DNA from: Spartobacteria bacterium
Lineage (GTDB): Bacteria > Verrucomicrobiota > Verrucomicrobiia > Chthoniobacterales > UBA10450
Assembly: GCA_003169975.1 (NCBI GenBank)
Contig: PNAA01000047.1
Location: forward strand, 1 to 64,000
Direction: 5' to 3'
Length of the DNA stretch: 64,000 bases
Below the pieces are notes generated by a model that saw only the letters and a list, made by a program, of their open reading frames with translations, did not search any database and was not told where the DNA came from. Of the stretch, positions 1 to 64,000 are shown piece by piece. The position numbers and the translations under genes are program-made. Within the stretch, counting starts at the first letter, position 1. Every line of letters begins with the position of its first letter.

Positions 1-416
1 ACTTTTCGGATAGCTTCTACGCTATCGCACGACCAATGAAACGGCGATCGTGGGAGAATCTCTCGCCGGGTTGTTCGTCGTGGAGACTTTCCTGCTGGAA
101 CCCGATCTATTCGATACCTACATCGCAATTGACCCCAGCCTTTGGTGGAACGGGCAAGAGCTAGTAAGCGATGCGGGCAAACAGTTGCGCACCCGACCCG
201 GGTTGAAGAAGACGCTCTATTTTGCGAGCAGCGACGAGAAAGGAATTGCCGACGTCACGCAACGCTTTGCCAAGGTTCTAGGGAAGGATGCTCCGGCCGG
301 CGTGCACTGGCATTACGAAAAGATGCCGGAGGAAAAACATTCGACGATCTATCATCTCGCCGCGCCTCCGGGCTTTTCGCGCGGTGTTCCAACCGGCGGC
401 GGCGGCGCCGCCCTAG
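1..416 (+). CDS. Putative alpha/beta-hydrolase esterase, 3' part, probably frameshifted
   Basis: This is the C-terminal part of an esterase-like alpha/beta hydrolase whose start lies outside the window. The nucleophile elbow GESLAGLF (from position 53) fits a GxSxxG serine motif, and a late His in EKHSTIYH fits the catalytic histidine. An in-frame TAG at position 11 means the 5' edge is itself uncertain. The open frame runs on to 955 only by crossing the antisense strand of the next gene. Skipping one base near 362-365 gives a family-like ending, LRAFRAVFQ, and a TAG stop at 414-416, just before the convergent oxidoreductase. I infer a frameshift there. The family assignment is moderate and the substrate unknown. 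Confidence 0.6.
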
Positions 417-427
417 AACACGCTCGA

Positions 428-2422
428 CTAACCTGGCGTCTGGCGGCTGAGGAGGAGCTCGGCGATGTCGAGCACCTTGACGTTCTCGCCGCCCGGGGTG
501 CCGGCCATGCCGTCGCTCATCATGTTCAGGCAAAACGGGCAGGCCGTCGCGAGCGTTTTCGCGCCGGTCTCGATCGCTTCCTGCGCTCGCAAATTGGAAA
601 CCCGTTGCTCGGGTGGCTCGTCGAACCACATCCGGCCGCCGCCCGCACCGCAGCAGAAGGTCTTTTTCCCATGGCGCGGCATTTCGCGAAAGTGTTCGTC
701 CTTCGCCGCGCCGATCACCGCACGTGTCGCATCGATCTCACCGTTCACTCGCGCCAGGTAACACGGGTCGTGGAGGGTGATCGGCTCGCCATCGCCAGTG
801 TCGTTAGTCAGTTTTCCGGACTTAACCAATTCTGCGAGCAGCGTCGAGTGATGCTGCACTTCGTACTGACCGCCGAACTGCGGGTATTCGTTCTTCAGGG
901 TGTTGTGACAGTGCGGGCACGGAGTCACGATCTTCCTGACCTTGCGGCGGCTTAACGTTTCGACATTGGCCTGGGCGCGTTCCTGGAAAAGGAACTCGTC
1001 GCCGATGCGGCGCGCCGGGTCGCCGGTGCAGGTCTCCTCTTTGCCGAGGACGGCGAAATTCACGCCGCCTTCCTTGAGTAACTGTGCCGTCGCTCGCGCG
1101 ACCTTTTGCGCGCGAGGATCGAAGGAGGCGGCGCAACCCACCCAGAAGAGATACTCGAAGCCGGGATTCGTTTCGACCGTCGGCACGTCGAGCCCTTCCG
1201 CCCAGGCGAGACGATCGGAGTTTGGCCGGCCGTAGGGGTTAGCCTGATTGCCGACCTGTTGCAGAGCACGCGCGGGCGGCCCGGAAAGCTTGCCTTCACC
1301 GACGAGATAGCGGCGCATGTCGCTGATTAGATCGACGTGCCCGATGAGCACCGGACATTCCTGGACACAGGCCTGGCACATGGTGCAGGACCAAAGCGTC
1401 TCGGCCTGGATCGTCCCATGAACATTGACGCTGCCGTCGCCTAACGACATTAGGCCGCGCAAGTCGGTCACGACCTTCTTGGGAGAAAGTGGCTTGCCGG
1501 TGGCGGTCGCGGGACACGCGTCCTCACAGCGCCCACATTCCATGCAGGCATCGAGGCTGAGCAGTTGTTGCTGAGTGAACTGCTTAATCTCGCTCACCCC
1601 GATGAGCCCGGTTTCCTCGACCGTCTCCATCCGCAACGGCACGAGCGTGCCCATCGGCCGCTCGGGACGAAGGGCGATATTGAGGGGACCCGTGATGATG
1701 TGAAGGAACCGGTTGACCGGCAGGGTGGCGAAAAGCAGAGCGACCAGAATCGTATGCAACCACCAGGAGGCGAGGTGCATCGAGCGGGCGGTCTCCACAC
1801 CCACACCGCGCAGCAGAGTGACATCGAGTAGCCAGCCGATGATCGACCAGTGCGCCAGCCACGGTTGCACCTGGGTGTAATGAAGGCGCAGCGCTTCCAC
1901 CAGAAAGCCGGTCAGACCGAGAGCCAGGAGCAAACTCAGGAGCCACCAGTCGCCCCAGTTATGACCCAGACTCGGTTTGCGTCGGAAAGCGCGCCGATAC
2001 ATCGCGATGAGACAGCCGAGGCAGAAAGCGACCCCGAAGACGTCCATCGTCAATTCATAGATGAGATAGTACCAGCCATGGTGAAAGTAGTAGGGGCCAT
2101 CGTAGGCAATCGAGAGCAGCGTGGTGCCGATGGTGAGCACAAGAAATCCGCTGAAGAGCAGCAGGTGAAGGAGCGCGCCCAGTGTCTTTTTGTGGACGCG
2201 CTTCTGCGCCAGCCCGTATTCGAGCAGCCGCCGAATCCACACCCGCCAGTCCCGCTCAAATCCGCCGGTCTGCCCTTTCCGCCATTGGCGCAGGTGAGCG
2301 AGGAGCTGCCGCCCGAGCACGGCAAAGCTCGCCGCGATCATGATGAAAAACACCACGCGCATCCAAGGCGCGATGTTGCCGAAGACTTCGCGCGTGGTGC
2401 TGTTCACATCGAGCGCGATCAT
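428..2422 (-). CDS. Membrane Fe-S oxidoreductase, ETF:quinone oxidoreductase type (FadF/EMO-like)
   Basis: This 664-residue protein probably passes electrons from reduced electron-transfer flavoprotein to the membrane quinone pool. The N-terminal ~250 residues form several hydrophobic segments like a NarI-type cytochrome b domain. Two ferredoxin-type clusters follow (CMECGRCEDACP and CTMCQACVQECP), then two cysteine-rich CCG-type domains, the second with FCCGAGGG and CPFCLNMM. Its ATG overlaps the stop codon of the upstream toxin gene as ATGA, so translation may be coupled. The position downstream of acyl-CoA dehydrogenase and etfBA supports a role in fatty-acid oxidation. A heterodisulfide-reductase-like or GlpC-like role on another substrate is the main alternative. 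Confidence 0.85.
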   Translation of the reverse strand: MIALDVNSTTREVFGNIAPWMRVVFFIMIAASFAVLGRQLLAHLRQWRKGQTGGFERDWRVWIRRLLEYGLAQKRVHKKTLGALLHLLLFSGFLVLTIGTTLLSIAYDGPYYFHHGWYYLIYELTMDVFGVAFCLGCLIAMYRRAFRRKPSLGHNWGDWWLLSLLLALGLTGFLVEALRLHYTQVQPWLAHWSIIGWLLDVTLLRGVGVETARSMHLASWWLHTILVALLFATLPVNRFLHIITGPLNIALRPERPMGTLVPLRMETVEETGLIGVSEIKQFTQQQLLSLDACMECGRCEDACPATATGKPLSPKKVVTDLRGLMSLGDGSVNVHGTIQAETLWSCTMCQACVQECPVLIGHVDLISDMRRYLVGEGKLSGPPARALQQVGNQANPYGRPNSDRLAWAEGLDVPTVETNPGFEYLFWVGCAASFDPRAQKVARATAQLLKEGGVNFAVLGKEETCTGDPARRIGDEFLFQERAQANVETLSRRKVRKIVTPCPHCHNTLKNEYPQFGGQYEVQHHSTLLAELVKSGKLTNDTGDGEPITLHDPCYLARVNGEIDATRAVIGAAKDEHFREMPRHGKKTFCCGAGGGRMWFDEPPEQRVSNLRAQEAIETGAKTLATACPFCLNMMSDGMAGTPGGENVKVLDIAELLLSRQTPG

Positions 2423-2679
2423 CGGTAGGCGTCCTTGCGGTGGCGCACGCGTTGAATTTCGATCACGCCAGCAGCCCGGAGAAGCTCGTAGACTACGCGA
2501 TAGTCTCCCACCCGAATCCGATACGTATGATCGGAGCCCGTCAACTTCTCGGATCCGTGAGGCTGTGGCTCCGTTGCGAGGTTCGCCACCGCAGCAACAA
2601 TCCGCGAGACCTCATCACGTGGGAGGCATCGTAGATCCTTCTTCGTGGAGGCGCGCCACCGAAGTTCAAACGATGCCAT
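2419..2679 (-). CDS. RelE/ParE-family toxin
   Basis: This is an 86-residue RelE-superfamily protein. RelE members cleave mRNA in the ribosome and ParE members act on gyrase; this sequence does not settle which. The core HTYRIRVGDYRVVYEL and the closing IQRVRHRKDAYR are typical of RelE-type toxins. It overlaps the upstream antitoxin by 14 bases, as expected for a type II pair. Its TGA stop overlaps the ATG of the Fe-S oxidoreductase, so the module is wired into the middle of an energy-metabolism operon. The frame is intact and the length normal. Confidence 0.88.
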   Translation of the reverse strand: MASFELRWRASTKKDLRCLPRDEVSRIVAAVANLATEPQPHGSEKLTGSDHTYRIRVGDYRVVYELLRAAGVIEIQRVRHRKDAYR

Positions 2680-2854
2680 CGCGCTTGAGCTCGGTAACGA
2701 ACTGGTCGTGCGGGATGGTCGGCTCTTCGCGGCGCTCGGCCACGACGGCCAAGTCGTCGAGGTCCTCCAGAAGCTTCTGGTAAGCGGCGATTGGCAGCAA
2801 AACGGCAGTGCGTTCGCCTTGCTCGTCGGTGAGATACTGAACGGGATCGCTCAT
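2666..2854 (-). CDS. Antitoxin of the RelE-type pair (Phd/YefM-like or DUF2281-like)
   Basis: This 62-residue protein is encoded directly upstream of, and overlapping, the RelE-like toxin. It opens MSDPVQYLTDEQGERTAVLL, a beta-rich segment of the kind used by Phd/YefM-type antitoxins for DNA binding and dimerisation, followed by a helix LPIAAYQKLLEDLDDL. The charged C-terminal half would wrap the toxin. Such antitoxins normally repress their own promoter, which would lie in the ~100 bases between here and the etfA stop. I see no clear operator palindrome there. Family naming is tentative; the pairing itself is clear from the arrangement. Confidence 0.75.
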   Translation of the reverse strand: MSDPVQYLTDEQGERTAVLLPIAAYQKLLEDLDDLAVVAERREEPTIPHDQFVTELKRDGIV

Positions 2855-2958
2855 TGGAGGAAATTACGGCGAAATGCTGTCTATGTCGATAAGGGAGCAA
2901 GATGAGCGAGCAAAAGATCGTCTGCGACCGGCAGAGATTCCGAGGTCTGCAACCATTT

Positions 2959-3921
2959 CTAGCCTCGGCGAACCGCTTCGATCAGTTGCGGGACGAGCTG
3001 GTGCAGGTCGCCCACCAGGCCGTAGGTGGCCATCTGAAAAATCGGCGCGTCGGGATCCTTGTTGATCGCGACGATGATGCGCGAATCCTTGATTCCCGCG
3101 AGGTGCTGAATCGCGCCGGAGATACCCATCGCGATGTAGAGCTCGGGCGCGACGACCTTGCCGGTCTGTCCAACCTGATAATCGTTAGGCGCCATCCCGG
3201 CGTCAACCGCCGCGCGGGTCGCGCCGACCGCGCCGCCGAGCGCGTCCGCCAATCCGCCAACCAGGCGCTCGAACGTTTCCGGATCCTGCAACGGCCGGCC
3301 GCCGCTCACCACGACGCGGGCCTCGGTCAAATCGGGCCGGTCGGAAGCGCGTTGTTCGCGCGAGATGAATTGCATTCCGTTAGGCAAAGAGGCGGGGTCG
3401 AAGTCGAACCGTTCGATGGGACACGGGGCAGCGTCGGCCGCGGGCGCCTCGAAGGCGGTGGCCCGCGCCGTGAGCACGCAGCGGTCGCCTTCGATTTTCA
3501 CCGTGGCCAGCATGCTGCCCGCGCTTGTCGGCCGGCGGTAGGCACGCTCGCCGTTCACTTCTTCGAGCGCGAGCACGTCGGTCACCATCGGCGCATCGAG
3601 CAGCGCGGCCGCGCGCGGCAAAATATCCTTACTGAAAGTCGATGACGAGCCGATGAGAGTTTTCGCCCCATACTTTTGGGCGGCCTGCGCAATCACCGCG
3701 GCGTAACGATCCGCCAGCGGTTCCGCGAGGGCTGCGTCGTCGGCGACGATGACCGCGCTCGCGCCGCAGGAAACAAGCGACGCGGCGATCGCATCCAGTC
3801 CGTGACCGAGCACGAGCAGCGCGTACTCGCCGCCGAGTTGGCGGGCGAGCGTGATCGCGTGCAACGACGGGCGCTTCACCTGCTGGCGATCGTGTTCGAT
3901 CAGGACAAGGGTCGCGGCCAT
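2959..3921 (-). CDS. etfA: Electron transfer flavoprotein alpha subunit
   Basis: EtfA binds FAD and, with EtfB, accepts electrons from acyl-CoA dehydrogenases in the cytoplasm. The 320 residues match the family size. The N-terminal half starts MAATLVLIEHDRQ. The C-terminal FAD domain shows SGGRPLQDPETF, the QVGQTGKVVAPELYIA segment and GISGAIQH. The start at 3921 was chosen because it lies two bases after the etfB stop and matches the family N-terminus; a longer open frame upstream overlaps etfB. The order acyl-CoA dehydrogenase, etfB, etfA, then Fe-S oxidoreductase forms a complete electron path. Two exact octamer copies encode APND and LPNG here. Confidence 0.95.
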   Translation of the reverse strand: MAATLVLIEHDRQQVKRPSLHAITLARQLGGEYALLVLGHGLDAIAASLVSCGASAVIVADDAALAEPLADRYAAVIAQAAQKYGAKTLIGSSSTFSKDILPRAAALLDAPMVTDVLALEEVNGERAYRRPTSAGSMLATVKIEGDRCVLTARATAFEAPAADAAPCPIERFDFDPASLPNGMQFISREQRASDRPDLTEARVVVSGGRPLQDPETFERLVGGLADALGGAVGATRAAVDAGMAPNDYQVGQTGKVVAPELYIAMGISGAIQHLAGIKDSRIIVAINKDPDAPIFQMATYGLVGDLHQLVPQLIEAVRRG

Positions 3922-3923
3922 GC

Positions 3924-4649
3924 TCAGAGTACCTTCGCCTCCTGCTTCAACTTGACCATTAATTCTTCGACCGACTCGACGCGCGTGCCGGCGGCGCGCT
4001 TCGGCGGGCGCGCAGTGGAGAGCGTGGTGGTGAGAGGTTGCACGGTCACTCCCAGTTGCTCGCAAGTCAGAACTTCGATCGGCTTCTTGCGCGCTTTCAT
4101 GAGGCCGGGCAGCGAAACGTAGCGCGGCTCGTTCAGGCGCAGGTCGGTCGTGACGATGGCGGGCAAGTTGACCACGATGACCTCCAAACCGCCGTCGGTC
4201 TCGCGTGTGCATTGCGCGCGGGTCTTGTTCTCGAGAAACTCGATCTTCGAGATAAACGTCGCCTGTGGCCAGCCTAACAATCCCGCGAGCATTTGCCCGA
4301 CCTGGTTCGAATCGTCGTCCACCGCCTGCTTGCCCATGAGCACAAGCTGCGGCGCTTCTTTCGCGACGAGCGCGCGGAGAATGCGCGCTACGGCGTAGGG
4401 ATCGAGCGCGCGGGAATCATCGATGCGCAACGCACGATCGACACCCATTGCCAGGGCAGAACGGATCTGTTCGTCGACTGTCGCCGGCCCGATGGTGACG
4501 CCGACAATCTCCGTCGCTTCGCCGCGCTCGCGTATCCGCAACGCCTCCTCGATCGCGATTTCGTCGAAGGGATTGACGACGGATTTCGCCGCGGCACCGG
4601 GACCCGCGTACGGGTCGGGCACGCTCTTGAACGGAACGACGATCTTCAC
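3924..4649 (-). CDS. etfB: Electron transfer flavoprotein beta subunit
   Basis: EtfB is the AMP-binding partner of EtfA in the heterodimeric flavoprotein. The protein is 241 residues from a GTG start at 4649 (VKIVVPFKSVPDPYAG). It contains the family nucleotide-binding segment GVTIGPATVDEQIRSALAMG and the ETF-beta signature region around VVNLPAIVTTDLRLNEPRYV. The GTG was preferred because it lies 14 bases after the acyl-CoA dehydrogenase stop and begins exactly at the conserved KIVVP strand, whereas the longer frame overlaps that gene. It belongs to the four-gene beta-oxidation electron-transfer operon. Confidence 0.95.
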   Translation of the reverse strand: MKIVVPFKSVPDPYAGPGAAAKSVVNPFDEIAIEEALRIRERGEATEIVGVTIGPATVDEQIRSALAMGVDRALRIDDSRALDPYAVARILRALVAKEAPQLVLMGKQAVDDDSNQVGQMLAGLLGWPQATFISKIEFLENKTRAQCTRETDGGLEVIVVNLPAIVTTDLRLNEPRYVSLPGLMKARKKPIEVLTCEQLGVTVQPLTTTLSTARPPKRAAGTRVESVEELMVKLKQEAKVL

Positions 4650-4662
4650 CGTGAAGCGCGGG

Positions 4663-5808
4663 TCACAGCCCGATGAGCGAGGCAATGATGTTGCGTTGGA
4701 TTTCGCTCGTGCCGGAGTAGAGCTTGCTCCCGATCGCGTCGCGCAGCTCGCGCTCGACTTCGTATTCGACCATGTAGCCGTAGCCACCGTGAATCTGGAT
4801 GGCGTCTTCGCAACATTTCACCCAACTCTCGCTGATCTGGAGTTTCGCCATCGCGGCTTCGAGGTAAATGGCTTTGCGATGCCCGGCGGCCCATGCGCAT
4901 TGATAAAGCATGTGGCGCGAATTCTCGATCCGCATTTTCATGTCGACGATCTTGCCGGCGACCTGCTGAAATTTTCCGATCGCCTGGCCGCCCTGTTTGC
5001 GCTCGTTGGCATAACGAATACAGGTCTCGAACAGACGCTGCATCGTGCCGACCGAGGCGGCGAGGATGCAGCCGCGTTCCCAGGTCATGGAGCGGGTGAA
5101 AAGCCAGCTGCCCGCGCCTTCTTTGCCGAGCAGGTTTTCTGCCGGCACTTCGCAATCGGTGAAAAAGACTTCGCCCATTGGCGAAGTGCGCACACCCATC
5201 TTCTCGATCTTGTGGGTGAGATCGAGGCCAGGCGAATCTTTCTCGACGAGGAAAGCGCTCAGGCCGGAGGCGCCTTTCGATTTGTCGGTCACGGCAAAGA
5301 CGAGAAGCACGTCGGCGATCGGACCGTTGGTCACGAAAATCTTGCTCCCGTTGAGAATGTATTTGTCGCCTTTCTTGACCGCTGTCGTGGCGAGGCTGAA
5401 CGCGTCGGAGCCGCTATTCGGCTCGCTCATCGCGTTGCCGCCGATGATGGAGCCGTCGCACAAGCCGGGCAGAAACTTTTTCTTCTGCGCCTCGCTGCCG
5501 TTGTAGACGAGCGGGATGATCGCCGTCCACATGTGGGCGTTGATGGAAAAAAGCAGGCCATTGTCCTTGCAGCCATAGCCTAGCCGTTCGAGCGCCGCGA
5601 CGGTCGTGATCGGGTCCTGTCCGAGGCCGCCGTACTCTTCGGAAACGAGCAGGCCATGAATGCCGAAACCGGCGCACTTCATCCAGGCGTCGTGATTGAA
5701 AACGGCGTGGCGGTCGTTTTCAATCATGTCGTAAGCGAGCTGCTCTTTGGCGAAGCGGTCCACCGCGTCGAGCAGTTCTCGTTGTTGATCCGACCAAGAA
5801 AAGTCCAT
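4663..5808 (-). CDS. Acyl-CoA dehydrogenase
   Basis: This 381-residue flavoenzyme would catalyse alpha,beta-dehydrogenation of an acyl-CoA and pass electrons to EtfAB. Signatures include NAMSEPNSGSDA (FAD-binding region), GSKIFVTNGP, the C-terminal IQIHGGYGYM and GTSEIQRN. The usual catalytic Glu of the YEGT motif is replaced by Ser (YSGT). A glutamate in WERG (E244) sits where isovaleryl-CoA and long-chain dehydrogenases carry theirs, so I infer that subfamily geometry. A good ribosome site (aggag) precedes the ATG. It is the first gene of the operon, so the promoter should lie in the 290 bases upstream. Confidence 0.93.
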   Translation of the reverse strand: MDFSWSDQQRELLDAVDRFAKEQLAYDMIENDRHAVFNHDAWMKCAGFGIHGLLVSEEYGGLGQDPITTVAALERLGYGCKDNGLLFSINAHMWTAIIPLVYNGSEAQKKKFLPGLCDGSIIGGNAMSEPNSGSDAFSLATTAVKKGDKYILNGSKIFVTNGPIADVLLVFAVTDKSKGASGLSAFLVEKDSPGLDLTHKIEKMGVRTSPMGEVFFTDCEVPAENLLGKEGAGSWLFTRSMTWERGCILAASVGTMQRLFETCIRYANERKQGGQAIGKFQQVAGKIVDMKMRIENSRHMLYQCAWAAGHRKAIYLEAAMAKLQISESWVKCCEDAIQIHGGYGYMVEYEVERELRDAIGSKLYSGTSEIQRNIIASLIGL

Positions 5809-6100
5809 GAGTTGAGTTCTCCTTCAGCCTGTATCCGCTTTTCCCGACCCGATGGATTCAGCAAGGCTGGTGCCGTGTGCCCCGCTGGACCGCGGTAGGC
5901 GGCCATTCTACCGGCGAGCGTAGGAGCGTCAAGCAGACCGCCGCCGTCCACCGATGCCGGCAAAGAAAATCTTGCTCCGGGGCGCGGCTTCCGTCCATTG
6001 ACCGCAGAGGACGCAAAGAGTGCAGAGGCTTCATGTCTTTCCCAAATCCAGCCCCTTTGTTCTCGGCGCCCTCGGCGGTTGAATCAGCTGCAACCTAACA
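5809..6100. other. Intergenic region upstream of the acyl-CoA dehydrogenase operon
   Basis: About 290 bases separate divergent genes. No convincing reading frame is seen. A stretch at about 6000-6026 (ccgcagaggacgc followed by purine-rich sequence) belongs to a dispersed repeat also found at 37648-37664. Both flanking genes must be transcribed from here, but I cannot name a promoter with confidence. Confidence 0.6.
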
Positions 6101-6598
6101 ATGCCTTCGCCGCGGCGCACGTTACGAACTGGGGGGCGGCCGGCGTTATGGCGTTGCCGGGAGTGCCGACGTGAATTCGCGAACCGAAATCAATCGCACG
6201 CCTGCGGCCGCTATAAGCTGGCCGATCATTTTCGCAACAAACCGCCGGAGATTCGAGCGCTCTACAACCGCGTCGTCGCCGCGCTGCGCGCCATCGGCCC
6301 GGTTCGCATCCTGCCGGAAAAAACGCGCATCGCTTTCCAAGTTCGCATGTCCTTCGCGCAGGTGACGCCGCGACAGAAGTGGCTGGATGGACATGTCGTG
6401 CTCGCGCGGCGGCTGGAGCACCCACGCTTTCGCCGGATCGAGACCATCTCGCCCCGCAACCACGTGCACGTCTTTCGCCTGAGCCAGCGCAGCGAGATTG
6501 ATGCTGACTTCCGGGCGTGGTTGGCGGAGGCCTATCTCGTCGGCGAACAGCGGCATCTGGAATCACCGCCGGGCTTTGGTCGGTTCCGCAAGAGCTGA
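6101..6598 (+). CDS. DUF5655-family protein with N-terminal zinc-finger-like segment
   Basis: This 165-residue cytoplasmic protein resembles the DUF5655 family (function unknown). An N-terminal CRECRREFANRNQSHAC segment looks like a small metal-binding finger. The DUF5655-like body begins near LADHFRNKPPEIRALYNRVV and includes GPVRILPEKTRIAFQVRMSFA. It ends six bases before the stop of the convergent glycosidase-like gene. No operon partner is evident. The family name rests on recognition of these motifs, not on a search. Confidence 0.75.
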   Translation: MPSPRRTLRTGGRPALWRCRECRREFANRNQSHACGRYKLADHFRNKPPEIRALYNRVVAALRAIGPVRILPEKTRIAFQVRMSFAQVTPRQKWLDGHVVLARRLEHPRFRRIETISPRNHVHVFRLSQRSEIDADFRAWLAEAYLVGEQRHLESPPGFGRFRKS

Positions 6599-6604
6599 CA
6601 AGGA

Positions 6605-8446
6605 TTAGGGCAGGTTGTAGATTTCCACCAGGCCGACGCCGCTACTGCCGTTCTTGCCCGACACGGTCGCGGTGTAGTTGCCGGCTGAAAGCGTCTGCTC
6701 GATCGCGGCTTCGCGTGAGTCGCTCGGAGCCAGGCCGCTACCCGCGATTTCGGCCTCCTGCGTGTCGGCCCAGTTATCGTTCGAAGCCACCAGAGTGCCG
6801 TTGGCGTCACGCAGGTCGAGAGTCGGATCGACGAGAGCATCGCTGACTCCCAATTGCAGAAGGGAAGGGCCGAGGGCGCGCACGACGACATTTGACGAAC
6901 CTGATCCGCCAAGAATAAAGCCGCCGATGAGGACGTCCGCGCCGGTCTGGACAAAGCCGCGGGTGCTAAGATTCGCGAGCGTGGCCGGCGCGGACTGACT
7001 AAGGTCATAAACTTCCGCCAGGCCGATACCCGTGCCGTTGTTCGCACCGCGAACAACCGCCGTATACGCGCCGGGACTCAGGTCGACGATCATGGCCGCC
7101 TCCGCCGGATCGGTCGGGGCGACCGTCGAAGCGAGAATCTCCGCCTGCTGATCGGCGACGATGGCGCCACCAATCTCAGTCGTTGCCCAGTTATCGTTTG
7201 TCGCGATGATGGCTCCGGTTTGGTCGTGCAGTTCGAGATATGGATCCGCCAGCGGATCGGTGATGCCGGATTGACTAAGCGATGGTCCAATCGCGCGGAG
7301 CATCAATCTTTTCGTTCCCGTCCCGCCGACAATAAAACCGCTAATCGCCACATGATCGACGAGGCCGACCTGTAGTCTGGTGGAGGCGTTCAGCAGGCCC
7401 GGCAACGCGGGCGACGGCGCCAGCGCGCTGCGCGCGTAAGTAATGACCCCCGGCAAGTTCAACACGTCCGTCTGGTAAACTTCGATATAATTGACTCCAT
7501 AGCTGAGGGCCGCATCCACGGATGTGCTGAGTACGGTTGCCGGATCACCGGGCGCTCCGCCGTTCACCCGGTAGGTGGGTTCGTTGTAACACCAGTAAAC
7601 CATTTGCGCGGCGACATCGGGCCGGCTGTTCCAGAGGAGGTTCCAGGCGGAATCGTTCGGTCCGGGAGCAGGAGGGTTGAAAGTCGAAAGACTGTTGATC
7701 TGAGCGATCAAGCGGCCGGGCCAGGAGGCGCGCGCGGTGGCGATGGCGTTTTCCGCCACATACGTCGCGGTCGGATCAAGGTTGCCGGTCCCGCCGACAT
7801 GACCGTTGCCGCCGATGGCAAGAGTCACATACTGATTCGGGAAGGCCGCCATGGTGGTATCAATGATCTGTTTCCCGGCATCGAGCAGCTTCGCGGTCGT
7901 GTAACCGGCGGCGAACCAGTCGAGCACTTCCGGAGGCGTGTGCGGGACGGACCAGTCTTCACTGATGGCATTGGCGAAACTGGTCGCGACGATCTTGAGC
8001 GCAGAGCTACCGCTAAGATGAACTCCGAGCGCGGTGATCATCGCTTTCTTCTTGGCGAGGAAGGTCGGATCCCAGAAGACCGGGATGGTCGCAGGGACGC
8101 CATTGTCATCGAAGGTGAAGAAAGTGCCGCCCGCCTGCTGAATGGCAGCCGTGACCCAGGCCGGCTTGGCTGCCTGGGTGTTGATGCGCAGGAGAATCTG
8201 CTTTCCCGCAGTCGTCGCCCGGGCCACCTCGGAATCGAGAAAGGTGAAATCAAACTGGCCCTCTGTCGGCTCGAGATCGGCCCAGTTCTGCCGGATCGTG
8301 ACCCCGACCACATCGGGATTTGCCAGCGCGCTCGCGCTCGCTTTCTGTCCCGATCCAGCAAGGGAAAAGATGCCGCGCGGAATCTGCGCACTGGCGTGGG
8401 GCGCGCACAGGCCGGCGAAAAGCAGCGCGGCAAAGAAAGACGCCAT
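6605..8446 (-). CDS. Secreted glycoside-hydrolase-like protein with two C-terminal repeat domains
   Basis: The ~613-residue protein starts MASFFAALLFAGLCAPHASAQ, a signal peptide, so the start at 8446 is preferred over an upstream one at 8560. The N-terminal ~330 residues look like a TIM-barrel glycosidase (DVVGVTIRQNWADLEPTEGQ, and later MVYWCYNEPTYR), similar in style to GH10/GH42 or DUF4434-like proteins. Catalytic residues cannot be fixed by eye. Two tandem ~125-residue repeats follow, each with a pattern like GGFILGGSGS..ALGPSL, NDNW and GVGLVEIYNL. Such repeats are common in secreted verrucomicrobial proteins. Location is probably extracellular or periplasmic. Confidence 0.72.
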   Translation of the reverse strand: MASFFAALLFAGLCAPHASAQIPRGIFSLAGSGQKASASALANPDVVGVTIRQNWADLEPTEGQFDFTFLDSEVARATTAGKQILLRINTQAAKPAWVTAAIQQAGGTFFTFDDNGVPATIPVFWDPTFLAKKKAMITALGVHLSGSSALKIVATSFANAISEDWSVPHTPPEVLDWFAAGYTTAKLLDAGKQIIDTTMAAFPNQYVTLAIGGNGHVGGTGNLDPTATYVAENAIATARASWPGRLIAQINSLSTFNPPAPGPNDSAWNLLWNSRPDVAAQMVYWCYNEPTYRVNGGAPGDPATVLSTSVDAALSYGVNYIEVYQTDVLNLPGVITYARSALAPSPALPGLLNASTRLQVGLVDHVAISGFIVGGTGTKRLMLRAIGPSLSQSGITDPLADPYLELHDQTGAIIATNDNWATTEIGGAIVADQQAEILASTVAPTDPAEAAMIVDLSPGAYTAVVRGANNGTGIGLAEVYDLSQSAPATLANLSTRGFVQTGADVLIGGFILGGSGSSNVVVRALGPSLLQLGVSDALVDPTLDLRDANGTLVASNDNWADTQEAEIAGSGLAPSDSREAAIEQTLSAGNYTATVSGKNGSSGVGLVEIYNLP

Positions 8447-8727
8447 CCGGAGTGGCGAACAAAAGGCCTTTGGCCGAGCGCACGGTGGCGGCGTGTTCCC
8501 CGCTCTCAAGTCGAGCCCGGCACCCCTCTCGATATTCACCAGCTTTACCATAATTATCATACTTACTGATCATTCGTAAGCCGGAGTCGTGCCACTTCAG
8601 GTTCACTGGCGCATTTTGCGGGTGTGAAAACCGCAGTCTGCCGCGAAGAAAGGCTGGCATTCGACGGCGAAAGAGCGCCGAAGGAAGGGCCCGATTAAGC
8701 GTGCATAACGAATCGGAGCCGTCCACG

Positions 8728-8883
8728 ATGTCCGCCATGAACTTCACCAAAAATATCGGAATGCTCCTGCTCGCAGTCTATTTGATCGTCGTCGGCATCG
8801 CTACTTTGGCCCACCTGGGCGCTGGCCTCCTCCTGCCGATCCTCGCGTTGGCCGCAGGAATCTTTATCCTGATCGGAAAGTAA
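8728..8883 (+). CDS. Small two-helix membrane protein, same fold as the TIR protein tail
   Basis: A 51-residue protein from ATG 8728, preceded by ggag ten bases upstream; an in-frame GTG at 8701 would add nine residues. The sequence MLLLAVYLIVVGIATLAHL and LPILALAAGIFILIGK predicts two transmembrane helices. It is strikingly similar to the two C-terminal membrane repeats of the TIR protein that starts 19 bases downstream, ending in the same GIFILIG motif. It is probably co-transcribed with it. It may be a dimerisation or regulatory partner, or simply the ancestor of the repeats. The function is not known. Confidence 0.75.
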   Translation: MSAMNFTKNIGMLLLAVYLIVVGIATLAHLGAGLLLPILALAAGIFILIGK

Positions 8884-8902
8884 ACTCGGACCTCGTCGTC
8901 TG

Positions 8903-9736
8903 GTGAAACACTCCGTCTTCATCAGTCACTCTTCTAAGGACAAAGCAATCGCCGACAAGGTCTGCGATTTCCTGGAAGCAAACGGCATTTCATGCTGGAT
9001 CGCTCCGCGGGACGTTACCCCCGGAAAGAACTACGGACTGGCCATTATCGACGCCATCGATGAATGCGCGGTGTTCGTTTTAATCCTAACCCGCGAGTCG
9101 AACAAATCCGGCCAGGTCGTGCGCGAGGCGGAGCGCGCGGCCAGCGCGAACGCCATCATCATTCCGTTTCGAGTCGAAGACGTTCAACCATCGAGGAATC
9201 TCGAGTTCTATGTGGGTGCCGCACATTGGCTGGATGCGGTAACGAAACCCCTTGAAAAGCATCTGTCCGAATTGCTGAAGGCAATCCAGAATTGGCAGAG
9301 AGGTGATGTTCCATCGGAGGAACGCCCGGCACGTCCCGTTGTTCAATCGCCTGCAATTACCTCAAGTCGCCGACGCTGGTTTACAATTTCCAGCGCGAAC
9401 CGGGCCGGCGTGGTTCTCCTGGCGGTTTATCTCATCTGCATCGGTCTCGTCCGCCTATTCGCCGTTGATCTGGGAATTTTACAATTTATTACTGCGATCC
9501 TTGGGCTCGTCGCCGGCATCTTTATTCTCATCGGCAGATTAATTCCTGCGTCTGCAATTACTTCAGATCGCCGACGCTGGTTTACAATTTCCAGCGCGAA
9601 CCTAGCCGGAACGGTCCTGTTGGCGGTCTTCTTGATCGTGATCGGCATTATCGGACTAACCGGCATCGTGCTGCCCGGCATCTTGCTGACGATTCTCGCG
9701 CTGGCGGCGGGAATCTTTATCCTGATCGGAAGATAG
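8903..9736 (+). CDS. TIR-domain protein with duplicated C-terminal membrane hairpins
   Basis: This 277-residue protein begins with a bacterial TIR domain (about residues 2-128): HSVFISHSSKDKAIADKVCDFLEANG, CWIAPRDVTPG (BB-loop region) and REAERA containing a candidate catalytic Glu (E75 or E77). TIR domains of this type can hydrolyse NAD+ or act as scaffolds. Residues ~157-212 and ~224-277 are two copies of one two-helix membrane module, each starting RRRWFTISSAN and ending AAGIFILIGR or a close variant. A direct DNA repeat of over 30 bases underlies them. The start is GTG at 8903. The neighbour upstream is a free-standing copy of the membrane module. A membrane-tethered stress or defence effector is an inference. 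Confidence 0.85.
   Translation: MKHSVFISHSSKDKAIADKVCDFLEANGISCWIAPRDVTPGKNYGLAIIDAIDECAVFVLILTRESNKSGQVVREAERAASANAIIIPFRVEDVQPSRNLEFYVGAAHWLDAVTKPLEKHLSELLKAIQNWQRGDVPSEERPARPVVQSPAITSSRRRWFTISSANRAGVVLLAVYLICIGLVRLFAVDLGILQFITAILGLVAGIFILIGRLIPASAITSDRRRWFTISSANLAGTVLLAVFLIVIGIIGLTGIVLPGILLTILALAAGIFILIGR
9367..9601 (+). repeat. Direct repeat inside the TIR gene
   Basis: The segment tcgccgacgctggtttacaa and the bases after it (about 9367-9400) recur at about 9568-9601, 201 bases (67 codons) apart. The near-perfect DNA identity at the start of each membrane module, against looser similarity afterwards, suggests a recent in-frame duplication. Confidence 0.85.
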
Positions 9737-9938
9737 AAGCAGGTCCGCCTCCAGAAGGGCGACAAACGGGCCCGCGCCAAGGGGATGCCGACGGCGCGCA
9801 AGATAAGCAGGACGGGGGATCGTTAGGGCGAGGAAGTCTTGCAGCTCGCAGTAGCATCAACTTTCCGGCACGCGACGCGCTTTCAGGTGATGCCCGTTTG
9901 CAATTGAATCTCGATCGTGACCGGAGCAGACTCGACCC

Positions 9939-10322
9939 ATGAAAATTGTCACCATCATCGCGCGCGTTCTCCTCGGGCTTGTCTTTGTCGTCTTCGGCTT
10001 CAATGGATTCTTCCACTTCATCCCCATGCCGCCGCCACCTCCCGGTAGCCCCGCAGCGCTCTTTTTCACCGCCGTTTCGACCACCGGTTACATGAAGGTG
10101 GTGTTTTTGTTCCAGATCATCGGCGGGCTGCTCCTTCTGCTTAACCTGCTCCCGGTGCTCGGATTGGTGATCCTCTGCCCAATCATCTTTAACATCGTCC
10201 TCTTTCACCTCACGATGGCTCCGAGCGGACTGCCACTCGCCAGCGTCGTCGCGGTGCTCGCGCTCTTCTTGATTGGAATGTACTGGGACCATTACCATCA
10301 TCTTGTCCGGCAGCCGCGGTGA
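9939..10322 (+). CDS. DoxX-family membrane protein
   Basis: A 127-residue integral membrane protein with four predicted helices. It opens MKIVTIIARVLLGLVFVVFG, as in DoxX-like proteins, and carries a proline-rich loop (FIPMPPPPPGSP) after the first helix. DoxX members have varied or unproven roles (thiosulfate:quinone oxidoreductase subunit, redox homeostasis), so no reaction is assigned. Its TGA stop overlaps the GTG of the deacetylase-like gene (GTGA), indicating an operon with coupled translation. The 200 bases upstream contain no gene and one octamer variant (CGTTAGGG at 9821). Confidence 0.8.
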   Translation: MKIVTIIARVLLGLVFVVFGFNGFFHFIPMPPPPPGSPAALFFTAVSTTGYMKVVFLFQIIGGLLLLLNLLPVLGLVILCPIIFNIVLFHLTMAPSGLPLASVVAVLALFLIGMYWDHYHHLVRQPR

Positions 10323-11176
10323 TTCTCTGGCACGATCCCCAGTGCGCGGAATACTCCGCCGCCGGGCATCCGGAACGTCCGGCGCGGGTGTTACGGAGCG
10401 CGGCCCACTTGCAGCAGGCGCATCCGGATTGGGACTGGCGTTTGCCTAACGAAGCTTCGGAAGCAGTCCTGCTCCGCGCGCACGGTGCTGCACACGTCGA
10501 GCGGGTGCGCACGGCGAGCCACGATTTCGATGCCGACACCCCGGCCTACGAAAATATTTTCGCGCATGCGGCGCGCGCTGCCGGTGCGGCCTGCGCCGTT
10601 GCGCAAGCGTCGTTAGGCGGGACACCCGCCTTCAGCCTGATGCGCCCGCCGGGACATCACGCCACCCGCAACCAGGCAATGGGCTTCTGTTTTTTTAATC
10701 ACATCGCCGTGGCCGCGCTCGACGCGCTGGCGCACGGCGCGGAGCGGGTTGCGATCTGGGATTTCGACGCGCACCACGGCAACGGCACCGAAGCGATCGT
10801 GACCGGAAACCCGCGGATCGCCTTCGCCTCAGTCCATCAATTTCCCGGCTATCCCGGGACCGGCTCCCGTTCGTTAGGCAACGTCCACAACTTCCCGGTC
10901 GCCCCTTTTGCGCCGCGGGCCGGGCATCGCGACGCGCTCGCGCGCGCCCTCGCGGTGCTCCTGGAATTCAAGCCCGATCTGTTGCTCGTCTCGGCCGGCT
11001 TTGATGCTTTCGCCGGCGACCCGATCACCCAGATGAGTTTGGAGATTGATGATTTCGCGCTCTTCGGAAAATGGCTCCGTGAAAGTTCCGTCCCGGCCGG
11101 CGCGATTCTCGAAGGCGGCTACAGCGACGATCTCCCGCAGCTGATTGATGCGTTCCTGAGCAACTGGGCGGCTTGA
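10319..11176 (+). CDS. Histone-deacetylase-family amidohydrolase
   Basis: A 285-residue member of the zinc-dependent HDAC/AcuC/acetylpolyamine amidohydrolase superfamily. It shows the active-site histidine pair in RPPGHHA, the metal ligands in WDFDAHHGNG and SAGFDAFAGDP, and the glycine-rich EGGY. Length fits the bacterial class. The substrate could be acetyl-lysine or an acetylated small amine; the sequence does not decide. It starts with GTG overlapping the DoxX stop. Three exact octamers lie in or at the end of this gene (10444 LPNE, 10611 SLGG, 10872 SLGN), a high density for 860 bases. Confidence 0.9.
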   Translation: MILWHDPQCAEYSAAGHPERPARVLRSAAHLQQAHPDWDWRLPNEASEAVLLRAHGAAHVERVRTASHDFDADTPAYENIFAHAARAAGAACAVAQASLGGTPAFSLMRPPGHHATRNQAMGFCFFNHIAVAALDALAHGAERVAIWDFDAHHGNGTEAIVTGNPRIAFASVHQFPGYPGTGSRSLGNVHNFPVAPFAPRAGHRDALARALAVLLEFKPDLLLVSAGFDAFAGDPITQMSLEIDDFALFGKWLRESSVPAGAILEGGYSDDLPQLIDAFLSNWAA

Positions 11177-11182
11177 AGATCG

Positions 11183-12524
11183 TTAGGCCCGAGTCTTCTT
11201 GAAGAGAACCAGCGCACCGGCGATGCCGGAGCCGACACTTGCCGCGAGAATCCCGACCTTCGCGGTTTCAAGTTCGGACGCGGCGCCGAAGGCAAGGTTC
11301 GCGATGAATAACGACATCGTGAAGCCAATTCCACCCAGCACTCCGACTCCGATGATCTGACGCCAGCAGACGCCCTCCGGAAGGATGGCGAGACGGCCGC
11401 GGACGGCGAACCACGAAAAGAGAACGATGCCGATCGGTTTTCCGAGTGCGAGACCGGTGATCACCCCGAGGCTGATCGGACTAACGAGTGCTCCGAACGC
11501 CTCTCCGCCAAAGGCCACGCCTGCATTGGCGAGGGCAAAAATCGGCATGATGGCGTGTTTGATCCAGGGCGCGAGCGCGTGCTCGAAACGCAGCATGGGC
11601 GCTTCCGCATAATGGCAATCCTGCGCGAGCAAGCTCAAGGCCGCGCTCCGGGTGGCGCCGGCCTCGATCACGTTCTCCGCCTCGTTCGCACCACGAAATT
11701 CGTCGAGAATCTTCTGACTCCGCTCGAGGAAAGCGCCGCCATCGAGGCGGCGGCGCGAAGGGATGGTCAGGGCGAGCAGCACCCCGGCCACCATGGCGTG
11801 AATCCCGGACTGCAAAAACGCCAGCCACAAGCCGAAACCGAGGATGGCGTAGATCAGCGGATGCCGCGCGCCCGATGCGATTCATCACGAGCAGCGCGAC
11901 GAAGAACGCCCCGGCCACCGCGAGGCTGATCCAGGAAATTTCCGCGGTATAAAAAAAGGCAATCACCAGGACGGCGCCGATGTCGTCGGCGATAGCGAGC
12001 GCAGCGAGGAAAACCTTGAGCGAAGTGGGCACTCGGTCGCTGAGGAGCGCGAGCACGCCGAGCGCGAAGGCGATATCGGTCGCCATCGGCACGCCCAGCC
12101 GGCCGCTCCCGGGCCGGTCCGATTAAAAAGAAAATAGAAACCGGCTGGAACAAGCATCCCACCGAGGGCGGCGACCAGCGGGAGCGCGGCTTTGCGCAAG
12201 GAAGCTAGTTCGCCAATCAGCGCCTCCCGTTTGATCTCGAGACCGACGAGGAGAAAGAAGATCGCCATCAACCCGTCGTTGATCCAAAAGTGCAGTTCTT
12301 TGGAGAGTTGATGGCCGGCGAAGCCGAGAGTCAGCTTCGTTGTGCCAAAGGCTGAAGTAGGTCGCCGCCCACGGCGAATTTGCCCAGAGAAGCGCGGCCA
12401 CGGTGCAGCCGATGAGGAGAATGCCGCCGGAAGCCTCCAGCTTGGCGAATTCCTCGAATGGTTTGGCCAGCCGTTCGATCGGCGTTTCACCGGGCAGGAG
12501 CAATCTCTTTTGGCTCTTCTTCAT
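11183..12524 (-). pseudogene. nhaA: Na+/H+ antiporter NhaA, interrupted by three frameshifts
   Basis: Joined across frames this is a full-length NhaA, which exchanges sodium for protons at the inner membrane. Recognisable parts in order: start [20 protein letters not shown] at 12524, [87 protein letters not shown] and GGIGFTMSLFIANLAFG. Reading frame changes occur near 12350, near 12110 and near 11865. The paired aspartates (ADD) remain. The TAA stop lies inside an exact octamer copy (11181-11188). Three shifts in 1.3 kb suggest real decay, but locally poor sequence is possible. Confidence 0.88.
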
Positions 12525-12626
12525 TTCGTGCGGGGCTGGTCCATCAGTTGTTCGGTGACGTTCCCCTCCGTCGCGCCAGCAAATTTGTTTGGCAAGCGCA
12601 ACCGGTGTGGCGAATAGTTCGCATTT

Positions 12627-12700
12627 CGGGCCGTAGCACACTCTGCCACCGGACGGACTCGCCGGGGCGAGTTTGGTAGTGGTCGCGACTTCGACTCTCG
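12627..12700 (+). pseudogene. Degenerate tRNA-Pro-like copy
   Basis: This stretch shares tcgggccgtagcaca with the 5' end of the intact tRNA-Pro downstream, then tttggtagtg and ggtcgcgacttcgactctcgcc, which match its D-arm and T-arm with several changes. The acceptor stem no longer pairs. The flank before it (tttggcaagc, gcgaata) also resembles the flank of the real tRNA. I read it as an old duplicated tRNA. Confidence 0.55.
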
Positions 12701-12749
12701 CCAAAATCATTTGGCAAAGGCGACGCCAGCAGCGAATAATCCGGCACGT

Positions 12750-12823
12750 CGGGCCGTAGCACAGCTTGGTAGTGCGCTTGAATGGGGTTCAAGAGGTCGC
12801 GGGTTCGAATCCCGCCGGCCCGA
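12750..12823 (+). tRNA. tRNA-Pro (GGG anticodon)
   Basis: The 74-base cloverleaf has a 7-bp acceptor stem (CGGGCCG with CGGCCCG), a D-arm ending GGTAGTGCG, an anticodon stem CTTGA/TCAAG with loop ATGGGGT (anticodon GGG at 12784-12786), and a T-arm CGGGTTCGAATCCCG. The discriminator base is A. CCA is not encoded. A reading frame runs through it, but its translation is meaningless. Confidence 0.95.
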
Positions 12824-12851
12824 TTCTTTAGAATCGTCGGCGCCAGAGCTC

Positions 12852-13090
12852 ATGTTTCATGTCTATGTCCTGCGGAGCACAAAGACCGGACGCCGATATG
12901 TTGGATCATGTGACGACCTCGAGGTGCGGCTGCGACGACATAATGCTGGTCATTCAAAGGCGACCCGCCATGGTGCTCCATGGATTTTGTCGCACAGCGA
13001 GAGTTTTTCGGATCGCGCTGATGCTGTGAGAAGGAACAATATTACAAAACCGGCCGAGGCCGTGATGAACTCGACAGATTAGATTTGTAG
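12852..13090 (+). pseudogene. GIY-YIG nuclease-family gene, one-base frameshift near its end
   Basis: From ATG 12852 the product starts MFHVYVLRSTKTGRRYVGS, the GIY-YIG motif in the short YhbQ/COG2827 style, with the usual ..RRHNAGHSKATRHGAPW. Near 13033 one base seems to be missing. The literal frame ends in unlike residues at 13082, while restoring a base gives REQYYKTGRGRDELDRLDL and a TAG at 13088-13090. It lies between the intact tRNA-Pro and a partial tRNA copy with a perfect 31-base direct repeat, and the restored stop codon falls inside that copy. This looks like a tiny tRNA-targeting insertion. Family proteins are single-domain nucleases of unclear role. Confidence 0.82.
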
Positions 13091-13139
13091 TGCGGTCGCC
13101 GCGGTGACAGGTCGCGGGTTCGAATCCCGCCGGCCCGAT
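13087..13139 (+). repeat. Partial tRNA-Pro copy, attachment-site-like direct repeat
   Basis: Bases 13109-13139 repeat 12794-12824 exactly (31 bases covering the T-arm, acceptor 3' half and discriminator). The preceding gtagtgcg also matches the D-arm at 12769-12776. The 5' acceptor and the real anticodon arm are absent. Together with the tRNA it brackets a ~315-base segment carrying the GIY-YIG gene. Confidence 0.9.
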
Positions 13140-13194
13140 ACCGAGAAATCTCCCGGTGATGATTCAAGGTGCAGGATCGCGTCCTGATCTCACT

Positions 13195-15312
13195 TCAACG
13201 CGAACCGACAACCTGGCCGTCCAGGCAGCGGCGAATGATTTCAGCGAGACTGTTTAGCCGGTAGGGCTTCTGCAGGAAGTTTGTGTCCGGATTCAAGAAC
13301 GAGTTCTCACCGAAAAGATCGCAACTATAACCACTGCTGTAAATCACTTTCAGGTTCGGTCGATCGCTTTGAAGCTGCTGTGCCAGTTCCTGGCCGCTTA
13401 CGCCGTGCGGCATCACGAGGTCGGTGAGTAAGAGATCGATGCGAGCCTGACCCCGCTTCCAAAGCTCCAATGCTTCCGGGCCGTTGCTGGCTTCCAGCAC
13501 ATGGTAGCCGTGTGCCTCGAGGAACACCTTTGCCATTTCACGAATGGTGTCCTCATCCTCGACCAGCAGAATGGTTTCATTCCCATGCGCCGGGGTCGTA
13601 ATCTTAATGATGGGGGCGGGTGTCGCGGCCTTTGTCTCGCAGTGGGGCAGGAAGACTTCGAATGTCGTCCCTTCTCCCGCCTTGCTTTCCACTTTTATCC
13701 ATCCCTTGTGCTGTTTGACGATCCCGTAAACTGTGGCCAGCCCAAGACCAGTGCCTTTGCCAACCTCCTTGGTGGTGAAAAATGGCTCAAAAATCTTACT
13801 GAGATGATCCGCGGAAATGCCACACCCTGTGTCACGGACACTGAGACAAACAAAGCGCCCCGGAGTGACGTCAGGCTCGAGTTCCAACTCGTTCGGATAT
13901 ACCATGCGCACTGTCGTGGCGATCGCCAGTTCGCCACCTTCGGGCATGGAATCGCGAGCGTTGACGGCGAGGTTGAGTAGAATCTGCTCGATCATCCCGC
14001 GGTCCGCGCGCACAAAGGGGGGCGGCTGCCGGAACTCCACCCGCAAATGCAGTTCTTCGCCGAGGATGCGGCCGAGCATATTGCTCATCTGCGCGACCGT
14101 CTCGTTTAGGTCGACATCTGTGGCAATCATCGGGTGCTGCCGGCTGAAGGTGAGAAGCTGTTTGGTGAGATTCGTCGCTCTGACGGCGGCGGCGGAAATC
14201 TCGCGGACGGGGTCGGCCAGCTCCCGGGGAAGGCAGGAAGAATCTCTCAACCGGTCGGCATGACCATGAATGACCGTGAGCACGTTGTTAAAGTCATGCG
14301 CAATCCCGCCGGCGAGCTGGCCGATGGAATTCATCTTCTCGGATTGCAACAGTTGTGCCTCCAACCTTAGGCGGGGCGTCACATCCCTCCAGCTGAGCGC
14401 AAGGCCGTCAGCAGTCTTCACCGCTCGAAAATCGTAGGTGGGAGTCTTGAGTTCGCTCGCCAGTTCGTGGCAAATTAGAACGCACTCGGGGATAAATGGA
14501 TCCCCGCCTCCTTCGACGCGCAGCAGTTCATTGAATAACCCTCGCTCATGGCAATCCGGGAATAAATCATTGAGTGTTAAAGGGGAAGGCAGTGCCCCCG
14601 AGGTCGGCCGCAAGTCAAGTCCCAACGCATTGATATAATCTACAGCGAAGCCGGAAATCGCTCCGCCCGGAATGCGAATGGGCGTGAGCAGAGCAAAGCC
14701 ATCCAGCAAGGATTCGATTGAGGCCCGGAAACGTTCCTCACTACGACGCATTGCTTCTTTCGTGCGATGCCGATCGATCGCGTCGCAGATCGCCCGAACG
14801 AGACCATTCTCCCAGAAATGACCCTTGACGAAATAATCCTGCGCGCCTTCGCGCATCGCACGGATGCCCATGCGCTCATCACTGAGTCCCGTCATCACGA
14901 TAACGGGAGCCCCATTCGCGACCTTCTGGATGGTGATCAAGGTATCCAACCCGGAACTGTCGGGCAAACCGAGGTCGCTCAAGACCACATCGAATTCATT
15001 CGAAGCCAAGGCCACCATTGCCTCTCTCACCCGCCCGACGGAGGTCATCTCGAACCGCACGCTCGTGACCGCGGCGAGCGCATTCTCAAGAACGAGGAGG
15101 TCGCTCCGGCTATCCTCCACCACGAGTACACGGACGAGTGGCGTCTCGCTCGCGTCCAGGCATTCCTCACTCAAATGGTGTGCCTGAGTTTGGAGTTCAT
15201 CTGGCGCGTGACCCCCTCTGAACATTCCGATGATGGGAGGGCTCTCGGGGTCGCGCAAGACCTCACCGTCGACTCTTGAAGGCACGTTGAATGACGGGAG
15301 ATTATGGACCAT
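13195..15312 (-). CDS. Cytoplasmic hybrid sensor histidine kinase (REC-PAS-HisKA-HATPase-REC)
   Basis: A 705-residue soluble signalling protein with no membrane segment. Order: receiver domain at ~60-180 (phospho-acceptor D113 in LSDLGLPDSSG), a PAS-like region at ~190-315, HisKA with H339 in GGIAHDFNNVL, HATPase_c with N-box NLAVNARDSMPEGG and G-boxes DTGCGI and GKGTGLGLATVYG, then a second receiver at ~578-700 (D631 in LLTDLVMP). The N-terminal receiver means it probably takes input from another kinase. The neighbouring second kinase on the same strand, 125 bases upstream, is a likely partner. The output is unknown. Confidence 0.92.
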   Translation of the reverse strand: MVHNLPSFNVPSRVDGEVLRDPESPPIIGMFRGGHAPDELQTQAHHLSEECLDASETPLVRVLVVEDSRSDLLVLENALAAVTSVRFEMTSVGRVREAMVALASNEFDVVLSDLGLPDSSGLDTLITIQKVANGAPVIVMTGLSDERMGIRAMREGAQDYFVKGHFWENGLVRAICDAIDRHRTKEAMRRSEERFRASIESLLDGFALLTPIRIPGGAISGFAVDYINALGLDLRPTSGALPSPLTLNDLFPDCHERGLFNELLRVEGGGDPFIPECVLICHELASELKTPTYDFRAVKTADGLALSWRDVTPRLRLEAQLLQSEKMNSIGQLAGGIAHDFNNVLTVIHGHADRLRDSSCLPRELADPVREISAAAVRATNLTKQLLTFSRQHPMIATDVDLNETVAQMSNMLGRILGEELHLRVEFRQPPPFVRADRGMIEQILLNLAVNARDSMPEGGELAIATTVRMVYPNELELEPDVTPGRFVCLSVRDTGCGISADHLSKIFEPFFTTKEVGKGTGLGLATVYGIVKQHKGWIKVESKAGEGTTFEVFLPHCETKAATPAPIIKITTPAHGNETILLVEDEDTIREMAKVFLEAHGYHVLEASNGPEALELWKRGQARIDLLLTDLVMPHGVSGQELAQQLQSDRPNLKVIYSSGYSCDLFGENSFLNPDTNFLQKPYRLNSLAEIIRRCLDGQVVGSR

Positions 15313-15437
15313 GACGCATGCTGGAGCTTATTGCGGGCCAAAGCGGCACAATCGCCCTCCCCAAGTAACTTCTGGGTCTCGGCAGACCCCGCCGACAGCT
15401 CGCGAACCGCTTGGATCGCTATCCGGCCAGGGCGGGG

Positions 15438-16604
15438 TTAACGAGCGGTCCGGGGAAAATATTCAGGCACGGCATGCCGGGGCAGATCGATCGTGAAGAC
15501 ACATCCCGAGTTGGGCTTGTCGCGGACGCTCAGAACGCCCTGGTTTGCCTCGATGCTGCGCCTGGCAATTGAAAGCCCCAGTCCGAGACCAGTTCTGTCC
15601 TCGCCGCACTGCGCAAAAGGCTGGAACATCCTTTCCCCGTCCCCCGGCGGCAGCCCGCCGCAGTGATCCTCCACGTCGATGCGGATGCGATCCGCAGACG
15701 CGTAGGCGTTGAGGGCGACTTCGGTATGGTCATGCGTGAACTTGAAGGCGTTTTGCAGTAGATTTCCCACCGCCGAGAAAAGGAGGTCACGGTCTGCCTC
15801 CACGGCCAGGCGAGGGTCAACCTCCCCGACCGCGAATTCGCACTCCTCGACATGCGCCTGGAGCGTCGCGGAAAGTTTCACTTCTTCGATGAAGTGGGCG
15901 AGGGAAAACAGGCGGGCCAACACGGGCATTCCGGCTGCCATTCGCACTTCAGCGAGCGACCGATCTATCAGATTGTGCAACCCAACCAGGCTCGCGTCCA
16001 AGATGGCGCCGGTCGTCCCGCCGAACCCGACCCGACCAGTTTTGATGGCCGTGACCGCGAGCGTGGCGGTGTTTGAAAGGTTGCGCAGCTCATGCGCGAA
16101 AGATCCCAATCGCTCGTTTAACGCGCCGGCTTGCCTATCTGCAATGACGAGATCGTGCTGGTAATTAAACTCTGTGACGGCACCGGCGATGGCGTTATCA
16201 AGGCAGCGGTTGAGGGTGCGAAACTCATCTATCTCTATGAGCTCGTTTCGTTCGAAAGCCAGATCGGTTATCGCCTGGCAGGCATCCCCGTAGTCATGAA
16301 CTACTTGGTCAACCGTGAAACCGTGCTGCATTAATTCCCGACCATGTTGCGCCGCCGCATCGCTAATCTCCGAAGGAATTGACTTCCCTCCTCCCGACGA
16401 ACCCGAAACCTTGCGGCTTCGCATGGGGTGTGCGGTCTGCTCCACCTGGAGCGTCTTGATCAGCTGGTCGAGGAAGATCGGTATGCCGTACTCCAACTGC
16501 TCACCGGTCAACTTCGGGGATGCTCGTTTGGCAACTTTTACCCGGCAGCGCTCGATTAACTCCAACCGATTCCGGGAGAGGAACCCGTGCAGCATAACCA
16601 GCAC
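15438..16604 (-). CDS. Histidine kinase with RsbR-type N-terminal sensor domain
   Basis: A 388-residue soluble kinase. The first ~170 residues (FLSRNRLELIERCRVKVA, later ELMQHGFTVDQVVHDYGDAC) resemble the RsbRD_N globin-like input domain known from stress-signalling RsbR proteins. A dimerisation helix carries the likely phospho-histidine in SFAHELRNLSNTATLAV. The ATPase domain follows with NLLQNAFKF (N-box), DHCGGLPPGDGERMF and TGLGLGLSIARRS. It lacks a receiver, so it may pass phosphate to the first receiver of the hybrid kinase next door. It starts at ATG 16604. Confidence 0.85.
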   Translation of the reverse strand: MLVMLHGFLSRNRLELIERCRVKVAKRASPKLTGEQLEYGIPIFLDQLIKTLQVEQTAHPMRSRKVSGSSGGGKSIPSEISDAAAQHGRELMQHGFTVDQVVHDYGDACQAITDLAFERNELIEIDEFRTLNRCLDNAIAGAVTEFNYQHDLVIADRQAGALNERLGSFAHELRNLSNTATLAVTAIKTGRVGFGGTTGAILDASLVGLHNLIDRSLAEVRMAAGMPVLARLFSLAHFIEEVKLSATLQAHVEECEFAVGEVDPRLAVEADRDLLFSAVGNLLQNAFKFTHDHTEVALNAYASADRIRIDVEDHCGGLPPGDGERMFQPFAQCGEDRTGLGLGLSIARRSIEANQGVLSVRDKPNSGCVFTIDLPRHAVPEYFPRTAR

Positions 16605-17068
16605 GCTACTTCCATAATGATATCGCGCAAATGGATTTTTGACCTGCGCTTGCAGGCTTCGTCGCCGCGCTGCGCCAATCCTTCAGGTAAGGCGCAGCGG
16701 CCTTCCTTAGGCGTGTTGCAGGTGAATTAGAGCCGCGCGCCCCCCAAGGACTCGGCTTGCGATCCCGGGAGCAACGCATTTCGATGGGCGATCCCGCGCA
16801 TTTTTCGCTTCAGTGCCGATTCGTTTTGTCAGGAGACCCGCGTGCACCGCAAGTATCGCAGATGAAGATAAGCGCCGGCGCTTTGGAGTATATCGACAGA
16901 CTAACGGACTTCGCTCATTCTCGTGGCGACGAATTAATCCCTAATGATAGCTACGGCATCGCGTGGCGGGGCCGGTCCATCGTAAAGACGCAGCCGGTGC
17001 CAGACAGGTCGCTCACGCTGAGCGGCGCAGATTGCGACACAGGAGCTTTCGCCGTAGTTTTCGCACTT
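16605..17068. other. Intergenic region between divergent kinase and ychF genes
   Basis: About 460 bases. An open frame from 16757 joins ychF in frame, but its residues do not resemble the family, so it is treated as leader sequence. A palindromic stretch at about 16645-16700 (cgcttgcaggc, ggcgcagcgg) may be a repeat remnant. No clear promoter was identified. Confidence 0.55.
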
Positions 17069-18192
<1,124 letters not shown>

Positions 18193-18193
<1 letters not shown>

Positions 18194-18299
18194 GAAGTTA
18201 GTCATCCTGACTGACTCGGCGGGCAGCCTTCCAGCCTGCCCGAACAGAGCCGACGGGCTGGAAGGCCGTCGGCCAAGTCAGGCGGGACGCCTAACTTCC
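18193..18299. repeat. Inverted-repeat element between ychF and the zinc-ribbon gene
   Basis: Arms ggaagttag (18193-18201) and ctaacttcc (18291-18299) bracket a core with further pairing: gggcagccttccagcctgcc and gacgggctggaaggccgtc, and ctgactgac with gtcaggcggg. The left arm begins on the last base of the ychF stop codon. The right arm supplies the last codons and stop of the convergent gene. It could act as a bidirectional terminator and looks like a member of a dispersed family. Confidence 0.75.
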
Positions 18300-18995
18300 G
18301 GAATACAAAATCCGGCCGCACTGCTCGCAGCTCACAATTTCTTGGCCGCCTTTCACACGGACAACGGTTTGAGTCGTGATTTTCATGTGGCAGCCGGTGC
18401 AAACATCGTGCTCGAGCGCGACGACCGCCGCGTCGCCTTTGCTCGCGAAAAGCCGGTTGAAGCGGTCGAGCAAATCTTCGTCCACCCCGGCGGCGAGTTC
18501 TGCTCGCTCCTTCTTCAATTCTTCGAGGCGGTTGCCTAACGTTGCCTCTTTCGCCTCCAGGTCGGCGATTTGTCTGGCGATCGAATCCTTCGCAGTCGTG
18601 GTTTGTTTTTCCTCGGCCGCGATCTGCGCTTTGAGCACATCGGCCTGCTCCATCAACTCGAGTTCCTGATCCTCGAGCGCGCTAATTTCCTTTTGATAAC
18701 GCTCGATCTCGCGGCCCATCGCGGAGAATTCATCGTTCTTGCGCGTCTCGTATTGCTGCGTCTTCAAGCGCGCGATGCTCTCCTCGCGGGTGCCGACATC
18801 GAGTTCCAGTTTCTTCTTTTCCATCTCGACGTGACGCGCTCGATCCTTGGTCGCGACGAGGTTCGCCGAGGCTGCCGCGACCTGCGCATCGAGCGATTTC
18901 CGCTCGAGCGGCAAACTCTTCAATTCCGCTTCGACTTGCCGAATTTTCTGGGCACGATCCTGCAAAATGAGGAGCTGCTCCAACTCGACTTGCAC
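18291..18995 (-). CDS. Coiled-coil protein with C-terminal C4 zinc ribbon (CdsZ/COG1579-like)
   Basis: A 234-residue protein that is almost all coiled coil up to residue ~185 (many E/K/L/A heptads, for example KEISALEDQELELMEQADVL), followed by a zinc ribbon CTGCHMK...CEQCGRILY with four cysteines. This layout is that of COG1579/CdsZ. In Chlamydia CdsZ relates to type III secretion, but in free-living bacteria the role is unproven. The start is a GTG at 18995. The last residues (SGS) and the stop come from the inverted-repeat element. Confidence 0.85.
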   Translation of the reverse strand: MQVELEQLLILQDRAQKIRQVEAELKSLPLERKSLDAQVAAASANLVATKDRARHVEMEKKKLELDVGTREESIARLKTQQYETRKNDEFSAMGREIERYQKEISALEDQELELMEQADVLKAQIAAEEKQTTTAKDSIARQIADLEAKEATLGNRLEELKKERAELAAGVDEDLLDRFNRLFASKGDAAVVALEHDVCTGCHMKITTQTVVRVKGGQEIVSCEQCGRILYSGS

Positions 18996-19026
18996 GCGCG
19001 CATGTTAGGAGCGCACAGGGGCGGCG

Positions 19027-20286
19027 TCAATCGTCGGCCGGCACGCGCCCGAGGATGATGCAGGCGTTGATCCCGCCGAACCCGAACGAGTTGCTCAGCA
19101 CGTGGTCGATGGAGGCGGCCCGCCCGTGCTGCGGAACGACATCGAGGTCGCAGGCCGGGTCGGGATTTTCCCGGCTCAACGTCGGCGGAATCCAGCCGCG
19201 ATCGATCGCGAGCGCGCAAAGCGCGGCCTCGATCGCGCCGGTCGCGCCTAACGGATGACCCGTGTAGGCTTTCGTGCCGCTGACCGGAAGGCGCGCGGCG
19301 TGCGGGCCGAAGACCTCCTTGATCGCCATCGTCTCGGTGCTGTCGTTCAACTGGGTGGAGCTGGCGTGGGCGTTGATGTAATCGATCTGCTCCGGGGCGA
19401 GGCGCGCGTCGGCTAGCGTTTCGCGCATCGCGCGAATGCACGATTCACCGCTCGGCAACGGCGACGTCATGTGAAACGCGTCATTGTTCAGACTGTAGCC
19501 GAGCACCTCCGCGTAAATGCGCGCGCCCCGCGCACGGGCGTGCTCCAGTTCCTCGATGACTAACGACGCCGCGCCCTCGCCCATCACGAAACCGTCGCGC
19601 AACTTGTCGAACGGCCGGCAGGCCTGCGCGGGGTCACCGGTGAATTGGCTCATCGTCTTGATGAACGCGAAGGCGCCGAAAGTGAGCTGGCTGAGGGGCG
19701 ATTCCGCCCCGCCCGCCACGATGACGTCGGCAAAATCGTCCCGAATGTAGCGGAGCGCTTCGCCGACCGCGATCGTGCCGCTGGCGCAACTGTTCGAATT
19801 CGTCGTTCCCGCGCCGCGGAAGCCGAACTCGATCGCGATATTAGTGTGCGCGGAGCCGCCGAAGACCTGGAGCGCAAGGGTCTGATTCACCCCGCGGCTG
19901 CCCTTTTTCAAAAAATGCGCGTGCTCCGATTCGGCGTTTGCGATGCCGCCAAGCGCGGTGCCGAAACTCACTCCGATGCGAGCTTGCGGATTTTCGCGCG
20001 ACCATTCGATCCCCGCGTCGTCGAGCGCGAGCTTGGCCGAGCCGACCGCAAACTGCGCATAACGATCCAGCCGCTTCAAGCGATGGGGCGGGAAAAATTC
20101 CTCCGGCGCCCAATCCGGAATTTCCGCGGCACAATGCGCGTTGAAGATCGAGCTGTCGAAACTTTGCACCCGGCGGATGCCGCTTTTCTCCGCGCGCAGC
20201 CCGTTCCAAAAACCGTCGCGCCCGATGCCGACCGAGGTGATGGGACCGAGGCCGGTGATGACCGCACGTCGTTTGGGTTCGCCCAT
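19027..20286 (-). CDS. Beta-ketoacyl-ACP synthase II-like (FabF family)
   Basis: A 419-residue ketosynthase that would condense malonyl-ACP with an acyl chain. The active-site triad is present: C167 in NSCASG, H307 in INAHASS and H344 in YTGHPLGATG. Its motif NSNSCASG differs from the usual DTACASG of housekeeping FabF. With an SRPBCC/cyclase-like gene 16 bases upstream, this may be a secondary ketosynthase for a specialised lipid or aromatic product rather than the main fab enzyme. No acyl-carrier protein gene is in view. An octamer copy encodes PLG in the conserved HPLGATG loop. Confidence 0.88.
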   Translation of the reverse strand: MGEPKRRAVITGLGPITSVGIGRDGFWNGLRAEKSGIRRVQSFDSSIFNAHCAAEIPDWAPEEFFPPHRLKRLDRYAQFAVGSAKLALDDAGIEWSRENPQARIGVSFGTALGGIANAESEHAHFLKKGSRGVNQTLALQVFGGSAHTNIAIEFGFRGAGTTNSNSCASGTIAVGEALRYIRDDFADVIVAGGAESPLSQLTFGAFAFIKTMSQFTGDPAQACRPFDKLRDGFVMGEGAASLVIEELEHARARGARIYAEVLGYSLNNDAFHMTSPLPSGESCIRAMRETLADARLAPEQIDYINAHASSTQLNDSTETMAIKEVFGPHAARLPVSGTKAYTGHPLGATGAIEAALCALAIDRGWIPPTLSRENPDPACDLDVVPQHGRAASIDHVLSNSFGFGGINACIILGRVPADD

Positions 20287-20302
20287 ATTCTCAGGAGGGT
20301 CG

Positions 20303-20770
20303 TTAGGCGAGATGCGGCTCCGACGGTGTCGCCGCCTGCTTCTCGAGATGCGCTTTCATCGCGCAGAGGGTTTGGTTCGCCACGTGATGGATGAAAAAGC
20401 CGCCGATGATCGGCTCCGCGAGCGGCGCCAGCACAGGGACCCGGAAGCGCAACGCATGCGTGATCTCGACCAGCACCCCGGCGGGCGTTTCCTTAAACGT
20501 CCAGACCACGCGCATACCGCGGGTGAACGCTTTCAGGTGAAGAAAGCGGAGTTCCATCCGTTCACGATCGACCACGAACTCCGACGTCCAGGAAATCGGA
20601 ATGCCCGAGCGCAGCGCCGCCATCTCCACGATGCTGCGGTCGGGGCGGCGGTCGAGGAAGCGAATGAAGCGGTAATGCGGCAGGATTCGCGGCCACTGTT
20701 CGAGATCGGCGGCGGTCTCAAAAATGGCTTCGCGCGGCGCGTGCATGATGATGGAGTTGCCGGTCTGCAT
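20303..20770 (-). CDS. SRPBCC (polyketide cyclase / START-like) protein
   Basis: A 155-residue protein of the helix-grip fold: MQTGNSIIMHAPREAIFETAADLEQWPRILPHYRFI is a typical opening, followed by alternating strands and a long C-terminal helix. Such proteins bind hydrophobic ligands or act as aromatases/cyclases beside ketosynthases. It is translated just ahead of the FabF-like gene (16-base gap), suggesting a functional pair. Its TAA stop lies within an exact octamer copy (20301-20308). Substrate unknown. Confidence 0.85.
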   Translation of the reverse strand: MQTGNSIIMHAPREAIFETAADLEQWPRILPHYRFIRFLDRRPDRSIVEMAALRSGIPISWTSEFVVDRERMELRFLHLKAFTRGMRVVWTFKETPAGVLVEITHALRFRVPVLAPLAEPIIGGFFIHHVANQTLCAMKAHLEKQAATPSEPHLA

Positions 20771-20836
20771 GGATCGCGTAAAAAGGGAGCGTCAGGATAA
20801 GCGGCGAACGTCGTCGCGCAATGAATGGACGAGACA

Positions 20837-21017
20837 ATGGCCCTGGAAATTCGGAACAAATGTGAAAGATGCGAAAAGCCGCTCGCGCCGGCGGATGAAG
20901 CACATCTGTACCTTCGAGTGCACTTTTTGCCCGGAATGCACCGGTGCGCTGGAAAACATTTGTCCCAACTGCGGCGGCGAGTTGGTGCGGCGCCCCCGTC
21001 CGCCGGACACCACTTGA
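20837..21017 (+). pseudogene. DUF1272 cysteine-rich protein, frameshifted
   Basis: From ATG 20837 the frame reads MALEIRNKCERCEKPLAPADEA, then near 20902 the family sequence continues in another frame: HICTFECTFCPECTGAL and CPNCGGELVRRPRPP to the TGA at 21015-21017. Joined, this is a ~60-residue DUF1272 protein with four CxxC-type pairs, probably metal binding. The literal frame instead runs to 21037 with unrelated residues. A one-base error or a real mutation explains it. Function of the family is unknown. Confidence 0.8.
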
Positions 21018-21067
21018 CTGCGATTTGTTCTCTCTGATGCAAGGTGGTTGATTTCGAGCGTCCTTCC

Positions 21068-22825
21068 ATGCTGTCATCTTCGCCATTGCTGCTCGCTCGG
21101 TTGCGCCAATTTCTCGGTTCCGCGGAGGAGGAGGCGACGGCGCGCAAAATGTGGCCGTGGTTTGCGGTGGCCATGCTCTACGCAGTGGGCTGCGCCCTCC
21201 TCGCGTTGCACCAGGCGTTCGCGTCCAATTACATGGTCGCCGATGACGTGCGCGAGCATGTCTTCTGGATGTTCCGCTATCTTGACCCTCGGCTTTTCTC
21301 TCACGATCCGATCGCGGATTACTTTCAATCTCTCGCGCCGAGCGGTTACTCGACCCTTTATTGGTTATTAGCGCACGCGGGGATCGATCCCTTGCTCGCG
21401 AGTAAGTTGATCCCGTCGGTCCTCAGCTTGTTCGCGACCGGATATTTCTTCCTGCTGGCGTGGCGGGTTCTCCGCTCGCCGGCAGCAGCCACTCTGACCG
21501 CAATCCTTTTTTGCCAGTGCCTGTGGTCGAATAGCGATCTCTGTTCGGCCACGCCGCGCGCGTTCTTTTACCCGCTTTTCGCGGCCTTCCTCTACTATCA
21601 GGTACGCGGCTCGATGATAGGAGTGCTGGTCGCCGTCGGCCTCGAAGTCCTTTTTTTCCCGCCGGCCGCCTTGCTAAGTCTCGGAGTGCTGGCCTGGGAC
21701 TGTGTGTATTGGAAAAACGGCCCCAGGCTTACTCCGGTTAGAGGCTCGAAGGTCTATTTGATTTTTGCCGCAGCGTTTGTTCTCACCCTGCTTTGCATGT
21801 GGCCCTATCTCCACAGTGTCGGCACCTTTGGTCCGCTCGTGACTTACGCGGAGGCACGGCGGATGCCAGAGTTCGGCCCCCGGGGCCGGGTGCCTTTTTT
21901 CCTCCCGTCGTGGTGGGGCTATTGGGTAGGCGGAAATGGAGGGATACACACACTACCCACGCGCCCGCCGTGGTTCCTGGCTGCGTTTCTCTGGCCAGTG
22001 CTGCGTCGTTTCCCGAATCAGTTTCCCCTGCTCAAGGCTGTCCCCCGAGGTATAGGGCCGGTGCCGCAGATCATAGCGGCTGCGCTTTCGCTCTTTCTCG
22101 TCGCGCATCTCTTGCTTTTTCGCCTCTACCTTCCAAATCGCTACACGCAATCGAGCACGCGGGTTGTCCTTATCCTGCTCGCCGGCGGAGTGTTGCTTGC
22201 GCTGATCGATGCCGCCTTGCTCTGGGCGGACAAGCGGCCGGATAAAAGTCGTCGTATCTCCAGAGCGGTCGCGCTCGGGTTCTGCGCTCTCCTGCTCGGC
22301 GGAGTGATCGCTTTTCCCCTGCTCCTTCCCAGGTTCCCGACGGGCAGTTACATCACGGGGGTCGAATCCGGCCTTTACCAGTTCTTTGCCCGGCAATCAC
22401 CGACGATTCGTATCGCCTCGCTCTCCGACGAAGCCAACAACCTGCCCATCTTTTCTCGCCGTTCCATTATCATCGGGGCGGAGTGCGCGGTGCCTTTTCA
22501 TCCCGGTTATTACTTGCCGCTGCGCGCGCGCGGGCTGCAAATTGCGCGGGCCCAGTACAGCGCCGACCTCAGCGCTCTGCAAAAGTGTCTGCGCGACCAG
22601 CAGGTCGATTTCTGGCTGCTCGATCGCGCGGCGTTTTCGGCCGACTACCGGCGAAAAAGTCGGCTGCTGCGACAGCTCGATCTGGTCACGCCGGACCAAC
22701 CGATCGGCCCTGCGCAAGGAGCGATTCCTTTTCTCGAACGACCGCCGCCGGAAACGGTGGCGTATGAGGACGCGCGCTTCGTCGTGCTCGATTCGCGCAG
22801 CCTGCTTGCGCTGCATCCCCGCTAG
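21068..22825 (+). CDS. Large multi-pass membrane protein, possibly glycosyltransferase-like
   Basis: A 585-residue protein with about ten or more hydrophobic helices (for example WFAVAMLYAVGCALLALHQA, LIFAAAFVLTLLCMWPYL, IAAALSLFLVAHLLLFRLYL). An acidic first loop after helix 1 (NYMVADDVREH) recalls the aspartates of GT-C/PMT-type transferases, but the match is weak. The C-terminal ~150 residues are soluble (SPTIRIASLSDEANNLPIFS). ATG 21068 was chosen; an in-frame GTG at 21044 is also possible. There are no clear operon partners. It contains no octamer copy. Confidence 0.7.
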   Translation: MLSSSPLLLARLRQFLGSAEEEATARKMWPWFAVAMLYAVGCALLALHQAFASNYMVADDVREHVFWMFRYLDPRLFSHDPIADYFQSLAPSGYSTLYWLLAHAGIDPLLASKLIPSVLSLFATGYFFLLAWRVLRSPAAATLTAILFCQCLWSNSDLCSATPRAFFYPLFAAFLYYQVRGSMIGVLVAVGLEVLFFPPAALLSLGVLAWDCVYWKNGPRLTPVRGSKVYLIFAAAFVLTLLCMWPYLHSVGTFGPLVTYAEARRMPEFGPRGRVPFFLPSWWGYWVGGNGGIHTLPTRPPWFLAAFLWPVLRRFPNQFPLLKAVPRGIGPVPQIIAAALSLFLVAHLLLFRLYLPNRYTQSSTRVVLILLAGGVLLALIDAALLWADKRPDKSRRISRAVALGFCALLLGGVIAFPLLLPRFPTGSYITGVESGLYQFFARQSPTIRIASLSDEANNLPIFSRRSIIIGAECAVPFHPGYYLPLRARGLQIARAQYSADLSALQKCLRDQQVDFWLLDRAAFSADYRRKSRLLRQLDLVTPDQPIGPAQGAIPFLERPPPETVAYEDARFVVLDSRSLLALHPR

Positions 22826-22920
22826 CGGCTCCCTTCGGAAGATCAGCGATTCTCGACCAGCCGCGGCGCCGGATCTTTCGCCTCTACCCGCGCGCTCACC
22901 TTCTCGATCGTCGCCGGCAG

Positions 22921-24135
22921 CTATGCCACGGTCGCCTCCAACGCCTCCACCTTCCGATGCTCCTTAAGAAACTCATTGAGCAACATCGCGTTCACCGCTT
23001 CATAGCGGACGGTGTAGGGCTTGCCCTCCTCGTCCCGCGCCACCAAGTCGGGATCGACCTTCGCCACTTGCTCGGCGATGAGTCCAAATTGCGGGATCGC
23101 TTCGGGATCGAGCGCCTTCTTGTAACGGAACGTCACCGGCTGGAGTGACAGGATCGCTTCGCTCGCGTCCTGCATCGGCTTGATCGCCTCCTTGTAGCGC
23201 GCCGAGGAGGTCATCGTGCCGATATGGCCAGTCGAATCAATCACGACTCCAACTCCCCCGGCCACGGTCACCCCAGTGATGCCTGCGATGTAAGTCGAGA
23301 CCTGCTTGCCGGGGTTGCCGATACGAATGACGCCCGATTCCACCTTTTGACCGGGATTGCCGATCGCGATGTTGTTGCTACCGGTAATTGCATTGCCCGC
23401 CGATGCGCCAACGGCAATATTGGAGTTGCCTGACTTGCTCCTGCCGAGCGCATTTAAGCCCAGAGCGACGTTATTACTGCCTGAGCTGAGCCCCAAAGCA
23501 CCGACGCCCACCGCGACGTTCTCGTCTCCGCTCGTGAAATCCATCGCCCCCTCTCCCATTGCCGTGTTATTAGAGCCACTGTAGTTGGATCCCAGGGAGT
23601 TGACCCCGATGGCCGTATTGGCTATGCCGGTCGTGTTGGTGGTGAGCGCACCAAGCCCGGTGGCGGTATTGGAATAACTAGTCGTGTTCGCATAGAGCCC
23701 TCCGGCCCCCACAGCGGTGTTAGCATTCCCGCTCGTGTTCGCGGTGAGGCTAAAAGCGCCGTAGGCCGTATTGCCGCCGGCCGTGTTTGCGACCAGCGAA
23801 TACGCGCCCATGGCTGTGTTCTGATCGCCGCTGACATTTGAGGACAAACTCAAATATCCCAATGCAGTATTGTAAGAGCCGTCCACAAGAACTGGCAAAG
23901 CCTGGCTACCCACTGCGGTGTTTGAGTATCCAGTCGTGTCATCGTATAGGGCGTTGAAGCCGATCGCGGTGTTATCCGTCCCAGTCGTCAGGCTAAACAA
24001 GGCGTCGTCTCCAAGAGCCGTATTATTACCAGGATAACCGCCGCCCGGCGGCGGATCGACCGCAAGCGCGACGGGCGCGAGCGCGAGGCTGGTGGTGGCG
24101 AGAAGGCAGGCGAGGTTGGTTCGTGGGTTTTTCAT
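22921..24135 (-). CDS. Secreted YadA-head-repeat protein with S74 chaperone domain, premature stop
   Basis: A surface-type protein of 404 residues from ATG 24135 with signal peptide (LLATTSLALAPVALA). About 15 tandem repeats like NTALGYLSLSSN or NTAVGAGALYAN build a left-handed beta-roll as in YadA heads. Then comes a peptidase_S74 intramolecular chaperone domain (SARYKEAIKPMQDASEAIL, QFGLIAEQVAKVDPDLV). The frame stops at a TAG (22921-22923) after EALEATVA, but continues open for 25 codons (LPATIEKVSARVEAKDPAPR) to a TGA at 22843-22845. That tail looks like the coiled-coil end expected for this family, so the TAG is probably a point mutation, error or readthrough site. Confidence 0.85.
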   Translation of the reverse strand: MKNPRTNLACLLATTSLALAPVALAVDPPPGGGYPGNNTALGDDALFSLTTGTDNTAIGFNALYDDTTGYSNTAVGSQALPVLVDGSYNTALGYLSLSSNVSGDQNTAMGAYSLVANTAGGNTAYGAFSLTANTSGNANTAVGAGGLYANTTSYSNTATGLGALTTNTTGIANTAIGVNSLGSNYSGSNNTAMGEGAMDFTSGDENVAVGVGALGLSSGSNNVALGLNALGRSKSGNSNIAVGASAGNAITGSNNIAIGNPGQKVESGVIRIGNPGKQVSTYIAGITGVTVAGGVGVVIDSTGHIGTMTSSARYKEAIKPMQDASEAILSLQPVTFRYKKALDPEAIPQFGLIAEQVAKVDPDLVARDEEGKPYTVRYEAVNAMLLNEFLKEHRKVEALEATVA

Positions 24136-24349
24136 AGGATTGCTCTTTGAGCGCGTAGTTTGACCGGACGGACGACGTTTAGTCAAGGCAAATGCTTCGC
24201 AGACGGGGGGGCTCAGCCCGCAAGCGAGCGTGCGCGTCTCGCCAATGGCGCTCGAGCGGAATTACTTGAGCCGTCGCGACCGGCAGCGGGTCCATGCATT
24301 CAGCCTGACGCATTGACACCACCCGCAACGCTCCGCTACGCTCCGCGAA
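24136..24349. other. Intergenic region, start of the accessory island
   Basis: About 210 bases upstream of the surface-protein gene. No gene is supported. A direct run aacgctccgctacgctccgcg at its right end is low-complexity. The promoter of the minus-strand gene should lie here but is not recognisable. Confidence 0.5.
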
Positions 24350-24443
24350 ATGCCGACCGCCAAACCCTCCCCCGCTTGTCGACACTCGCGTCATCTACTG
24401 CGGCGATAACTTGGAGCAGCTGCGCAAGTTGCATTCCGCCTCC
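24350..24443 (+). pseudogene. 5' fragment of a site-specific DNA methyltransferase
   Basis: An ATG at 24350 begins MPTAKPSPA; after a frame change the sequence reads VDTRVIYCGDNLEQLRKL, the typical opening of amino-MTases (adenine-N6/cytosine-N4) just ahead of their DPPY block. The sequence then breaks off before any catalytic motif. It is a remnant only, about 30 codons long. Confidence 0.7.
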
Positions 24444-24460
24444 CCGATTCCAGCCGGACA

Positions 24461-24936
24461 ATGTCGAACGAGCTGAAGCAGACGCTGGAGGAATTTGTTC
24501 GTTTCAGTCGCAGCCTGAAGGGCGATGAGAAGAGCGAGGCGCAACCGTTTCTCGATCACTTTTTTCGCGCGCTCGGGCACAAGGGCGCGATCGAAGCCGG
24601 CGCGACCTTCGAGTTCCGCGTCGCGACGAAGCCTCGTTCGCCGCAGTTGGCGCTCGTTGTAGCCGGGAGCGGTGATCCCGGCCCCGTCCCAAAGGCGGCA
24701 AGAAATTTGCGGACCTCCTCTGGCCGGACCGCGTCCTCATCGAAATGAAATCGCGCGGCACGAATCTCGAAAAGCATTGCGACCAGGCCTTTGATTACCG
24801 GAGCCACATCGTCCCGAAGCGGCCGCCTTACGTCATCCTCTGCAAAACCTCGCCCGCGCCGACAAAGAGAAGGCCGGAGAAAATATCGCTGCTCCCCGTT
24901 TGCCACTGGGACCTGAAGAAGAAGCGACTTTTGTAA
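24461..24936 (+). pseudogene. N-terminal fragment of a type IIG/MmeI-like restriction-modification protein
   Basis: The frame starts MSNELKQTLEEFVRFSRSLKGDEKSEAQPFL, and after a shift near 24690 reads KFADLLWPDRVLIEMKSRGTNLEKHCDQAFDY and IVPKRPPYVILC. This is the nuclease-type N-terminal domain of MmeI/type IIG enzymes (core D..ExK as DLLWPDRVLIEMK). It is cut off before the methyltransferase domain and ends in unrelated residues at 24936. With the methyltransferase fragment just upstream, this is the wreck of an R-M locus. Not expected to be functional. Confidence 0.72.
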
Positions 24937-24958
24937 CCGAAGATTGCATTCGACCCCC

Positions 24959-25546
24959 ATGAGTGATGTGCTGCAAGATACCGATGCCTGGTGGGCTAAC
25001 GAGGGCCCAGACGCGCCCGAGGAGTGGAATTTCAGTTCTGTGCCGGATTCTGAAGTTCTCGCCTGCTGCGTCTGGGAATACGCGCGTGAATCCAAGACAA
25101 TTGCGCTACGCGCGGATTTGCACTGGTGCCATGTGCGGGACATCTGGCATCGCGAGGAGTACAAAGACAACCCCTTCCTAAAGGCAGAGCACGATGCAGA
25201 AGCTAGAAGGATTTTGGCACGGGCGAAACGAGAGAAATTCAGATACGGTGCTTTTTTCGATCAACTGTGGAAAACCGATTTTCCGATGATTGAAATCTAT
25301 GACTCTATTGTCGAGTTAGTAAGAAACGGTGCGTTCCCTTGGCAGCGGCTGCCAATAACAGCGCGTGCGAACCTGGCTAAGCGGCCTGCCGAAAATAATC
25401 TCCTTCCGCCACTAGAGACCGCCAAGGTGGGGAACTTGAGGAAGTATGGAGGACGAATTCCGTGGAACTCAACGCAACGCGCAAACGAAAGAAGGCGCCC
25501 AACGACGATAGCGAGGATGCAATTCTGTGGGATAAAACTGTTTTAG
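24959..25546 (+). CDS. Hypothetical protein, possibly 5' half of a split gene
   Basis: A 195-residue product from ATG 24959 (MSDVLQDTDAWWANEGPDAP). It includes VPDSEVLACCVWEYARESKTI and a charged middle part (WHREEYKDNPFLKAEHDAEARRILARAKREK). The last ~28 residues (RANERRRPTTIARMQFCG) overlap the next frame and look unlike coding sequence. I think this and the next gene may be one protein split by a frameshift around 25460. No enzyme motif is seen. It lies in the accessory island next to R-M remnants. Confidence 0.5.
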   Translation: MSDVLQDTDAWWANEGPDAPEEWNFSSVPDSEVLACCVWEYARESKTIALRADLHWCHVRDIWHREEYKDNPFLKAEHDAEARRILARAKREKFRYGAFFDQLWKTDFPMIEIYDSIVELVRNGAFPWQRLPITARANLAKRPAENNLLPPLETAKVGNLRKYGGRIPWNSTQRANERRRPTTIARMQFCGIKLF

Positions 25547-26025
25547 TGGAGCCCTTTGCCACCGACGCAGGTGCGCTTCATGGTCGATTCGTTACAGCCT
25601 TGGCGATCGACTTCCCGCGGTTCACCGATGGCGAGATTGCCGCTGCCTTTTCTCGTTCGGTAGCTGAGAATCGGCCGGAAAATTTGCAACGACCACAGCG
25701 AGTGTTCCCGGGACCGCGGCGGAAGGGCCGAAAGTCTATCGCGCACAGAGTTGCTTTAGAGCGGCTCGGCTTAATGCGCCTGCTGCATTGGCACACTCCT
25801 CAAGAGCTGCGTGATGAGATGCCTGTGGCGTGGCGTACGATTGCCCGGAAGGAACGATCTTTCCGGCGGGAGATTCGAGGGGCTTCGAAATTCTTCCGGA
25901 GGCTCTTCCCGTTTCTGCCGAAAGGCGAGCGACCAAGTTCTGAGGATAGAAATGGCATTTGGTCGCCTCCGATTCAACGAATGCTCGACCAAATGGACGC
26001 TGAGAGGGCGAAGGCGGGGACATAA
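25462..26025 (+). CDS. Hypothetical protein, possibly 3' half of a split gene
   Basis: A 187-residue basic product starting at GTG 25462, with a good ribosome site (ggagga) upstream. It contains LAIDFPRFTDGEIAAAFSRSVAENRPE and a basic C-terminal half. The pattern of a helix then S..ENRPE resembles the second half of longer verrucomicrobial hypothetical proteins I know of, whose first half would be the preceding gene. This is inference. The 84-base overlap with the previous frame supports a frameshift, but the ribosome site allows two real genes. Function unknown. Confidence 0.5.
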   Translation: MELNATRKRKKAPNDDSEDAILWDKTVLVEPFATDAGALHGRFVTALAIDFPRFTDGEIAAAFSRSVAENRPENLQRPQRVFPGPRRKGRKSIAHRVALERLGLMRLLHWHTPQELRDEMPVAWRTIARKERSFRREIRGASKFFRRLFPFLPKGERPSSEDRNGIWSPPIQRMLDQMDAERAKAGT

Positions 26026-26084
26026 AATCAGAACCCATTTTTTGTCTCTGGGCGAAGTGGTCGGCTGATGCGAATGCGTTTGAA

Positions 26085-26338
26085 ATGAAGCCGATCCGCT
26101 TTACAAAACACGCCCGAGGCTATTTCGAGCGCCGAGGTTTTACGGTCGAAGAGGTGGAGAAGCGATCCGCTCCGCGGCGTGGTAACCAGCCGAGAAAGGC
26201 CGACTGGAATGCGAGCTGCAGTTCGCGTTCGACAAAGACTGGAACGGCCAGCGCTACGCTTGGAAGAAGGTCAATCCGGTCTTCGTCGAGGAAGAGAGCG
26301 AGATTGTTGCCATCACCGTCTACACGTTCTACTATTGA
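26085..26338 (+). pseudogene. DUF4258-family toxin-like gene, frameshifted
   Basis: It starts MKPIRFTKHARGYFERRGFTVEEVEK, as in DUF4258 proteins (RelE/BrnT-like toxins). The frame is then lost near 26165. The family sequence resumes in another frame: GRLECELQFAFDKDW, WKKVNPVFVEEESEIVAITVYTFYY, to TGA 26336-26338. Nine bases further on begins the DUF2283 gene, the usual antitoxin partner. The literal frame runs on to 26351 with nonsense. The toxin is probably inactive if the sequence is right. Confidence 0.8.
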
Positions 26339-26347
26339 GCGCGTTCG

Positions 26348-26560
26348 ATGAAGATCAGCTACGACGAGGAGTGCGATGCGATTAGCATCACTTTTAAGGA
26401 AACCACGGTGACGAGCCAGCGGGTCGCCGAGGGTGTCGCGCTCGAATTTGACGCCGAAGGCCATCTCGCCGGCATCGAGATTTTGGACGCGGTTCGGCGC
26501 TTCGGGACAGGTGAACCACTTCGTCAGGTCCTGCTCGAAAACGTCGGCCCGCAAAGATAG
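26348..26560 (+). CDS. DUF2283 protein, antitoxin-like
   Basis: A complete 70-residue DUF2283 protein: MKISYDEECDAISITFKE at the start, VAEGVALEFDAEGHLAGIEILDAVRR in the middle. DUF2283 proteins are commonly paired with DUF4258 as presumed type II toxin-antitoxin modules, here in toxin-then-antitoxin order. The toxin is frameshifted while this gene is intact, as expected when a module decays safely. No octamer copies occur in this segment. Confidence 0.85.
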   Translation: MKISYDEECDAISITFKETTVTSQRVAEGVALEFDAEGHLAGIEILDAVRRFGTGEPLRQVLLENVGPQR

Positions 26561-26960
26561 CCGGTTCTGATCTAAATCGTTGGAAATTATTGATTTATCC
26601 TTCGCTAGACTCCGTTTATCGCTCGTCAGAACCGCCCCGTCAACCGCCAGAACCGCCCGGTCAATCGCCAGACTCGTGCGGCAAATCGCCAGAACCGTCT
26701 CGTCACTGCCTGGAACCGCGCCGTAAGTCGCCAGAGCCGGACCGTTCTCGACCAGAGCTGACCCGGCATTTTGCCAGAGCCACAGTCGCTCTCACCAGCG
26801 GGCGCGCGGATGTTCCCAGAGCCGGGAAGGCGGTTGCCAGGACTCCGGCGTCGGGCTCCAGAGCCGTGCCGGGTCTCGCCAGCGCGCCGTGCCGCCGAAG
26901 CCGACGCCGCCAACGCCGCCAACGCCGCCGACGCCATAGGCGGCTTTCTCTTAGCCAGGA
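26561..26960. repeat. Degenerate ~21-base tandem repeat array between convergent genes
   Basis: From about 26625 a motif like ccgccagaaccgcccggtca recurs imperfectly for some 280 bases, becoming more degenerate rightwards, and ends in short gccgccaacgccgccgac repeats. On the minus strand it reads as heptads of the kind FWRLTGR. Neither strand looks like a real protein. It fills the space between the DUF2283 gene and the convergent reductase gene. Confidence 0.75.
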
Positions 26961-27773
26961 TTAAGCGGGATATTTGAGCCGGTATTCGAGGAAACATTCC
27001 TCGCCTACCGTGTGCATGTCGCGCAGCGCACAACGCACGCTGCCGCCGGCGAGGAAGTCCGTCCCGCGGCCGGTGAGAGTGGGCGCGCCTTTCCCGCCGA
27101 AGATGTAGGGCGCGATCGTGAGGTTGAGCTGATCGACCAATCGCAGCTCGAGCAGGCTGCGGAATAACTCCGCGCCACCTTCGCAGGCGACCCGGCGCAC
27201 GCGGTACTCGCTCCACAGTTGTTGCAGCATGCGGGCGAGGTCGACGGAACGCGCGTCGGTCAGGTGGAGCGTCGCTTTTTCGCGCAGGCCGACCTGAAAT
27301 TTGCGCGGCATGCGGGTGGTCGAGAAAATCAGAATGCGCGAGATGTCGGTTTGGAAAATCTTCAGGGCGGGATCGATCCGGCCTTCGTTCGAGACGATGA
27401 CGCGCAACGGATAAGGCGACTGCCCGCGCGCTTCCCGCTCGGCGCGCATTTTCGGGTCGGGCAGGCCGAGGCGGACGTTGTCGTGGGCGAGCGTGCTCCG
27501 GCCGATGAGGACAGCGTCGCCTAACGATCGCTGGCGCAGAAGGTGGAGCTTGTCCTCGCGCGAGGTGAAATCGACCGGGGAAAAAGCGCGGGTGGTGATC
27601 TTGCCGTCCACTGTCATGGCGAAGGTGGCGGCAACGAAGGGGCGGCGGCGCCTGTTCGGAGGGACGTGCTTCTGCACGTCCGGATTGTGCGGCCGGGCTT
27701 GAGGAATAGAACCTGGACGTGCAGAAGCACGTCCCTCCGCGGCCTTACTCGTTTTCCGTGATCTCATGCTCAA
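26961..27773 (-). CDS. RibD C-terminal-type reductase (pyrimidine/dihydrofolate reductase family)
   Basis: A NADPH-dependent reductase of the RibD_C family, as used in riboflavin synthesis. The core starts RRPFVAATFAMTVDGKITTR and includes DAVLIGRSTLAHDN and CEGGAELFRSLLE. There is no deaminase domain, so it is a stand-alone reductase. The only ATG ahead of the core is at 27773 or 27767, inside the end of the upstream gene. Using it places a 25-bp palindromic repeat within the coding sequence as residues ~13-40, a low-quality N-terminus. An alternative start at ATG 27617 would lose a conserved strand. The start is therefore uncertain. Confidence 0.83.
   Translation of the reverse strand: MSMRSRKTSKAAEGRASARPGSIPQARPHNPDVQKHVPPNRRRRPFVAATFAMTVDGKITTRAFSPVDFTSREDKLHLLRQRSLGDAVLIGRSTLAHDNVRLGLPDPKMRAEREARGQSPYPLRVIVSNEGRIDPALKIFQTDISRILIFSTTRMPRKFQVGLREKATLHLTDARSVDLARMLQQLWSEYRVRRVACEGGAELFRSLLELRLVDQLNLTIAPYIFGGKGAPTLTGRGTDFLAGGSVRCALRDMHTVGEECFLEYRLKYPA
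27657..27739. repeat. Perfect 25-bp inverted repeat element
   Basis: Arms 27657-27681 and 27715-27739 are exact reverse complements (cggagggacgtgcttctgca... ), separated by 33 bases. It is a REP-like palindrome at the junction of two minus-strand genes. Transcribed, it would form a strong hairpin and could attenuate the reductase gene. Confidence 0.93.
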
Positions 27774-28773
27774 GCGTCGCCACTTCCTTGCGCATCTCGC
27801 TCAGCTTCACATGTCCAGCCTGGCCGCTCGGTTTGTAGAAGAAGTAGACGATCCCGCCCGGGGCGCAGCACGCGAGCATGACGAGAAAACTCATGGAGCC
27901 GATGAGGGCCGCGTCCCCTTCCTTCACGCCGCAAAGTCCATTGAGCATGATCTGGAGAATTTTCTCGCGCAGGCCGACCCCGGCCAGACTGATCGGCAAT
28001 GACGAGGCCGTGCGCTCGATCGGCATCACAGCGAAGAAGTCGATCACACCAACCTGGGCACGGAAAGCGAACGCGACGCAAAGGAACGTGGCAAAGGTGG
28101 ATAGGTGCGCGATGATCGACGCACCGAAGGCGGCCAGGGTCGCGCGCCAATGATGCGCATAAAGATGATAGGCGGCCGAGAGTTCAATCAGCTTTTCGCG
28201 ACCGGGAAATCGTGGTGGCAACTTGTGGGCCAAATGAAATCCGCTGACTACGAACGAAGTGACCAACATCAGGACGGCGCTGGCAAGAACGAGAAGCAGC
28301 GCCCGGACGAGAAGTCGCGTCTCCGATAACTGTGTCAACCAATCATATCGGAGAGCTACCAACACGCCGGTAATGCTGATGAGCGCGACGAGCCCGACCA
28401 GGCGATCGAAAACGACGGCGAGAAGCGCGCCGGTTGCCTTGCCCGGTGTCTCCTTGAGCAGCAGGTAGCTTTTCATGATGTCGCCGCCGGTGCCGCCGGG
28501 CAGGAATTGATTGTAAAACATCCCGATGAGGAAAAGACCCGCGACGCGCAGCATGCTAAGGTGGATCTGCTGCACTTTGAGCAGGATCCACCAGCGCACT
28601 CCGGCGGCCACCTCGACCAGGAGATAACAAAGGATCGCGGCAATGATCCATCGGTAATCGGCCATCCGCAGCGCGACGGCCATCTGCGCGCGCTTGTGCG
28701 GGTCGTGAAAAACCCAGATCAGCACGGCGATCGTGACCGCAATCTGGAGGAGCGAGAGGAGAACTTTTTTCAT
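27745..28773 (-). CDS. UPF0104/YbhN-type flippase-like membrane protein
   Basis: A 342-residue membrane protein with about eight helices, of the lysylphosphatidylglycerol synthase transmembrane family (AglD/YbhN/UPF0104). Typical elements: MKKVLLSLLQIAVTIAVLIWV, FLIGMFYNQFLPGGTGGDIMKSYLL and LPISLAGVGLREKI. These proteins are thought to move or synthesise lipid-linked molecules; the soluble synthase domain is absent. Its ATG (28771-28773) overlaps the TGA of the sugar-isomerase-like gene, giving ATGA coupling. A longer start at 28794 is less likely. Confidence 0.88.
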   Translation of the reverse strand: MKKVLLSLLQIAVTIAVLIWVFHDPHKRAQMAVALRMADYRWIIAAILCYLLVEVAAGVRWWILLKVQQIHLSMLRVAGLFLIGMFYNQFLPGGTGGDIMKSYLLLKETPGKATGALLAVVFDRLVGLVALISITGVLVALRYDWLTQLSETRLLVRALLLVLASAVLMLVTSFVVSGFHLAHKLPPRFPGREKLIELSAAYHLYAHHWRATLAAFGASIIAHLSTFATFLCVAFAFRAQVGVIDFFAVMPIERTASSLPISLAGVGLREKILQIMLNGLCGVKEGDAALIGSMSFLVMLACCAPGGIVYFFYKPSGQAGHVKLSEMRKEVATLEHEITENE

Positions 28774-29684
28774 TCGCCGAAGCGCTCTTTCCAAACGGTG
28801 ACGGAGTGGCGGATTTCTTCCACCGTTCGGCGCGGGCTCATTTCCCAGACAAATAAGCAGGTCGGCGGCAGGAGCGGAACCAGTTTTTCCAAATCGACGT
28901 TACCGGCAAAGGGTGGCTGATGATCCTGGGCCGGCCAGACGCAATCCTGCACGTGGCAGCCCAGCGCGCGCGGCCCGATCGTGCGCAACCATTCCTCGTG
29001 ATCGACAAAGCCGAGGTTTTCCTTGATCTGGAGGTGGCCGAAGTCGTGCCAGTAGCCGACCTGCGGCGAGTTCAGTTCGTCGAGCAACGGGACGATTTCC
29101 CGTTCGCTTGGGATTTCTTCGTAGCCGCGGCGACCTTCGATGCCGAGCCGAATATTTTTCGCGGCGGCGTGCTCCATGATCGGCTTGAGGCATTCTTTGA
29201 CGTTCTCGAGATAAGCCGGCGCGGCCGCTTCGCGCTTCGCCACCGCGTCCACTTTCCGGCGCACATATTCGCGAGAATACATTTCACCCGCTTTGGCGAG
29301 CGCGATGAGCGGCTCGGTCACCGGCTTGATCGGCACCCGGCCGAGATGGAGCACGACAAACGGCGCCCGGAGCAGCGCCGCGAAATCAATCGTCTGCAAC
29401 GTCTGCCGGATGGCGCGCTGGCGCTCGCGCGCGGAGGTGGTCGAGAAGGTGTAGCAATCGGGCGACGCGCCCATCACTTCCACCGGCAGCGGACAGAAAT
29501 TGTGCAGGCTGCTAAAGCGCACCTCGCCCGCTTCGAACATCTTTTGAATGCCCGGCATGAGCGAAATGCGGATGCCGTGACCGAGCTCGATGAGGTCAAA
29601 CCCGAGTTCGGTTTTGATCTCCCGCAGCATTTCATCGCCGGCGGTGTGGCGGCCGGAATTCCAGCAGGTGGAAAAGGAGAGCAT
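28770..29684 (-). CDS. Sugar phosphate isomerase/epimerase-like (xylose-isomerase-type TIM barrel)
   Basis: A 304-residue AP-endonuclease-2 family TIM barrel. It starts MLSFSTCWNSGRH. Candidate metal ligands appear in FVVLHLGRVP, LGIEGRRGYEEIP, VGYWHDFGHLQI and LGCHVQDCVWP, with a closing VWEMSPRRT. The specific substrate is not evident. It is translationally coupled to the downstream flippase-like gene and lies 16 bases after the MFS exporter stop, so the three may form one operon. Confidence 0.85.
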   Translation of the reverse strand: MLSFSTCWNSGRHTAGDEMLREIKTELGFDLIELGHGIRISLMPGIQKMFEAGEVRFSSLHNFCPLPVEVMGASPDCYTFSTTSARERQRAIRQTLQTIDFAALLRAPFVVLHLGRVPIKPVTEPLIALAKAGEMYSREYVRRKVDAVAKREAAAPAYLENVKECLKPIMEHAAAKNIRLGIEGRRGYEEIPSEREIVPLLDELNSPQVGYWHDFGHLQIKENLGFVDHEEWLRTIGPRALGCHVQDCVWPAQDHQPPFAGNVDLEKLVPLLPPTCLFVWEMSPRRTVEEIRHSVTVWKERFGE

Positions 29685-29699
29685 GCGTTTGCCTAACGA

Positions 29700-30980
29700 C
29701 TAGGATACCGTCGCCACTTCCGGGACCGCTGCGCTTGTCAGCGCAGTCGGCCTGTCGTCCAGCCGGCGGCCGATCCGGCTGAGAATGAAAATCGCCGCCA
29801 CGCCATAACCAAGCGCGGAGGCGGCGAGCGCGGTGCGCATGCCGATCGCGTCCGCCAGGCTGGTGACGCCGAGGCCGGCGATCGGCATGAGGCCGAAAAA
29901 GCTCAGGCCCATCACGGCCGAGACGCGGCCGCGCAGATGCGAGGGCGCGCGTTCCTGCACAATCGTGTTCGAGAGACCGAAGATGAGGGACAAGCCAAAC
30001 GAAATCACGACCAGCGAAGCGGCCGCGAAAACAAAAGCGTGCACCCGGCTGAGCCCGAGCACGGAAACCGACACCGCGAGCGCCGCGGCCATCATCCCAC
30101 CGAGCCGGCGCGGAGGGGGAATTGAAACCAAAGTAATCGCGCCAAAGACCGAGCCCACGCCGGAGCACGCCATCAGATATCCGAGAAGATTCGGCCCGAA
30201 ATGCAGCACGTCGCGCACGTAAAGCGGCATCATGACGGAGACGGTCGGGAAAATAAAAATTGTCATGGTGGCGATCATGCCGACCATCGCGAGGCTCGGC
30301 TTATCCGCGCGAATGTAACGAAAGCCGTCCTTGATCCCGCTGGCGCGTTGCGCCTCCTCCTCCTGGCTCCCGACCGGACGAGGCGGCAACGAAACGAGCG
30401 CGATGATGAGAGCAACAAAGGAGAACGCGTTGACGAAAAACGCCATCGCGGCGCCCCAGATTGCGACGATCACGCCGCCGACCGACGGACCGACCAGCCG
30501 CGCGCAGTGAAAAACCGCCCGATCCAGCGCCACCGCCCCGGCGATTTCCTCTCGCCTAACGAGTTCCGGAACAAGCGCGGAAAGCGCGGGATGTTCGAAG
30601 GCAAAAGCAATGCCTAACAATCCCGCGACGGCGATGATGTGCCAGATCTGGATGCGCCCGGTGAAAATGAGGAAACCGATGACCAGGGCGAGCGCGATCT
30701 GCACCACCTGCGTCCAGACCAGGATCCGGCGCTTGTCGAATTGATCGGCGACCGAGCCGCCAAACATGGTGAGGAAAATCATCGGCAGGCCGGCGGCGAA
30801 GTTGACCAGCCCGAGCATGATCGCCTTGTCCGTCAGGGTGCTCATGACCCAGCCCTGGGCCATGACCTGCATCCAGGTGCCGGTGTCGGAAATGGAGGTG
30901 CCGATGAGATAGCGGCGGAACGGCCCGGCGTGTAACAAGGCCAGGGCTTCGCGTCTCCAGGATTTAGCTCCGGGCTTCAT
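29700..30980 (-). CDS. MFS transporter (EntS/MFS_3 type exporter)
   Basis: A 426-residue protein with twelve predicted helices. It opens RYLIGTSISDTGTWMQVMAQGW and has the MFS loop GGSVADQFDKRRILVWTQ between helices 2 and 3. It resembles enterobactin-exporter-like MFS_3 members, which export siderophores or drugs. The ATG at 30980 was chosen over a TTG at 30989. It holds an exact octamer read as V-R in LVRREE and a near-copy at 30612. The 16-base spacer to the next gene contains another exact octamer. Confidence 0.88.
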   Translation of the reverse strand: MKPGAKSWRREALALLHAGPFRRYLIGTSISDTGTWMQVMAQGWVMSTLTDKAIMLGLVNFAAGLPMIFLTMFGGSVADQFDKRRILVWTQVVQIALALVIGFLIFTGRIQIWHIIAVAGLLGIAFAFEHPALSALVPELVRREEIAGAVALDRAVFHCARLVGPSVGGVIVAIWGAAMAFFVNAFSFVALIIALVSLPPRPVGSQEEEAQRASGIKDGFRYIRADKPSLAMVGMIATMTIFIFPTVSVMMPLYVRDVLHFGPNLLGYLMACSGVGSVFGAITLVSIPPPRRLGGMMAAALAVSVSVLGLSRVHAFVFAAASLVVISFGLSLIFGLSNTIVQERAPSHLRGRVSAVMGLSFFGLMPIAGLGVTSLADAIGMRTALAASALGYGVAAIFILSRIGRRLDDRPTALTSAAVPEVATVS

Positions 30981-31049
30981 CGGAAGCAACAGATACGCGG
31001 TGAAGGGCGGAGTCGCAACGCAACGCCACGGGGCGCGGGCGGGGCCGCT

Positions 31050-32618
31050 TTATTTTGCCGGCGCGGGCCCGACGAGGTGGAGATAAACGGACTTCCGGGG
31101 CCGCTTCTTGCGTTCCCGCGGCCGCCGCGCGCTCGAGGACGCGGCGTGTGCGAGCGCTGCGGAAGGCGCCGCCTGAGCAGTCGCCAGGCTGGTCGCGGGG
31201 GTCAACGCGGTGACCGCCTTGTTGTTAGGCAAGGGCCCCGGCGCGGCCAGGGTTGCCGCCTCCGCCAGGGGCTGCCCGACGGCCCCGGGTTTGGAGTTGA
31301 TCTGAATCGGAGGCGCATCCTTGCCATCGAGCAGGTTGCTCAAGCGGAAGAGAGCCGCCATCATGTCGATCGCGTTCGGATTGAAGATATCGCCGTGTCC
31401 ATTGAGGATTTCCTTCGGCACTTGTACGATCCAAAAAGGCGAGCGCTGCGACGGATTGCCGGTGTAATTCAGCCGCCACCAGTTCCAGGGCGTTTTCTCT
31501 CCGTTGCTCAGCTCTTCGCCGCCGGTCGCGAAAATTGGTGTTGCCTGAGCATCCGCGCCGCTCGCCGGCAGCGCCTGGGGATATTCCAGGTTTTCCTCGA
31601 AAGCGCGCGGTTCTCCGGCGACCGGCGCCGTCATGTCCAGCGGCACAATCCGGTGATCGAGTAGCAAGCTGTTGTGGCCCGGAGTGTGGGTGAAAAACAG
31701 CCTTTGATCGACCTGCGTGCCGCCCGTCTCGGGACCCGAGTAGCTGCGGTAGAGCTTGCCCACGCCGAAGAGCGTCGCCCCGACCGGAAAAGCCACCCCG
31801 GTGGCCCGATCGGTCTCCGAGGTCACCGAGATGATCCGCGGCTCGTCTTTCAAAAAGCAGTCGCTGGAATCATCGGAGTCTTGATAACAGTGGCGCGAAG
31901 GACTGAAGCGGAGCGTCGAGACCATCATATCCCGCATTTCCTTGGCGTAGATGGATTCGGCGGCGGAATTCACGAGGAGGATGAAATCCGCCGGCACGAC
32001 CGGATTGCCGGTGAGCAATCCGCCCGTCATCGCTTGTTCCACGGCGCGCTCGACCACCAGCGCCCCGAACGAGTGCCCGATCAGAATGGTGCGCGCTCTT
32101 CCCGGGCGATGCCGGGCTTCATAGACGAGGCGAAAAATCGCCTCCGTAATCGTGTTGCTGCTCCCGATCCGCGCCGCGGCACCCTTGCGATTCGGGAAAC
32201 TGACGATTTTCAAAAAGGGATCGTAGGCTTGTTTGCCCCGCCAGCCGAGGTAAACGCCGACCACTTGATAATCGAGTTTTCGGATCCGCTCGGTCCGCGC
32301 CAGCTTGGCCAGCACCTCGTGAAACTGCGGGACGTCATTCGTCTTGTCGCTCGCGTTATTTTGCCAGCCGTGCACATAGATGACGAGGAGCGGCTTTTGG
32401 GTCTGCTTGATCAGGCCGACCGCCCGCGCCAACTGGTCGCGATCCCAAAAGTCGCCTTGCTCGTCAAATTCGACGTAGCCCAGATCGTAATCGCGCGTTC
32501 CCGGCGTCTTGGCCTCGACGGCGGCGGCGCCCGGTCGATATTCCTTGTTCGGAAGACAACCGGCCGCGGCCAGCATGAGACCGACCGTGATTAACCGTGG
32601 GAGACTGGGCGCACGCAC
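31050..32618 (-). CDS. Lipoprotein alpha/beta-hydrolase-like protein
   Basis: A 522-residue product from GTG 32618. The N-terminus RAPSLPRLITVGLMLAAAGC ends in a lipobox, so it is probably an outer- or inner-membrane lipoprotein. A hydrolase fold is suggested by PLLVIYVHGWQNNA, then ILIGHSFGALVVERAV with the nucleophile Ser. The C-terminal ~70 residues are low-complexity Ala/Pro-rich and end in a basic tail (RRPRERKKRPRKS). The longer frame back to 32753 runs into citrate synthase on the same strand and was rejected. Substrate unknown; lipase or esterase is plausible. Confidence 0.78.
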   Translation of the reverse strand: MRAPSLPRLITVGLMLAAAGCLPNKEYRPGAAAVEAKTPGTRDYDLGYVEFDEQGDFWDRDQLARAVGLIKQTQKPLLVIYVHGWQNNASDKTNDVPQFHEVLAKLARTERIRKLDYQVVGVYLGWRGKQAYDPFLKIVSFPNRKGAAARIGSSNTITEAIFRLVYEARHRPGRARTILIGHSFGALVVERAVEQAMTGGLLTGNPVVPADFILLVNSAAESIYAKEMRDMMVSTLRFSPSRHCYQDSDDSSDCFLKDEPRIISVTSETDRATGVAFPVGATLFGVGKLYRSYSGPETGGTQVDQRLFFTHTPGHNSLLLDHRIVPLDMTAPVAGEPRAFEENLEYPQALPASGADAQATPIFATGGEELSNGEKTPWNWWRLNYTGNPSQRSPFWIVQVPKEILNGHGDIFNPNAIDMMAALFRLSNLLDGKDAPPIQINSKPGAVGQPLAEAATLAAPGPLPNNKAVTALTPATSLATAQAAPSAALAHAASSSARRPRERKKRPRKSVYLHLVGPAPAK

Positions 32619-32700
32619 TGGAACGAAAACGCCGTCGAGCAAAGCAAACCGAGCGGCTATGGACAATGAGAAATTTTCGGAGCCAGCGCGCGCCGGGCAG

Positions 32701-33831
32701 TTACGGCCGCTCGTCGATCGGCACGACTTTTTTGCCCACCGGCTCGCCCACATATTCGCTCAGCGGGCGGTAGAGGCGATTGTCCTCGAGCTGCTCGAGG
32801 ACGTGGGCGCACCAGCCGGCGCAGCGGGCGATGGCAAAGACCGGGGTAAATAAATCGGTCGGAATGCCTAACGAATAGTAAACCGTCGCGGAATAGAAAT
32901 CGACGTTCGCGTTCAGGTTCTTCTTTTCCTTCATCAGCTGCGCGATTCGTTCCGACATGTTGATCCACTTCGGATCGCCCAGTTTCTCGCTCAGTTTCAC
33001 CGCCATCCGCTGCAAATGGGGCGCGCGTGGGTCGAGCGTCTTGTAAACGCGATGGCCGATGCCCATGATCTTCTCCTTGTGCGCCAGCTTCTGCTCGATA
33101 TAGGCGTCGACTTTGTCTTCGCTCCCGATCTCCTCCAGCATGTGGATCACGCCCTCGTTCGCGCCGCCGTGTAACGGACCTTTTAGCGTGCCGATGGCCG
33201 AGGTGATGGCGGAGTAAAAGTCGCTCAGGGTGGAGATGGTGACGCGGGCGCTGAAAGTGGAGGCGTTCATCCCGTGATCGGCGTGCAGCACAAATGCGAC
33301 GTCGAGCGTGTCGCACGCTTCCTGCGGCTGCGGCTCGCCGTTGATCAGGTAAAGAAAATGTTCCGCCTCGGTCAGATCGTCGCGCACCGGCGGCAACGAT
33401 TTACCCTGGCGCGCGCGGTGAAAATAGGCGGCGATGATCCCGATCTTCGCGGTGATGCTGCGGGCGCGGCGCTCGTTGATTTCGCGCGTCGCCTCCTGGT
33501 TCATCTCCGGATCATAAAGCCCGAGCATGGAGACGGCGGTGCGCATCACGTCCATCGGCCCGGCGGTTTTCGGGGCGCTTTTGATGAAATCGATCACGCC
33601 GCCGGGCAACTCCCGTTCCGCGCGCAACTGCTTCATGAATTGGTCGACTTCCGAGCGATTGGGCAGTTTCCCTTTCCAGAGAAGGTAGAGAACGTCTTTG
33701 AAACTGACTTTGCCAGCCAGCTCGTTGATATCGTAGCCGGAGTAGATGAGCTGACCTTTGTCGCCGATGACATCGCTCAGGCGCGTGCTGTTCGCGACCA
33801 CTCCCTCCAGACCTTTGGCGGTAACGGGCAT
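32701..33831 (-). CDS. gltA: Citrate synthase
   Basis: Condenses acetyl-CoA with oxaloacetate at the entry to the TCA cycle. The product is 376 residues from ATG 33831, which has a GGAGG ten bases upstream. The alternative ATG at 33849 overlaps sucD and uses part of that ribosome site. Active-site parts are LHADHGMNAST (His), GHRVYKTLDPRA (His) and NVDFYSATVY (Asp). Size and sequence suit the dimeric type shared with 2-methylcitrate synthases. It follows sucD in a TCA operon. An octamer copy encodes SLG in YYSLGIPTD. Confidence 0.95.
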   Translation of the reverse strand: MPVTAKGLEGVVANSTRLSDVIGDKGQLIYSGYDINELAGKVSFKDVLYLLWKGKLPNRSEVDQFMKQLRAERELPGGVIDFIKSAPKTAGPMDVMRTAVSMLGLYDPEMNQEATREINERRARSITAKIGIIAAYFHRARQGKSLPPVRDDLTEAEHFLYLINGEPQPQEACDTLDVAFVLHADHGMNASTFSARVTISTLSDFYSAITSAIGTLKGPLHGGANEGVIHMLEEIGSEDKVDAYIEQKLAHKEKIMGIGHRVYKTLDPRAPHLQRMAVKLSEKLGDPKWINMSERIAQLMKEKKNLNANVDFYSATVYYSLGIPTDLFTPVFAIARCAGWCAHVLEQLEDNRLYRPLSEYVGEPVGKKVVPIDERP

Positions 33832-33835
33832 CGGC

Positions 33836-34717
33836 TTATTTCCTCCCATTCATTGTTGTAATCAAGGTGTCCGCCATGGTCGCCGGCGTATCCGCGACCG
33901 CGATGCCCGCGGCTTTGAGCGCTTCGATCTTGCCCGCGGCCGTTCCTTTTCCACCGGAAACGATGGCGCCCGCGTGGCCCATGCGGCGTCCGGGAGGCGC
34001 GGTCGCTCCGGCGATGAAGGCGGCGACCGGTTTCTGGCAGTTATCCTTGATCCAGGCCGCGGCTTCCTCTTCCGCCGCGCCGCCGATCTCGCCGATCAAA
34101 ATCATCGCTTCGGTTTTTGGGTCGTCATTGAAAAGTTTGACCGCGTCGAGGTGCGACATGCCGTTGATCGGATCGCCGCCGATGCCAATGCAGGTCGATT
34201 GGCCATAGCCGCGCGAGGTGAGTTGCCAGACCGCCTCGTAAGTGAGCGTGCCCGAGCGCGAGATGACACCGACGCCGCCCGGCTTGTGGATGTATCCCGG
34301 CATGATGCCGATCTTGCATTCGCCCGGCGTGATGATGCCCGGGCAATTCGGCCCGATAAGCCAGGATTTTTTGCCGGCCATCTCCGCTTTCACGCGCATC
34401 ATGTCGATCACCGGAATGCCTTCGGTAATGCAAATCACCAGCTCGACGCCGGCATCGACCGCTTCCAAAATTCCATCTGCCGCGCCCGCGGCCGGAACGA
34501 AGAGCACCGAAACGTTGCAACCAGTTGCCTGGCGCGCTTCCCAGACGGTGTCGAAAACCGGCACCTTGTTTTCAAACTTCTGTCCGCCTTTTCCCGGCGT
34601 GACGCCGGCCACGACGTTGGTGCCGTATTCCATGCATTGCTTGGCGTGGAAACCGCCCGCGCTGCCGGTGATGCCCTGCACGCAAAGCCGGGTGTTCTTA
34701 TCGACAAGGACTGACAT
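33836..34717 (-). CDS. sucD: Succinyl-CoA ligase, alpha subunit
   Basis: A 293-residue alpha subunit that carries the phosphohistidine and binds CoA. It shows [14 protein letters not shown] (CoA domain), [34 protein letters not shown] and the active-site loop [17 protein letters not shown]. It is separated from its partner sucC by a VOC-family gene and a block of short repeats, an unusual arrangement. It stops four bases ahead of the citrate synthase start, so the two are translationally close. Confidence 0.96.
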
Positions 34718-34849
34718 GGGTGAAATGACGAATGTCGAATGTCGAATGTCGAATGAATGACAAAGGTCGAATGACGAAACGCATCCGAGGCAATGCTCGG
34801 CCTTTGAAATTCGTCATTCCTTCGTCCTTCGTCCTTCGTGCTTCGTCAT
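34718..34849. repeat. Short tandem repeat block between sucD and the VOC gene
   Basis: Left side: repeated gaatgtc/gaatgac units (aatgtcgaatgtcgaatga). Right side: the complementary ttcgtcattcc and cttcgtcctt units. Together they make an imperfect ~130-base inverted structure. No reading frame is convincing. Such a block could fold in the mRNA between sucC-VOC and sucD. Confidence 0.8.
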
Positions 34850-35200
34850 TCATTTTCGTTTGTGCACGAGCAGTTTGTTCCCGTCCGGGTCGCGGAATTG
34901 TGCCATCCAACAGACCGGTGTTTCCGTTTTTTCCATGTCGAATACGACGCCGCGCTCCTTCAAGGTTGCAATGGTTGAATCGATTTCGTCCACCTCGAAG
35001 GCAACCGATGTCCCGTCGCGCGATGGGTCCCAGCCGGGCCAGCAGCCGACGCCGATCGTGGTCGCGCCGAGATCGTATTCGACCCACCCGCCTTCCATAG
35101 CCGTCATGCCCGGCTTCAGTTCGAGCGTCTCCTGGTAAAATTTCCGCGCCCGCTCTTTGTCACTCACCGCGATGGCCACAAAGGCGATTTCCTTGATCAT
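34850..35200 (-). CDS. VOC/glyoxalase-family protein
   Basis: A 116-residue single-module VOC protein. It begins [25 protein letters not shown], the classical glyoxalase-type beta-alpha opening, and ends [18 protein letters not shown]. Such proteins bind a metal and act as lyases, dioxygenases, epimerases or resistance proteins; the metal ligands here are not certain. Its ATG overlaps the sucC stop as ATGA, so it is translated with succinyl-CoA ligase. A role with methylmalonyl-CoA or another CoA ester would be attractive but is only a guess. Confidence 0.87.
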
Positions 35201-36387
35201 GATTTTCCCTCCGCTGCTTTCACTACCTTCTGGGCGGCATCGGCGAGATCGTCCGCGGCGATGACCGCGAGACCGCTCTGCGCGATCAGCTTCTTGCCCG
35301 CGTCGACGTTCGTGCCTTCCAGCCTAACGACCAGCGGGACGGGCAACTTGACCGCCTTGACCGCGTTGATGATTCCCTGCGCGATGATGTCACACTTCAT
35401 GATCCCGCCGAAGATGTTGACCAGGATCGCCTTCACGTTCTCGTCGGAAATGAGGAGCTTGAACGCTTCCGTCACCTGCTCCTCGGTCGCGCCGCCGCCG
35501 ACATCGAGGAAGTTAGCCGGGCTGCCGCCGTAAAACTTGATAATGTCCATCGTCGCCATCGCGAGGCCGGCGCCGTTGACGAGACAGGCGATGTTGCCAT
35601 CGAGCCCGATGTAATTGAGCCCGTGCTTCGAGGCCTCGACTTCGCGCGGATCCTCCTCCGCCGTGTCGCGCATCGCGGCGATCTCGGGGTGGCGATAGAG
35701 CGCGTTGTCGTCGAAGTTGAATTTTGCATCGAGCGCGAGCACCTCGCCTTTCTTCGTCACGACGAGCGGATTCACTTCCACCATCGAGCAATCCGACTCG
35801 ATGAAGGTGCGATAAAGCGCGGCGAAAAGCTTCGCGGCAGGTTTGATTTGATCCGACTTGAACCCGAGCTGCTTCGCCAGTTTGCGCGTCTGGAAAGGTC
35901 GCAAACCGGCCAGCGGATCGATCGGTTCACGCATGATTTTTTCCGGCGATTTCTCGGCCACGGTTTCGATTTCCACGCCGCCTTCGGTGCTCGCGACGAT
36001 CAAGGGCGCGGCGGTCGCGCGGTCGAGCAACACGGCAAAATAAATTTCCCGCTCGATCTCCACCGACACCGCGATGAGCACCTTGTTGACCACGCGTCCA
36101 GCCGCGCCGGTCTGATGCGTGACGAGTGTTTGGCCGAGCATCTTGGCGGCGACCTCCCGCGCCTCGGCGGGTGATTTCACAAGATGGACGCCGCCTTTGA
36201 AACCGTTCGCGAAAGTCCCCTTCCCGCGCCCGCCGGCATGAACCTGTGCTTTCACGACCAGGGCGTTCGTGCCGAGTTCGCGCGCGATTTGTTCCGCTTC
36301 TTCCGCCGTGCCCGCGACCTTCCCGGCCGGGGTCGCAGCGCCGAATTTTTGCAGTAATTCCTTCGCCTGATATTCGTGAATGTTCAT
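35197..36387 (-). CDS. sucC: Succinyl-CoA ligase, beta subunit
   Basis: A 396-residue ATP-grasp subunit forming succinyl-CoA ligase with SucD. It begins [16 protein letters not shown] and contains the grasp region [43 protein letters not shown] and [11 protein letters not shown]-like [19 protein letters not shown] 36387 matches the family start; a longer frame to 36669 was rejected. Its stop overlaps the VOC gene. An octamer encodes V-R in LVVRLEGT. The promoter should lie in the 170 bases between this and the divergent secreted-protein gene. Confidence 0.96.
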
Positions 36388-36559
36388 GCGTGGGGCGGGT
36401 TGGACAGACGTGCAATTAGCTCGCGAAACGCAGGCCAGCAACGAATTTTTCCCCGTCGGATTCGCGCCGCACGGCGGACGGGCCGCGGAAAGACGGGTCA
36501 TATTTGCTTGCCGCTGACAAACCCTGCCCGCTAACAATTTCAGCCTTCGAAGATTGAAA

Positions 36560-37018
36560 ATGAAAACCAAGATTCTGATCGCTCCTCTCCTTCTCACCCT
36601 CTGCTGCGGCGCGACCGAGCTCCGCGCCGGCCCGCCGGACCGGGAGCAAGAGTTCACGGCCAAATACAAAGCCGCCTACGAGGCCAGAGACACCGCGACC
36701 CTCTACTCGTTTCTTTACACCGAGGGGGCGAACCCGATGGCGCTCGGGTTTTACAAAATGATGATGACCAACGGCACCGGAGAGAAAATCTCGAAAATCG
36801 AATTGCTCGATCTCACCCCGCAAGAGACGAAGGAAGCCGCCGGCGTGCAGGACGGCCCCGGCGGGATGAAAACGCGCTTGCCGATCCAGCCGACGAAGAA
36901 GCTCAAGATCACCATCGAGACGAAGAACGGCGATAATACTTCATCGAGCACGAGCGAGAGCTTCGTCGCGGAAAAGGACGGCAAGTTCGTCATTCCCGTG
37001 CCGGTGACAGTGAAATAA
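36560..37018 (+). CDS. Small secreted protein of unknown function
   Basis: A 152-residue product from ATG 36560 with a signal peptide ([22 protein letters not shown]). The mature part has [24 protein letters not shown], reminiscent of small periplasmic proteins with an NTF2-like or cystatin-like opening, and ends VIPVPVTVK. No cofactor motif is seen. It stands alone between sucC (divergent) and a convergent secreted cysteine protein. Not recognised as a named family. Confidence 0.7.
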
Positions 37019-37048
37019 GACCCGCGGCACTGAGTGCTTGGAGCGGAG

Positions 37049-37088
37049 AAAAAGAAACGCGCGCCCCGGGGTAACCCCAAAGCGCGCG
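37049..37088 (-). terminator. Intrinsic terminator of the secreted cysteine protein gene
   Basis: A GC-rich hairpin (37058-37088: cgcgcgc paired with gcgcgcg, inner gggg taa cccc) is followed on the minus strand by TTTCTTTTT. It lies 22 bases beyond the stop of the minus-strand gene and could also slow transcription from the other side. Confidence 0.75.
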
Positions 37089-37109
37089 CTTTCGCCTTGA
37101 CCTAACGAA

Positions 37110-37511
37110 CTATTTCTTGACGATCTCGGCGTTCTCCAGCATCGAGACGCCGCCGTTGCTCGCCATCTTGCCTTTCAAGGTCACGGTCTTGCCCGCGAGC
37201 GGCGCGAGCTCATCATTCATCGGCTTGTGCGCGCCGACGACGAGATAAGCTTTGCCGTCGCTCAGGATGCCGACCGGCCCGCCGCTTTTGATGCACTTTT
37301 CCGCGCAAGCAGCGTGTTTCTCACCCATCGCGTTGTGATCGACGTAGCACATCATGTCGACGATCTCGCCCGTGACTTCTTTCGTCGCCGTGGCGTCGGC
37401 TTTCTCATGCTCCTCGGCCAGCGCAAGCGGCGAGGTGGCGAGCGCCGCCGTAAAGGTGAGCGCAACCGCCACTTTCATAAACTTCGGAACTCTGTCGGTG
37501 GTTGAATACAT
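37110..37511 (-). CDS. Secreted cysteine-containing protein
   Basis: A 133-residue product from ATG 37511 with signal peptide FMKVAVALTFTAALATSPLALA; a shorter start at MKVAVA (37478) is also possible. The mature part has MMCYVDHNAMGEKHAACAEKCIKSGGPVGIL, three closely spaced cysteines with histidines that could bind metal, then KTVTLKGKMASNGGVSMLENAEIVK, an OB-fold-like ending. I have seen this pattern in secreted proteins of soil bacteria but know no proven role. A terminator follows the stop. Confidence 0.75.
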   Translation of the reverse strand: MYSTTDRVPKFMKVAVALTFTAALATSPLALAEEHEKADATATKEVTGEIVDMMCYVDHNAMGEKHAACAEKCIKSGGPVGILSDGKAYLVVGAHKPMNDELAPLAGKTVTLKGKMASNGGVSMLENAEIVKK

Positions 37512-37577
37512 GAAAGCAACATTCGCCCGAATCGCCGGACGGTCAATCGCTGGTCTTGTCTGCTCAAGCGACGGTGT

Positions 37578-37664
37578 TTTTTGCCGCAAAAGACGCAGCG
37601 GGCGCCAGGAAGGAATTCAGGGGATTCAAATTCCTTCTCTGCGCTCTCGGCGTCCTCTGCGGTT
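37578..37664. repeat. Dispersed inverted repeat (ccgcagaggacgc family)
   Basis: Left part ccgcaaaagacgcagcg and right part gcgtcctctgcgg are imperfect reverse complements around a core with ggaaggaattcagggg and ttccttctctgcgc. The same unit occurs singly near 6000-6026. The carA stop codon (TAA) overlaps its right edge. Confidence 0.75.
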
Positions 37665-38823
37665 AACCTCCCCGGCGTTCGATGAGGCGCGCGAATTCGG
37701 CGAAGAAATAGCCGGCATCATGCGGCCCAGGCGCGGCCTCGGGGTGATATTGCACGCTGAAGATCGGCAGCTCGCGGTGCCTCATGCCTTCGACGGTGCC
37801 GTCGTTCAGATTGATGTGCGTCACTTCCACTTCGTCAGGCAATGATTCGGGATCGACCGCGAAGCCGTGATTCTGCGAAGTGATCGCGACCTTGCCCGTC
37901 GCCAAATCCTTGACCGGCTGATTCCCGCCACGATGGCCAAACTTGAGTTTGAAAGTGCGCCCACCGAAGGCGAACCCGAGCACCTGATGACCCAGGCAGA
38001 TGCCAAAGATCGGCGTGCGGCCCATCAAGTCGCGCACCGCCTGATGCGCATAATCGAGGACCGATGGATCACCCGGCCCGTTGGAAAGAAAAACGCCCTC
38101 CGGCTTTGACTGGAGAACTTCTTCCGCCGTCGTCGCCGCGGGGACGACCGTCACGCCAAACCCATTTTGGCGCAGCCGCCGCAGGATGTTTTCCTTGATC
38201 CCGTAGTCGTAGGCCACCACCCGATGTCGGATGGGCGGCAGCGTGGCTTTCCGGCTGCTCGCCGTCGCCCAGGCTAGGCTCATCTGGTCATCCGGATCCC
38301 ATTGGTAGGCTGCGGGCGTGGTGACCTCGCGCACGTAATCCATCCCGATCACGCCCGCGCCTTCCGCCGCGCGCCGGACCGCCTCCTCCGCGGAGATTTT
38401 TCCCGTCGTTAGGCAAGCCTTCATCGCGCCCAGCGTGCGCAGATGCCGGGTGAGAGCGCGGGTGTCGATCCCCTGCACGCCGGGAATGTTCCAGCGGCGC
38501 AAATATTCCTCGAGCGAAATCTCCGCCCGCCAGTTGCTCGCGATCCCGCTCAGTTCCTCGACCACAAATCCACGCACATGCGGCGACCGGCTTTCGGCGT
38601 CGGCCTCGTTCGTGCCGTAGTTGCCGATCAGCGGATAGGTCATCGCGACGATCTGGCCGCGGTAGGAAGGATCGGTCAGCACTTCCTGGTAACCGGTCAT
38701 CGAAGTGTTGAAGCAAATTTCTCCGACGCAGGTGCCGGAGGCGCCGAATGATTCGCCCTCGAAAAGCCGCCCGTCCTCCAGCGCGAGGAGGGCTTTGAGC
38801 GGGCGCGAAGCGGGCTGCGGCAT
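37663..38823 (-). CDS. carA: Carbamoyl-phosphate synthase small (glutaminase) subunit
   Basis: Supplies ammonia from glutamine to CarB for arginine and pyrimidine synthesis. It has 386 residues from ATG 38823 ([18 protein letters not shown]). The N-terminal domain includes [17 protein letters not shown]. The class I glutaminase has the nucleophile in [15 protein letters not shown] and the His/Glu pair in VQYHPEA. carB is not in the window. The gene starts 35 bases after the terminator of the 6S RNA candidate, so it needs its own promoter or depends on read-through. An octamer encodes L-T in KACLTTGK. Confidence 0.96.
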
Positions 38824-38857
38824 CGTGTCGATGTAGCCGCCAACCGGCCCCGCGTCC

Positions 38858-38894
38858 AAAAAAAAGCGCCCGGATCATCGCTGGTCCGAACGCT
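38858..38894 (-). terminator. Intrinsic terminator of the 6S RNA candidate
   Basis: On the minus strand AGCGTTCGGA pairs with TCCGGGCGCT (10 bp with two G-U pairs, loop of 10) and is followed by eight T residues (38865-38858). It lies 11 bases after the RNA and just ahead of carA. Confidence 0.92.
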
Positions 38895-38904
38895 TCAATT
38901 AATT

Positions 38905-39079
38905 ACCCCGCTGGTGCCGTTTAGGTGGATATCCCGTTCCCTTCTGGTAACGGGCGGGTGACCGCCGCCGGAGCGTCTGACTTCCAATTAAGGCATGCCA
39001 TCTTCCCCTAACGACCTAGCCCCCTCTGCTAACAACATCGGTCCGGGAATCACACCTGTAATCTCGAACACCGCAGGGT
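38905..39079 (-). ncRNA. ssrS: 6S RNA candidate
   Basis: A ~175-base RNA without coding potential. The ends pair closely: 5' ACCCTGCGGTG with 3' CACCAGCGGGGT (one bulge). After the closing stem come TGTTCGAG and TGATTCCCGGACCGATGTTG, which resemble the corresponding 5' half of the E. coli 6S RNA. The middle can form the long arm (GGGATATCC, GGCGGTCACCCGCC). 6S RNA binds sigma70 RNA polymerase and mimics an open promoter. Its own terminator follows. An octamer variant (CCCTAACG on +, 39006) lies inside it. Identification is by sequence likeness and fold only. Confidence 0.75.
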
Positions 39080-39200
39080 AAATTTTTTCACCCCGAACTC
39101 ATTTCGGGGTTCGAAAGTTGTCGATAGAGAGCTGAAAGTAGACACGAAAAGGTCTTTGAACCTTCAACTCTCAAGCAACAACTCTCGAACTTTCAAAGAA
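39080..39200. other. Short region between pheT and the 6S RNA candidate
   Basis: Contains a perfect hairpin accccgaa/ttcggggt (39091-39111 region) and two copies of a gagagttg motif (about 39125-39185). The promoter of the 6S RNA should be here. The hairpin is not followed by a clear T-run on the pheT side, so a terminator role is uncertain. Confidence 0.5.
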
Positions 39201-41558
39201 CTACTCGCGCAGTTCCACGCCCGGCTCGCTTTTCAATCGCTCGCGAATCCGGTCGTGGGCCGCACTCACTTCGTTGGAAGTCAGTGTTCGGTTTTTGTCG
39301 AGGTATGTCAATGAATAAGCGAGGGACTTTCGTCCGGCGCCAATATTTTCGACGCTCTGGCCGCCGAAAAGATCGAAGAGTTCGACCGCGGCGAGCAACG
39401 GTTCACGGACGCTTTGGATCGCCGCGAGAATCTCGCCATGCGTCAGCGCCTGCGGCGCGATCAGCGCGATGTCCCGGCTGACCGAGGGGAAACGTTGCCA
39501 CTCGCGAAACTTCCGGGCGCCGTCCACCGTTTCGAATTCGTTAGGCAAATCGAGCTCGGCGACGAAAACCGCAGCCGCGCCCGCAGCCTTGGCGGCTTGC
39601 GCCGAGGCCAGCTGACCAGCCCCGCCGCAACGTTGATCGCCGGTCAAAATTTCCATCGCCAGTGCGAACTCGGCGCTTTCGCAACGCCGGAACGCGACTT
39701 CCCCGAGACCGATCGATTCGAGCGCTCCCTTGAGATCGAAGAGATCGAGCTCCCTGGCCGGCGCGCCGCGCCAGTGCGCCGGGCCGCCCGCCGCGCCACA
39801 CAGGAGCAGTGCGAGCCGGCGAATCTCTTCGCCCTTAGCCGGGAGGAAGACGCGGCCAACCTCGAAGAGCTGCACGCTCTTCGCGCCCGCCCGCACGTTT
39901 CTCTCCAGGACTGCGATCAAGCCCGGGATCAGACTTGGCCGGAGGGCGACATGATCTTCACTCAATGGATTGCGCAGCTCGATTGCTTCTTTTGCAAAGC
40001 CCGAGCCTAACGTCTGCCGGCCGACCAGCGCGGAGGTGCGCGCTTCTGAAAATCCGCGCGCGACGAGGCGCTCGCGCAGCGTCATCTCAGCATCGTAGCG
40101 CCGGTCCGCCGCGGAAGCGGGCGTGAACCGGCTGCGATCCGCGCCCGTGATCCGGTGGATGCCGAAGACACGCACGATCTCCTCGATCAGGTCCACTTCG
40201 CGGCGCAAATCGGACCGGTAACTGGGAATGCCCCAGGTCGACTGCTCGTCGGTCGCGCCCAGTTTTTGCAGACCGAAACTTTCGAGGATCCGATCCGCTT
40301 CCGCCGGTGCGATGGACGCGCCGAGCAGTTCGTCGCACCGGGTGTAGCGCAGAGAAAACCCGGCTGGCGCCGCGGGCAGCGTGCCCGCGATGATCGTCTC
40401 GCGCACCGGCTCGCCTCCGGCGATTTCGTGGATCAACTGCGTCGCGCGTTCCGAGGCGCGCAGGAGCATTCCCGGATCAACGCCGCGCTCAAATCGGTAG
40501 CTGGCGTCGCTCGGCAGATTCAGTTCGCGCGCCGTGCGTCGAATGTTCGACGGCGAAAAATAGGCGCTTTCCAAAAGCACGTTGCGCGTTGTCGCGGTGA
40601 CGCCGGTATCTTCGCCGCCCATCACGCCGCCAATCGCGATCCCGCGGGCGGCGTCGGCGATCAGCAGGTTTTTCGGATCGAGCTGGTAGGTCCGGCCGTC
40701 GAGGGCGAGAAACTTTTCGTTAGGCTGAGCGAGCCGAACATTGATCCCGCCCCGCAACTTGTCGGCATCAAAGGCGTGCAGCGGCTGACCGATCTCCAGC
40801 ATCACGAAGTTGGTGATGTCGACGATGCTGTTGATCGCGCGCAGGCCGACCGACTCGAGCCGGGCGCGCAGCCAATCGGGGCTGGGGCCGACGGTGATGT
40901 TCTCGATCCGGCGCGCGGAATAGAACGGGCACTCGTTAGGCGCGCTGATTTGTACCGCGCTGCCGTTCGCGGTTCGCGGTTCAGCCATTTCCAGTGCCCG
41001 CAGCGGTTTTTGCGTCAGCGCCGCGATTTCGCGCGCGAGGCCATAGTGGCTCAGGAGATCGGAGCGGTTCGGCGTGATTTCGACGTCGAGGATCGTGTCG
41101 TTAGGGAAAAGCTCGCTGATCGGGGCGCCAATTTTCGCTTCCGGCGAAAGGATGAGGAGGCCAGCGGCATCCTCGGCAATCCCAAGCTCCTTCGCGCTGC
41201 AGAGCATCCCCTGCGATTCCACCCCGCGCAATTTGCTCGCTTTAATCTTCAGATCGCCGGACAGAACTGCGCCCGGCTGCGCGAGCGGGACTTTGTCACC
41301 CACTTTGTAATTCTTTGCCCCGCAGACGATCTGGCGCACCTGGCCGCTGCCATCGTCGACCTGGCAAACACTGAGCCGATCAGCATTCGGATGGGGCGCC
41401 GAGGCGGTAACCTGCGCGACGACGACGTGCGCGAAATTCGCGCCGCGCGCTTCGATCCCCTCGATCTCGACCCCGGCGAGGGTGAGCAAGTCGGCGAGCT
41501 GTGCCACGTCGTTAGGCAACTCGACGAATTCGCGCAGCCAGTTAAGCGAGAATTTCAA
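39201..41558 (-). CDS. pheT: Phenylalanyl-tRNA synthetase, beta subunit
   Basis: A 785-residue subunit that with PheS charges tRNA-Phe. The start is a TTG at 41558 (LKFSLNWLREFVELPND) with AGAGGGG upstream; the longer frame crosses a palindromic repeat and was rejected. Domains in order: EMAP-type tRNA-binding (VVVAQVTASAPHPNADRLSVCQV), B3/B4 editing, B5, catalytic-like core (EIVRVFGIHRI) and C-terminal FDX-ACB (KFREWQRFPSVSRDIALI, ending RIRERLKSEPGVELRE). Five exact octamers lie in this gene (39539, 40005, 40718, 40934, 41510), the highest number in any gene here. Confidence 0.96.
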   Translation of the reverse strand: MKFSLNWLREFVELPNDVAQLADLLTLAGVEIEGIEARGANFAHVVVAQVTASAPHPNADRLSVCQVDDGSGQVRQIVCGAKNYKVGDKVPLAQPGAVLSGDLKIKASKLRGVESQGMLCSAKELGIAEDAAGLLILSPEAKIGAPISELFPNDTILDVEITPNRSDLLSHYGLAREIAALTQKPLRALEMAEPRTANGSAVQISAPNECPFYSARRIENITVGPSPDWLRARLESVGLRAINSIVDITNFVMLEIGQPLHAFDADKLRGGINVRLAQPNEKFLALDGRTYQLDPKNLLIADAARGIAIGGVMGGEDTGVTATTRNVLLESAYFSPSNIRRTARELNLPSDASYRFERGVDPGMLLRASERATQLIHEIAGGEPVRETIIAGTLPAAPAGFSLRYTRCDELLGASIAPAEADRILESFGLQKLGATDEQSTWGIPSYRSDLRREVDLIEEIVRVFGIHRITGADRSRFTPASAADRRYDAEMTLRERLVARGFSEARTSALVGRQTLGSGFAKEAIELRNPLSEDHVALRPSLIPGLIAVLERNVRAGAKSVQLFEVGRVFLPAKGEEIRRLALLLCGAAGGPAHWRGAPARELDLFDLKGALESIGLGEVAFRRCESAEFALAMEILTGDQRCGGAGQLASAQAAKAAGAAAVFVAELDLPNEFETVDGARKFREWQRFPSVSRDIALIAPQALTHGEILAAIQSVREPLLAAVELFDLFGGQSVENIGAGRKSLAYSLTYLDKNRTLTSNEVSAAHDRIRERLKSEPGVELRE

Positions 41559-41585
41559 GACGCCCCTCTCGCGTTGGGAAATTGG

Positions 41586-41661
41586 AATGTGGGAGGGGCC
41601 TTTGTGCCCCGAGGGGTTGCGGCGCGCCGGCAGATCGGGGCACAAAGGCCCCTCCCACATT
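41586..41661. repeat. Perfect 27-bp inverted repeat (REP-like, GTGGGAGG family)
   Basis: Arms 41586-41612 and 41635-41661 are exact reverse complements (aatgtgggaggggcctttgt...). Related copies lie at 46175-46198 (one arm) and 55031-55104 (diverged). It sits between pheS and pheT, where it would form a strong hairpin in the joint mRNA. Confidence 0.95.
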
Positions 41662-41678
41662 CGCAGAAGTTGAAATCT

Positions 41679-42695
41679 TCATGCGAACTGCCCCAGGAAT
41701 CGCAGATCATTCTGCGCAAAGAGCCGAATGTCGGGAATGTCGAAAAGGATCATGGCGAGACGATCCATCCCAAGACCGAAGGCGAAACCGGTCCACTTTT
41801 CCGGATCGTAGGCCGCGTCGCCGCGGGCGCGATTCATTTCCTCGAAGACGGCCGGATGGACCATCCCGCAGCCGCAGACCTCGATCCACTTTTCCCCGCT
41901 TTTCAGCGCTTTGGATTTCACGTCGATCTCGAAACTCGGCTCGGTGAAGGGAAAATAATGCGGCCGGAAACGCACCGCTGTCTCCGCTCCGAAAAGTTCG
42001 CGCAGGAAAAATTCGAGCGCGCCTTTGAGATCGGCGACGCTCACCCGCTCGTCGACGTAGAGTCCCTCAATCTGGTGAAACTGCGCGCTGTGCGTCGCGT
42101 CCACTTCGTCGCGCCGGAAAGCGGCGCCGGGTGCGATCACGCGGATCGGTGGCGGCGCGGATTCCATCGCGCGGATTTGCACCGTCGAGGTGTGCGTCCG
42201 GAGCAAGCGGCCATCGGGAAGATAAAAAGTGTCCTGCTCATTGCGGGCAGGGTGATCGGGCGCGGTATTGAGCGCGTCGAAACAATGCCATTCGTCCTCC
42301 ACGTCCGGCCCCGCGGCGAGCGCGAAACCCATCCGGCGAAAGATGCCGATCGCGCGGTCGAGCATTTGGGTGAGCGGATGGAGCGCGCCGATTTCGTGCG
42401 GCGTGCCGGGCAGCGAAATGTCGATCTCGGCGAGCGCACCGGCTTCCTGCGTAGCGCGCAACTTTTCGCCCGATTCCTCGAGCGCGGCCGTGACTGCGCT
42501 CCGGACTTCATTCAACAGCTTGCCGACCACCGGACGCTCCTCTTTCGAGAGCGTCTTCATTTTCTCTCCCCAGGCCGAGATACTCCCGCTGCGCCCGAGA
42601 TAAAGGACGCGCACGGCCTCGAGCGCCTGCACGTCGCCCGCGGCGGCGATCTCAGCCAGCGCCGCGTCGCGCAGTTCTTGAAGAGGATGCGTCAT
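41679..42695 (-). CDS. pheS: Phenylalanyl-tRNA synthetase, alpha subunit
   Basis: A 338-residue class II catalytic subunit. Motif 2 region: DEVDATHSAQFHQIEGLYVDE; motif 3: FAFGLGMDRLAMILFDIPDIR; plus LRTHTSTVQIRAM and the N-terminal coiled coil (ALEAVRVLYLGRSGSISAWGEKMKTL). Order rplT, pheS, pheT is the classical arrangement. Palindromic repeats lie on both sides, which may uncouple expression of the three genes. No octamer lies in this gene, in contrast to five in pheT. Confidence 0.96.
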   Translation of the reverse strand: MTHPLQELRDAALAEIAAAGDVQALEAVRVLYLGRSGSISAWGEKMKTLSKEERPVVGKLLNEVRSAVTAALEESGEKLRATQEAGALAEIDISLPGTPHEIGALHPLTQMLDRAIGIFRRMGFALAAGPDVEDEWHCFDALNTAPDHPARNEQDTFYLPDGRLLRTHTSTVQIRAMESAPPPIRVIAPGAAFRRDEVDATHSAQFHQIEGLYVDERVSVADLKGALEFFLRELFGAETAVRFRPHYFPFTEPSFEIDVKSKALKSGEKWIEVCGCGMVHPAVFEEMNRARGDAAYDPEKWTGFAFGLGMDRLAMILFDIPDIRLFAQNDLRFLGQFA

Positions 42696-42797
42696 GATGC
42701 TGTAGCCGCTTCGCTGTGCGAAGCGCTGACCAGGACTAAAATCTCAGGCTTCGGCATGCGTCTCGTTGCGTCGCCCGCAGGGCGACGGCTACATCAC
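42694..42797. repeat. Palindromic intergenic repeat between rplT and pheS
   Basis: Outer arms ctgtagccgc and gcgacggctacatc pair imperfectly; an inner palindrome cgcttcgctgtgcgaagcg is nearly perfect, and gtcgcccgcagggcgac forms another stem. A similar cgcttcgctctgcgaagcg core occurs at 46255-46273, so this is another dispersed family. Confidence 0.78.
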
Positions 42798-43186
42798 GCC
42801 GCGTTCTTCTTCTTCGATTCGTTCGACTTCTTCTCCAGCGCGCTTTTTACCTGCTCGACGATGCTTTTGAAAGCGGTCTCGTCAGTAATGGCGAGGTCGG
42901 AGAGAATTTTGCGATCGAGGCCGATGTTGGCCGCCTTCAGGCCTTCCGCGAAACGACTGTAGGTGAGACCCTGCGCGCGGACGGCGGCGTTGAGCCGCTG
43001 CACCCAAAGCATGCGGAAATTGCGCTTGCGCGTCTTGCGATCGCGATAGGCCCAATATTTCGCCTTCATCATCGCGTCTTTGGCGTAACGGAAGAGTTTC
43101 GATCTGCGTCCGCGATAACCTTTGGCGGAATCGAGGACGCGTTTGCGGCGCTCCCGACTGGCGGGCGCGTTAGTGGCTCTTGGCAT
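42794..43186 (-). CDS. rplT: Ribosomal protein L20
   Basis: Large-subunit protein needed for early 50S assembly. The 130 residues include the typical MPRATNAPASRERRKRVLDSAKGYRGRRSKLFRYAKDAMMKAKYWAYRDRK and RLNAAVRAQGLTYSRF, with a Lys/Glu/Ala-rich tail. In most bacteria rpmI (L35) and infC precede it. Neither is found in the ~330 bases upstream, so here they are elsewhere. The leader holds a hairpin (tccgaa..ttcgggg) near the start codon that might be used for control. Confidence 0.97.
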   Translation of the reverse strand: MPRATNAPASRERRKRVLDSAKGYRGRRSKLFRYAKDAMMKAKYWAYRDRKTRKRNFRMLWVQRLNAAVRAQGLTYSRFAEGLKAANIGLDRKILSDLAITDETAFKSIVEQVKSALEKKSNESKKKNAA

Positions 43187-43519
43187 GTTGTTGTTCCCCC
43201 GAATAATTTCGGAGGATCTCCTGAAGCGAGCTGTTATTTCGTTAGGATCTCTCCGACCTCACTCGCTCGTGCGGTCCCGTCATCGCGGAACCAGGTGGAC
43301 AGATCTGACGGCGCTTCGTTGCGGAAACGTCGGGCTGGGAAAATAGGCGGAGCGAGCCCAATGACAACCGTTTTCTCGGTCAGGCGTGGAGCAGCAGTTT
43401 AGGATTCCATCCGCACCTGGCCGAGCGGGAGGCGGCAACTCGGGCAGATGAATTCCTGGAGCACCGGCACAAGCTAATTTGGAACTGGCCGCTCGGAAAA
43501 GGTTTCCTAGTATTGCCCG
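43187..43519. other. Intergenic region: rplT leader and cyclase upstream region
   Basis: About 330 bases with no complete gene and notably no rpmI. Near rplT, a hairpin CCTCCGAA/TTCGGGGG (43197-43216) and repeated ggatctcc-like units could form a leader structure. At 43399-43474 the minus strand encodes FICPSCRLPLGQVRMES and a stop, a zinc-knuckle-like scrap that may be a gene remnant. An octamer variant lies at 43240. Confidence 0.5.
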
Positions 43520-45625
43520 ATGCATTGGCTGCGCCGGTATCGCTTGCTCATCCTCGGCGCGATCTGTCTCTTCTGGACCGGTCTCGTCCTGCTCCTGCAC
43601 TTCACGCCAGGTGTGCCGTTTCTCTCGGCGGTCTGGTCGGGCGAGCAACAGTTCGAGGATCTCCTCCAAAAACAAGGACGCAAGACGCCGACACGCGACG
43701 ATTTTGTTTTCCTCGGGATCGACCAGAGCACGCTCGAGCTCCCGCCGTTTGCCCCCGAAGAACTGGCCAACAACCGCGCCTTCCAGTTGATGACCGCGCG
43801 GCCTTTCCCGTGGTCGCGCGAAGTCTACGCCCTCCTCCTCGACCGGCTTTTCGGAGCAGGCGCGCGGCTGGTGGTCTTCGATATGGCTTTCAATCCGCCT
43901 AACGATGGCGATCCCCAATTTCATGCTGCCCTCGACCGTTATCGCGACAGGGTCGCGCTGGCCGCGAACTTCGATGTCGCCAACGCGATGCAGGCAATCG
44001 TGCCAAACGAAGTCCTGATTCCCCCGCCGCAGCTGGCCGATCCGAGGGTCGGATACGCCAATTACTTCCCCAATCTGCTCGATCGACGGACGCGCACGAT
44101 CAATTACACCATGACCGATCGCCAGTTGGCCGGGCTGCCGGCGCATCCGAGCGAGCAGGCCTACCACTCGCTCGCCGCGCGCGGGCTGGAGCAGATCGGG
44201 CGCGGCGCCGACGTGCCGCGCGGGCACGACGCACATATGCTGCGCTTTAGCGACGAGGACGCCTATCCGCCGCGGCCGCTATACGAGATTTTCGATCCCA
44301 AATTCTGGCACGCCAACTATCATGACGGCGCTTTTTTCAAAAACAAGATCGTGATGATCGGCGCGTCGGCGCAGATTTTTCATGATGTCGTGGCGACACC
44401 GCTCGGGCCTGGTTTGCCGGGACCCGCCCTGCACCTCAACGCGATGGCCGCGGCGATGGCGCACCAATTCCTGCACATGACTCCTTTGCCGGTGGACTAC
44501 GCGCTCGTGCTCGCGGCCGGGCTGCTCGCCTGGGCACTGATCGCTTTCGTTCGGCGACCGGGCCTGGTGCTCACCTTCCTGGTTGGGATCACGCTGGCGT
44601 ATCTCGCCGTCGTCCGAGTCGCTTACGATTGGATCGGCCTGCTCCTCGTCGCGGTGCCAGTGCTGGCGGTCTTCCTGTTGAGCGGTCTCTTTTCGTTAGG
44701 CTACGAATACGCCATGGAGCGGATCGAAAAGCTGCGCACCCGCCGCACCCTCGAGCGTTACGTTTCGAAAAATCTCGTGAAGGAAATTCTCGATAATCCC
44801 GGCGGCTATTACAGCAGTCTCAAAGGCGTGCGCATCCCGGCGACGATCCTCTTTTCCGACATCGTCGGCTTCACCAGCCTGACCGAAAATGCCGATCCCG
44901 AGGCATTGGTGAAGCAGTTGAACGAGTACCTGAGTCGGATGACCGCGGCGGTCTTCGAAAACGGCGGGACGCTCGACAAATTCATCGGCGACGCGGTCAT
45001 GGCGGTGTGGGGAAATGTGCGCAGCCGCGGACCGGCCGAGGATACCCGGATGGCGGCGCGCGCCGCCCTCGCGATGCGGCGCGAGCTGTGGACGCTGAAT
45101 GCCGGGTGGCATGCGCGCGGGATCGCGCCGTTTGCCATCGGCATCGGGATCAACCAGGGCGATGTGCTCGGCGGAAACATCGGCTCGCAGGAAAAAGCCG
45201 ACCCGACGGTGATCGGCGACGCGGTCAATCTCGCCTCGCGCCTCGAGAGCCTAACGAGAACCTACGGGCTCGACATCCTGGTCGGGCCAACGGCCACGGA
45301 GCTGTTGCGTGATGAGTTTCATCTTCGCTCGGTGGCCCGGGTGCAGGTGAAAGGAAAGAACGAGCCGGTGGAAATCGCGACGCTGATCGCGGCGCGAAGT
45401 GCCGAGATCGACCCCGATTTTCTGCGTCAGCTCGAGGGCTACGAGGAGGCGTTTCAGAAATTTCGGCTGCGCGAGTTTCGCGAAGCGAAGATTCTCCTCA
45501 CCCGCTTCCTGGAGTCCTACCCGAAGGATTTCCTCGCGAAAATGTATCTGGAACGAGCAGTCGAATACGAGCAGACGCCGCCGGATGAAGAGTGGAATGC
45601 GGTCGAGGTGTTCAAAAAGAAGTGA
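43520..45625 (+). CDS. CHASE2-domain class III adenylate cyclase
   Basis: A 701-residue membrane cyclase that would make cAMP. Helix at ~10-28, then a periplasmic CHASE2 sensor (~30-310, with DDFVFLGIDQSTLEL and FKNKIVMIGASAQIFHD), three more helices (~320-410), and a cyclase domain (~440-620). Metal Asp residues appear in ILFSDIVGFTSL and IGDAVMAVWG. Lys in GTLDKFIGD and Asp in VIGDAVNLASRLE suit ATP rather than GTP, so adenylate cyclase is inferred. The C-terminal tail is helical (TPR-like). An FHA protein follows 40 bases downstream. Three octamers lie here. Confidence 0.92.
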   Translation: MHWLRRYRLLILGAICLFWTGLVLLLHFTPGVPFLSAVWSGEQQFEDLLQKQGRKTPTRDDFVFLGIDQSTLELPPFAPEELANNRAFQLMTARPFPWSREVYALLLDRLFGAGARLVVFDMAFNPPNDGDPQFHAALDRYRDRVALAANFDVANAMQAIVPNEVLIPPPQLADPRVGYANYFPNLLDRRTRTINYTMTDRQLAGLPAHPSEQAYHSLAARGLEQIGRGADVPRGHDAHMLRFSDEDAYPPRPLYEIFDPKFWHANYHDGAFFKNKIVMIGASAQIFHDVVATPLGPGLPGPALHLNAMAAAMAHQFLHMTPLPVDYALVLAAGLLAWALIAFVRRPGLVLTFLVGITLAYLAVVRVAYDWIGLLLVAVPVLAVFLLSGLFSLGYEYAMERIEKLRTRRTLERYVSKNLVKEILDNPGGYYSSLKGVRIPATILFSDIVGFTSLTENADPEALVKQLNEYLSRMTAAVFENGGTLDKFIGDAVMAVWGNVRSRGPAEDTRMAARAALAMRRELWTLNAGWHARGIAPFAIGIGINQGDVLGGNIGSQEKADPTVIGDAVNLASRLESLTRTYGLDILVGPTATELLRDEFHLRSVARVQVKGKNEPVEIATLIAARSAEIDPDFLRQLEGYEEAFQKFRLREFREAKILLTRFLESYPKDFLAKMYLERAVEYEQTPPDEEWNAVEVFKKK

Positions 45626-45664
45626 CTATTGCCCTCGACCGCACCTCCTGATACCTCTCGCTCC

Positions 45665-46171
45665 ATGCCGAAACTCGCAATCGCACTCCCTGATTCCAAG
45701 ACTGTCCACGAATTGACCGAGGATCGGATCACGATTGGGCGAGCGCCCGACAACATGATCCAAATCGACGACCCGTCGGTCTCGGGCCGGCATGCGCAGT
45801 TCCTCCTCATCGACGAGCGTTATCAGCTCAAGGATCTCGGCTCGACCAACGGCACCCGCGTCAACAGCGAGTTGGTGACCGACACTTTTCTGCGCGTCGG
45901 CGACCGGATCCGATTCGGGAAGGTGGAAGCGCGCTACGAATCGGACGCGACCGGCGAAGCGCAGCCTTTGCCCGATGCGGATGAGATCGAAGCGCGACCG
46001 GCGGAGAGAAGCGAAAAACCGGCAGACTTTGCCAACGCCTCGCCTTTTCCAAACCGCCAGAAGGAAAAGGACACCGTCGCGACAGCGATCCTGGCGGCCG
46101 CAGCGCTCGCCATCCTCGCGTTCCTCGTGAGCATGCTCGGTCTGTTCCAAATTCACGGACCGGCATTCTGA
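45665..46171 (+). CDS. FHA-domain protein with C-terminal membrane anchor
   Basis: A 168-residue protein from ATG 45665. The FHA domain (residues ~1-95) shows ITIGRAPDNMIQIDDPSVSGRHAQF and LKDLGSTNGTRVNSELV, the phosphothreonine-binding motifs. An acidic linker leads to one C-terminal helix (TAILAAAALAILAFLVSMLGLF). It would read out Ser/Thr phosphorylation at the membrane. It lies 40 bases after the cyclase gene and probably shares its transcript. No kinase or phosphatase gene is nearby. Confidence 0.88.
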   Translation: MPKLAIALPDSKTVHELTEDRITIGRAPDNMIQIDDPSVSGRHAQFLLIDERYQLKDLGSTNGTRVNSELVTDTFLRVGDRIRFGKVEARYESDATGEAQPLPDADEIEARPAERSEKPADFANASPFPNRQKEKDTVATAILAAAALAILAFLVSMLGLFQIHGPAF

Positions 46172-46333
46172 AATGTGGGAGGGGCCTTGGTGCCCCGATC
46201 GGCGCAACAGATTGCGCGCCTTTTCCAAGTTTCAATCATTGCCGGTGATCGCCGCTTCGCTCTGCGAAGCGCCGGAGAGCGCGATGCTCAGAGTGACGGC
46301 AAGACGAGCGCCGCGCCTCCCTGAGGGAGGCGT
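46172..46333. repeat. Cluster of palindromic repeats between the FHA and gluQRS genes
   Basis: Holds one arm of the GTGGGAGG family (46174-46198), a palindrome cgcttcgctctgcgaagcg (46255-46273) and a hairpin cgcctccctgagggaggcg (46314-46332). The last lies directly after the gluQRS stop on the minus strand and could terminate that transcript. Several repeat families have landed in the same 160 bases. Confidence 0.75.
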
Positions 46334-47167
46334 CTACAGGTATCGCTCGCGCACCTCGTTAGGCGTGACTCCGGCAGCCCGCAACGTGCGCAGACTGAGG
46401 GCGTCGTGACGTTTCGCGAGGCGTTGGCCTAACGAATCGGTCACGAGCGGCAGGTGACAGAAATCCGGGGCGGACAAATCGAGCGCGCGATAAAGGAGCA
46501 ACTGCCGGAAGGCGGACCGGAGAAGGTCGGCGCCGCGCACTACCTCGGTGATCCGCATGGCGCCGTCATCGACCACCACGGCAAGCTGGTAGGCGGGGAC
46601 ATCGTCCTTCCGCCAGATGACGAAATCACCGAAGTCCGTCCCGGCGACGGCGCGCTGCCGACCCGCGCACTGGTCGAAAAATTGGAGGGCTTCGCCCGCC
46701 GGGACACGGAAACGCCAGTTCATCCCGGCCGGATCCTCTGCCGGAGGAATCGTTAGGCGAGCAGGCCGGCAGGTACCCGGATAGTGCGGCTCTTCATCCT
46801 CGGCATGCGGCGCGCCGGCCGCACTCAGCACGTCGCGGCGCGAGCAACTGCAAGGATAGACCAGACCACGGTCGCGCAATTTTTTCCATGCCTCGAGGTA
46901 GAGCGGGCGGCGTTCGCTTTGCAGAACGGGCCCTTCCGTCCAGTCCAAACCAAACCAGCGCAGGTCCTCGAAAATCGCCTCCCGGAATTCCGGCCGGCAG
47001 CGAGCTCGATCGAGATCTTCCACGCGCAGAACGAGCGTGCCGTGGCGTTCGCGGCAGCGTTCCTGCGCACGCCAAAAGGTCAGCGCGTGGCCGGCATGCA
47101 GATAACCGGTGGGTGAGGGAGCGAGCCGGCCGCGATAGCCCTTGTCATGTTGAGCGGAGCGAAACAT
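46334..47167 (-). CDS. gluQRS: Glutamyl-Q tRNA(Asp) synthetase
   Basis: Glutamylates queuosine in tRNA-Asp. The 277 residues lack the anticodon-binding part of GluRS, as expected. HIGH-type motif: LAPSPTGYLHAGHA; KMSKS-like: QRLAKRHDALSL; zinc-ligand region YPCSCSRRDVL...EPHYPGTCR. The first eight residues (MFRSAQHDK) come from a common intergenic sequence type, but no better start exists. Three exact octamers lie here (46357 TPNE, 46427 SLG, 46751 RLT), two of them 70 bases apart and in opposite orientation. Confidence 0.94.
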   Translation of the reverse strand: MFRSAQHDKGYRGRLAPSPTGYLHAGHALTFWRAQERCRERHGTLVLRVEDLDRARCRPEFREAIFEDLRWFGLDWTEGPVLQSERRPLYLEAWKKLRDRGLVYPCSCSRRDVLSAAGAPHAEDEEPHYPGTCRPARLTIPPAEDPAGMNWRFRVPAGEALQFFDQCAGRQRAVAGTDFGDFVIWRKDDVPAYQLAVVVDDGAMRITEVVRGADLLRSAFRQLLLYRALDLSAPDFCHLPLVTDSLGQRLAKRHDALSLRTLRAAGVTPNEVRERYL

Positions 47168-47250
47168 CTCTGATTATCTTGCGCGCAGAATGATGGATGG
47201 TCAGCGATTCTTCTCCCGCGACGGCGGGATCAGAATACAACTAAGAAAGA

Positions 47251-47934
47251 ATGACAAAACGCCTTCTCCTCTTCGACATCGACGGCACCCTGATCGATTC
47301 CGGGGGCGCCGGCATCCAATCGCTCAAGGACGTGCTCCAGCGCCAATTTGGCGTGACCGACGACCTGCGCGGAGTGGAGATCGCGGGGCAGACCGATACC
47401 GGAATCGTCCGCCAAATTTTACAGAAGCAAAATATTGCCGTGAACGAAAAAACGACAGCGGCGTTCCTCGATCTCTACGTCGAATTCCTGGCGCGGGAAC
47501 TGCCGCTGCGGAAGGGAAGGCTCCTGCCAGGCGTGAAGGAATTGCTGTCGCGATTGCAAGCGCGGCCGCGGAACGTCCTCGCCCTGCTCACGGGTAACCT
47601 GCGGCGCGGCGCGGAGCTGAAACTCGCGCACTATGGCATCTGGGATTTTTTCGAATTCGGCGCCTTCGCCGACGATCATCACGATCGCAACAAGCTCGGG
47701 CCTTTCGCCCAAAGGCGCGCGCGCGAAAAGCACGCGATCGATTTCGCCGCGGCCGCGATCGACGTGATTGGCGATACGCCGCACGATATCGCGTGCGGCA
47801 AAGCGATCGGCGCGCGGACGATCGCCGTGACGACCGGAAATTTTTCGCGCGCGCAACTGGCCGCTCATCAACCGGACCGAATCGTGGACGATTTTTCCAA
47901 GCTGGATGCGGTGATGGCCGATCTCGGTTGGTGA
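47251..47934 (+). CDS. HAD-family hydrolase, phosphoglycolate-phosphatase-like
   Basis: A 227-residue HAD phosphatase. Motif I: LLLFDIDGTLIDSGG; motif II: NVLALLTGN; motif III/IV: K..., then IDVIGDTPHDIACGKAIGARTIAVTTG. The cap domain after motif I is helical, as in phosphoglycolate phosphatases (Gph-like). The exact substrate is open. It stands divergent from gluQRS with ~80 bases between. No octamer lies in it. Confidence 0.87.
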   Translation: MTKRLLLFDIDGTLIDSGGAGIQSLKDVLQRQFGVTDDLRGVEIAGQTDTGIVRQILQKQNIAVNEKTTAAFLDLYVEFLARELPLRKGRLLPGVKELLSRLQARPRNVLALLTGNLRRGAELKLAHYGIWDFFEFGAFADDHHDRNKLGPFAQRRAREKHAIDFAAAAIDVIGDTPHDIACGKAIGARTIAVTTGNFSRAQLAAHQPDRIVDDFSKLDAVMADLGW

Positions 47935-48047
47935 GGAATCCGCGTCTTACTCGTGCGCATGATCGCGCTCGTGATAGATCCCCTCTCGATTATGAGCACA
48001 AGCGCGATTGACGGAACGGGCAAGAGTGACATGGTCTGCTACGCGCC

Positions 48048-48365
48048 ATGCCTGTAAGCCAGCCTAACGTTCTTCCCCTCAAAGGCGAAATCGACCTTCA
48101 TGTGTCGCCGCAGGTCAGCGCGTCGCTGGCCGCGCTGATCGCGAAGAAGCCGCCGCAATTGGTGGTCGATCTTTCCGAGGTCAGCTACATCGACAGCTCC
48201 GGTCTCGCGGTGCTGATCGAGGCGATGCAAAATGTCGTCGGCTACGGTGGCAAATTCGCCCTCAGCGGCTTGCAAGAGGGCGTCCGGCCGATTTTCGAAA
48301 TCGCGCGGCTCGATCAGGTCTTCCGAATTTTCCCCGATTCCGCATCGGCGTTGCGGGCCAGCTGA
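48048..48365 (+). CDS. STAS-domain anti-sigma factor antagonist
   Basis: A 105-residue single STAS domain (SpoIIAA/RsbV type). The phosphorylatable Ser lies in VSYIDSSGLAVLIEAMQ; the opening is LKGEIDLHVSPQVSASL. Such proteins bind an anti-sigma kinase when unphosphorylated and so free a sigma factor. No partner kinase or phosphatase is adjacent. The last 52 bases overlap the 3' end of the convergent glycosyltransferase gene. An octamer encodes P-N in SQPNVL close to the start. Confidence 0.9.
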   Translation: MPVSQPNVLPLKGEIDLHVSPQVSASLAALIAKKPPQLVVDLSEVSYIDSSGLAVLIEAMQNVVGYGGKFALSGLQEGVRPIFEIARLDQVFRIFPDSASALRAS

Positions 48366-49453
48366 AGGACGGCAAGCGTGCGCTCGACGTTAACCGAGAT
48401 ATCAAAGTGACCGGCGCGCTCGAGAATCGCTGAGCGCGCGGCGTGCCGGCGCTCGGGATCCGACCAGAAAAGGAGGGCAGCGCGAATTTCCGCCGTATCC
48501 GGGGCGCGCTCGACGATCGACCCATGGACACCATGCTCGATGATCTCGCTGAAGCCGTTGGCGCGCGTGGTGACAACGGGCAAACCGGCGGCGAGCGCCT
48601 CGAGGCAGGCGTTCGAAAACGGATCGTAGAGGGTCGGCAAAAGGAAGATGTCGGCGGCCGAGTAGAGGGCGGGCAGATCGCGCACGGCCCCGAGCCATTG
48701 GACGGAACTCCCGCTCGCCAGCCGCCGGCGGCCGCGCCCGGCGATGAGGAGGCGGTAGTCTTTGCCTAACGATTTGACGGAGTCGAGCGCGAAGCGCAGG
48801 CCTTTGCGCTCCCAACCGGAGCCGACAAAAAGGAGCGCGATCTCGTCATCCCGCAGGCGCAGAATTTTGCGTCGCCGCAGGCGCGCCTCGGGATCGGGCC
48901 GGAACTCCATCAGAGGGACACCGTTTGGCACGACATCGATCTGGCCGGCCGGATAGCCGTAGAATTCCTCCGCCTCACGCTTCACCATCTGGGAGTTGGC
49001 GATGACGCGGCGGGCGCCGCCGGTGAAGAGCGCCTTCTCGAGTTCGAGGGTTTCGCGGTGCTTGGCGTTAAGACGACTGAGCAATCTGCGGGCGAATGAG
49101 GAAACGGCAGCGCGCCGTCGCATCCAAGCCTGGTGAATGCCGTCGCCCGCGCGGTAAACATCGCAGCGCCAGACCCGCTCGAGACTGAGCAGGAGGTCGC
49201 AATGATCCTCCGGTCCGATCTTCTCCAGTTCATCGGCGAAGCGCTGCGCGCTCTCACCCCGGAGCCGCGTCATCGGCCCCCAGGGCCATTCGCGCGCTGG
49301 CCAGGCCGCATCGGTAAAGAGCCGGGTGGTGTGACCGGACTCGCTGAGTCCGCGGGCGAGGCGCTTCAAGTAGGCCTCGGCGCCGCCCGTCACGGAATGA
49401 CCGCGCCGCACCAGGCCGATCGTTAGGCGGGGAGCGCTTATGGCCGGCAACAC
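48314..49453 (-). CDS. Family 4 glycosyltransferase (WaaG-like)
   Basis: A 379-residue GT-B enzyme with opening LTIGLVRRGHSVTGGAEAYLKRLARGL, donor-site segment LLFVGSGWERKGL and signature SNACLEALAAGLPVVTTRANGFSEII. It resembles LPS-core glucosyltransferases such as WaaG. It runs divergently from the envelope operon (51 bases between start codons), so the two probably share a regulatory region. Its 3' end overlaps the STAS gene on the opposite strand. Two exact octamers lie here (SLG and RLT). Confidence 0.9.
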   Translation of the reverse strand: MLPAISAPRLTIGLVRRGHSVTGGAEAYLKRLARGLSESGHTTRLFTDAAWPAREWPWGPMTRLRGESAQRFADELEKIGPEDHCDLLLSLERVWRCDVYRAGDGIHQAWMRRRAAVSSFARRLLSRLNAKHRETLELEKALFTGGARRVIANSQMVKREAEEFYGYPAGQIDVVPNGVPLMEFRPDPEARLRRRKILRLRDDEIALLFVGSGWERKGLRFALDSVKSLGKDYRLLIAGRGRRRLASGSSVQWLGAVRDLPALYSAADIFLLPTLYDPFSNACLEALAAGLPVVTTRANGFSEIIEHGVHGSIVERAPDTAEIRAALLFWSDPERRHAARSAILERAGHFDISVNVERTLAVLQLARNADAESGKIRKT

Positions 49454-49504
49454 GCGGGAGTTCTACCTTTACTTGCTCGCATTCCCAACAATAATGTTAG
49501 GGTC

Positions 49505-50725
49505 ATGGTGGGTGAAACTCTAAAAGCCCCGCCGCGCGCAATCTCGATGGCAACGCCCCGGCGCATTTTGCCGAAGCATCTCCTTTACTCGATCTTTGCG
49601 CGCATCGGCGGCTCCGGCCTGGATACGGACGCGTTCGAAACGTTGCGCGCCTCCTATCATGGCGGATTTCTGGGCAAAGCCGTCGCCTACGATAACCGGC
49701 AGACGGAAATTCCGGCGGCCCGGATCGATTCGCTGCGCTGGCACCCGGTGCGGCTCCTTTCGTTCCTCGACAGCCCTTATTATTACGGCGCGAAGAAGAA
49801 ATACCTCGACTGGATCACAGCGCGGCATCTCGCCACCGGCCGCTACGATTTGTTTCACAGCTGGTCGGGCGACTGTTTACTCTCGCTCCGCGAAGCGCAC
49901 AAACGCGGCATCCCATCGGTCCTGGAGATCCCGACCTGGCATCGCGACCGCGGCAAGGTAAAACGCGGCCCAGCTCCTCCGCCGCCGGAGCCGGAATTAC
50001 CCTGGCGGAAACGGTGGAAGGAAGATCTGCTCCTCCAGCGCGATCGGTTTGTCGAAGAATACGATCTCGCGGATTTGATCCTCGTGCTCTCGGAGCGGGC
50101 GGCCGAGACCTTTCGCGTCCAGGGCTTTCCCGAGGAGAAACTTTTTTACCTGCCACGCGGGGTGGATGTCGACCGCTTTACGCCCGGCGCGCGGCCGCCG
50201 CATTTCCGTGCGGTTTTTTCCGGCGCGCTGATCGAGCGCAAAGGGGTGCACCATTTGCTCGAAGCCTGGCATCGCCTCAACCTCAAGAATGCGGAGCTCT
50301 GGCTCGTCGGCTCGGTGCACGCCGAGATCAAGCCGTATCTCGAAAGGTACGCGGACGAGAGCATCAAGGTGATCGGTTTCGCCTTGGAACCGGAAAAATA
50401 TCTACGCCAGTCGACGATTCATGTTTTCCCCTCGCAATGCGAAGGCAGCGCGAAAGTTACCTACGAAGCGGCGGCTTGCGGGTTGCCGCAAATCACGACG
50501 CGCGAAGCGGGCGATGTGGTGGAGGATGGCGTGCAGGGAATCATCGTTCCACCGGCCGACGTCGATACGCTCGCGGCCGCCATCCAGCAGCTCTACGATC
50601 ATCCGGAAATCGTGGAGCAGATGAGCATCGCCGCCCGTAAGCGGGTGGTGGAAGATTTCACCTGGGACCATTTCCGCGCGCGCCTGCTGGACGCTTACGA
50701 GTTGGCGATGCAGATGGCGCGCTAG
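49505..50725 (+). CDS. Family 4 glycosyltransferase
   Basis: A 406-residue GT-B enzyme. The donor-binding half contains FSGALIERKGVHHLLEAW, IHVFPSQCEGSAKVTYEAAACGLPQITT and GDVVEDGVQGIIVPP. It is the first gene of a tight operon: the next gene starts one base after its stop. Together with the heptosyltransferase-like and MsbA-like genes downstream it points to synthesis and export of an envelope glycolipid such as LPS core. The acceptor is not known. An in-frame ATG at 49547 is an alternative start. Confidence 0.88.
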   Translation: MVGETLKAPPRAISMATPRRILPKHLLYSIFARIGGSGLDTDAFETLRASYHGGFLGKAVAYDNRQTEIPAARIDSLRWHPVRLLSFLDSPYYYGAKKKYLDWITARHLATGRYDLFHSWSGDCLLSLREAHKRGIPSVLEIPTWHRDRGKVKRGPAPPPPEPELPWRKRWKEDLLLQRDRFVEEYDLADLILVLSERAAETFRVQGFPEEKLFYLPRGVDVDRFTPGARPPHFRAVFSGALIERKGVHHLLEAWHRLNLKNAELWLVGSVHAEIKPYLERYADESIKVIGFALEPEKYLRQSTIHVFPSQCEGSAKVTYEAAACGLPQITTREAGDVVEDGVQGIIVPPADVDTLAAAIQQLYDHPEIVEQMSIAARKRVVEDFTWDHFRARLLDAYELAMQMAR

Positions 50726-50726
50726 G

Positions 50727-51743
50727 TTGAACGTCCTCGTCATCCAGCTCAAACGGATCGGTGATCTGGTCCTGAGCGTCCCCGCGATCGCCGCGCTGCG
50801 GAAGAATTTTCCGGCGGCTAAAATCTCGCTCATCGTCGCGCATGGCTCGCGCGAGTTGCTGCCGGCCATTCCGGGGGTGGATCACACTTTCGTGGCCCGC
50901 GGGCGCGTGACCGACGCGCCGCAATGGTTCGCGCTCGCGACCGCCACCTTCGACTACTGCCTCGATTTTTCGCGCACGGACCGCTCGGCGTTTCTCACCG
51001 CGCTCTCCGGGGCGCGGAGCCGGATCACTTACGACACGATCCGACGCGAGCCGCTGCGGCAACTGAGTTATAACGAATTCGTTCCGTCGCAGGTCCGATT
51101 CGCGCACACGGTCGATCACCACCTCGCGTTGCTCGCGCCGCTCGGGGTCCACCGCGCGTCGGCCGAGATTCATCTGGCGCTGCCGACCGAGGCGAAAAAC
51201 AGAGCCGCCACCTTGATCGCCGAGGAAAAGCTGGGCAACGATTTCATTATCATTCATCCCGGCTCGGCACGGGCCGAGAAATTCTGGGTGGCGCGTCGTT
51301 GGGCGGAAGTAACCGATCAGACGTTTGGTCAGGAACGATTTCGGTTCGTGCTGACGGGCGGCAAATCCCGGATGGAGCAAGAGCACATCGCCCGAATCAA
51401 GGCGCATCTGCGCCATCCAGTGCTCGATCTCTCCGGGCAGTTGAATCTGCTCACGCTCTCGGCCCTGATCGAGCGCGCGCGGTTGCTCGTGACGATCGAT
51501 TCCGCACCGATGCACCTGGCTGCTGCGCTCGGCACGCCGCAGGTTGCCCTTTTCGGGCCGACCAATCCATTCCACTGGCGGCCGCGCTCGACGCCGGCGA
51601 TCGTTTTGAACGCCGGAAACGACCATCCGGCGACCGATTTTGTCCCGATCCAACCTCCGGTCGCGATGAAGGAAATCTCGACGAAACAGGTGATCGATGC
51701 TATGCAGACGCTGCTGTCGACTCCGGCAGCGCCAGTTGCATGA
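50727..51743 (+). CDS. Family 9 glycosyltransferase (heptosyltransferase-like)
   Basis: A 338-residue ADP-heptose:LPS heptosyltransferase-type protein. Opening: NVLVIQLKRIGDLVLSVPAIAALRKNFP; donor site: IIIHPGSARAEKFWVARRWAE; C-terminal signature: LVTIDSAPMHLAAALGTPQVALFGPTNPFHWRP. It starts with TTG one base after the preceding stop, and its TGA overlaps the ATG of the ABC transporter, so translation of all three is coupled. The likely role is adding heptose to the LPS inner core. Confidence 0.9.
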   Translation: MNVLVIQLKRIGDLVLSVPAIAALRKNFPAAKISLIVAHGSRELLPAIPGVDHTFVARGRVTDAPQWFALATATFDYCLDFSRTDRSAFLTALSGARSRITYDTIRREPLRQLSYNEFVPSQVRFAHTVDHHLALLAPLGVHRASAEIHLALPTEAKNRAATLIAEEKLGNDFIIIHPGSARAEKFWVARRWAEVTDQTFGQERFRFVLTGGKSRMEQEHIARIKAHLRHPVLDLSGQLNLLTLSALIERARLLVTIDSAPMHLAAALGTPQVALFGPTNPFHWRPRSTPAIVLNAGNDHPATDFVPIQPPVAMKEISTKQVIDAMQTLLSTPAAPVA

Positions 51744-53617
51744 GCGAGCCGCGAATCCGAAAGCCGAAGCAGTCTTTCTGGACCACCATCCGCATTGGGT
51801 GGGGTCCTTATCGACGGCTCTTTGCCTATGCCATGCCGTATAAGATGCGGCTCATCCTTGGCTTAGGTTTTGGCTTCCTCGCCGGCTTTATCACCTCGCT
51901 CATGCCGCTCGTCCTGGCACGTGTCGCCAGCGTCGTTTTCCAAGGAGCCACGCCCTCACCGACCACCCTCGCGACCCATCCGGAGTTGATGGACAAAGGG
52001 CCGCCGATTAATTCCCTCGTCCTGCTTTGCCTCGCCATTCCGGCCGTGATGATCGCGCGCAGTCTCTGCGGCTACGTCAACACCTACTACATGACCTGGG
52101 TGAGCGCGAAAGTGCTGACCGACATCCGCACCCAGCTCTTTGGAAAGATGCTGAGCCACTCGATGGATTTCTTTAACAAGATGCACTCGGGCTTTCTCAT
52201 TTCTCGCATCACGAACGATACCCAGATGATGCAGTCGGCGCTTTCCAGCGTCAGCAGCGACTTGTTTAAGCAGCCGGTCGCGATCGTCGGCGGCATCAGC
52301 GTGCTGCTTTACATGGATTGGAAGTTCACGCTCGTAACCCTCGTGCTATTCCCCAGCTGTCTCGTGCCGCTCAGCATGTATGGGAAACGCGCCCGCAAAG
52401 CGGTCATTGGTCAGCAGGAACAACTCGGCCAGATGGTCGTGACGATGCAGGAAACGTTCGCCGGTATTCGGGTGGTGAAGTCATTTGCGCGCGAGGAGCA
52501 CCAGGAGAGATCGTTCCGGCGCAGTAACCAGATCCAGTTCGACAACTCGATGCGCATTACTCGTTCGATGGAAGCTGTCTCCCCGCTCGTCGAGTCGATC
52601 GCCGCGATCGGGGTCGGCTTCGCCCTGCTCTACGTCTACTTTGCGCAGCTTCCCGCGGCGAAATTCATGGCTCTCATCGCGGGCATTTTTCTCCTCTACG
52701 ATCCGATCAAGACGCTCAGCCGCATCCACATCACGATGCAACGCTCTATTCAGGCGACGGTGGAGATTTTTCGCATCCTCGATTCCGACTCGAGTGTGCA
52801 GGACAAGCCCGACGCGCTGGCGCTTGCCTCCTCGAAGGGCGCGCTCGATTTGGAGCACGTCACCTTCCGCTACGCCGGCGGGATCGATGACGCGTTAAAG
52901 GACTTCAGCCTCAAGCTCGAACCCGGCAAGAGTTACGCCCTCGTCGGCGCGAGTGGAGCGGGCAAGAGCACCATCCTTTCCCTGATTTTGCGCCTTTACG
53001 ATCCAACGAGCGGCGTGGTGCGGATCGATGGCCGCGATCTGCGCTCGGTCACGCAGAAATCGCTGCGCCAACAAATCGGTCTCGTTTCTCAGGAAACCTT
53101 CCTTTTCCACGACACCATCTTTACCAACATCCAGTTCGGCCGGCTTGATGCGACCGCAGATGAAATCTACGCCGCGGCCAAAACCGCTTACGCGCACGAC
53201 TTCATCATGGCGCAACCGCATGGCTATCAGACCATCATTGGCGATAAGGGATGTCTCCTCTCCGGCGGCCAGCAGCAGCGGATCGCGATCGCGCGCGCCT
53301 TGCTTAAGAATGCGCCCATCCTGCTCCTCGACGAAGCCACCTCCGCGCTCGATTCCGAATCGGAGCAACAAATTCAGCTCGCCCTCGAGCACCTCGCCGA
53401 AGGCCGCACCGTGATCGCGATTGCGCATCGGCTCTCCACCATTTTGTCCGCCGACCAGATCGTGGTGATGGAGAAAGGCCGGATCAAAGAAATCGGCACG
53501 CACGCGGAGTTGCTCGAGAATTCCAGCTACTATCGGCGCCTCTACGACCTGCAGTTCAACCGCAATCCCGAAGAGCCGGGCGCGGAAGTGGAATTGCTCG
53601 CGGAAGCAACCGTGTGA
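51740..53617 (+). CDS. MsbA-like ABC transporter (fused permease-ATPase)
   Basis: A 625-residue half-transporter that would act as a dimer to flip a lipid or glycolipid across the inner membrane. Six helices in the first ~330 residues (MRLILGLGFGFLAGFITSLMP and so on), then the ATPase: Walker A GASGAGKST, Q-loop VSQETFLF, signature LSGGQQQR, Walker B ILLLDEATSALD and H-loop IAIAHRLS. The start at 51740 overlaps the previous stop (ATGA); a much longer frame upstream is antisense to nothing but overlaps the GT9 gene and was rejected. MsbA is the closest named role. Confidence 0.92.
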   Translation: MSEPRIRKPKQSFWTTIRIGWGPYRRLFAYAMPYKMRLILGLGFGFLAGFITSLMPLVLARVASVVFQGATPSPTTLATHPELMDKGPPINSLVLLCLAIPAVMIARSLCGYVNTYYMTWVSAKVLTDIRTQLFGKMLSHSMDFFNKMHSGFLISRITNDTQMMQSALSSVSSDLFKQPVAIVGGISVLLYMDWKFTLVTLVLFPSCLVPLSMYGKRARKAVIGQQEQLGQMVVTMQETFAGIRVVKSFAREEHQERSFRRSNQIQFDNSMRITRSMEAVSPLVESIAAIGVGFALLYVYFAQLPAAKFMALIAGIFLLYDPIKTLSRIHITMQRSIQATVEIFRILDSDSSVQDKPDALALASSKGALDLEHVTFRYAGGIDDALKDFSLKLEPGKSYALVGASGAGKSTILSLILRLYDPTSGVVRIDGRDLRSVTQKSLRQQIGLVSQETFLFHDTIFTNIQFGRLDATADEIYAAAKTAYAHDFIMAQPHGYQTIIGDKGCLLSGGQQQRIAIARALLKNAPILLLDEATSALDSESEQQIQLALEHLAEGRTVIAIAHRLSTILSADQIVVMEKGRIKEIGTHAELLENSSYYRRLYDLQFNRNPEEPGAEVELLAEATV

Positions 53618-53768
53618 TGCGGTCACCCCGGCCGGGGTCACCGCCCCCGGCTACAAGGGCGCGATCACTCGCTCGCCTTCCCCGTCTCCCTTCCCTGCCG
53701 ATATATCGGACGGGCGTGCAACCGATAACACACTCCACCGCCCAAGCAGCCGCCGTCGATCGGCGCCT

Positions 53769-54266
53769 TCATTTCACGAGCACTGGATGAAGTTGCAATT
53801 GGGCGGGTCGCTCGGGCAAAGCCACCCAACTGCGGCAACCACCGTAGGATTTGTTATTCGGAAAACGCCAGACGGGATCGAGCTTAAAGACCCGCACAAA
53901 AGCCACGTGCACTCCCGGCGCGCGATCGAAATCAAAACGCTCCCAGACCACGCTCTCGCGCAAGATGTGGCGAGGCTCCAAAGCGCGCACTTCCTCCCAA
54001 TCGGTGAGGACACGCGTCTCTTCGACCTTCGCCAAAAAACGAATCTCGATCTCGTCGGGATGGGGTTCCGGCAGGTCCGCGTCGAGGAGCCGGGTGCGGG
54101 TTAGTTGCTCGTGAAAAAACGTCGGGAAAAGAAAGAACTCCCGATGCCGAAAAGCAAATCCATCGCGCCCCTCGGCGATGCCGCCTTTGCGGATGATGAT
54201 CGTCTGCCGCCCCGCCCCCAGTGCCTTGCAGACGAGCGCCCATTCCTTGAAACCGATGCTTTGCAT
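53769..54266 (-). CDS. DUF1802-family protein
   Basis: A 165-residue cytoplasmic protein opening IGFKEWALVCKALGAGRQTIIIRKGGIAEG and FRHREFFLFPTFFHEQ, the DUF1802 pattern. Function unknown. It is divergent from the PHP gene with a ~30-base spacer, an arrangement that suggests shared control. About 150 bases separate it from msbA on the other side and contain a small GC palindrome (ccccggccgggg near 53626) only. Confidence 0.82.
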   Translation of the reverse strand: MQSIGFKEWALVCKALGAGRQTIIIRKGGIAEGRDGFAFRHREFFLFPTFFHEQLTRTRLLDADLPEPHPDEIEIRFLAKVEETRVLTDWEEVRALEPRHILRESVVWERFDFDRAPGVHVAFVRVFKLDPVWRFPNNKSYGGCRSWVALPERPAQLQLHPVLVK

Positions 54267-54295
54267 TTCGCGGCTCGCAAACTACGCTCCCGCCG

Positions 54296-55024
54296 ATGGC
54301 GTTCAAGATCGACCTGCACACGCATTCGTTCTTCTCCGGCGACGGCGTCTCCAGCCCCGAGGAGAATATCGCCTCCGCCAAAGCGAAAGGACTCGCCGGC
54401 TTCGCCCTCACCGATCACAACACGAACAACGGAGTGACCTACCTCCTCGAGAAGGGGCTGATGCGTGAGGACGGGATGCCGGTGGACAATTTTCTCATCA
54501 TCCCCGGCGTCGAAGTGACAACGGCAGAAGGCCATCTCCTCTCCATCGGCGCCTCGCTGCCGTATCTGAAAGGGCGACCGGCACTCGAAGTGTGCGACCT
54601 CATTCATGAGCGCGGCGGGCTCGCCATCCCGCCGCATCCGTATGATTTGTTTCGCGCCGGGATCCGTTTCTCAGCGCTCGAGAAGTTGCCGATCGACGCC
54701 CTCGAGGTTTTCAATGCCGCGACCACCCTGCGCCGCTATAATCGCTATGCTTTCAAATACGCGCAGGTCCGCGGATTGCCGATGACGGCGGCGAGCGACG
54801 CGCATCATCACGCTGCGATCGGAACGGCCTACACCATCCTGAACACGGAAGATTTTTCGGTCCGCGGCATTCTGGCCCAGATTTTGAAAAGCAACGAGCT
54901 GAACCGGGAATACCTCACGCCGAAGGACAGCGTGCGCAAAACCTGGAATAATTGGATGCGCCTGCGCCGGCGCAAGACGCTGCCGACCAAGCCGGCGGCC
55001 GGAGTATCCAAAAACGGCGGCTAA
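54296..55024 (+). CDS. PHP-domain metal-dependent phosphoesterase
   Basis: A 242-residue PHP protein of the TrpH/YciV type. Metal-binding motifs: IDLHTHSFFSGDG, FALTDHNTNNG, PHPYDLF and SDAHHHAAIG. Related enzymes hydrolyse nucleoside 3',5'-bisphosphates or short RNA 5' ends; the substrate here is not decided. It is 30 bases from the divergent DUF1802 gene and ends ahead of a palindromic repeat and terminator-like hairpin. Confidence 0.88.
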   Translation: MAFKIDLHTHSFFSGDGVSSPEENIASAKAKGLAGFALTDHNTNNGVTYLLEKGLMREDGMPVDNFLIIPGVEVTTAEGHLLSIGASLPYLKGRPALEVCDLIHERGGLAIPPHPYDLFRAGIRFSALEKLPIDALEVFNAATTLRRYNRYAFKYAQVRGLPMTAASDAHHHAAIGTAYTILNTEDFSVRGILAQILKSNELNREYLTPKDSVRKTWNNWMRLRRRKTLPTKPAAGVSKNGG

Positions 55025-55030
55025 GAAAAT

Positions 55031-55104
55031 GTGGGAGGCGCCTTTGTGCCTCGAGGGGGAGAGAGCAGCCACGCCGCCGATCGCCGCACAAAGGCGGCTC
55101 CCAC
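55031..55104. repeat. REP-like inverted repeat, GTGGGAGG family
   Basis: Left arm gtgggaggcgcctttgtgcc (55031-55050) and right arm gccgcacaaaggcggctcccac (55083-55104) pair with a few mismatches. It is a diverged copy of the element at 41586-41661. Its right edge abuts the octamer-built hairpin. Confidence 0.88.
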
Positions 55105-55128
55105 GTTAGGGTCTCACCTTCCCTAACG
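55104..55128. terminator. Octamer-pair hairpin between convergent genes
   Basis: CGTTAGGG (55104-55111) and CCCTAACG (55121-55128) form a perfect 8-bp stem with a 9-base loop. Both arms are one-base variants of the dispersed octamer. It lies after the PHP gene and contains the TAG stop of the convergent yyaL-like gene. No T-run follows, so terminator strength is uncertain. Confidence 0.65.
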
Positions 55129-57300
55129 ACTCAAAAGTTTGCGCAGCTCCTCCCGCGTCGTGACCGGCGCCTTGCAGGTGAAGTTTTCGCAAACGTAAGC
55201 CGCCGCCTTGTCGTCGACCGGTTTCATCTCCTTCATTTCCTCCAGTTTCCCCGCGAGGAATTTCTGGCCTTCGCCGCCATCGGCCAGGAGCACGATCGTG
55301 TCCGGCAGGTAATGCCGGTGCACTTCCTCGATCAGCTCGCGCGTCTCGGGCGCCCCGGCTTGCCCGGCGATGATAATCTGTTTTGGTTTCGTTAGGCTGA
55401 AATCGAGCGCGACTAGCAGCTGCGGCATGGCGCTTGGAAAATGATCGAGGCTCGCGCCAAAGGCGGCGATCGTTTTCTCCCCGCGAGCGCGCAGTTCATT
55501 GGAATCGCGGATCTGCGCGAGCCGCAGCAAATTCAACGCCGCAATCGAACTCGGGGCCGGCTCCGCGTTGTCGTTGTCTTCCTTCAGCCGGAGCAGGATG
55601 CTCGGATCGTCGCCCGTGCTGCCAAAGTAGCCCCCCTTCTTGTCGTCCCAGAAGAGCCGATCCTGGGTCGCCTGCAATTGCTCTGCCAGCTGAAGCCACT
55701 GCACGTCGAACGAGGCTTCGTAGAGGTCGAGCAGGCCTTGGATGTAAAAAGCGTAGTCTTCCGCGAAACCGCCGATACCGGACGGGCCGCCGCGATAGCT
55801 GCGCACCAGGGTCTGCGCCTTTTCGTCGTAAAGTTTTGACCTCACGAAATCGGCGGCGCGGGTGGCGGCCTCGAGATAGGCCGTGTCGCCCAGGACCTGC
55901 GCCGCGCGCGCAAAAGCGGAAATCATCAGCCCGTTCCAGGCAGTGATGATCTTGTCGTCGAGATGTGGTCGCGGCCGTTTTGCACGCTCTTCCAGCAGGG
56001 TCGCGCGGCGGTAGCGCATCGACTCGTCGACGTCCATCTCACTTTTTCCAAAATGCTTGGCCGTCTCGACGAAGGTCTGCCGCTCATAGAGGATGTTTTT
56101 GCCCTTGAATTCTCCCTGTGGGTCGCTCCCCTCGGGCGCGTTGCCGTCCGCCTCCACGCCGTATTGGTAATCGAAGAGCTCGCCATACTCGCCCAGCGCC
56201 TCATCGATCTCCTGCTTCGTCCAGACGTAGAACGCGCCCTCCGCCTTCTCGCTGCCGCCCGCGGTCGTTAGGCTATCAGCATCCTCGGCCGAATAAAATC
56301 CGCCGCCCGGATCGGTCATGTCGCGCCGCACATAGTCGAGCGTGTCGCGCGCGATTCCCTCGTAACGCAGATCGCCCGTGATCTGGTAGGCGTCGAGATA
56401 GGAACTGGCCAGTTGCGCCTGGTCGTAGAGCATTTTCTCGAAGTGCGGGACGCGCCACGCCGCGTCGACCGAGTAGCGATGGAACCCGCCGCCGAGTTGG
56501 TCGTGAATTCCACCGGCAGCCATTTTGCGCAGGGTGAACAATCCCATCCCGAGCGCCGCCTCGCCCGCCTCCGAGCCCGGGGCAGAGCGATGATAAACGT
56601 GGAAAAGAAAATTGAGCGTGACCGGTCGCGGGAATTTCGGAGCGCCGCCGAATCCGCCCTCCCGCGCATCGTAACCGCGGGCAATTTGTTGATAGGCCGC
56701 CTCGATGACTTTCGCGTTTGCTTTCCCCGGCTTTTCCGCCGACGTGTTCGCGGAGTGGGCCAGCGCGGCGATGATTTGGTCGCCGCTCTGGCTGATCTTG
56801 GCGCGATCGCCTTCCCATGCATCCGCGATGCGGTGGAGCACCTTCATAAAACCTGGCTGTCCGTAACGATCTTCCGGCGGAAAATAAGTGCCGCCGACAA
56901 ACGGTTTCAGCCCCGGGGTCAACCAGACATTGAGCGGCCAGCCGCCGCCGCCGGTCGTCGCCTGGACAAAAGTCATGTAAACGCGATCGACATCCGGGCG
57001 TTCTTCGCGGTCGACCTTGATGTTGACGAAGTGCGCGTTCATCACCGCGGCGACTTCTTCGTTCTCAAACGATTCTCGCTCCATCACGTGGCACCAGTGG
57101 CAGGTGGAGTAACCGATCGAGAGAAAAATCGGCTTCTTCTCGCGGCGCGCCTTGGCGAAGGCCTCCTCGCCCCACGGATACCAATCGACCGGATTGTGCG
57201 CGTGCTGGAGCAGGTAAGGTGATTTCTCGCGCGCGAGCCGGTTGGTGTGCTCGACATGCGCCGGCGGCGCGTCGGCAACGGCGGGCGGAGTCGGTGTCAC
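55123..57300 (-). CDS. Thioredoxin-domain protein, YyaL/DUF255 (SSP411-like)
   Basis: A 725-residue protein. The N-terminal DUF255 thioredoxin-like domain has [27 protein letters not shown] and the active-site-like [15 protein letters not shown]. The rest is an (alpha/alpha)6-barrel like N-acyl-glucosamine epimerases ([29 protein letters not shown]). Family members have no firmly proven reaction. The start is GTG at 57300. Two exact octamers encode S-L-T. Its stop codon is part of the hairpin formed by two octamer variants. Confidence 0.93.
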
Positions 57301-57422
57301 ATCCTATCCTACCGAAAAAGCGCCGGCACGCGAAAGCGCAGGATCGGACGGACCCGGAGGACGGAGCTTGCCTAACGAAATGGAACCGGCAGGCGACGGA
57401 AGAATGTGCTTCAGTTGCTCCT

Positions 57423-58160
57423 GTGGCCGCAGAGCATCTCGCACTTCTCTTCCTTGCCATCGGGATCGTCGCCTTCCTCTACTCCTCGGTCGGTCACGCC
57501 GGCGCTTCGGGTTACATCGCCGTCATGACCCTGCTCGGTCTCGCGCCGGCAACGATTCGCCCGACCGCGCTGATCCTCAATATCCTGGTCGCGTCGATCG
57601 GCTCGATTCAATTTGCGCGGGCCGGTTATTTTCGCTGGGCCTTATTCTGGCCCTTCGCGTTACTCTCGATTCCGGCGGCTTATCTCGGCGGTTATCTGCA
57701 ATTGCCGGTGTCGCTGCTGCGCATTCTGATCGGGCTGGTTTTGCTTTTCTCCGCCGTGCGTTTGTTCTTTCGCCGCAGCGATCCTGAGGATCTCCAGTCT
57801 CCCGCGCCACCGGCGGCGATCGGCATCGGGGCCATGATTGGCCTTCTCTCCGGCTTGACGGGAACAGGGGGTGGAATCTTCCTCACCCCGGCGCTGCTTT
57901 TTTTTCGTTGGGCCCGCATTCGCGAGGCGGCGGCGGTTTCGGCGCCCTTCATTCTCGTGAACTCGATCGCCGGCCTCGCTGGTTATTTCATCGCGAACCG
58001 GTCCGTTTCTTCGCTCGGTCTGGTGCTGTCCGGGGCCGCGATCATTGGCGGCACGGCCGGTTCTCATTTCGGGAGCCGGAGATTTCCTGTGCGCACGATT
58101 TCGCTCGTCCTGGCGATCGTCCTGGTGATTGCAGGACTGAAACTAATTTCCAGCGGGTAA
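57423..58160 (+). CDS. TSUP (TauE/SafE) family membrane transporter
   Basis: A 245-residue protein with about seven to eight helices, TSUP family (sulfite or organosulfonate export or uptake). Helices include LALLFLAIGIVAFLYSSVGHAGASGYIAVM and IGAMIGLLSGLTGTGGGIFLTPALL, the repeated glycine-rich signatures. No ATG precedes the first helix; GTG 57423 is the best start, though an open frame reaches back to 57219. Its end overlaps the convergent DUF309 gene by 18 bases. The transported anion is unknown. Confidence 0.85.
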   Translation: MAAEHLALLFLAIGIVAFLYSSVGHAGASGYIAVMTLLGLAPATIRPTALILNILVASIGSIQFARAGYFRWALFWPFALLSIPAAYLGGYLQLPVSLLRILIGLVLLFSAVRLFFRRSDPEDLQSPAPPAAIGIGAMIGLLSGLTGTGGGIFLTPALLFFRWARIREAAAVSAPFILVNSIAGLAGYFIANRSVSSLGLVLSGAAIIGGTAGSHFGSRRFPVRTISLVLAIVLVIAGLKLISSG

Positions 58161-58676
58161 CAATTGCAAACGCGGCGCTGTTGCGGGCGACCAGGGATTC
58201 GCGCGGTAGTGGCCTTCCATGATCGCGTTCGTCTGCGCGCCCAGGAGCGCGAGCAATTCAGACACGTCCAGCCGATGTCGCATGGGCGCGAAGGGGAGCA
58301 AATTTTTTCCCGCCAGTCGAAACAAACGCACCGCCGGGTACATCCGGCGCCCATCCTTCGGGTGGTTCGGACGCGCATATTGCTTCTGCAAATGCACAAA
58401 CCCGCCCGCCGCCTGGATCAAACCCTTGAAATAATTCGCATCCTCCGACTCGGTCTGCAGCCAAAGATGCTCGAGCACGTCGTGCGCTTCGTAATAGCGC
58501 TGCTCGTTCCAGCAACGAAAGAAGCCGAGGTAGCAGGGATGCTGCGCGATCTCGTCCCTCGCCTGCTCCGCCGGCGCGCCGCTCAACTCGCCCACCAACC
58601 GGGAAATTCTTTGGCCTTTGTTCACAGAAAAGCTTAGTCTCGTTTCGGCAGAGATGACCGGCAACCGAGCATGCAT
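58143..58676 (-). CDS. DUF309 protein
   Basis: A 177-residue protein from ATG 58676. The DUF309 core is FFRCWNEQRYYEAHDVLEHLWLQTESEDANYFKGLIQAAGGFVHLQK, with the conserved EAHDVLEHLW helix that probably binds a metal. Function unknown. A longer frame to 59000 is antisense to the CNNM gene and was rejected. It is divergent from the CNNM pair with about 45 bases between. Confidence 0.87.
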   Translation of the reverse strand: MHARLPVISAETRLSFSVNKGQRISRLVGELSGAPAEQARDEIAQHPCYLGFFRCWNEQRYYEAHDVLEHLWLQTESEDANYFKGLIQAAGGFVHLQKQYARPNHPKDGRRMYPAVRLFRLAGKNLLPFAPMRHRLDVSELLALLGAQTNAIMEGHYRANPWSPATAPRLQLLPAGN

Positions 58677-58721
58677 TGTTTTTCCAACGGAGGCTGGTAT
58701 GCACCCGGCCGCGGGTGACGG

Positions 58722-60014
58722 ATGACGGCGGTCGGGCTCACTCTTCTCCTTGCCGCGATCGTTCTCCTGATTTCCTGCTCGGCGCTTTTCTCGGGCTTGG
58801 AAACGGCGCTTTTTGCGCTGAAAAGTCACCAGATTCAGCGCTTGCAGGAGCAACATCCTTCGCTCGCCGATTTCCTCCGGACCTTCCGCGAAAATCCGCG
58901 CCGCGTCCTCAACGTCCTCCTCCTGGGCGACGCGCTCGTCAACGTCCCCCTGGTCATTCTTTGCCTCATTCTCATTTGGGAAGGCCCGCTCGCCGGGCAT
59001 TTACCGGCCTGGATCGCCGCGCTCGCGATTTTCGCCGTCGTCGTCCTGCTCTGCGATCTGATTCCAAAACTGCTCGCCCTCTCGAGCGCCTACCGGCTCT
59101 CGGCCGTCGGCGTCTTCACCCTCAAAGCCATGATGCCGTTGCTCGACCGCGTCGGGGAGCTACTCGAAAACGCCAGCACCGCGGTCATTGATCGGCTCAC
59201 GCCAGCGCAGTTGCGAGCGCGGCCGCGGATGAGCGACGAGGAGCTCGAGACTCTCGTCGAGATGGGCGAAGCGGAGGGCACGCTGCACGAAGCAGAGGGC
59301 GAGATGATTCAGGAAATCATCAAGCTCGGGGACAAAACGGCCAAGGATTGCATGACGCCGCGGGTCGATACCTTCGCGGTGCCGGACGATTTACCTAACG
59401 AGGAGGCGATCGCGCTCTTCCAGCAGCGGCGACACCGGCGTGTGCCCGTCTACGCCGACACGCCGGACCAGATCGCCGGGATCGTCGACGTGAAGCAATT
59501 CCTGCTCGATCCGTCGCGGCACTACAGCGAGGTGCTCGTCCCGCCGTCGTTCGTCCCGGAGACGATGCGGGCGATGGACTTGTTGCGCAGTTTTCTCTCG
59601 CACCCGCAGGGGCTCGCGATTGTGGTCGACGAGTTTGGCGGGACCGAAGGAATCATCACCCTGGAGGACATTATCGAGGAAATCATCAGCGATGCCGCGC
59701 CGCTGGGCGATGCCGACCTTTACATCGAGCCGCTCGAGAATGGTCGTTTTCTCGTGAGCGGCAATGCGCGGCTCGACGACCTCACTGAACACCTCGGTTT
59801 CGAGCTGATCGCCGACGGCATCGATACCATCGGGGGCTACGTTTTTAACCGGCTCGGCTATCTGCCGAAAGCCGGGGCCACGTTGGAAATCCCGCGTCTC
59901 GCGATCACCGTGCGGCGGGTGAGCCGCAAACGCATCGAGGAAGTGCAACTCGAAAAGACCGTGGCCGTGGCCGTGGCCGGGGAGGATGCGGCAGCCGCCG
60001 ATCCTGGCACATGA
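58722..60014 (+). CDS. CNNM/CorC-type protein (DUF21-CBS-HlyC)
   Basis: A 430-residue membrane protein: DUF21 domain with about four helices (LLLAAIVLLISCSALFSGLETALFAL), a CBS pair (DCMTPRVDTFAVPDDLPNEEAIALF, VYADTPDQIAGIVDVKQFL) and a C-terminal CorC_HlyC domain (DDLTEHLGFELIADGIDTIGGYVFNRLG). Such proteins are linked to magnesium and cobalt efflux. A short tandem gtggccgtggcc encodes VAVAVA near the end. Its stop overlaps the start of a second CNNM gene. Confidence 0.92.
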   Translation: MTAVGLTLLLAAIVLLISCSALFSGLETALFALKSHQIQRLQEQHPSLADFLRTFRENPRRVLNVLLLGDALVNVPLVILCLILIWEGPLAGHLPAWIAALAIFAVVVLLCDLIPKLLALSSAYRLSAVGVFTLKAMMPLLDRVGELLENASTAVIDRLTPAQLRARPRMSDEELETLVEMGEAEGTLHEAEGEMIQEIIKLGDKTAKDCMTPRVDTFAVPDDLPNEEAIALFQQRRHRRVPVYADTPDQIAGIVDVKQFLLDPSRHYSEVLVPPSFVPETMRAMDLLRSFLSHPQGLAIVVDEFGGTEGIITLEDIIEEIISDAAPLGDADLYIEPLENGRFLVSGNARLDDLTEHLGFELIADGIDTIGGYVFNRLGYLPKAGATLEIPRLAITVRRVSRKRIEEVQLEKTVAVAVAGEDAAAADPGT

Positions 60015-60958
60015 TCCCCTGGTTTATTATTTTTTTCTGCGGGGTGGTGTCGTTTGTCTTCGCCGGCATGGAAGCAGGGCTGCTTTCGCTCGACCAGGTG
60101 CGACTGCGCCACCAGGTGAAGCTGCGCAATCGCTCCGCGATCCTCCTCGATCGATTGATGCAAAACCCGGAGCGGCTTCTTGCCACCATCCTGCTGGTGA
60201 CAAATTTTGCCGATATCGCCGGACTGCTCCTGCTTACTCGGCGACTCGTCGCATGGTTAGGCACCAGCGGCTACCTGGTCGCCCTTCTCGTCGCTGGACC
60301 GATTTATCTTTTCCTTCTCGGCGTCCTGCCGAAATCGCTTTTCCGCCGCTTTCCTTATCGCGCGCTCGCTTTCTTTGCCGGTCTCCTCGTCTTCACCTCC
60401 CGTCTCCTTTGGCCGATCCTGGAACTCGGCTCTCAAACCGGTCAGCTCCTTTTCCGCCGCGAAAAAGCACCCCTCCGGCTTTTCGCCGCGCGCGAGGATC
60501 TAAAGCAGCTCGCGGTCGAGAGCGAACGCCAGGGCGCGCTCACCTCGACGGAACGCGCGATGATCCACAACGTGGTCGATTTTCGGACGGTCAAGGTCTC
60601 CGCGGTGATGGTGCCGTTGCCGAAAATCATCTCGGTGCCGCCGGAGACGACCATTCCGCAACTGCTCAAATTGAGTGCGCAAACGGGCGTCGATCGGGTG
60701 CCCGTGATCGCCGGGAACGGGACCGCGCTCGGGCTCGTCAATGTGCTCGACGTCTTGCTCGACCCCACTCCGTCGTGTGAACTGCGCTCCTACATGCGGC
60801 GCATCGTCTCCGCGGCCGAAAACGAATCTGCCTACCGAATTATCCGGCGGCTGCGCGCGGCCCGTCTCACCCTGGCCGCCGTCTTCGACGGAGGCGAAAA
60901 GTTAATTGGGATCGTGACCGTCGAGGATCTCGTCAGGCGCCTGGTTCAGAGCGCCTGA
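60011..60958 (+). CDS. Second CNNM-type protein (DUF21-CBS, lacking the HlyC domain)
   Basis: A 315-residue relative of the preceding gene, starting within its stop (ATGA). The DUF21 part opens MIPWFIIFFCGVVSFVFAGMEAGLLSLDQVRL. The CBS pair includes VSAVMVPLPKIISVPPETTIPQLL and GIVTVEDLVRRLVQS at the C-terminus. It lacks the CorC_HlyC domain of its neighbour. The coupled pair may assemble as a heteromer, an inference from gene order. A near-octamer GGTTAGGC is at 60254. Confidence 0.9.
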   Translation: MIPWFIIFFCGVVSFVFAGMEAGLLSLDQVRLRHQVKLRNRSAILLDRLMQNPERLLATILLVTNFADIAGLLLLTRRLVAWLGTSGYLVALLVAGPIYLFLLGVLPKSLFRRFPYRALAFFAGLLVFTSRLLWPILELGSQTGQLLFRREKAPLRLFAAREDLKQLAVESERQGALTSTERAMIHNVVDFRTVKVSAVMVPLPKIISVPPETTIPQLLKLSAQTGVDRVPVIAGNGTALGLVNVLDVLLDPTPSCELRSYMRRIVSAAENESAYRIIRRLRAARLTLAAVFDGGEKLIGIVTVEDLVRRLVQSA

Positions 60959-60973
60959 TCATGAGCTGGCGCG

Positions 60974-61483
60974 TCAGTAGACGTTCGGCGTCAAATATTG
61001 GAAGGCGATGACCCGACCGCGCTGAAAGGAAACCGTCTTCACCGGATAGCTCACCGTGTCGGCAAAGGGGTAGTAGTACGGATCCCAATAAGGATCGACG
61101 AACGCACCGTAAAAGCGATGACCACCATGCCGCCCGTAAAATCCAATCGGACCGGCGAAACCCCACCCATAACCAAATCCGCCATAACCGTAGGGCCCGT
61201 AGGCGGCCGTCGAAAGCGTGTAAACCCAGGTCTCCGTCGGCACCCCGCGCACCGCGCCGACCGCTTTCTGTTGCGGCTGACCCCAGGCGATATAGACCGC
61301 GGCCTGCGACATCCCGCCGTTGATTTTCCCCTGGTTCACCAGGGCTTGGTCCTTCGGCGAGAGTTGATCAAACGACGCGCGATTCGACTCGATCCGCGAC
61401 CCGACAGTGCTGCAACCCGAGAGAACCAACGCGCCAGTTGCGATGCACGCCAACAACGCCCACGAAAACAATTGACGCTTCAT
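60974..61483 (-). CDS. Lipoprotein with SmpA/OmlA-like segment and Gly/Tyr-rich tail
   Basis: A 169-residue lipoprotein: signal MKRQLFSWALLACIATGALVLSGC with lipobox LSGC. The segment LSPKDQALVNQGKINGGMSQAAVYIAWGQPQQK resembles the SmpA/BamE-type fold. The middle is rich in Gly and Tyr (YGPYGYGGFGYGWGFAG). It ends VIAFQYLTPNVY. It is convergent with the CNNM pair. Function unknown; an envelope role is likely. Confidence 0.85.
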   Translation of the reverse strand: MKRQLFSWALLACIATGALVLSGCSTVGSRIESNRASFDQLSPKDQALVNQGKINGGMSQAAVYIAWGQPQQKAVGAVRGVPTETWVYTLSTAAYGPYGYGGFGYGWGFAGPIGFYGRHGGHRFYGAFVDPYWDPYYYPFADTVSYPVKTVSFQRGRVIAFQYLTPNVY

Positions 61484-61664
61484 GTTTCAATATAAAACGC
61501 GGCGCAGCAGCGTCAAACCGGGGCGGGCGGTTGAGACATCGAAAAAAGTAACAACTTCGAAAGAAATGGCGCCTGATCGAGCCGCCCGATTCACGATGCA
61601 ACGATTCAACGTTTCGCAGGCCGCGCCATCTTGATTCGCGAAAGGCCCCGCCGTAGCCTCGGCC
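61484..61664. other. Divergent promoter region, lipoprotein and moa genes
   Basis: About 180 bases. No gene or known riboswitch is recognised. It must hold the promoters of the lipoprotein (minus) and the moaA operon (plus). A molybdenum-cofactor riboswitch was looked for and not seen. Confidence 0.5.
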
Positions 61665-62666
61665 ATGGAGGATCGCTTCGGCCATCGCATCTCGTATTTG
61701 CGCGTCTCTATCACCGACCGCTGCAACGAGCGCTGCACCTACTGCATGCCGCAGGAGTTGCAGGAATGGCTCCCGCGCCATGACATCCTCACCTTCGAAG
61801 AAACCATCCGTCTCATCCGGATCGCGGGCGAGCTGGGCGTGACGAAAATCCGTCTCACCGGTGGTGAGCCCCTCACGCGGCGCGATGTCATCCAGCTCTT
61901 CCGCCAGCTCCCGCGCCTAACGAACCTGCGCGACATCGGCCTTTCGACCAATGGCACCCTCCTCACCCGCGAGGTGGAGCCCGGCCTGACGATGGCGGCG
62001 GCGGTCCGCGCCTGCGGCTTCAATTCCGTCAATATCTCGCTCGATACGCTCGACCGCGAAGAGTATGCCCGCGTCACGGGACGCGATCTGCTGCCCGACG
62101 CACTCGCGGGGATCGACGCGGCCATCGCCGCCGGATTTCCGCAGGTGAAGATCAACTGCGTGTTGATGCGCGGCCATAACCAGGAAGCGCTCGTGCCGCT
62201 GGTCGATTTTGCGGCGGAACGGAATCTTCTTCTCCGTTTCATCGAACTCATGCCGGTGAGCACGACCGAGGTCCTGGCCGAGAGCAACTTCTTCCCCGTG
62301 GCCGAGGCGAAACGCACGATCGAAGCGAAATTTGGCTCCTTGCTTCCGCAGCCGGAATTCCGGACCAACGGCCCGGCCAGCTACTATCAAATCCCTGGGC
62401 GCGCCCAGCGCATCGGGTTTATCGGCGCGATGACCAACCTGCATTTCTGCGAGAGCTGCAACAAACTGCGCCTCACCTGCGACGGGAAACTGCGACCCTG
62501 TCTCGGCAGTTACCTCGAGTTCGACATTATGAAGCCGCTGCGCGCCGGCGCGAGCGACGAAGAGCTCCGGCAATTCTTTCTCGATGTCGTCGAACGCAAA
62601 CCGGAGCAGCATGATTTCCGCACGACCTACCAACCGGGGCGCAAGATGGTGGCGATCGGTGGCTAA
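61665..62666 (+). CDS. moaA: GTP 3',8-cyclase, molybdenum cofactor biosynthesis
   Basis: A radical-SAM enzyme that converts GTP to 3',8-cyclo-GTP, the first step of molybdopterin synthesis. The 333 residues show DRCNERCTYCMPQE (first Fe-S cluster), LTGGEPLTRRDV, and the C-terminal second cluster HFCESCNKLRLTCDGKLRPCL. The usual C-terminal Gly-Gly is present (IGG before the stop). It is followed three bases later by moaC. The stop TAA lies within an octamer-like GGCTAACG. An exact octamer encodes L-T in RLTNLRDIG. Confidence 0.97.
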   Translation: MEDRFGHRISYLRVSITDRCNERCTYCMPQELQEWLPRHDILTFEETIRLIRIAGELGVTKIRLTGGEPLTRRDVIQLFRQLPRLTNLRDIGLSTNGTLLTREVEPGLTMAAAVRACGFNSVNISLDTLDREEYARVTGRDLLPDALAGIDAAIAAGFPQVKINCVLMRGHNQEALVPLVDFAAERNLLLRFIELMPVSTTEVLAESNFFPVAEAKRTIEAKFGSLLPQPEFRTNGPASYYQIPGRAQRIGFIGAMTNLHFCESCNKLRLTCDGKLRPCLGSYLEFDIMKPLRAGASDEELRQFFLDVVERKPEQHDFRTTYQPGRKMVAIGG

Positions 62667-62669
62667 CGA

Positions 62670-63140
62670 ATGGCACGGCTCACTCACATCGCGAGCGACG
62701 GCAGCGCGAAGATGGTCGACGTCTCGGCCAAACCGCTCAGCCACCGGGAAGCCGTCGCAAGTGGAAAGATCGAATTGAGACCGGCGACGCTCGAACTCAT
62801 CGCGTCAGATCGGATTGCGAAAGGAAACGTCTTCGCCACCGCGCGGATCGCCGGGATTCAGGCCGCAAAGCAAACCCCGCAGCTCATTCCGCTCTGCCAC
62901 ACCCTTGGTTTGAGCCACGTCGAGCTTGCCCTAACGAGTGGCGCCACCGCCGTGGAAGCAACCTGCACCGCACGCACCACCGCCCAGACGGGTGTCGAGA
63001 TGGAAGCCCTCACCGGCGTGACCGTCGCGCTCCTCACGATCTACGACATGTGCAAAGCGGTCGATAAACAGATGCGGATCGGCGATGTGCACCTCGTACG
63101 CAAAACGAAAACGGCAACGAGACAAGATTTGCAGGATTAA
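62670..63140 (+). CDS. moaC: Cyclic pyranopterin monophosphate synthase
   Basis: MoaC converts MoaA's product to cyclic pyranopterin monophosphate. The 156 residues include [63 protein letters not shown], all canonical. It lies between moaA and a mog/moaB gene. An octamer variant (CCCTAACG, 62929) encodes L-T. Its 3' end overlaps a dispersed inverted repeat. Confidence 0.97.
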
Positions 63141-63213
63141 CTGGATGGGAGAGGAAACTGCATTCCCTTCTTCTCATTTCAATCCTCATAATCCTGTAAA
63201 TCCTGTCAAAAAA
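63118..63213. repeat. Dispersed inverted repeat (aggatta family) between moaC and mog
   Basis: gacaagatttgcaggatta (63120-63138) and taatcctgtaaatcctgtc (63189-63207) are near-perfect reverse complements (17 of 19). The left arm supplies the last codons of moaC. The right arm is followed by seven A residues on +, so it would terminate only minus-strand transcription. Confidence 0.8.
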
Positions 63214-63696
63214 ATGCAGATCACCGTTGGCATCATTACCGTTTCCGATCGCGCCAGCCGCGCCGAATACGACGATCTCGGCGGTCCCGCCTTGAAAGAG
63301 GTCGCTCTCAAGAACAACTGGAGCGTCCTCTGCGAAGCGATCGTCCCCGATGAAATCGACCGCCTGCAGGAAGCGATCCGCTCCTTCGCCGACCAGGGTT
63401 GCGGCCTCATCCTGACAACGGGCGGCACCGGTCTGGCCGCGCGCGATATCACGCCGGAAGCGATCCGCGGCCTGATGCGCGTCGAGCTTCCCGGTTTCGG
63501 CGAGGTGATGCGCGCCGAGTCGATGAAGATCACGCCGAACGCGATCCTTTCGCGCAACCTGGGCGCGGTCGTCGCGCAATCTTTAGTCATCGCCTTGCCC
63601 GGCAAACCGAGCGGCGCGGTCGAGTGTCTCGGCTTCGTCGCGGGGGCAATCCCGCACGGCGTGGCGCTCGCCCAACGCCTGCCGACATCCTGTTAA
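63214..63696 (+). CDS. Molybdopterin adenylyltransferase-like protein (Mog/MoaB)
   Basis: A 160-residue MoCF-fold protein that adenylates molybdopterin, or a MoaB paralogue. Motifs: GIITVSDRASRAEYDDLGG, LILTTGGTGLAARDITPEA and ALPGKPSGAVECLGF. ATG 63214 starts directly at the first strand; the longer frame back to 63085 overlaps moaC and was rejected. It completes a moaA-moaC-mog operon. MoaD, MoaE and MoeA are not in the window. Confidence 0.92.
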   Translation: MQITVGIITVSDRASRAEYDDLGGPALKEVALKNNWSVLCEAIVPDEIDRLQEAIRSFADQGCGLILTTGGTGLAARDITPEAIRGLMRVELPGFGEVMRAESMKITPNAILSRNLGAVVAQSLVIALPGKPSGAVECLGFVAGAIPHGVALAQRLPTSC

Positions 63697-63764
63697 GCAC
63701 AAAGCCGGTTTCTTTTCTTGAATCCAAACCCAGTCGTCGTCGCATCTCAATGGAGATCCCAATC

Positions 63765-64000
63765 ATGAAAAACAAGAATCTTATCGCTGCGTTGTCCCTT
63801 CTCGGCCTTCTCTCCACTGGTTGCGATTGGCGGGGTATCCGCGGTAACGGCCAGATCAAGACTGAGACCCGGCCAGTCACCGCGTTTACCCGGGTGAATG
63901 CGGGTGGTTTCTACGAGCTGGAATGGCGTCCGGGCGCCCCCTCTTTTAGCCTAACGACGGACGAAAATCTGCTTTCGCACATCACGACCAGCGTGGAGGG
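63765..64000 (+). CDS. DUF2807-type lipoprotein, 5' part
   Basis: The gene runs off the right edge after ~78 codons. It begins MKNKNLIAALSLLGLLSTGC, a lipoprotein signal with lipobox, preceded by ggag ten bases upstream of the ATG at 63765. The mature part (RGNGQIKTETRPVTAFTRVNAGGFYELEW) is the typical opening of DUF2807/GIN-domain putative adhesins. An exact octamer encodes S-L-T in FSLTTDE near the window end. Confidence 0.78.
   Translation, partial: MKNKNLIAALSLLGLLSTGCDWRGIRGNGQIKTETRPVTAFTRVNAGGFYELEWRPGAPSFSLTTDENLLSHITTSVE

What the first reader, a model, noticed from the sequence alone, without database searches (positions are those of the whole stretch)
1439..63956. A dispersed octamer, GCCTAACG/CGTTAGGC, about 15-fold over-represented and embedded in genes
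Seen: 37 exact copies by hand count (positions in the feature entry) against 2-3 expected from base composition, plus over a dozen one-base variants. Orientation is balanced (19 versus 18). Thirty-three or so lie inside genes, always in one of four stop-free readings: Pro-Asn, Leu-Gly, Leu-Thr or Val-Arg. They sit in conserved places, such as the G1 loop of YchF and the HPLGATG loop of the ketosynthase, and use codons (TTA, CCT AAC) that GC-rich genes otherwise tend to avoid. An extended form TTGCCTAACGA recurs. Known parallels: DNA uptake sequences of Neisseria and Pasteurellaceae, and HIP1 of cyanobacteria. Strand balance argues against Chi or KOPS-type signals. Inference: a self-DNA recognition, methylation or nucleoid-protein site. 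I know of no report of this motif.
Basis: partly seen in the sequence, partly recalled or inferred. Interest (0 to 1): 0.92.

Follow-up and report, generated by a model that had tools for sequence, protein, structure and literature searches.

The report
Uptake-signal-like DNA word in Verrucomicrobiota
A nine-letter DNA word, GCCTAACGA, is written about two thousand times across this Verrucomicrobiota genome, and it behaves like the self-recognition tags that two families of distantly related bacteria use to choose which DNA to take up, though the uptake itself has not been tested.

Summary
In detail: 37 exact GCCTAACG in the window, 19/18 by strand, 1.0 expected. It is genome-wide: 2349 copies, 332 of the reversed word. 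The over-represented word is GCCTAACGA; the proposed TT extension is weak. Codon use does not explain it: 313 copies in called genes, 13.9 after synonymous shuffling. It marks one Verrucomicrobiota family: GCCTAACGA occurs 19-4605 times in 83 of 83 genomes, 0-29 times in 282 of 285 elsewhere in the phylum. Recognition looks sharp: strict CTAAC, tolerant edges. Sites are conserved beyond their surroundings (17 of 24 shared; 20% for control words), avoid close pairs and show little polarity. ComEC, DprA and PilT are present in all seven motif-rich genomes, but also in nearly all motif-poor ones. Best explanation: a DNA uptake (self-recognition) sequence; uptake is inferred. Chi, attC and HIP1 fit worse. 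Two surprises: a sister clade is rich in an unrelated word, AAGATCGACA, and one genome in both; a Mu-like phage contig binned with this genome carries the word at 1.2/kb while its nearest relative found has one site in 15.6 kb.

The parts
1439..1446 (+). GCCTAACG site
3183..3190 (-). GCCTAACG site
3378..3385 (-). GCCTAACG site
10444..10451 (+). GCCTAACG site in a Hist_deacetyl-family gene
10611..10618 (-). GCCTAACG site in a Hist_deacetyl-family gene
10872..10879 (-). GCCTAACG site in a Hist_deacetyl-family gene
11181..11188 (-). GCCTAACG site; its TAA ends the ORF 11183-11830 (-), Na+/H+ antiporter family
17095..17102 (+). GCCTAACG site in the G1 loop (LPNVGKS) of ychF
18087..18094 (-). GCCTAACG site in the 3' part of ychF
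18534..18541 (+). GCCTAACG site
19246..19253 (+). GCCTAACG site in the HPLGATG stretch of ORF 19027-20286 (-)
20301..20308 (-). GCCTAACG site
27519..27526 (+). GCCTAACG site
29691..29698 (+). GCCTAACG site; its TAA ends the ORF 28920-29696 (+), no Pfam match
30554..30561 (+). GCCTAACG site in an MFS-family gene
32866..32873 (+). GCCTAACG site
35322..35329 (+). GCCTAACG site
38407..38414 (-). GCCTAACG site
39539..39546 (-). GCCTAACG site in pheT (39201-41660, -)
40005..40012 (+). GCCTAACG site in pheT
40718..40725 (-). GCCTAACG site in pheT
40934..40941 (-). GCCTAACG site in pheT
41510..41517 (-). GCCTAACG site in the pheT ORF
43897..43904 (+). GCCTAACG site in a CHASE2/guanylate cyclase gene
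44694..44701 (-). GCCTAACG site in a CHASE2/guanylate cyclase gene
45249..45256 (+). GCCTAACG site in a CHASE2/guanylate cyclase gene
46357..46364 (-). GCCTAACG site
46427..46434 (+). GCCTAACG site
46751..46758 (-). GCCTAACG site
48062..48069 (+). GCCTAACG site
48764..48771 (+). GCCTAACG site
49421..49428 (-). GCCTAACG site
55390..55397 (-). GCCTAACG site
56266..56273 (-). GCCTAACG site
57370..57377 (+). GCCTAACG site
61915..61922 (+). GCCTAACG site
63949..63956 (+). GCCTAACG site

Best explanation
GCCTAACGA is a DNA uptake sequence: a self-recognition word bound on incoming double-stranded DNA by the type IV pilus uptake machinery of a naturally transformable Verrucomicrobiota family. DNA that carries the word is preferentially imported and recombined, so the word accumulates wherever protein sequence tolerates it and is kept there (molecular drive plus conservation), densest in DNA shared with relatives. 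Shown: over-representation, family restriction, strict core with tolerant edges, near strand balance, conservation, avoidance of close pairs, patchy density, presence of three uptake-related genes. Inferred: binding by a pilin, biased uptake, drive, and that the near-empty stretches are recent arrivals.
For: Non-palindromic word, 2349 octamers in 4.47 Mb, 1 per 2.0 kb in G000 and about 1 per 0.83 kb in G003 (5157 in 4.3 Mb), comparable with the USS spacing of about 1 kb in H. influenzae (PMC7811141, passages). Single changes in CTAAC are at 0 to 3.2 times expectation while many edge changes are enriched (G1 to C 19x, C2 to A 16x, G8 to A 8.5x, A9 to G 12x), reminiscent of the strict CTG core of the neisserial DUS (PMC3630211, passages). 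Near strand balance: 160 sense, 152 antisense in G000. Conservation: 17 of 24 sites of G000 shared with congeners at about 76% DNA identity against 317 of 1571 same-letter words, p 1e-7; 12 of 40 shared with G014 at 71% against 364 of 3347, p 8e-4; neisserial DUS are likewise conserved and core-enriched (PMC2397512, passages). Alignable DNA is richer in sites: 24 in 25.6 kb against 12.9 expected from the mean, p 0.0035; 40 in 59.5 kb against 29.9, p 0.044; on the G014 side 55 against 47, p 0.14. Close pairs avoided: under 100 bp 5 against 29.8 in G014, 10 against 17.2 in G000. Patchy in G000: variance 13.6 at mean 5.0 over 69 windows of 10 kb. ComEC (PF03772), DprA and PilT present in G000-G005 and G014.
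Against: No uptake experiment, receptor or recorded competence. The competence genes are near universal in the order (53, 54 and 56 of 58 genomes) and do not track motif density; with the stricter ComEC/Rec2 model TIGR00361, 0 of 58 genomes pass the curated cut-off (all match weakly). A Mu-like phage contig binned in G000 carries the word more densely (24 in 20 kb) than the host mean, not expected of foreign DNA under a simple uptake tag. Motif density correlates with local GC (0.72). In G014 there is a sense bias (206 to 150, p 0.0035), in contig C5 of G000 a marginal strand bias (109 to 81, p 0.0499), and no bias to gene ends as reported for Pasteurellaceae. In the synonymous shuffle the reversed control word was also above its mean, though little (53 against 37.0, sd 6.4). 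In motif-poor members of the family the count does not exceed the reversed word (G341 19 against 56, G016 60 against 79). That the near-empty stretches are recent arrivals was not tested.
Confidence: 0.6

Rival explanations
1. HIP1-like genomic word: a site for a solitary methyltransferase or another intracellular DNA-marking or repair-guiding protein, kept up by biased repair or selection on chromosome maintenance, with no role in uptake.
For: HIP1 also reaches such densities, with one-off variants that spare central positions (PMC4390886, passages). Would explain the motif in a resident phage without transformation. Other Verrucomicrobiota loci do carry a dense palindrome (L046, L047, L050).
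Against: The word is not a palindrome; HIP1 is one and goes with palindrome-specific methyltransferases. No methyltransferase was sought here. Very uneven along the chromosome.
Confidence: 0.22
2. Chi-like site: an orientation-dependent signal that turns a RecBCD- or AddAB-type nuclease from degradation to recombination, protecting self DNA and the phage.
For: Would favour acquisition by a linear phage genome; in the phage stretch most sites inside genes run with the gene (12 of 14 in 17 genes picked by hand). In G000:C5, where GC skew is positive in 18 of 19 windows, 109 sites are on + and 81 on - (p 0.0499).
Against: RecC (PF04257) is not found in G000 or G014, both motif-rich and 97-98% complete, yet is found in motif-poor G007, G025 and G031; it is found in motif-rich G001-G005. 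No polarity in 360 kb of G014: 143 to 148. AddAB was not tested.
Confidence: 0.08
3. Dispersed integron attC-like recombination sites: GCCTAAC fits the attC box RYYYAAC (recalled).
For: G038, in another family, has clustered one-orientation copies spaced about 0.4-1 kb, like a cassette array.
Against: attC needs two inverted boxes; neighbouring pairs under 150 bp show no inverted excess (G000 ++4 +-4 -+5 --3; G014 ++6 +-1 -+6 --7) and close pairs are rare. Sites lie inside conserved genes such as ychF and pheT. No integrase was sought.
Confidence: 0.02
4. By-product of composition, dicodon bias or a mutational habit of the lineage.
For: Density correlates with GC; the reversed control word is also somewhat above its shuffle mean (53 against 37.0).
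Against: Synonymous shuffles within genes give 13.9 against 313 (G000) and 13.3 against 356 (G014); the order-3 Markov expectation for GCCTAACGA is 4.9 against 290; same-letter words are far less conserved.
Confidence: 0.03

Closest known systems
Neisseria DNA uptake sequence (DUS) and its dialects
   Same: Short non-palindromic word in very many copies, strict inner core, conserved and core-enriched, family-wide with lineage variation (PMC3630211 and PMC2397512, passages read).
   Different: Unrelated sequence, different phylum, no uptake assay; the second word of the family is not a dialect of the first; no excess of inverted close pairs; present in a Mu-like phage contig.
Pasteurellaceae uptake signal sequence (USS)
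   Same: Short core about once per kb, lower in strain-specific DNA (0.58 against 1.08 per kb; PMC7811141, passages).
   Different: No flanking signal beyond weak pyrimidines at -4 to -1; no bias to gene ends; unrelated sequence.
Cyanobacterial HIP1
   Same: Density, one-off variants with strict centre (PMC4390886, passages).
   Different: HIP1 is a palindrome linked to methyltransferases; GCCTAACGA is not a palindrome.
Chi sites
   Same: Short non-palindromic over-represented word.
   Different: Little polarity; RecC not found in two motif-rich genomes.

Membership tests
DNA uptake sequence (DUS/USS) | Short word dispersed in hundreds to thousands of copies far above chance | tested here: met
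DNA uptake sequence (DUS/USS) | No strong strand or replication polarity | tested here: met
   160/152 sense/antisense in G000, 206/150 in G014; 143/148 in G014:C2, 109/81 in G000:C5
DNA uptake sequence (DUS/USS) | Conserved at orthologous places and enriched in shared DNA | tested here: met
   one of the three enrichment tests not significant (p 0.14)
DNA uptake sequence (DUS/USS) | Strict core with tolerant edges | tested here: met
DNA uptake sequence (DUS/USS) | Competence and type IV pilus genes present | tested here: met
   PF03772, DprA, PilT in all seven motif-rich genomes; TIGR00361 matches stay under its cut-off in 58 of 58; PilQ and ComEA not tested
DNA uptake sequence (DUS/USS) | Scarce in foreign or mobile DNA | tested here: inconclusive
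   near-empty stretches exist but their foreign origin was not tested; G004 phage-like stretch 0 in 4.5 kb; the G000 phage contig is dense
DNA uptake sequence (DUS/USS) | The word raises uptake in transformation assays | not testable with these tools
   no experiment possible
DNA uptake sequence (DUS/USS) | Specific receptor pilin | not tested
   no pilin was examined
HIP1 | Palindromic word | tested here: not met
   GCCTAACGA read directly; variant spectrum not symmetric
HIP1 | Cognate solitary methyltransferase | not tested
   no search and no modification data
Chi | Orientation bias towards one replication strand | tested here: inconclusive
   none in G014:C2 (143/148), marginal in G000:C5 (109/81, p 0.0499); replication arms only inferred from GC skew
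Chi | Chi-reading nuclease present | tested here: inconclusive
   RecC not found in G000 and G014, found in G001-G005; AddAB not tested
Integron attC | Paired inverted boxes close together | tested here: not met

The most novel reading that the evidence does not exclude
A third, independent evolution of DNA self-recognition words, in Verrucomicrobiota, with two unrelated words: GCCTAACGA, present across the family and amplified in g1, g2 and g11, and AAGATCGACA in a sister clade. One genome (G014) is bilingual, about 1800 copies of the first and 4900 of the second, so it could take up DNA from both circles. A Mu-like phage has learned the host word since it split from a nearly word-free relative, giving its DNA a second way into cells, through competence.
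Probability: 0.25. Interest if true: 0.93.

Novelty: new variant of a known kind. Interest (0 to 1): 0.82.

Why it matters
Sequence preference in DNA uptake is described for two families, Pasteurellaceae and Neisseriaceae (PMC7811141, introduction passage, 2020), so how such systems arise is argued from two cases. A family of environmental bacteria with graded densities (19 to 4605 copies in 83 genomes), an unrelated second word, a genome rich in both and a phage that has acquired the word would make origin, spread and exploitation of DNA self-recognition comparable across close relatives. It would also imply that natural transformation is routine in a lineage for which three searches of the library returned no paper on it.

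Tried and rejected
Rejected: codon bias by synonymous shuffling and low-order Markov composition. Rejected: attC or hairpin pairs. Rejected: a strand-polar reading suggested by the capped first listing of G000:C5 (every place shown was +); reading the contig gave 109 + and 81 -, so the listing was an artefact. Disfavoured: RecBCD-Chi. The TT extension is weak. De novo word search in fetched stretches of 14 genomes: GCCTAACG or a shifted form was the top 8-mer in 6 of 6 g1 and g2 genomes, and in G024 with only 5 copies in 29 kb; in G014 the second word came first and this one next; G008, G016 and G017 showed the second word; G022 another repeat; G007 and G011 nothing clear. Gapped-pair scans of viral contigs for motif-dense phages gave 18, 1 and 9 stretches with at most 4 sites each and mixed GC, taken as chance; their sensitivity is low and they missed the known dense phage. 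Not tested: AddAB, PilQ, ComEA, integron integrase, methyltransferases, receptor pilins, foreign origin of the motif-poor stretches.

Limits of method. Genes were called by a greedy longest-ORF script, which is wrong in places: in the window it prefers an ORF without Pfam match to pheT and pheS; gene, frame and sense counts carry that error. In the alignments overlapping pieces and pieces over 99.5% identical were dropped; G002 aligned over 265 bp with no site and was left out. The YchF tree has 30 of the 44 genomes searched (those with a locus), is rooted at its midpoint and rests on one protein; G002 and G005 are not in it. Density expectations use means of the stretches fetched, 16% of G000 and about 17% of G014.

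Searches for earlier reports (open-licence PubMed Central only): searches returned no paper. Others were listed only in part: (bare octamer) 20 of 183, none relevant by title or abstract start; 25 of 53, the one listed with a Verrucomicrobia term being on HipA kinases; 15 of 214,871; 10 of 3,931; 1 of 1, on extracellular DNA. Papers: PMC7811141, PMC2397512, PMC4390886, PMC3630211 passages; PMC2346458 abstract and Findings section; PMC1939737 abstract and section list; the rest from listings. Recalled, from no call: the attC box consensus.

Full report
Observation. The window holds 37 exact copies of GCCTAACG, 19 on + and 18 on -, against 1.01 expected. It is G000:C51:1-64000, part of a 4.47 Mb, 59-contig assembly that is 97% complete; the genome holds 1203 + 1146 copies, and the same letters read backwards 171 + 161. 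In 716 kb examined the over-represented word is GCCTAACGA (290 copies against 4.9 by an order-3 Markov model); the ninth base is A in 81% and G in 13% of 360 sites, and nothing further away stands out except a weak T/C preference at -4 to -1. 312 of 360 sites lie wholly inside called genes, which cover 90% of the DNA; 16 overlap a gene's end and 32 are outside (the gene call is automatic and partly wrong). Shuffling synonymous codons within each gene leaves 13.9 copies (sd 3.5) where 313 are seen; the reversed control word gives 53 against 37.0 (sd 6.4) in the same test, so the null is a little low, but nowhere near enough. In YchF the loop [11 protein letters not shown] is identical in 30 of 30 genomes, yet only G000, G003 and G004 spell it with GCCTAACG.

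Who has it. By YchF the nearest named records are mostly Verrucomicrobiota, among them records labelled Chthoniobacter and Candidatus Udaeobacter (some MAG labels look wrong, which is my inference). In the family of the window 83 of 83 genomes have GCCTAACGA, from 19 to 4605 copies: genus g1 1410-4605, g2 2147, g11 1802, g7 94-587, g3 177-481, g8 277, g10 194, g12 204, g14 111-222, g9 133, g6 82-134, g5 42-469, g4 19-95, g13 60. In the poorest of these the word does not exceed its reversed control (for example G341 19 against 56). Of 285 genomes of the phylum outside the family, 282 have 0-29 copies and three of one genus (g63) have 61-133; there the reversed word is usually the commoner. The word is thus a family trait of very unequal density. 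A YchF tree of 30 genomes makes the family one clade (support 97/97) and puts G014 in the clade of g4, g5, g6, g13 and g14 (99/94), away from g1; the 12 sites shared by G000 and G014 suggest inheritance rather than separate gain (inference).

How it is recognised. Single-base variants are not spread evenly. Changes in CTAAC are at 0 to 3.2 times expectation, while many edge changes are enriched: first G to C 19x and to A 6.5x, second C to A 16x, eighth G to A 8.5x (20x in G014), ninth A to G 12x; others are not (first G to T 2.2x, ninth A to C 0.4x). Even decay of a dead repeat would not give this; a protein with a sharp asymmetric core would (inference).

How it is laid out. Orientation is even with respect to called genes in G000 (160/152) and uneven in G014 (206/150, p 0.0035). 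Along 379 kb of G000 it is 109/81 (p 0.0499) and along 360 kb of G014 143/148. Close pairs are avoided (under 100 bp: 10 against 17.2 in G000, 5 against 29.8 in G014). Counts per 10 kb in G000 are overdispersed (mean 5.0, variance 13.6, 69 windows) and correlate with GC (0.72); they drop to nearly none over stretches such as C5:40-80 kb and C2:20-80 kb. Of 9 proteins examined in the first, the Pfam matches include a fatty-acid transporter, a ResIII domain, a metallophosphatase and an endosialidase chaperone, and 3 have no match; of 10 in the second, phosphodiesterases, a glycosyltransferase, AMP-binding enzymes and a decarboxylase, and 1 has no match. Whether these stretches are recent arrivals was not tested. 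In G014 the word is spread more evenly (mean 7.9, variance 9.8, 50 windows).

How it evolves. Aligned to G001, G003 and G004 at about 76% identity, 17 of 24 sites of G000 are shared, against 317 of 1571 words with the same letters (p 1e-7); against G014 at 71% identity, 12 of 40 against 364 of 3347 (p 8e-4). Alignable DNA is richer in sites than the mean in two of three tests (24 against 12.9, p 0.0035; 40 against 29.9, p 0.044; 55 against 47.1, p 0.14). These resemble what is described for neisserial DUS: conserved, core-enriched, absent from recently acquired genes, spaced about 1-1.5 kb (PMC2397512, passages).

Machinery. ComEC (PF03772) is found in 53, DprA in 54 and PilT in 56 of 58 relatives, and all three in the seven motif-rich genomes G000-G005 and G014. 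With the model TIGR00361 all 58 match but none passes its curated cut-off. These genes fit the model but do not discriminate, since motif-poor relatives have them too. RecC is found in 20 of 58, including motif-rich G001-G005 and motif-poor G007, G025 and G031, but not in motif-rich G000 and G014, so RecBCD-Chi is an unlikely account.

The phage. The densest stretch fetched, G000:C4:1-20000 (24 sites), carries a terminase, a probable head protein, a Mu-type transposase and a transposition ATPase and matches a viral contig, UViG_3300037261_000237. Its nearest relative found, by transposase (73% identity over residues 1-669; 72% DNA identity in the best aligned piece), has 1 site in 15.6 kb; four more distant ones by transposase and one by terminase have none. 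In 17 phage genes picked by hand from the ORF list, 14 sites are seen against 0.65 after synonymous shuffling. The simplest reading is that the phage gained the word after it came to live in this host lineage; that the contig belongs to this host rests on binning and on the word itself. A second phage-like stretch, in G004, has none in 4.5 kb. Foreign DNA with the host word is not what a simple uptake tag predicts: either the prophage shares in the host's transformable gene pool, or the word helps the phage directly, or the word arises by an intracellular process that any long-term resident undergoes. This is the main reason for not going above 0.6.

A second word. G014 also carries AAGATCGACA at 175 per 100 kb, against 86 for GCCTAACG; AGATCGACA occurs 4941 times in its genome, 249-1672 times in the genomes of g5, g6, g9, g12, g13 and g14 searched, 33-139 times in the other genera of the family and 4-81 times in the 21 genomes of other families. 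In G014, 52 head-to-tail pairs of it lie exactly 15 or 16 bp apart. It is not a spelling variant of the first word.

Judgement. PMC4390886 (introduction passage) names three classes of such over-represented words: Chi, uptake words and HIP1. The uptake word fits best on the features I could test except scarcity in phage DNA. I put 0.6 on it, 0.22 on an intracellular marking or DNA-binding site, 0.08 on a Chi-like signal.

Noticed in passing
G014, e.g. L134-L138 and L184-L203: A second unrelated over-represented word, AAGATCGACA (A or T next), 4941 copies of AGATCGACA in G014 and hundreds or more in six sister genera; 52 head-to-tail pairs exactly 15-16 bp apart.
   Followed up: partly
L046, L047, L050 (Verrucomicrobia MAG contigs); L034: Dense HIP1-like palindrome around TTGGCCAA: CTTGGCCAA 48 in 21.7 kb, 39 in 15 kb and 14 in 10 kb; GTTGGCCAA 16 in 11.7 kb of L034.
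   Followed up: no
G000:C4 (L103), L212, L285, L291: Mu-like phage contig carrying the host word at about 1.2 per kb while its nearest relative found, L286, has 1 in 15.6 kb; by position several copies coincide with the end of a phage ORF and would supply its TAA.
   Followed up: partly
G038 C7:94047-97613, C13:25-1452, C21:53993-56302: Clusters of GCCTAACG in one orientation, spaced about 0.4-1 kb, looking like an integron cassette array in another family of the order.
   Followed up: no
G022, L144-L148: A longer recurring word, about GGATCGTACAGTTCC, 12-18 times in 100 kb; possibly a dispersed repeat element.
   Followed up: no
G239, G242, G251 (genus g63, another family of the class): Mild excess of GCCTAACGA (61-133 copies in about 6 Mb) outside the family of the window.
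   Followed up: no

Follow-up and report, generated by a model that had tools for sequence, protein, structure and literature searches.

The tRNA-Pro locus described here, from a contig of a Spartobacteria bacterium (PNAA01000047.1), is probably a decayed representative of a minimal type of selfish element that resides at tRNA genes, combines a 79-aa GIY-YIG nuclease gene with a broken, palindrome-marked copy of the host tRNA and spreads in a homing-like manner. The window, i.e., the whole stretch of DNA that was analysed (64,000 nucleotides), comes from a source genome of 4.47 Mb in 59 contigs (G000; genomes of relatives are likewise labelled G and loci L). Chance is excluded as the origin of the layout, since it recurs in dozens of loci, and comparison of these loci leads us to infer that the element is mobile and that its spread is driven by the nuclease. 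No account of single-domain GIY-YIG elements on bacterial chromosomes, with tRNA copies that are split and marked by a palindrome, was found in the open-access literature; this minimal type of selfish DNA has apparently not been described before.

The sole tRNA in the whole window is tRNA-Pro(GGG) at 12749-12824 (+), called by ARAGORN, in agreement with the intact tRNA-Pro reported by an earlier reading of the same DNA from its letters alone (hereafter, the sequence-only reading). It is preceded by a promoter-like site (12711-12740, +) and followed by a 27-nt spacer (12825-12851, +), which the comparison of empty and occupied loci in relatives marks as the first part of the inserted segment. 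Thereafter lies the frameshifted nuclease gene (12852-13090, +), delimited from its ORF, Pfam and intact relatives; the GIY-YIG gene of about 240 bases that had been proposed is borne out by the Pfam match (PF01541, E 2.8e-11) of the ORF opening at ATG 12852. The gene is frameshifted by one base after about codon 62, just ahead of the region of the invariant Glu62, and has its in-frame stop at 13080-13082; as this region is thereby taken away, the nuclease of the window is probably inactive. The stop predicted from intact relatives is TAG 13088-13090, which falls, as had been read, inside a tRNA fragment, namely GTAGTGCG (13087-13094, +), the 3' piece of the tRNA D-arm that opens the broken tRNA copy. 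No promoter-like site was found in the spacer ahead of the nuclease gene, so the gene is likely co-transcribed with the tRNA, the promoter of which probably drives its expression.

The broken copy (13087-13139) starts with the D-arm piece and extends to the discriminator at the tRNA 3' end, and in it the 17-nt anticodon arm has given way to the 14-bp palindrome GTCGCCGCGGTGAC (13095-13108, +), placed exactly where that arm would be. The remainder (13109-13139, +) is an exact 31-nt copy of the tRNA-Pro 3' half, from variable loop to discriminator. The sequence-only reading had correctly recognised a downstream partial tRNA whose terminal 31 bases equal the tRNA 3' end; nevertheless, the copy is not a plain truncation, as the palindrome swapped in for the anticodon arm had been overlooked. 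The decayed tRNA-like copy that it had noticed upstream is also real (12626-12702, +, from comparison with the intact tRNA): 12626-12640 are identical to tRNA positions 1-15, the D-arm is present, the D-loop has a hairpin insert (CTCGCCGGGGCGAG at 12658-12671), the anticodon arm is missing and the T-arm is decayed. This copy has its own promoter-like sequence, TTGGCA-18-AATAGT (12589-12618, +), which aligns with the promoter regions of the intact tRNA and of G003, so that the promoter-like site is doubled. Further upstream, on the minus strand, overlapping frameshifted ORFs (11183-12490) of an apparent NhaA-type antiporter, identified by eye, separate the tRNA from a histone-deacetylase-like gene (10319-11176); the orthologous site in G003 (L012) lacks them.

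Recurrence of this arrangement was examined with a three-sequence profile search of 83 family genomes (mostly draft metagenome assemblies, one per species; the closest named relatives are metagenome assemblies of Verrucomicrobia/Chthoniobacterales), from which the 30 best-scoring loci were fetched. All 30 of these nuclease loci lie just 3' of a tRNA-Pro gene and on the same strand, in line with the proposal that the subfamily would be found beside tRNA genes in related genomes. The adjoining tRNA-Pro is called by ARAGORN at 29 of them, the 30th being interrupted solely by two undetermined bases, and all three isoacceptors (GGG, TGG and CGG) are represented. The repeated flanks that had been postulated are likewise present: a near-exact downstream copy of the 3' half of the local tRNA, with at least 28 matching bases, stands behind a palindrome at 27 of the 30 loci, and the remaining three comprise two with a truncated 3'-half copy and one where the contig ends first. 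The D-arm piece before the palindrome tracks the local tRNA variant (AGTGCG, AGAGCG or AGAACG). Since the pieces flanking the palindrome match the local variant, the broken copies derive from the local tRNA and not from one fixed travelling sequence.

As a control, 20 lower-scoring GIY-YIG loci of the same family were considered, of which one is near a tRNA (30/30 vs 1/20; Fisher p 7e-13). The tRNA link is therefore a trait of particular nuclease lineages and not of GIY-YIG genes generally, and the notion that all GIY-YIG genes are tRNA-linked was rejected on this count. Some further arrangements were observed in the family. In the source genome, another GIY-YIG gene (L007 1501-1815; G000:C12) has no intact tRNA nearby; the tRNA-like 3' fragment GGTTCTGGGTTCAAGTCCAGTCAACCCA lies behind it, preceded by a hairpin. 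Decayed GIY-YIG genes of a different lineage lie 3' of tRNA-Gly(GCC) in the congeners G003 (L019) and G002 (L020), where no copy of that tRNA is detectable.

The comparison of empty with occupied tRNA-Pro loci suggested by the sequence-only reading uncovered both alleles of one site, as is expected of a homing endonuclease, in two pairs of genomes (G022 vs G020; G002 vs G000). At the GGG locus of genus g5, which is empty in G020 (L095) and occupied in G022 (L097), the upstream flanks align, and the native right flank abuts the tRNA where the element is missing and the 3'-half copy where it is present. At the TGG locus, the source genome of the window (L003) lacks the element and its congener G002 carries it. 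Since empty alleles exist and the breakpoint is exact in the better pair, the proposed element of about 315 bases at tRNA-Pro is supported. Orthologues away from tRNAs, a lack of empty sites and a lack of repeated flanks had been named as the signs that would speak against it; all three were tested and none held. Furthermore, a 3'-half copy is present in 10 of 30 tRNA-Pro loci sampled irrespective of the element, one of which (L091) is a remnant with the pseudo-tRNA kept and the nuclease lost. G073 and G055 carry elements at two tRNA-Pro genes each; at their CGG sites the nuclease gene is separated from the tRNA by an older scar, and the distal copy at the G073 CGG site is perfect. Successive invasions, each followed by decay, would leave such a series of scars.

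A duplicated tRNA 3' end around an insertion is the classical signature of integrative elements. As such a duplication flanks the insertion here, the locus might be taken for the remnant of an element with a tyrosine integrase and an attachment site at the tRNA 3' end, of which a passenger gene alone survives; this reading is disfavoured and highly improbable, as the single gene and the size of about 300 nt recur in dozens of loci without an integrase, 5' halves also occur upstream and the anticodon arm is replaced. Integrative elements and islands are alike in tRNA insertion, in duplication of the 3' part at the far end and in retention of a functional tRNA, whereas here there is no integrase, the unit measures about 315 bp, a palindrome stands for the anticodon arm and mirror-image 5' halves lie upstream. 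The insert encodes the GIY-YIG ORF alone, confirming the reported absence of an integrase, and thus holds neither a site-specific recombinase nor an HUH (Y1) transposase. An integrase-borne island was rejected on the basis of this absence and of the uniform 315-bp unit.

The nuclease comprises 79 aa, of which Y5, Y16, R26, H30 and E62 are invariant among 21 tRNA-linked proteins; the domain and the conserved Tyr, Tyr, Arg and Glu that characterise the GIY-YIG superfamily are all present in these proteins. The AlphaFold model (pLDDT 90.5) is a bare GIY-YIG domain, the catalytic fold alone, with no extra DNA-binding domain in the 79-residue protein. The structures closest to the model are UPF0213 protein BH0048, followed by Slx1 and the I-TevI catalytic domain, and sequence comparison likewise gives UPF0213, Slx1 and I-TevI as the nearest solved relatives. 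UPF0213 and small GIY-YIG proteins (PDB 1ywl, 1zg2) thus share the size and fold of the nuclease; these were solved and deposited as hypothetical, and other small GIY-YIG subfamilies in the family are without a tRNA link.

The intact nucleases are under purifying selection (median pairwise dN/dS 0.14; 16 intact ORFs, 21 usable pairs). On a tree built from the DNA of 31 elements, three changes of the isoacceptor label suffice against a shuffled mean of 14.3, and in genus g14 the CGG elements are nested among its TGG elements; hence, the lineages are mostly isoacceptor-bound, with at least one switch. Purifying selection and clustering by isoacceptor would also suit a vertically inherited GIY-YIG nuclease that serves the host by amplifying or repairing tRNA genes, the broken copies being by-products of amplification. 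Tandem tRNA-copy arrays (at L116, L144 and L151) and the precedent of SegB, which drives tRNA amplification in phage T6 under attack (PMC13096335), point the same way. We nevertheless consider a host-serving role unlikely: presence is patchy, with clean empty alleles within one genus, many copies are frameshifted or deleted, and there is no gain in tRNA dosage, since usually one intact tRNA lies next to non-functional halves.

Under the preferred reading of homing-like spread, the nuclease would cut an empty tRNA gene at its anticodon arm or close by, and the cut ends would bear 5' and 3' tRNA halves homologous to an occupied locus, which would serve as the repair template. Repair would yield an intact tRNA, followed by the nuclease gene and, behind the palindrome, the half left over from the recipient's own tRNA, and the insertion would be tolerable because an intact tRNA remains. 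Such cut-and-repair would account for the locally matched copies and the exact breakpoint between empty and occupied alleles, as well as for the travel of old scars and the spread between isoacceptors.

Several points weigh against homing. Unlike known homing endonucleases, the protein has no additional domain for recognising the tRNA gene. The broken copy lacks the anticodon arm, yet an intact tRNA, presumably the target, is retained beside it in the occupied allele, a respect in which classical homing sites differ. This tRNA could possibly be spared by weak recognition, transient expression or flank-dependent recognition; according to work cited in PMC13096335, the donor allele is cut inefficiently by free-standing GIY-YIG enzymes. 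The tree follows the isoacceptors so closely (three changes) that much of the distribution could reflect vertical inheritance and loss. No homologue was found in the phages, plasmids or viral contigs searched, which could have served as carriers between cells, and the evidence comes mostly from metagenome assemblies, with mobility judged by comparison.

The nearest known counterpart is SegB of T-even phages, a free-standing GIY-YIG homing endonuclease that cleaves DNA inside tRNA genes and co-localises in phages with tRNA genes of a wide isotype range (PMC13096335). The likeness lies in a GIY-YIG gene beside tRNA genes; SegB is, however, a phage enzyme, whereas the present elements occupy bacterial chromosomes, encode a bare 79-aa domain, carry palindrome-marked tRNA halves, keep an intact tRNA and have nuclease lineages tied to particular tRNAs. 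With neither a second DNA-binding domain nor evident site protection, the element is placed as homing-type but outside the SegB group. Group I introns in bacterial tRNA genes also use the anticodon region as their site and may carry a GIY-YIG or other homing enzyme. In contrast to these introns, no splicing is needed here, as an uninterrupted tRNA stands beside the element, and Rfam gathering scans of 25 related loci (a set separate from the window) found no intron family.

The location at tRNA-Pro given by the sequence-only reading holds for the family, but the phenomenon is not confined to tRNA-Pro or to one phylum. A further 58 GIY-YIG loci were drawn from Verrucomicrobiota of other families and from seven genomes outside these lineages, including Terriglobia, Ignavibacteriae, Nomurabacteria, Yanofskybacteria and Patescibacteria. 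At 31 of them an intact tRNA or tmRNA is no more than 200 nt away, in every case on the same strand (sign test 9e-10), and the linked RNAs are Gln, Glu, Gly/Thr, Ala, Tyr, Ile, Lys, Pro, Ser, Leu, His, Met and tmRNA. Of the remaining loci, several carry tRNA fragments on inspection; 3' fragments with palindromic inserts were seen by eye at L141, L142, L124 and L154. At 20 related loci that lack an adjoining intact tRNA, an Rfam scan revealed no other RNA partner, except for the tmRNA of L119, which was known beforehand, and a weak tRNA match in L141. GIY-YIG genes or their remnants were also observed 3' of tmRNA in the source genome (L010 1019-1602; G000:C12) and in two unrelated genomes (L119 and L121). 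One of the wider loci (L162) comes from the single-contig genome G359, which argues against an assembly artefact; both chance and such an artefact were rejected in view of the identical layout in many genomes, G359 included.

The clear partial copies follow a half rule: in 45 of 45 cases, a 5' half precedes the intact tRNA or a 3' half follows it (an automated count that leaves aside two short D-arm pieces preceding a palindrome), and both halves are present at eight loci. At the tRNA-Ser loci L144 and L153 the halves join in the anticodon loop (1-36 with 34-88 and 1-36 with 36-90, respectively). In the broken copies, palindromes that differ by lineage take up the anticodon arm or loop, and in some they lie in the D- or T-loops instead. 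In a protein tree, which has few columns and is reliable for the larger groupings only, six tRNA-Ser-linked nucleases from six families cluster, as do the His-linked and most of the Pro-linked ones. At somewhat below even chances, the elements might constitute a new, multi-phylum mobile class in which a single-domain GIY-YIG nuclease would break one particular tRNA gene within its anticodon-arm region and re-supply that tRNA as an intact copy, leaving a palindrome-capped half, with the palindrome playing a part in recognition; this may be likened to a natural cleave-and-rescue-like strategy at tRNA genes.

The anticodon arm is a common target of anticodon nucleases. The swapped part being exactly this arm, and the nuclease lineages matching particular tRNAs, the system might instead resemble a toxin and antidote, in which the nuclease would cut the tRNA itself (RNA) and the pseudo-tRNA would act as a decoy or the linked tRNA as a rescue copy. 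This is improbable, given that Slx1 and I-TevI, the nearest solved relatives along with the uncharacterised UPF0213, are DNA nucleases, that many copies are halves unable to fold as tRNA, and that palindromes lie in the D- or T-loop of some copies instead.

If the preferred reading of a selfish, homing-like element is true, some uncharacterised small bacterial GIY-YIG genes would be selfish elements preying on tRNA genes, and these would rank among the smallest autonomous mobile elements proposed. It would also account for the tRNA-fragment arrays around bacterial tRNA genes, provide compact nucleases naturally tuned to single tRNA genes and raise the question of how a parasite that targets an essential gene family is yet tolerated.

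The palindrome of the window differs by one base from GTCGCCGCGGCGAC, of which family genomes hold 0-26 copies against 0-1 for the reversed control. An element-specific palindrome was rejected owing to this dispersal. One copy was observed inside a TPP riboswitch of the source genome (L025 1469-1572; G000:C5:196868-196971). The distribution suggests that GTCGCCGCGGCGAC may be a short dispersed palindromic repeat able to settle in structured RNAs. Further lineages likewise possess dispersed palindromes peculiar to them, of the kind present in their tRNA copies; the palindrome thus looks like a lineage-specific repeat that fills the broken anticodon arm. Short dispersed palindromes plus a nuclease gene recall REP/BIME sequences and RAYT, although the enzyme here is GIY-YIG rather than HUH-type and the palindrome sits within a tRNA copy. 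It might be asked whether mobility resides in the palindrome itself (REP-like), with the pseudo-tRNA as its landing site and the GIY-YIG protein as its mobilising nuclease; the dispersal of GTCGCCGCGGCGAC, including the riboswitch copy, the separate palindromes of other lineages and the resemblance of the fold to the structure-specific Slx1 would fit. We give this only a small probability, as G005 (21 copies) and G070 (10) are rich in palindromes without a strong match to, or detectable, tRNA-linked nuclease. Both the palindrome and strong nuclease matches are absent from genera g8-g11, and the correlation of palindrome with nuclease is confounded by phylogeny, as the palindrome-rich G005 and G070 indicate. 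In G005 (L193, L196-L199 and L202), many of the palindromes were observed within a longer intergenic hairpin unit, TCGAGCAGTC-palindrome-CTCGATGCTAAATT...GGCGGCGAAGCCGC, which is itself repeated and constitutes a REP/MITE-like family.
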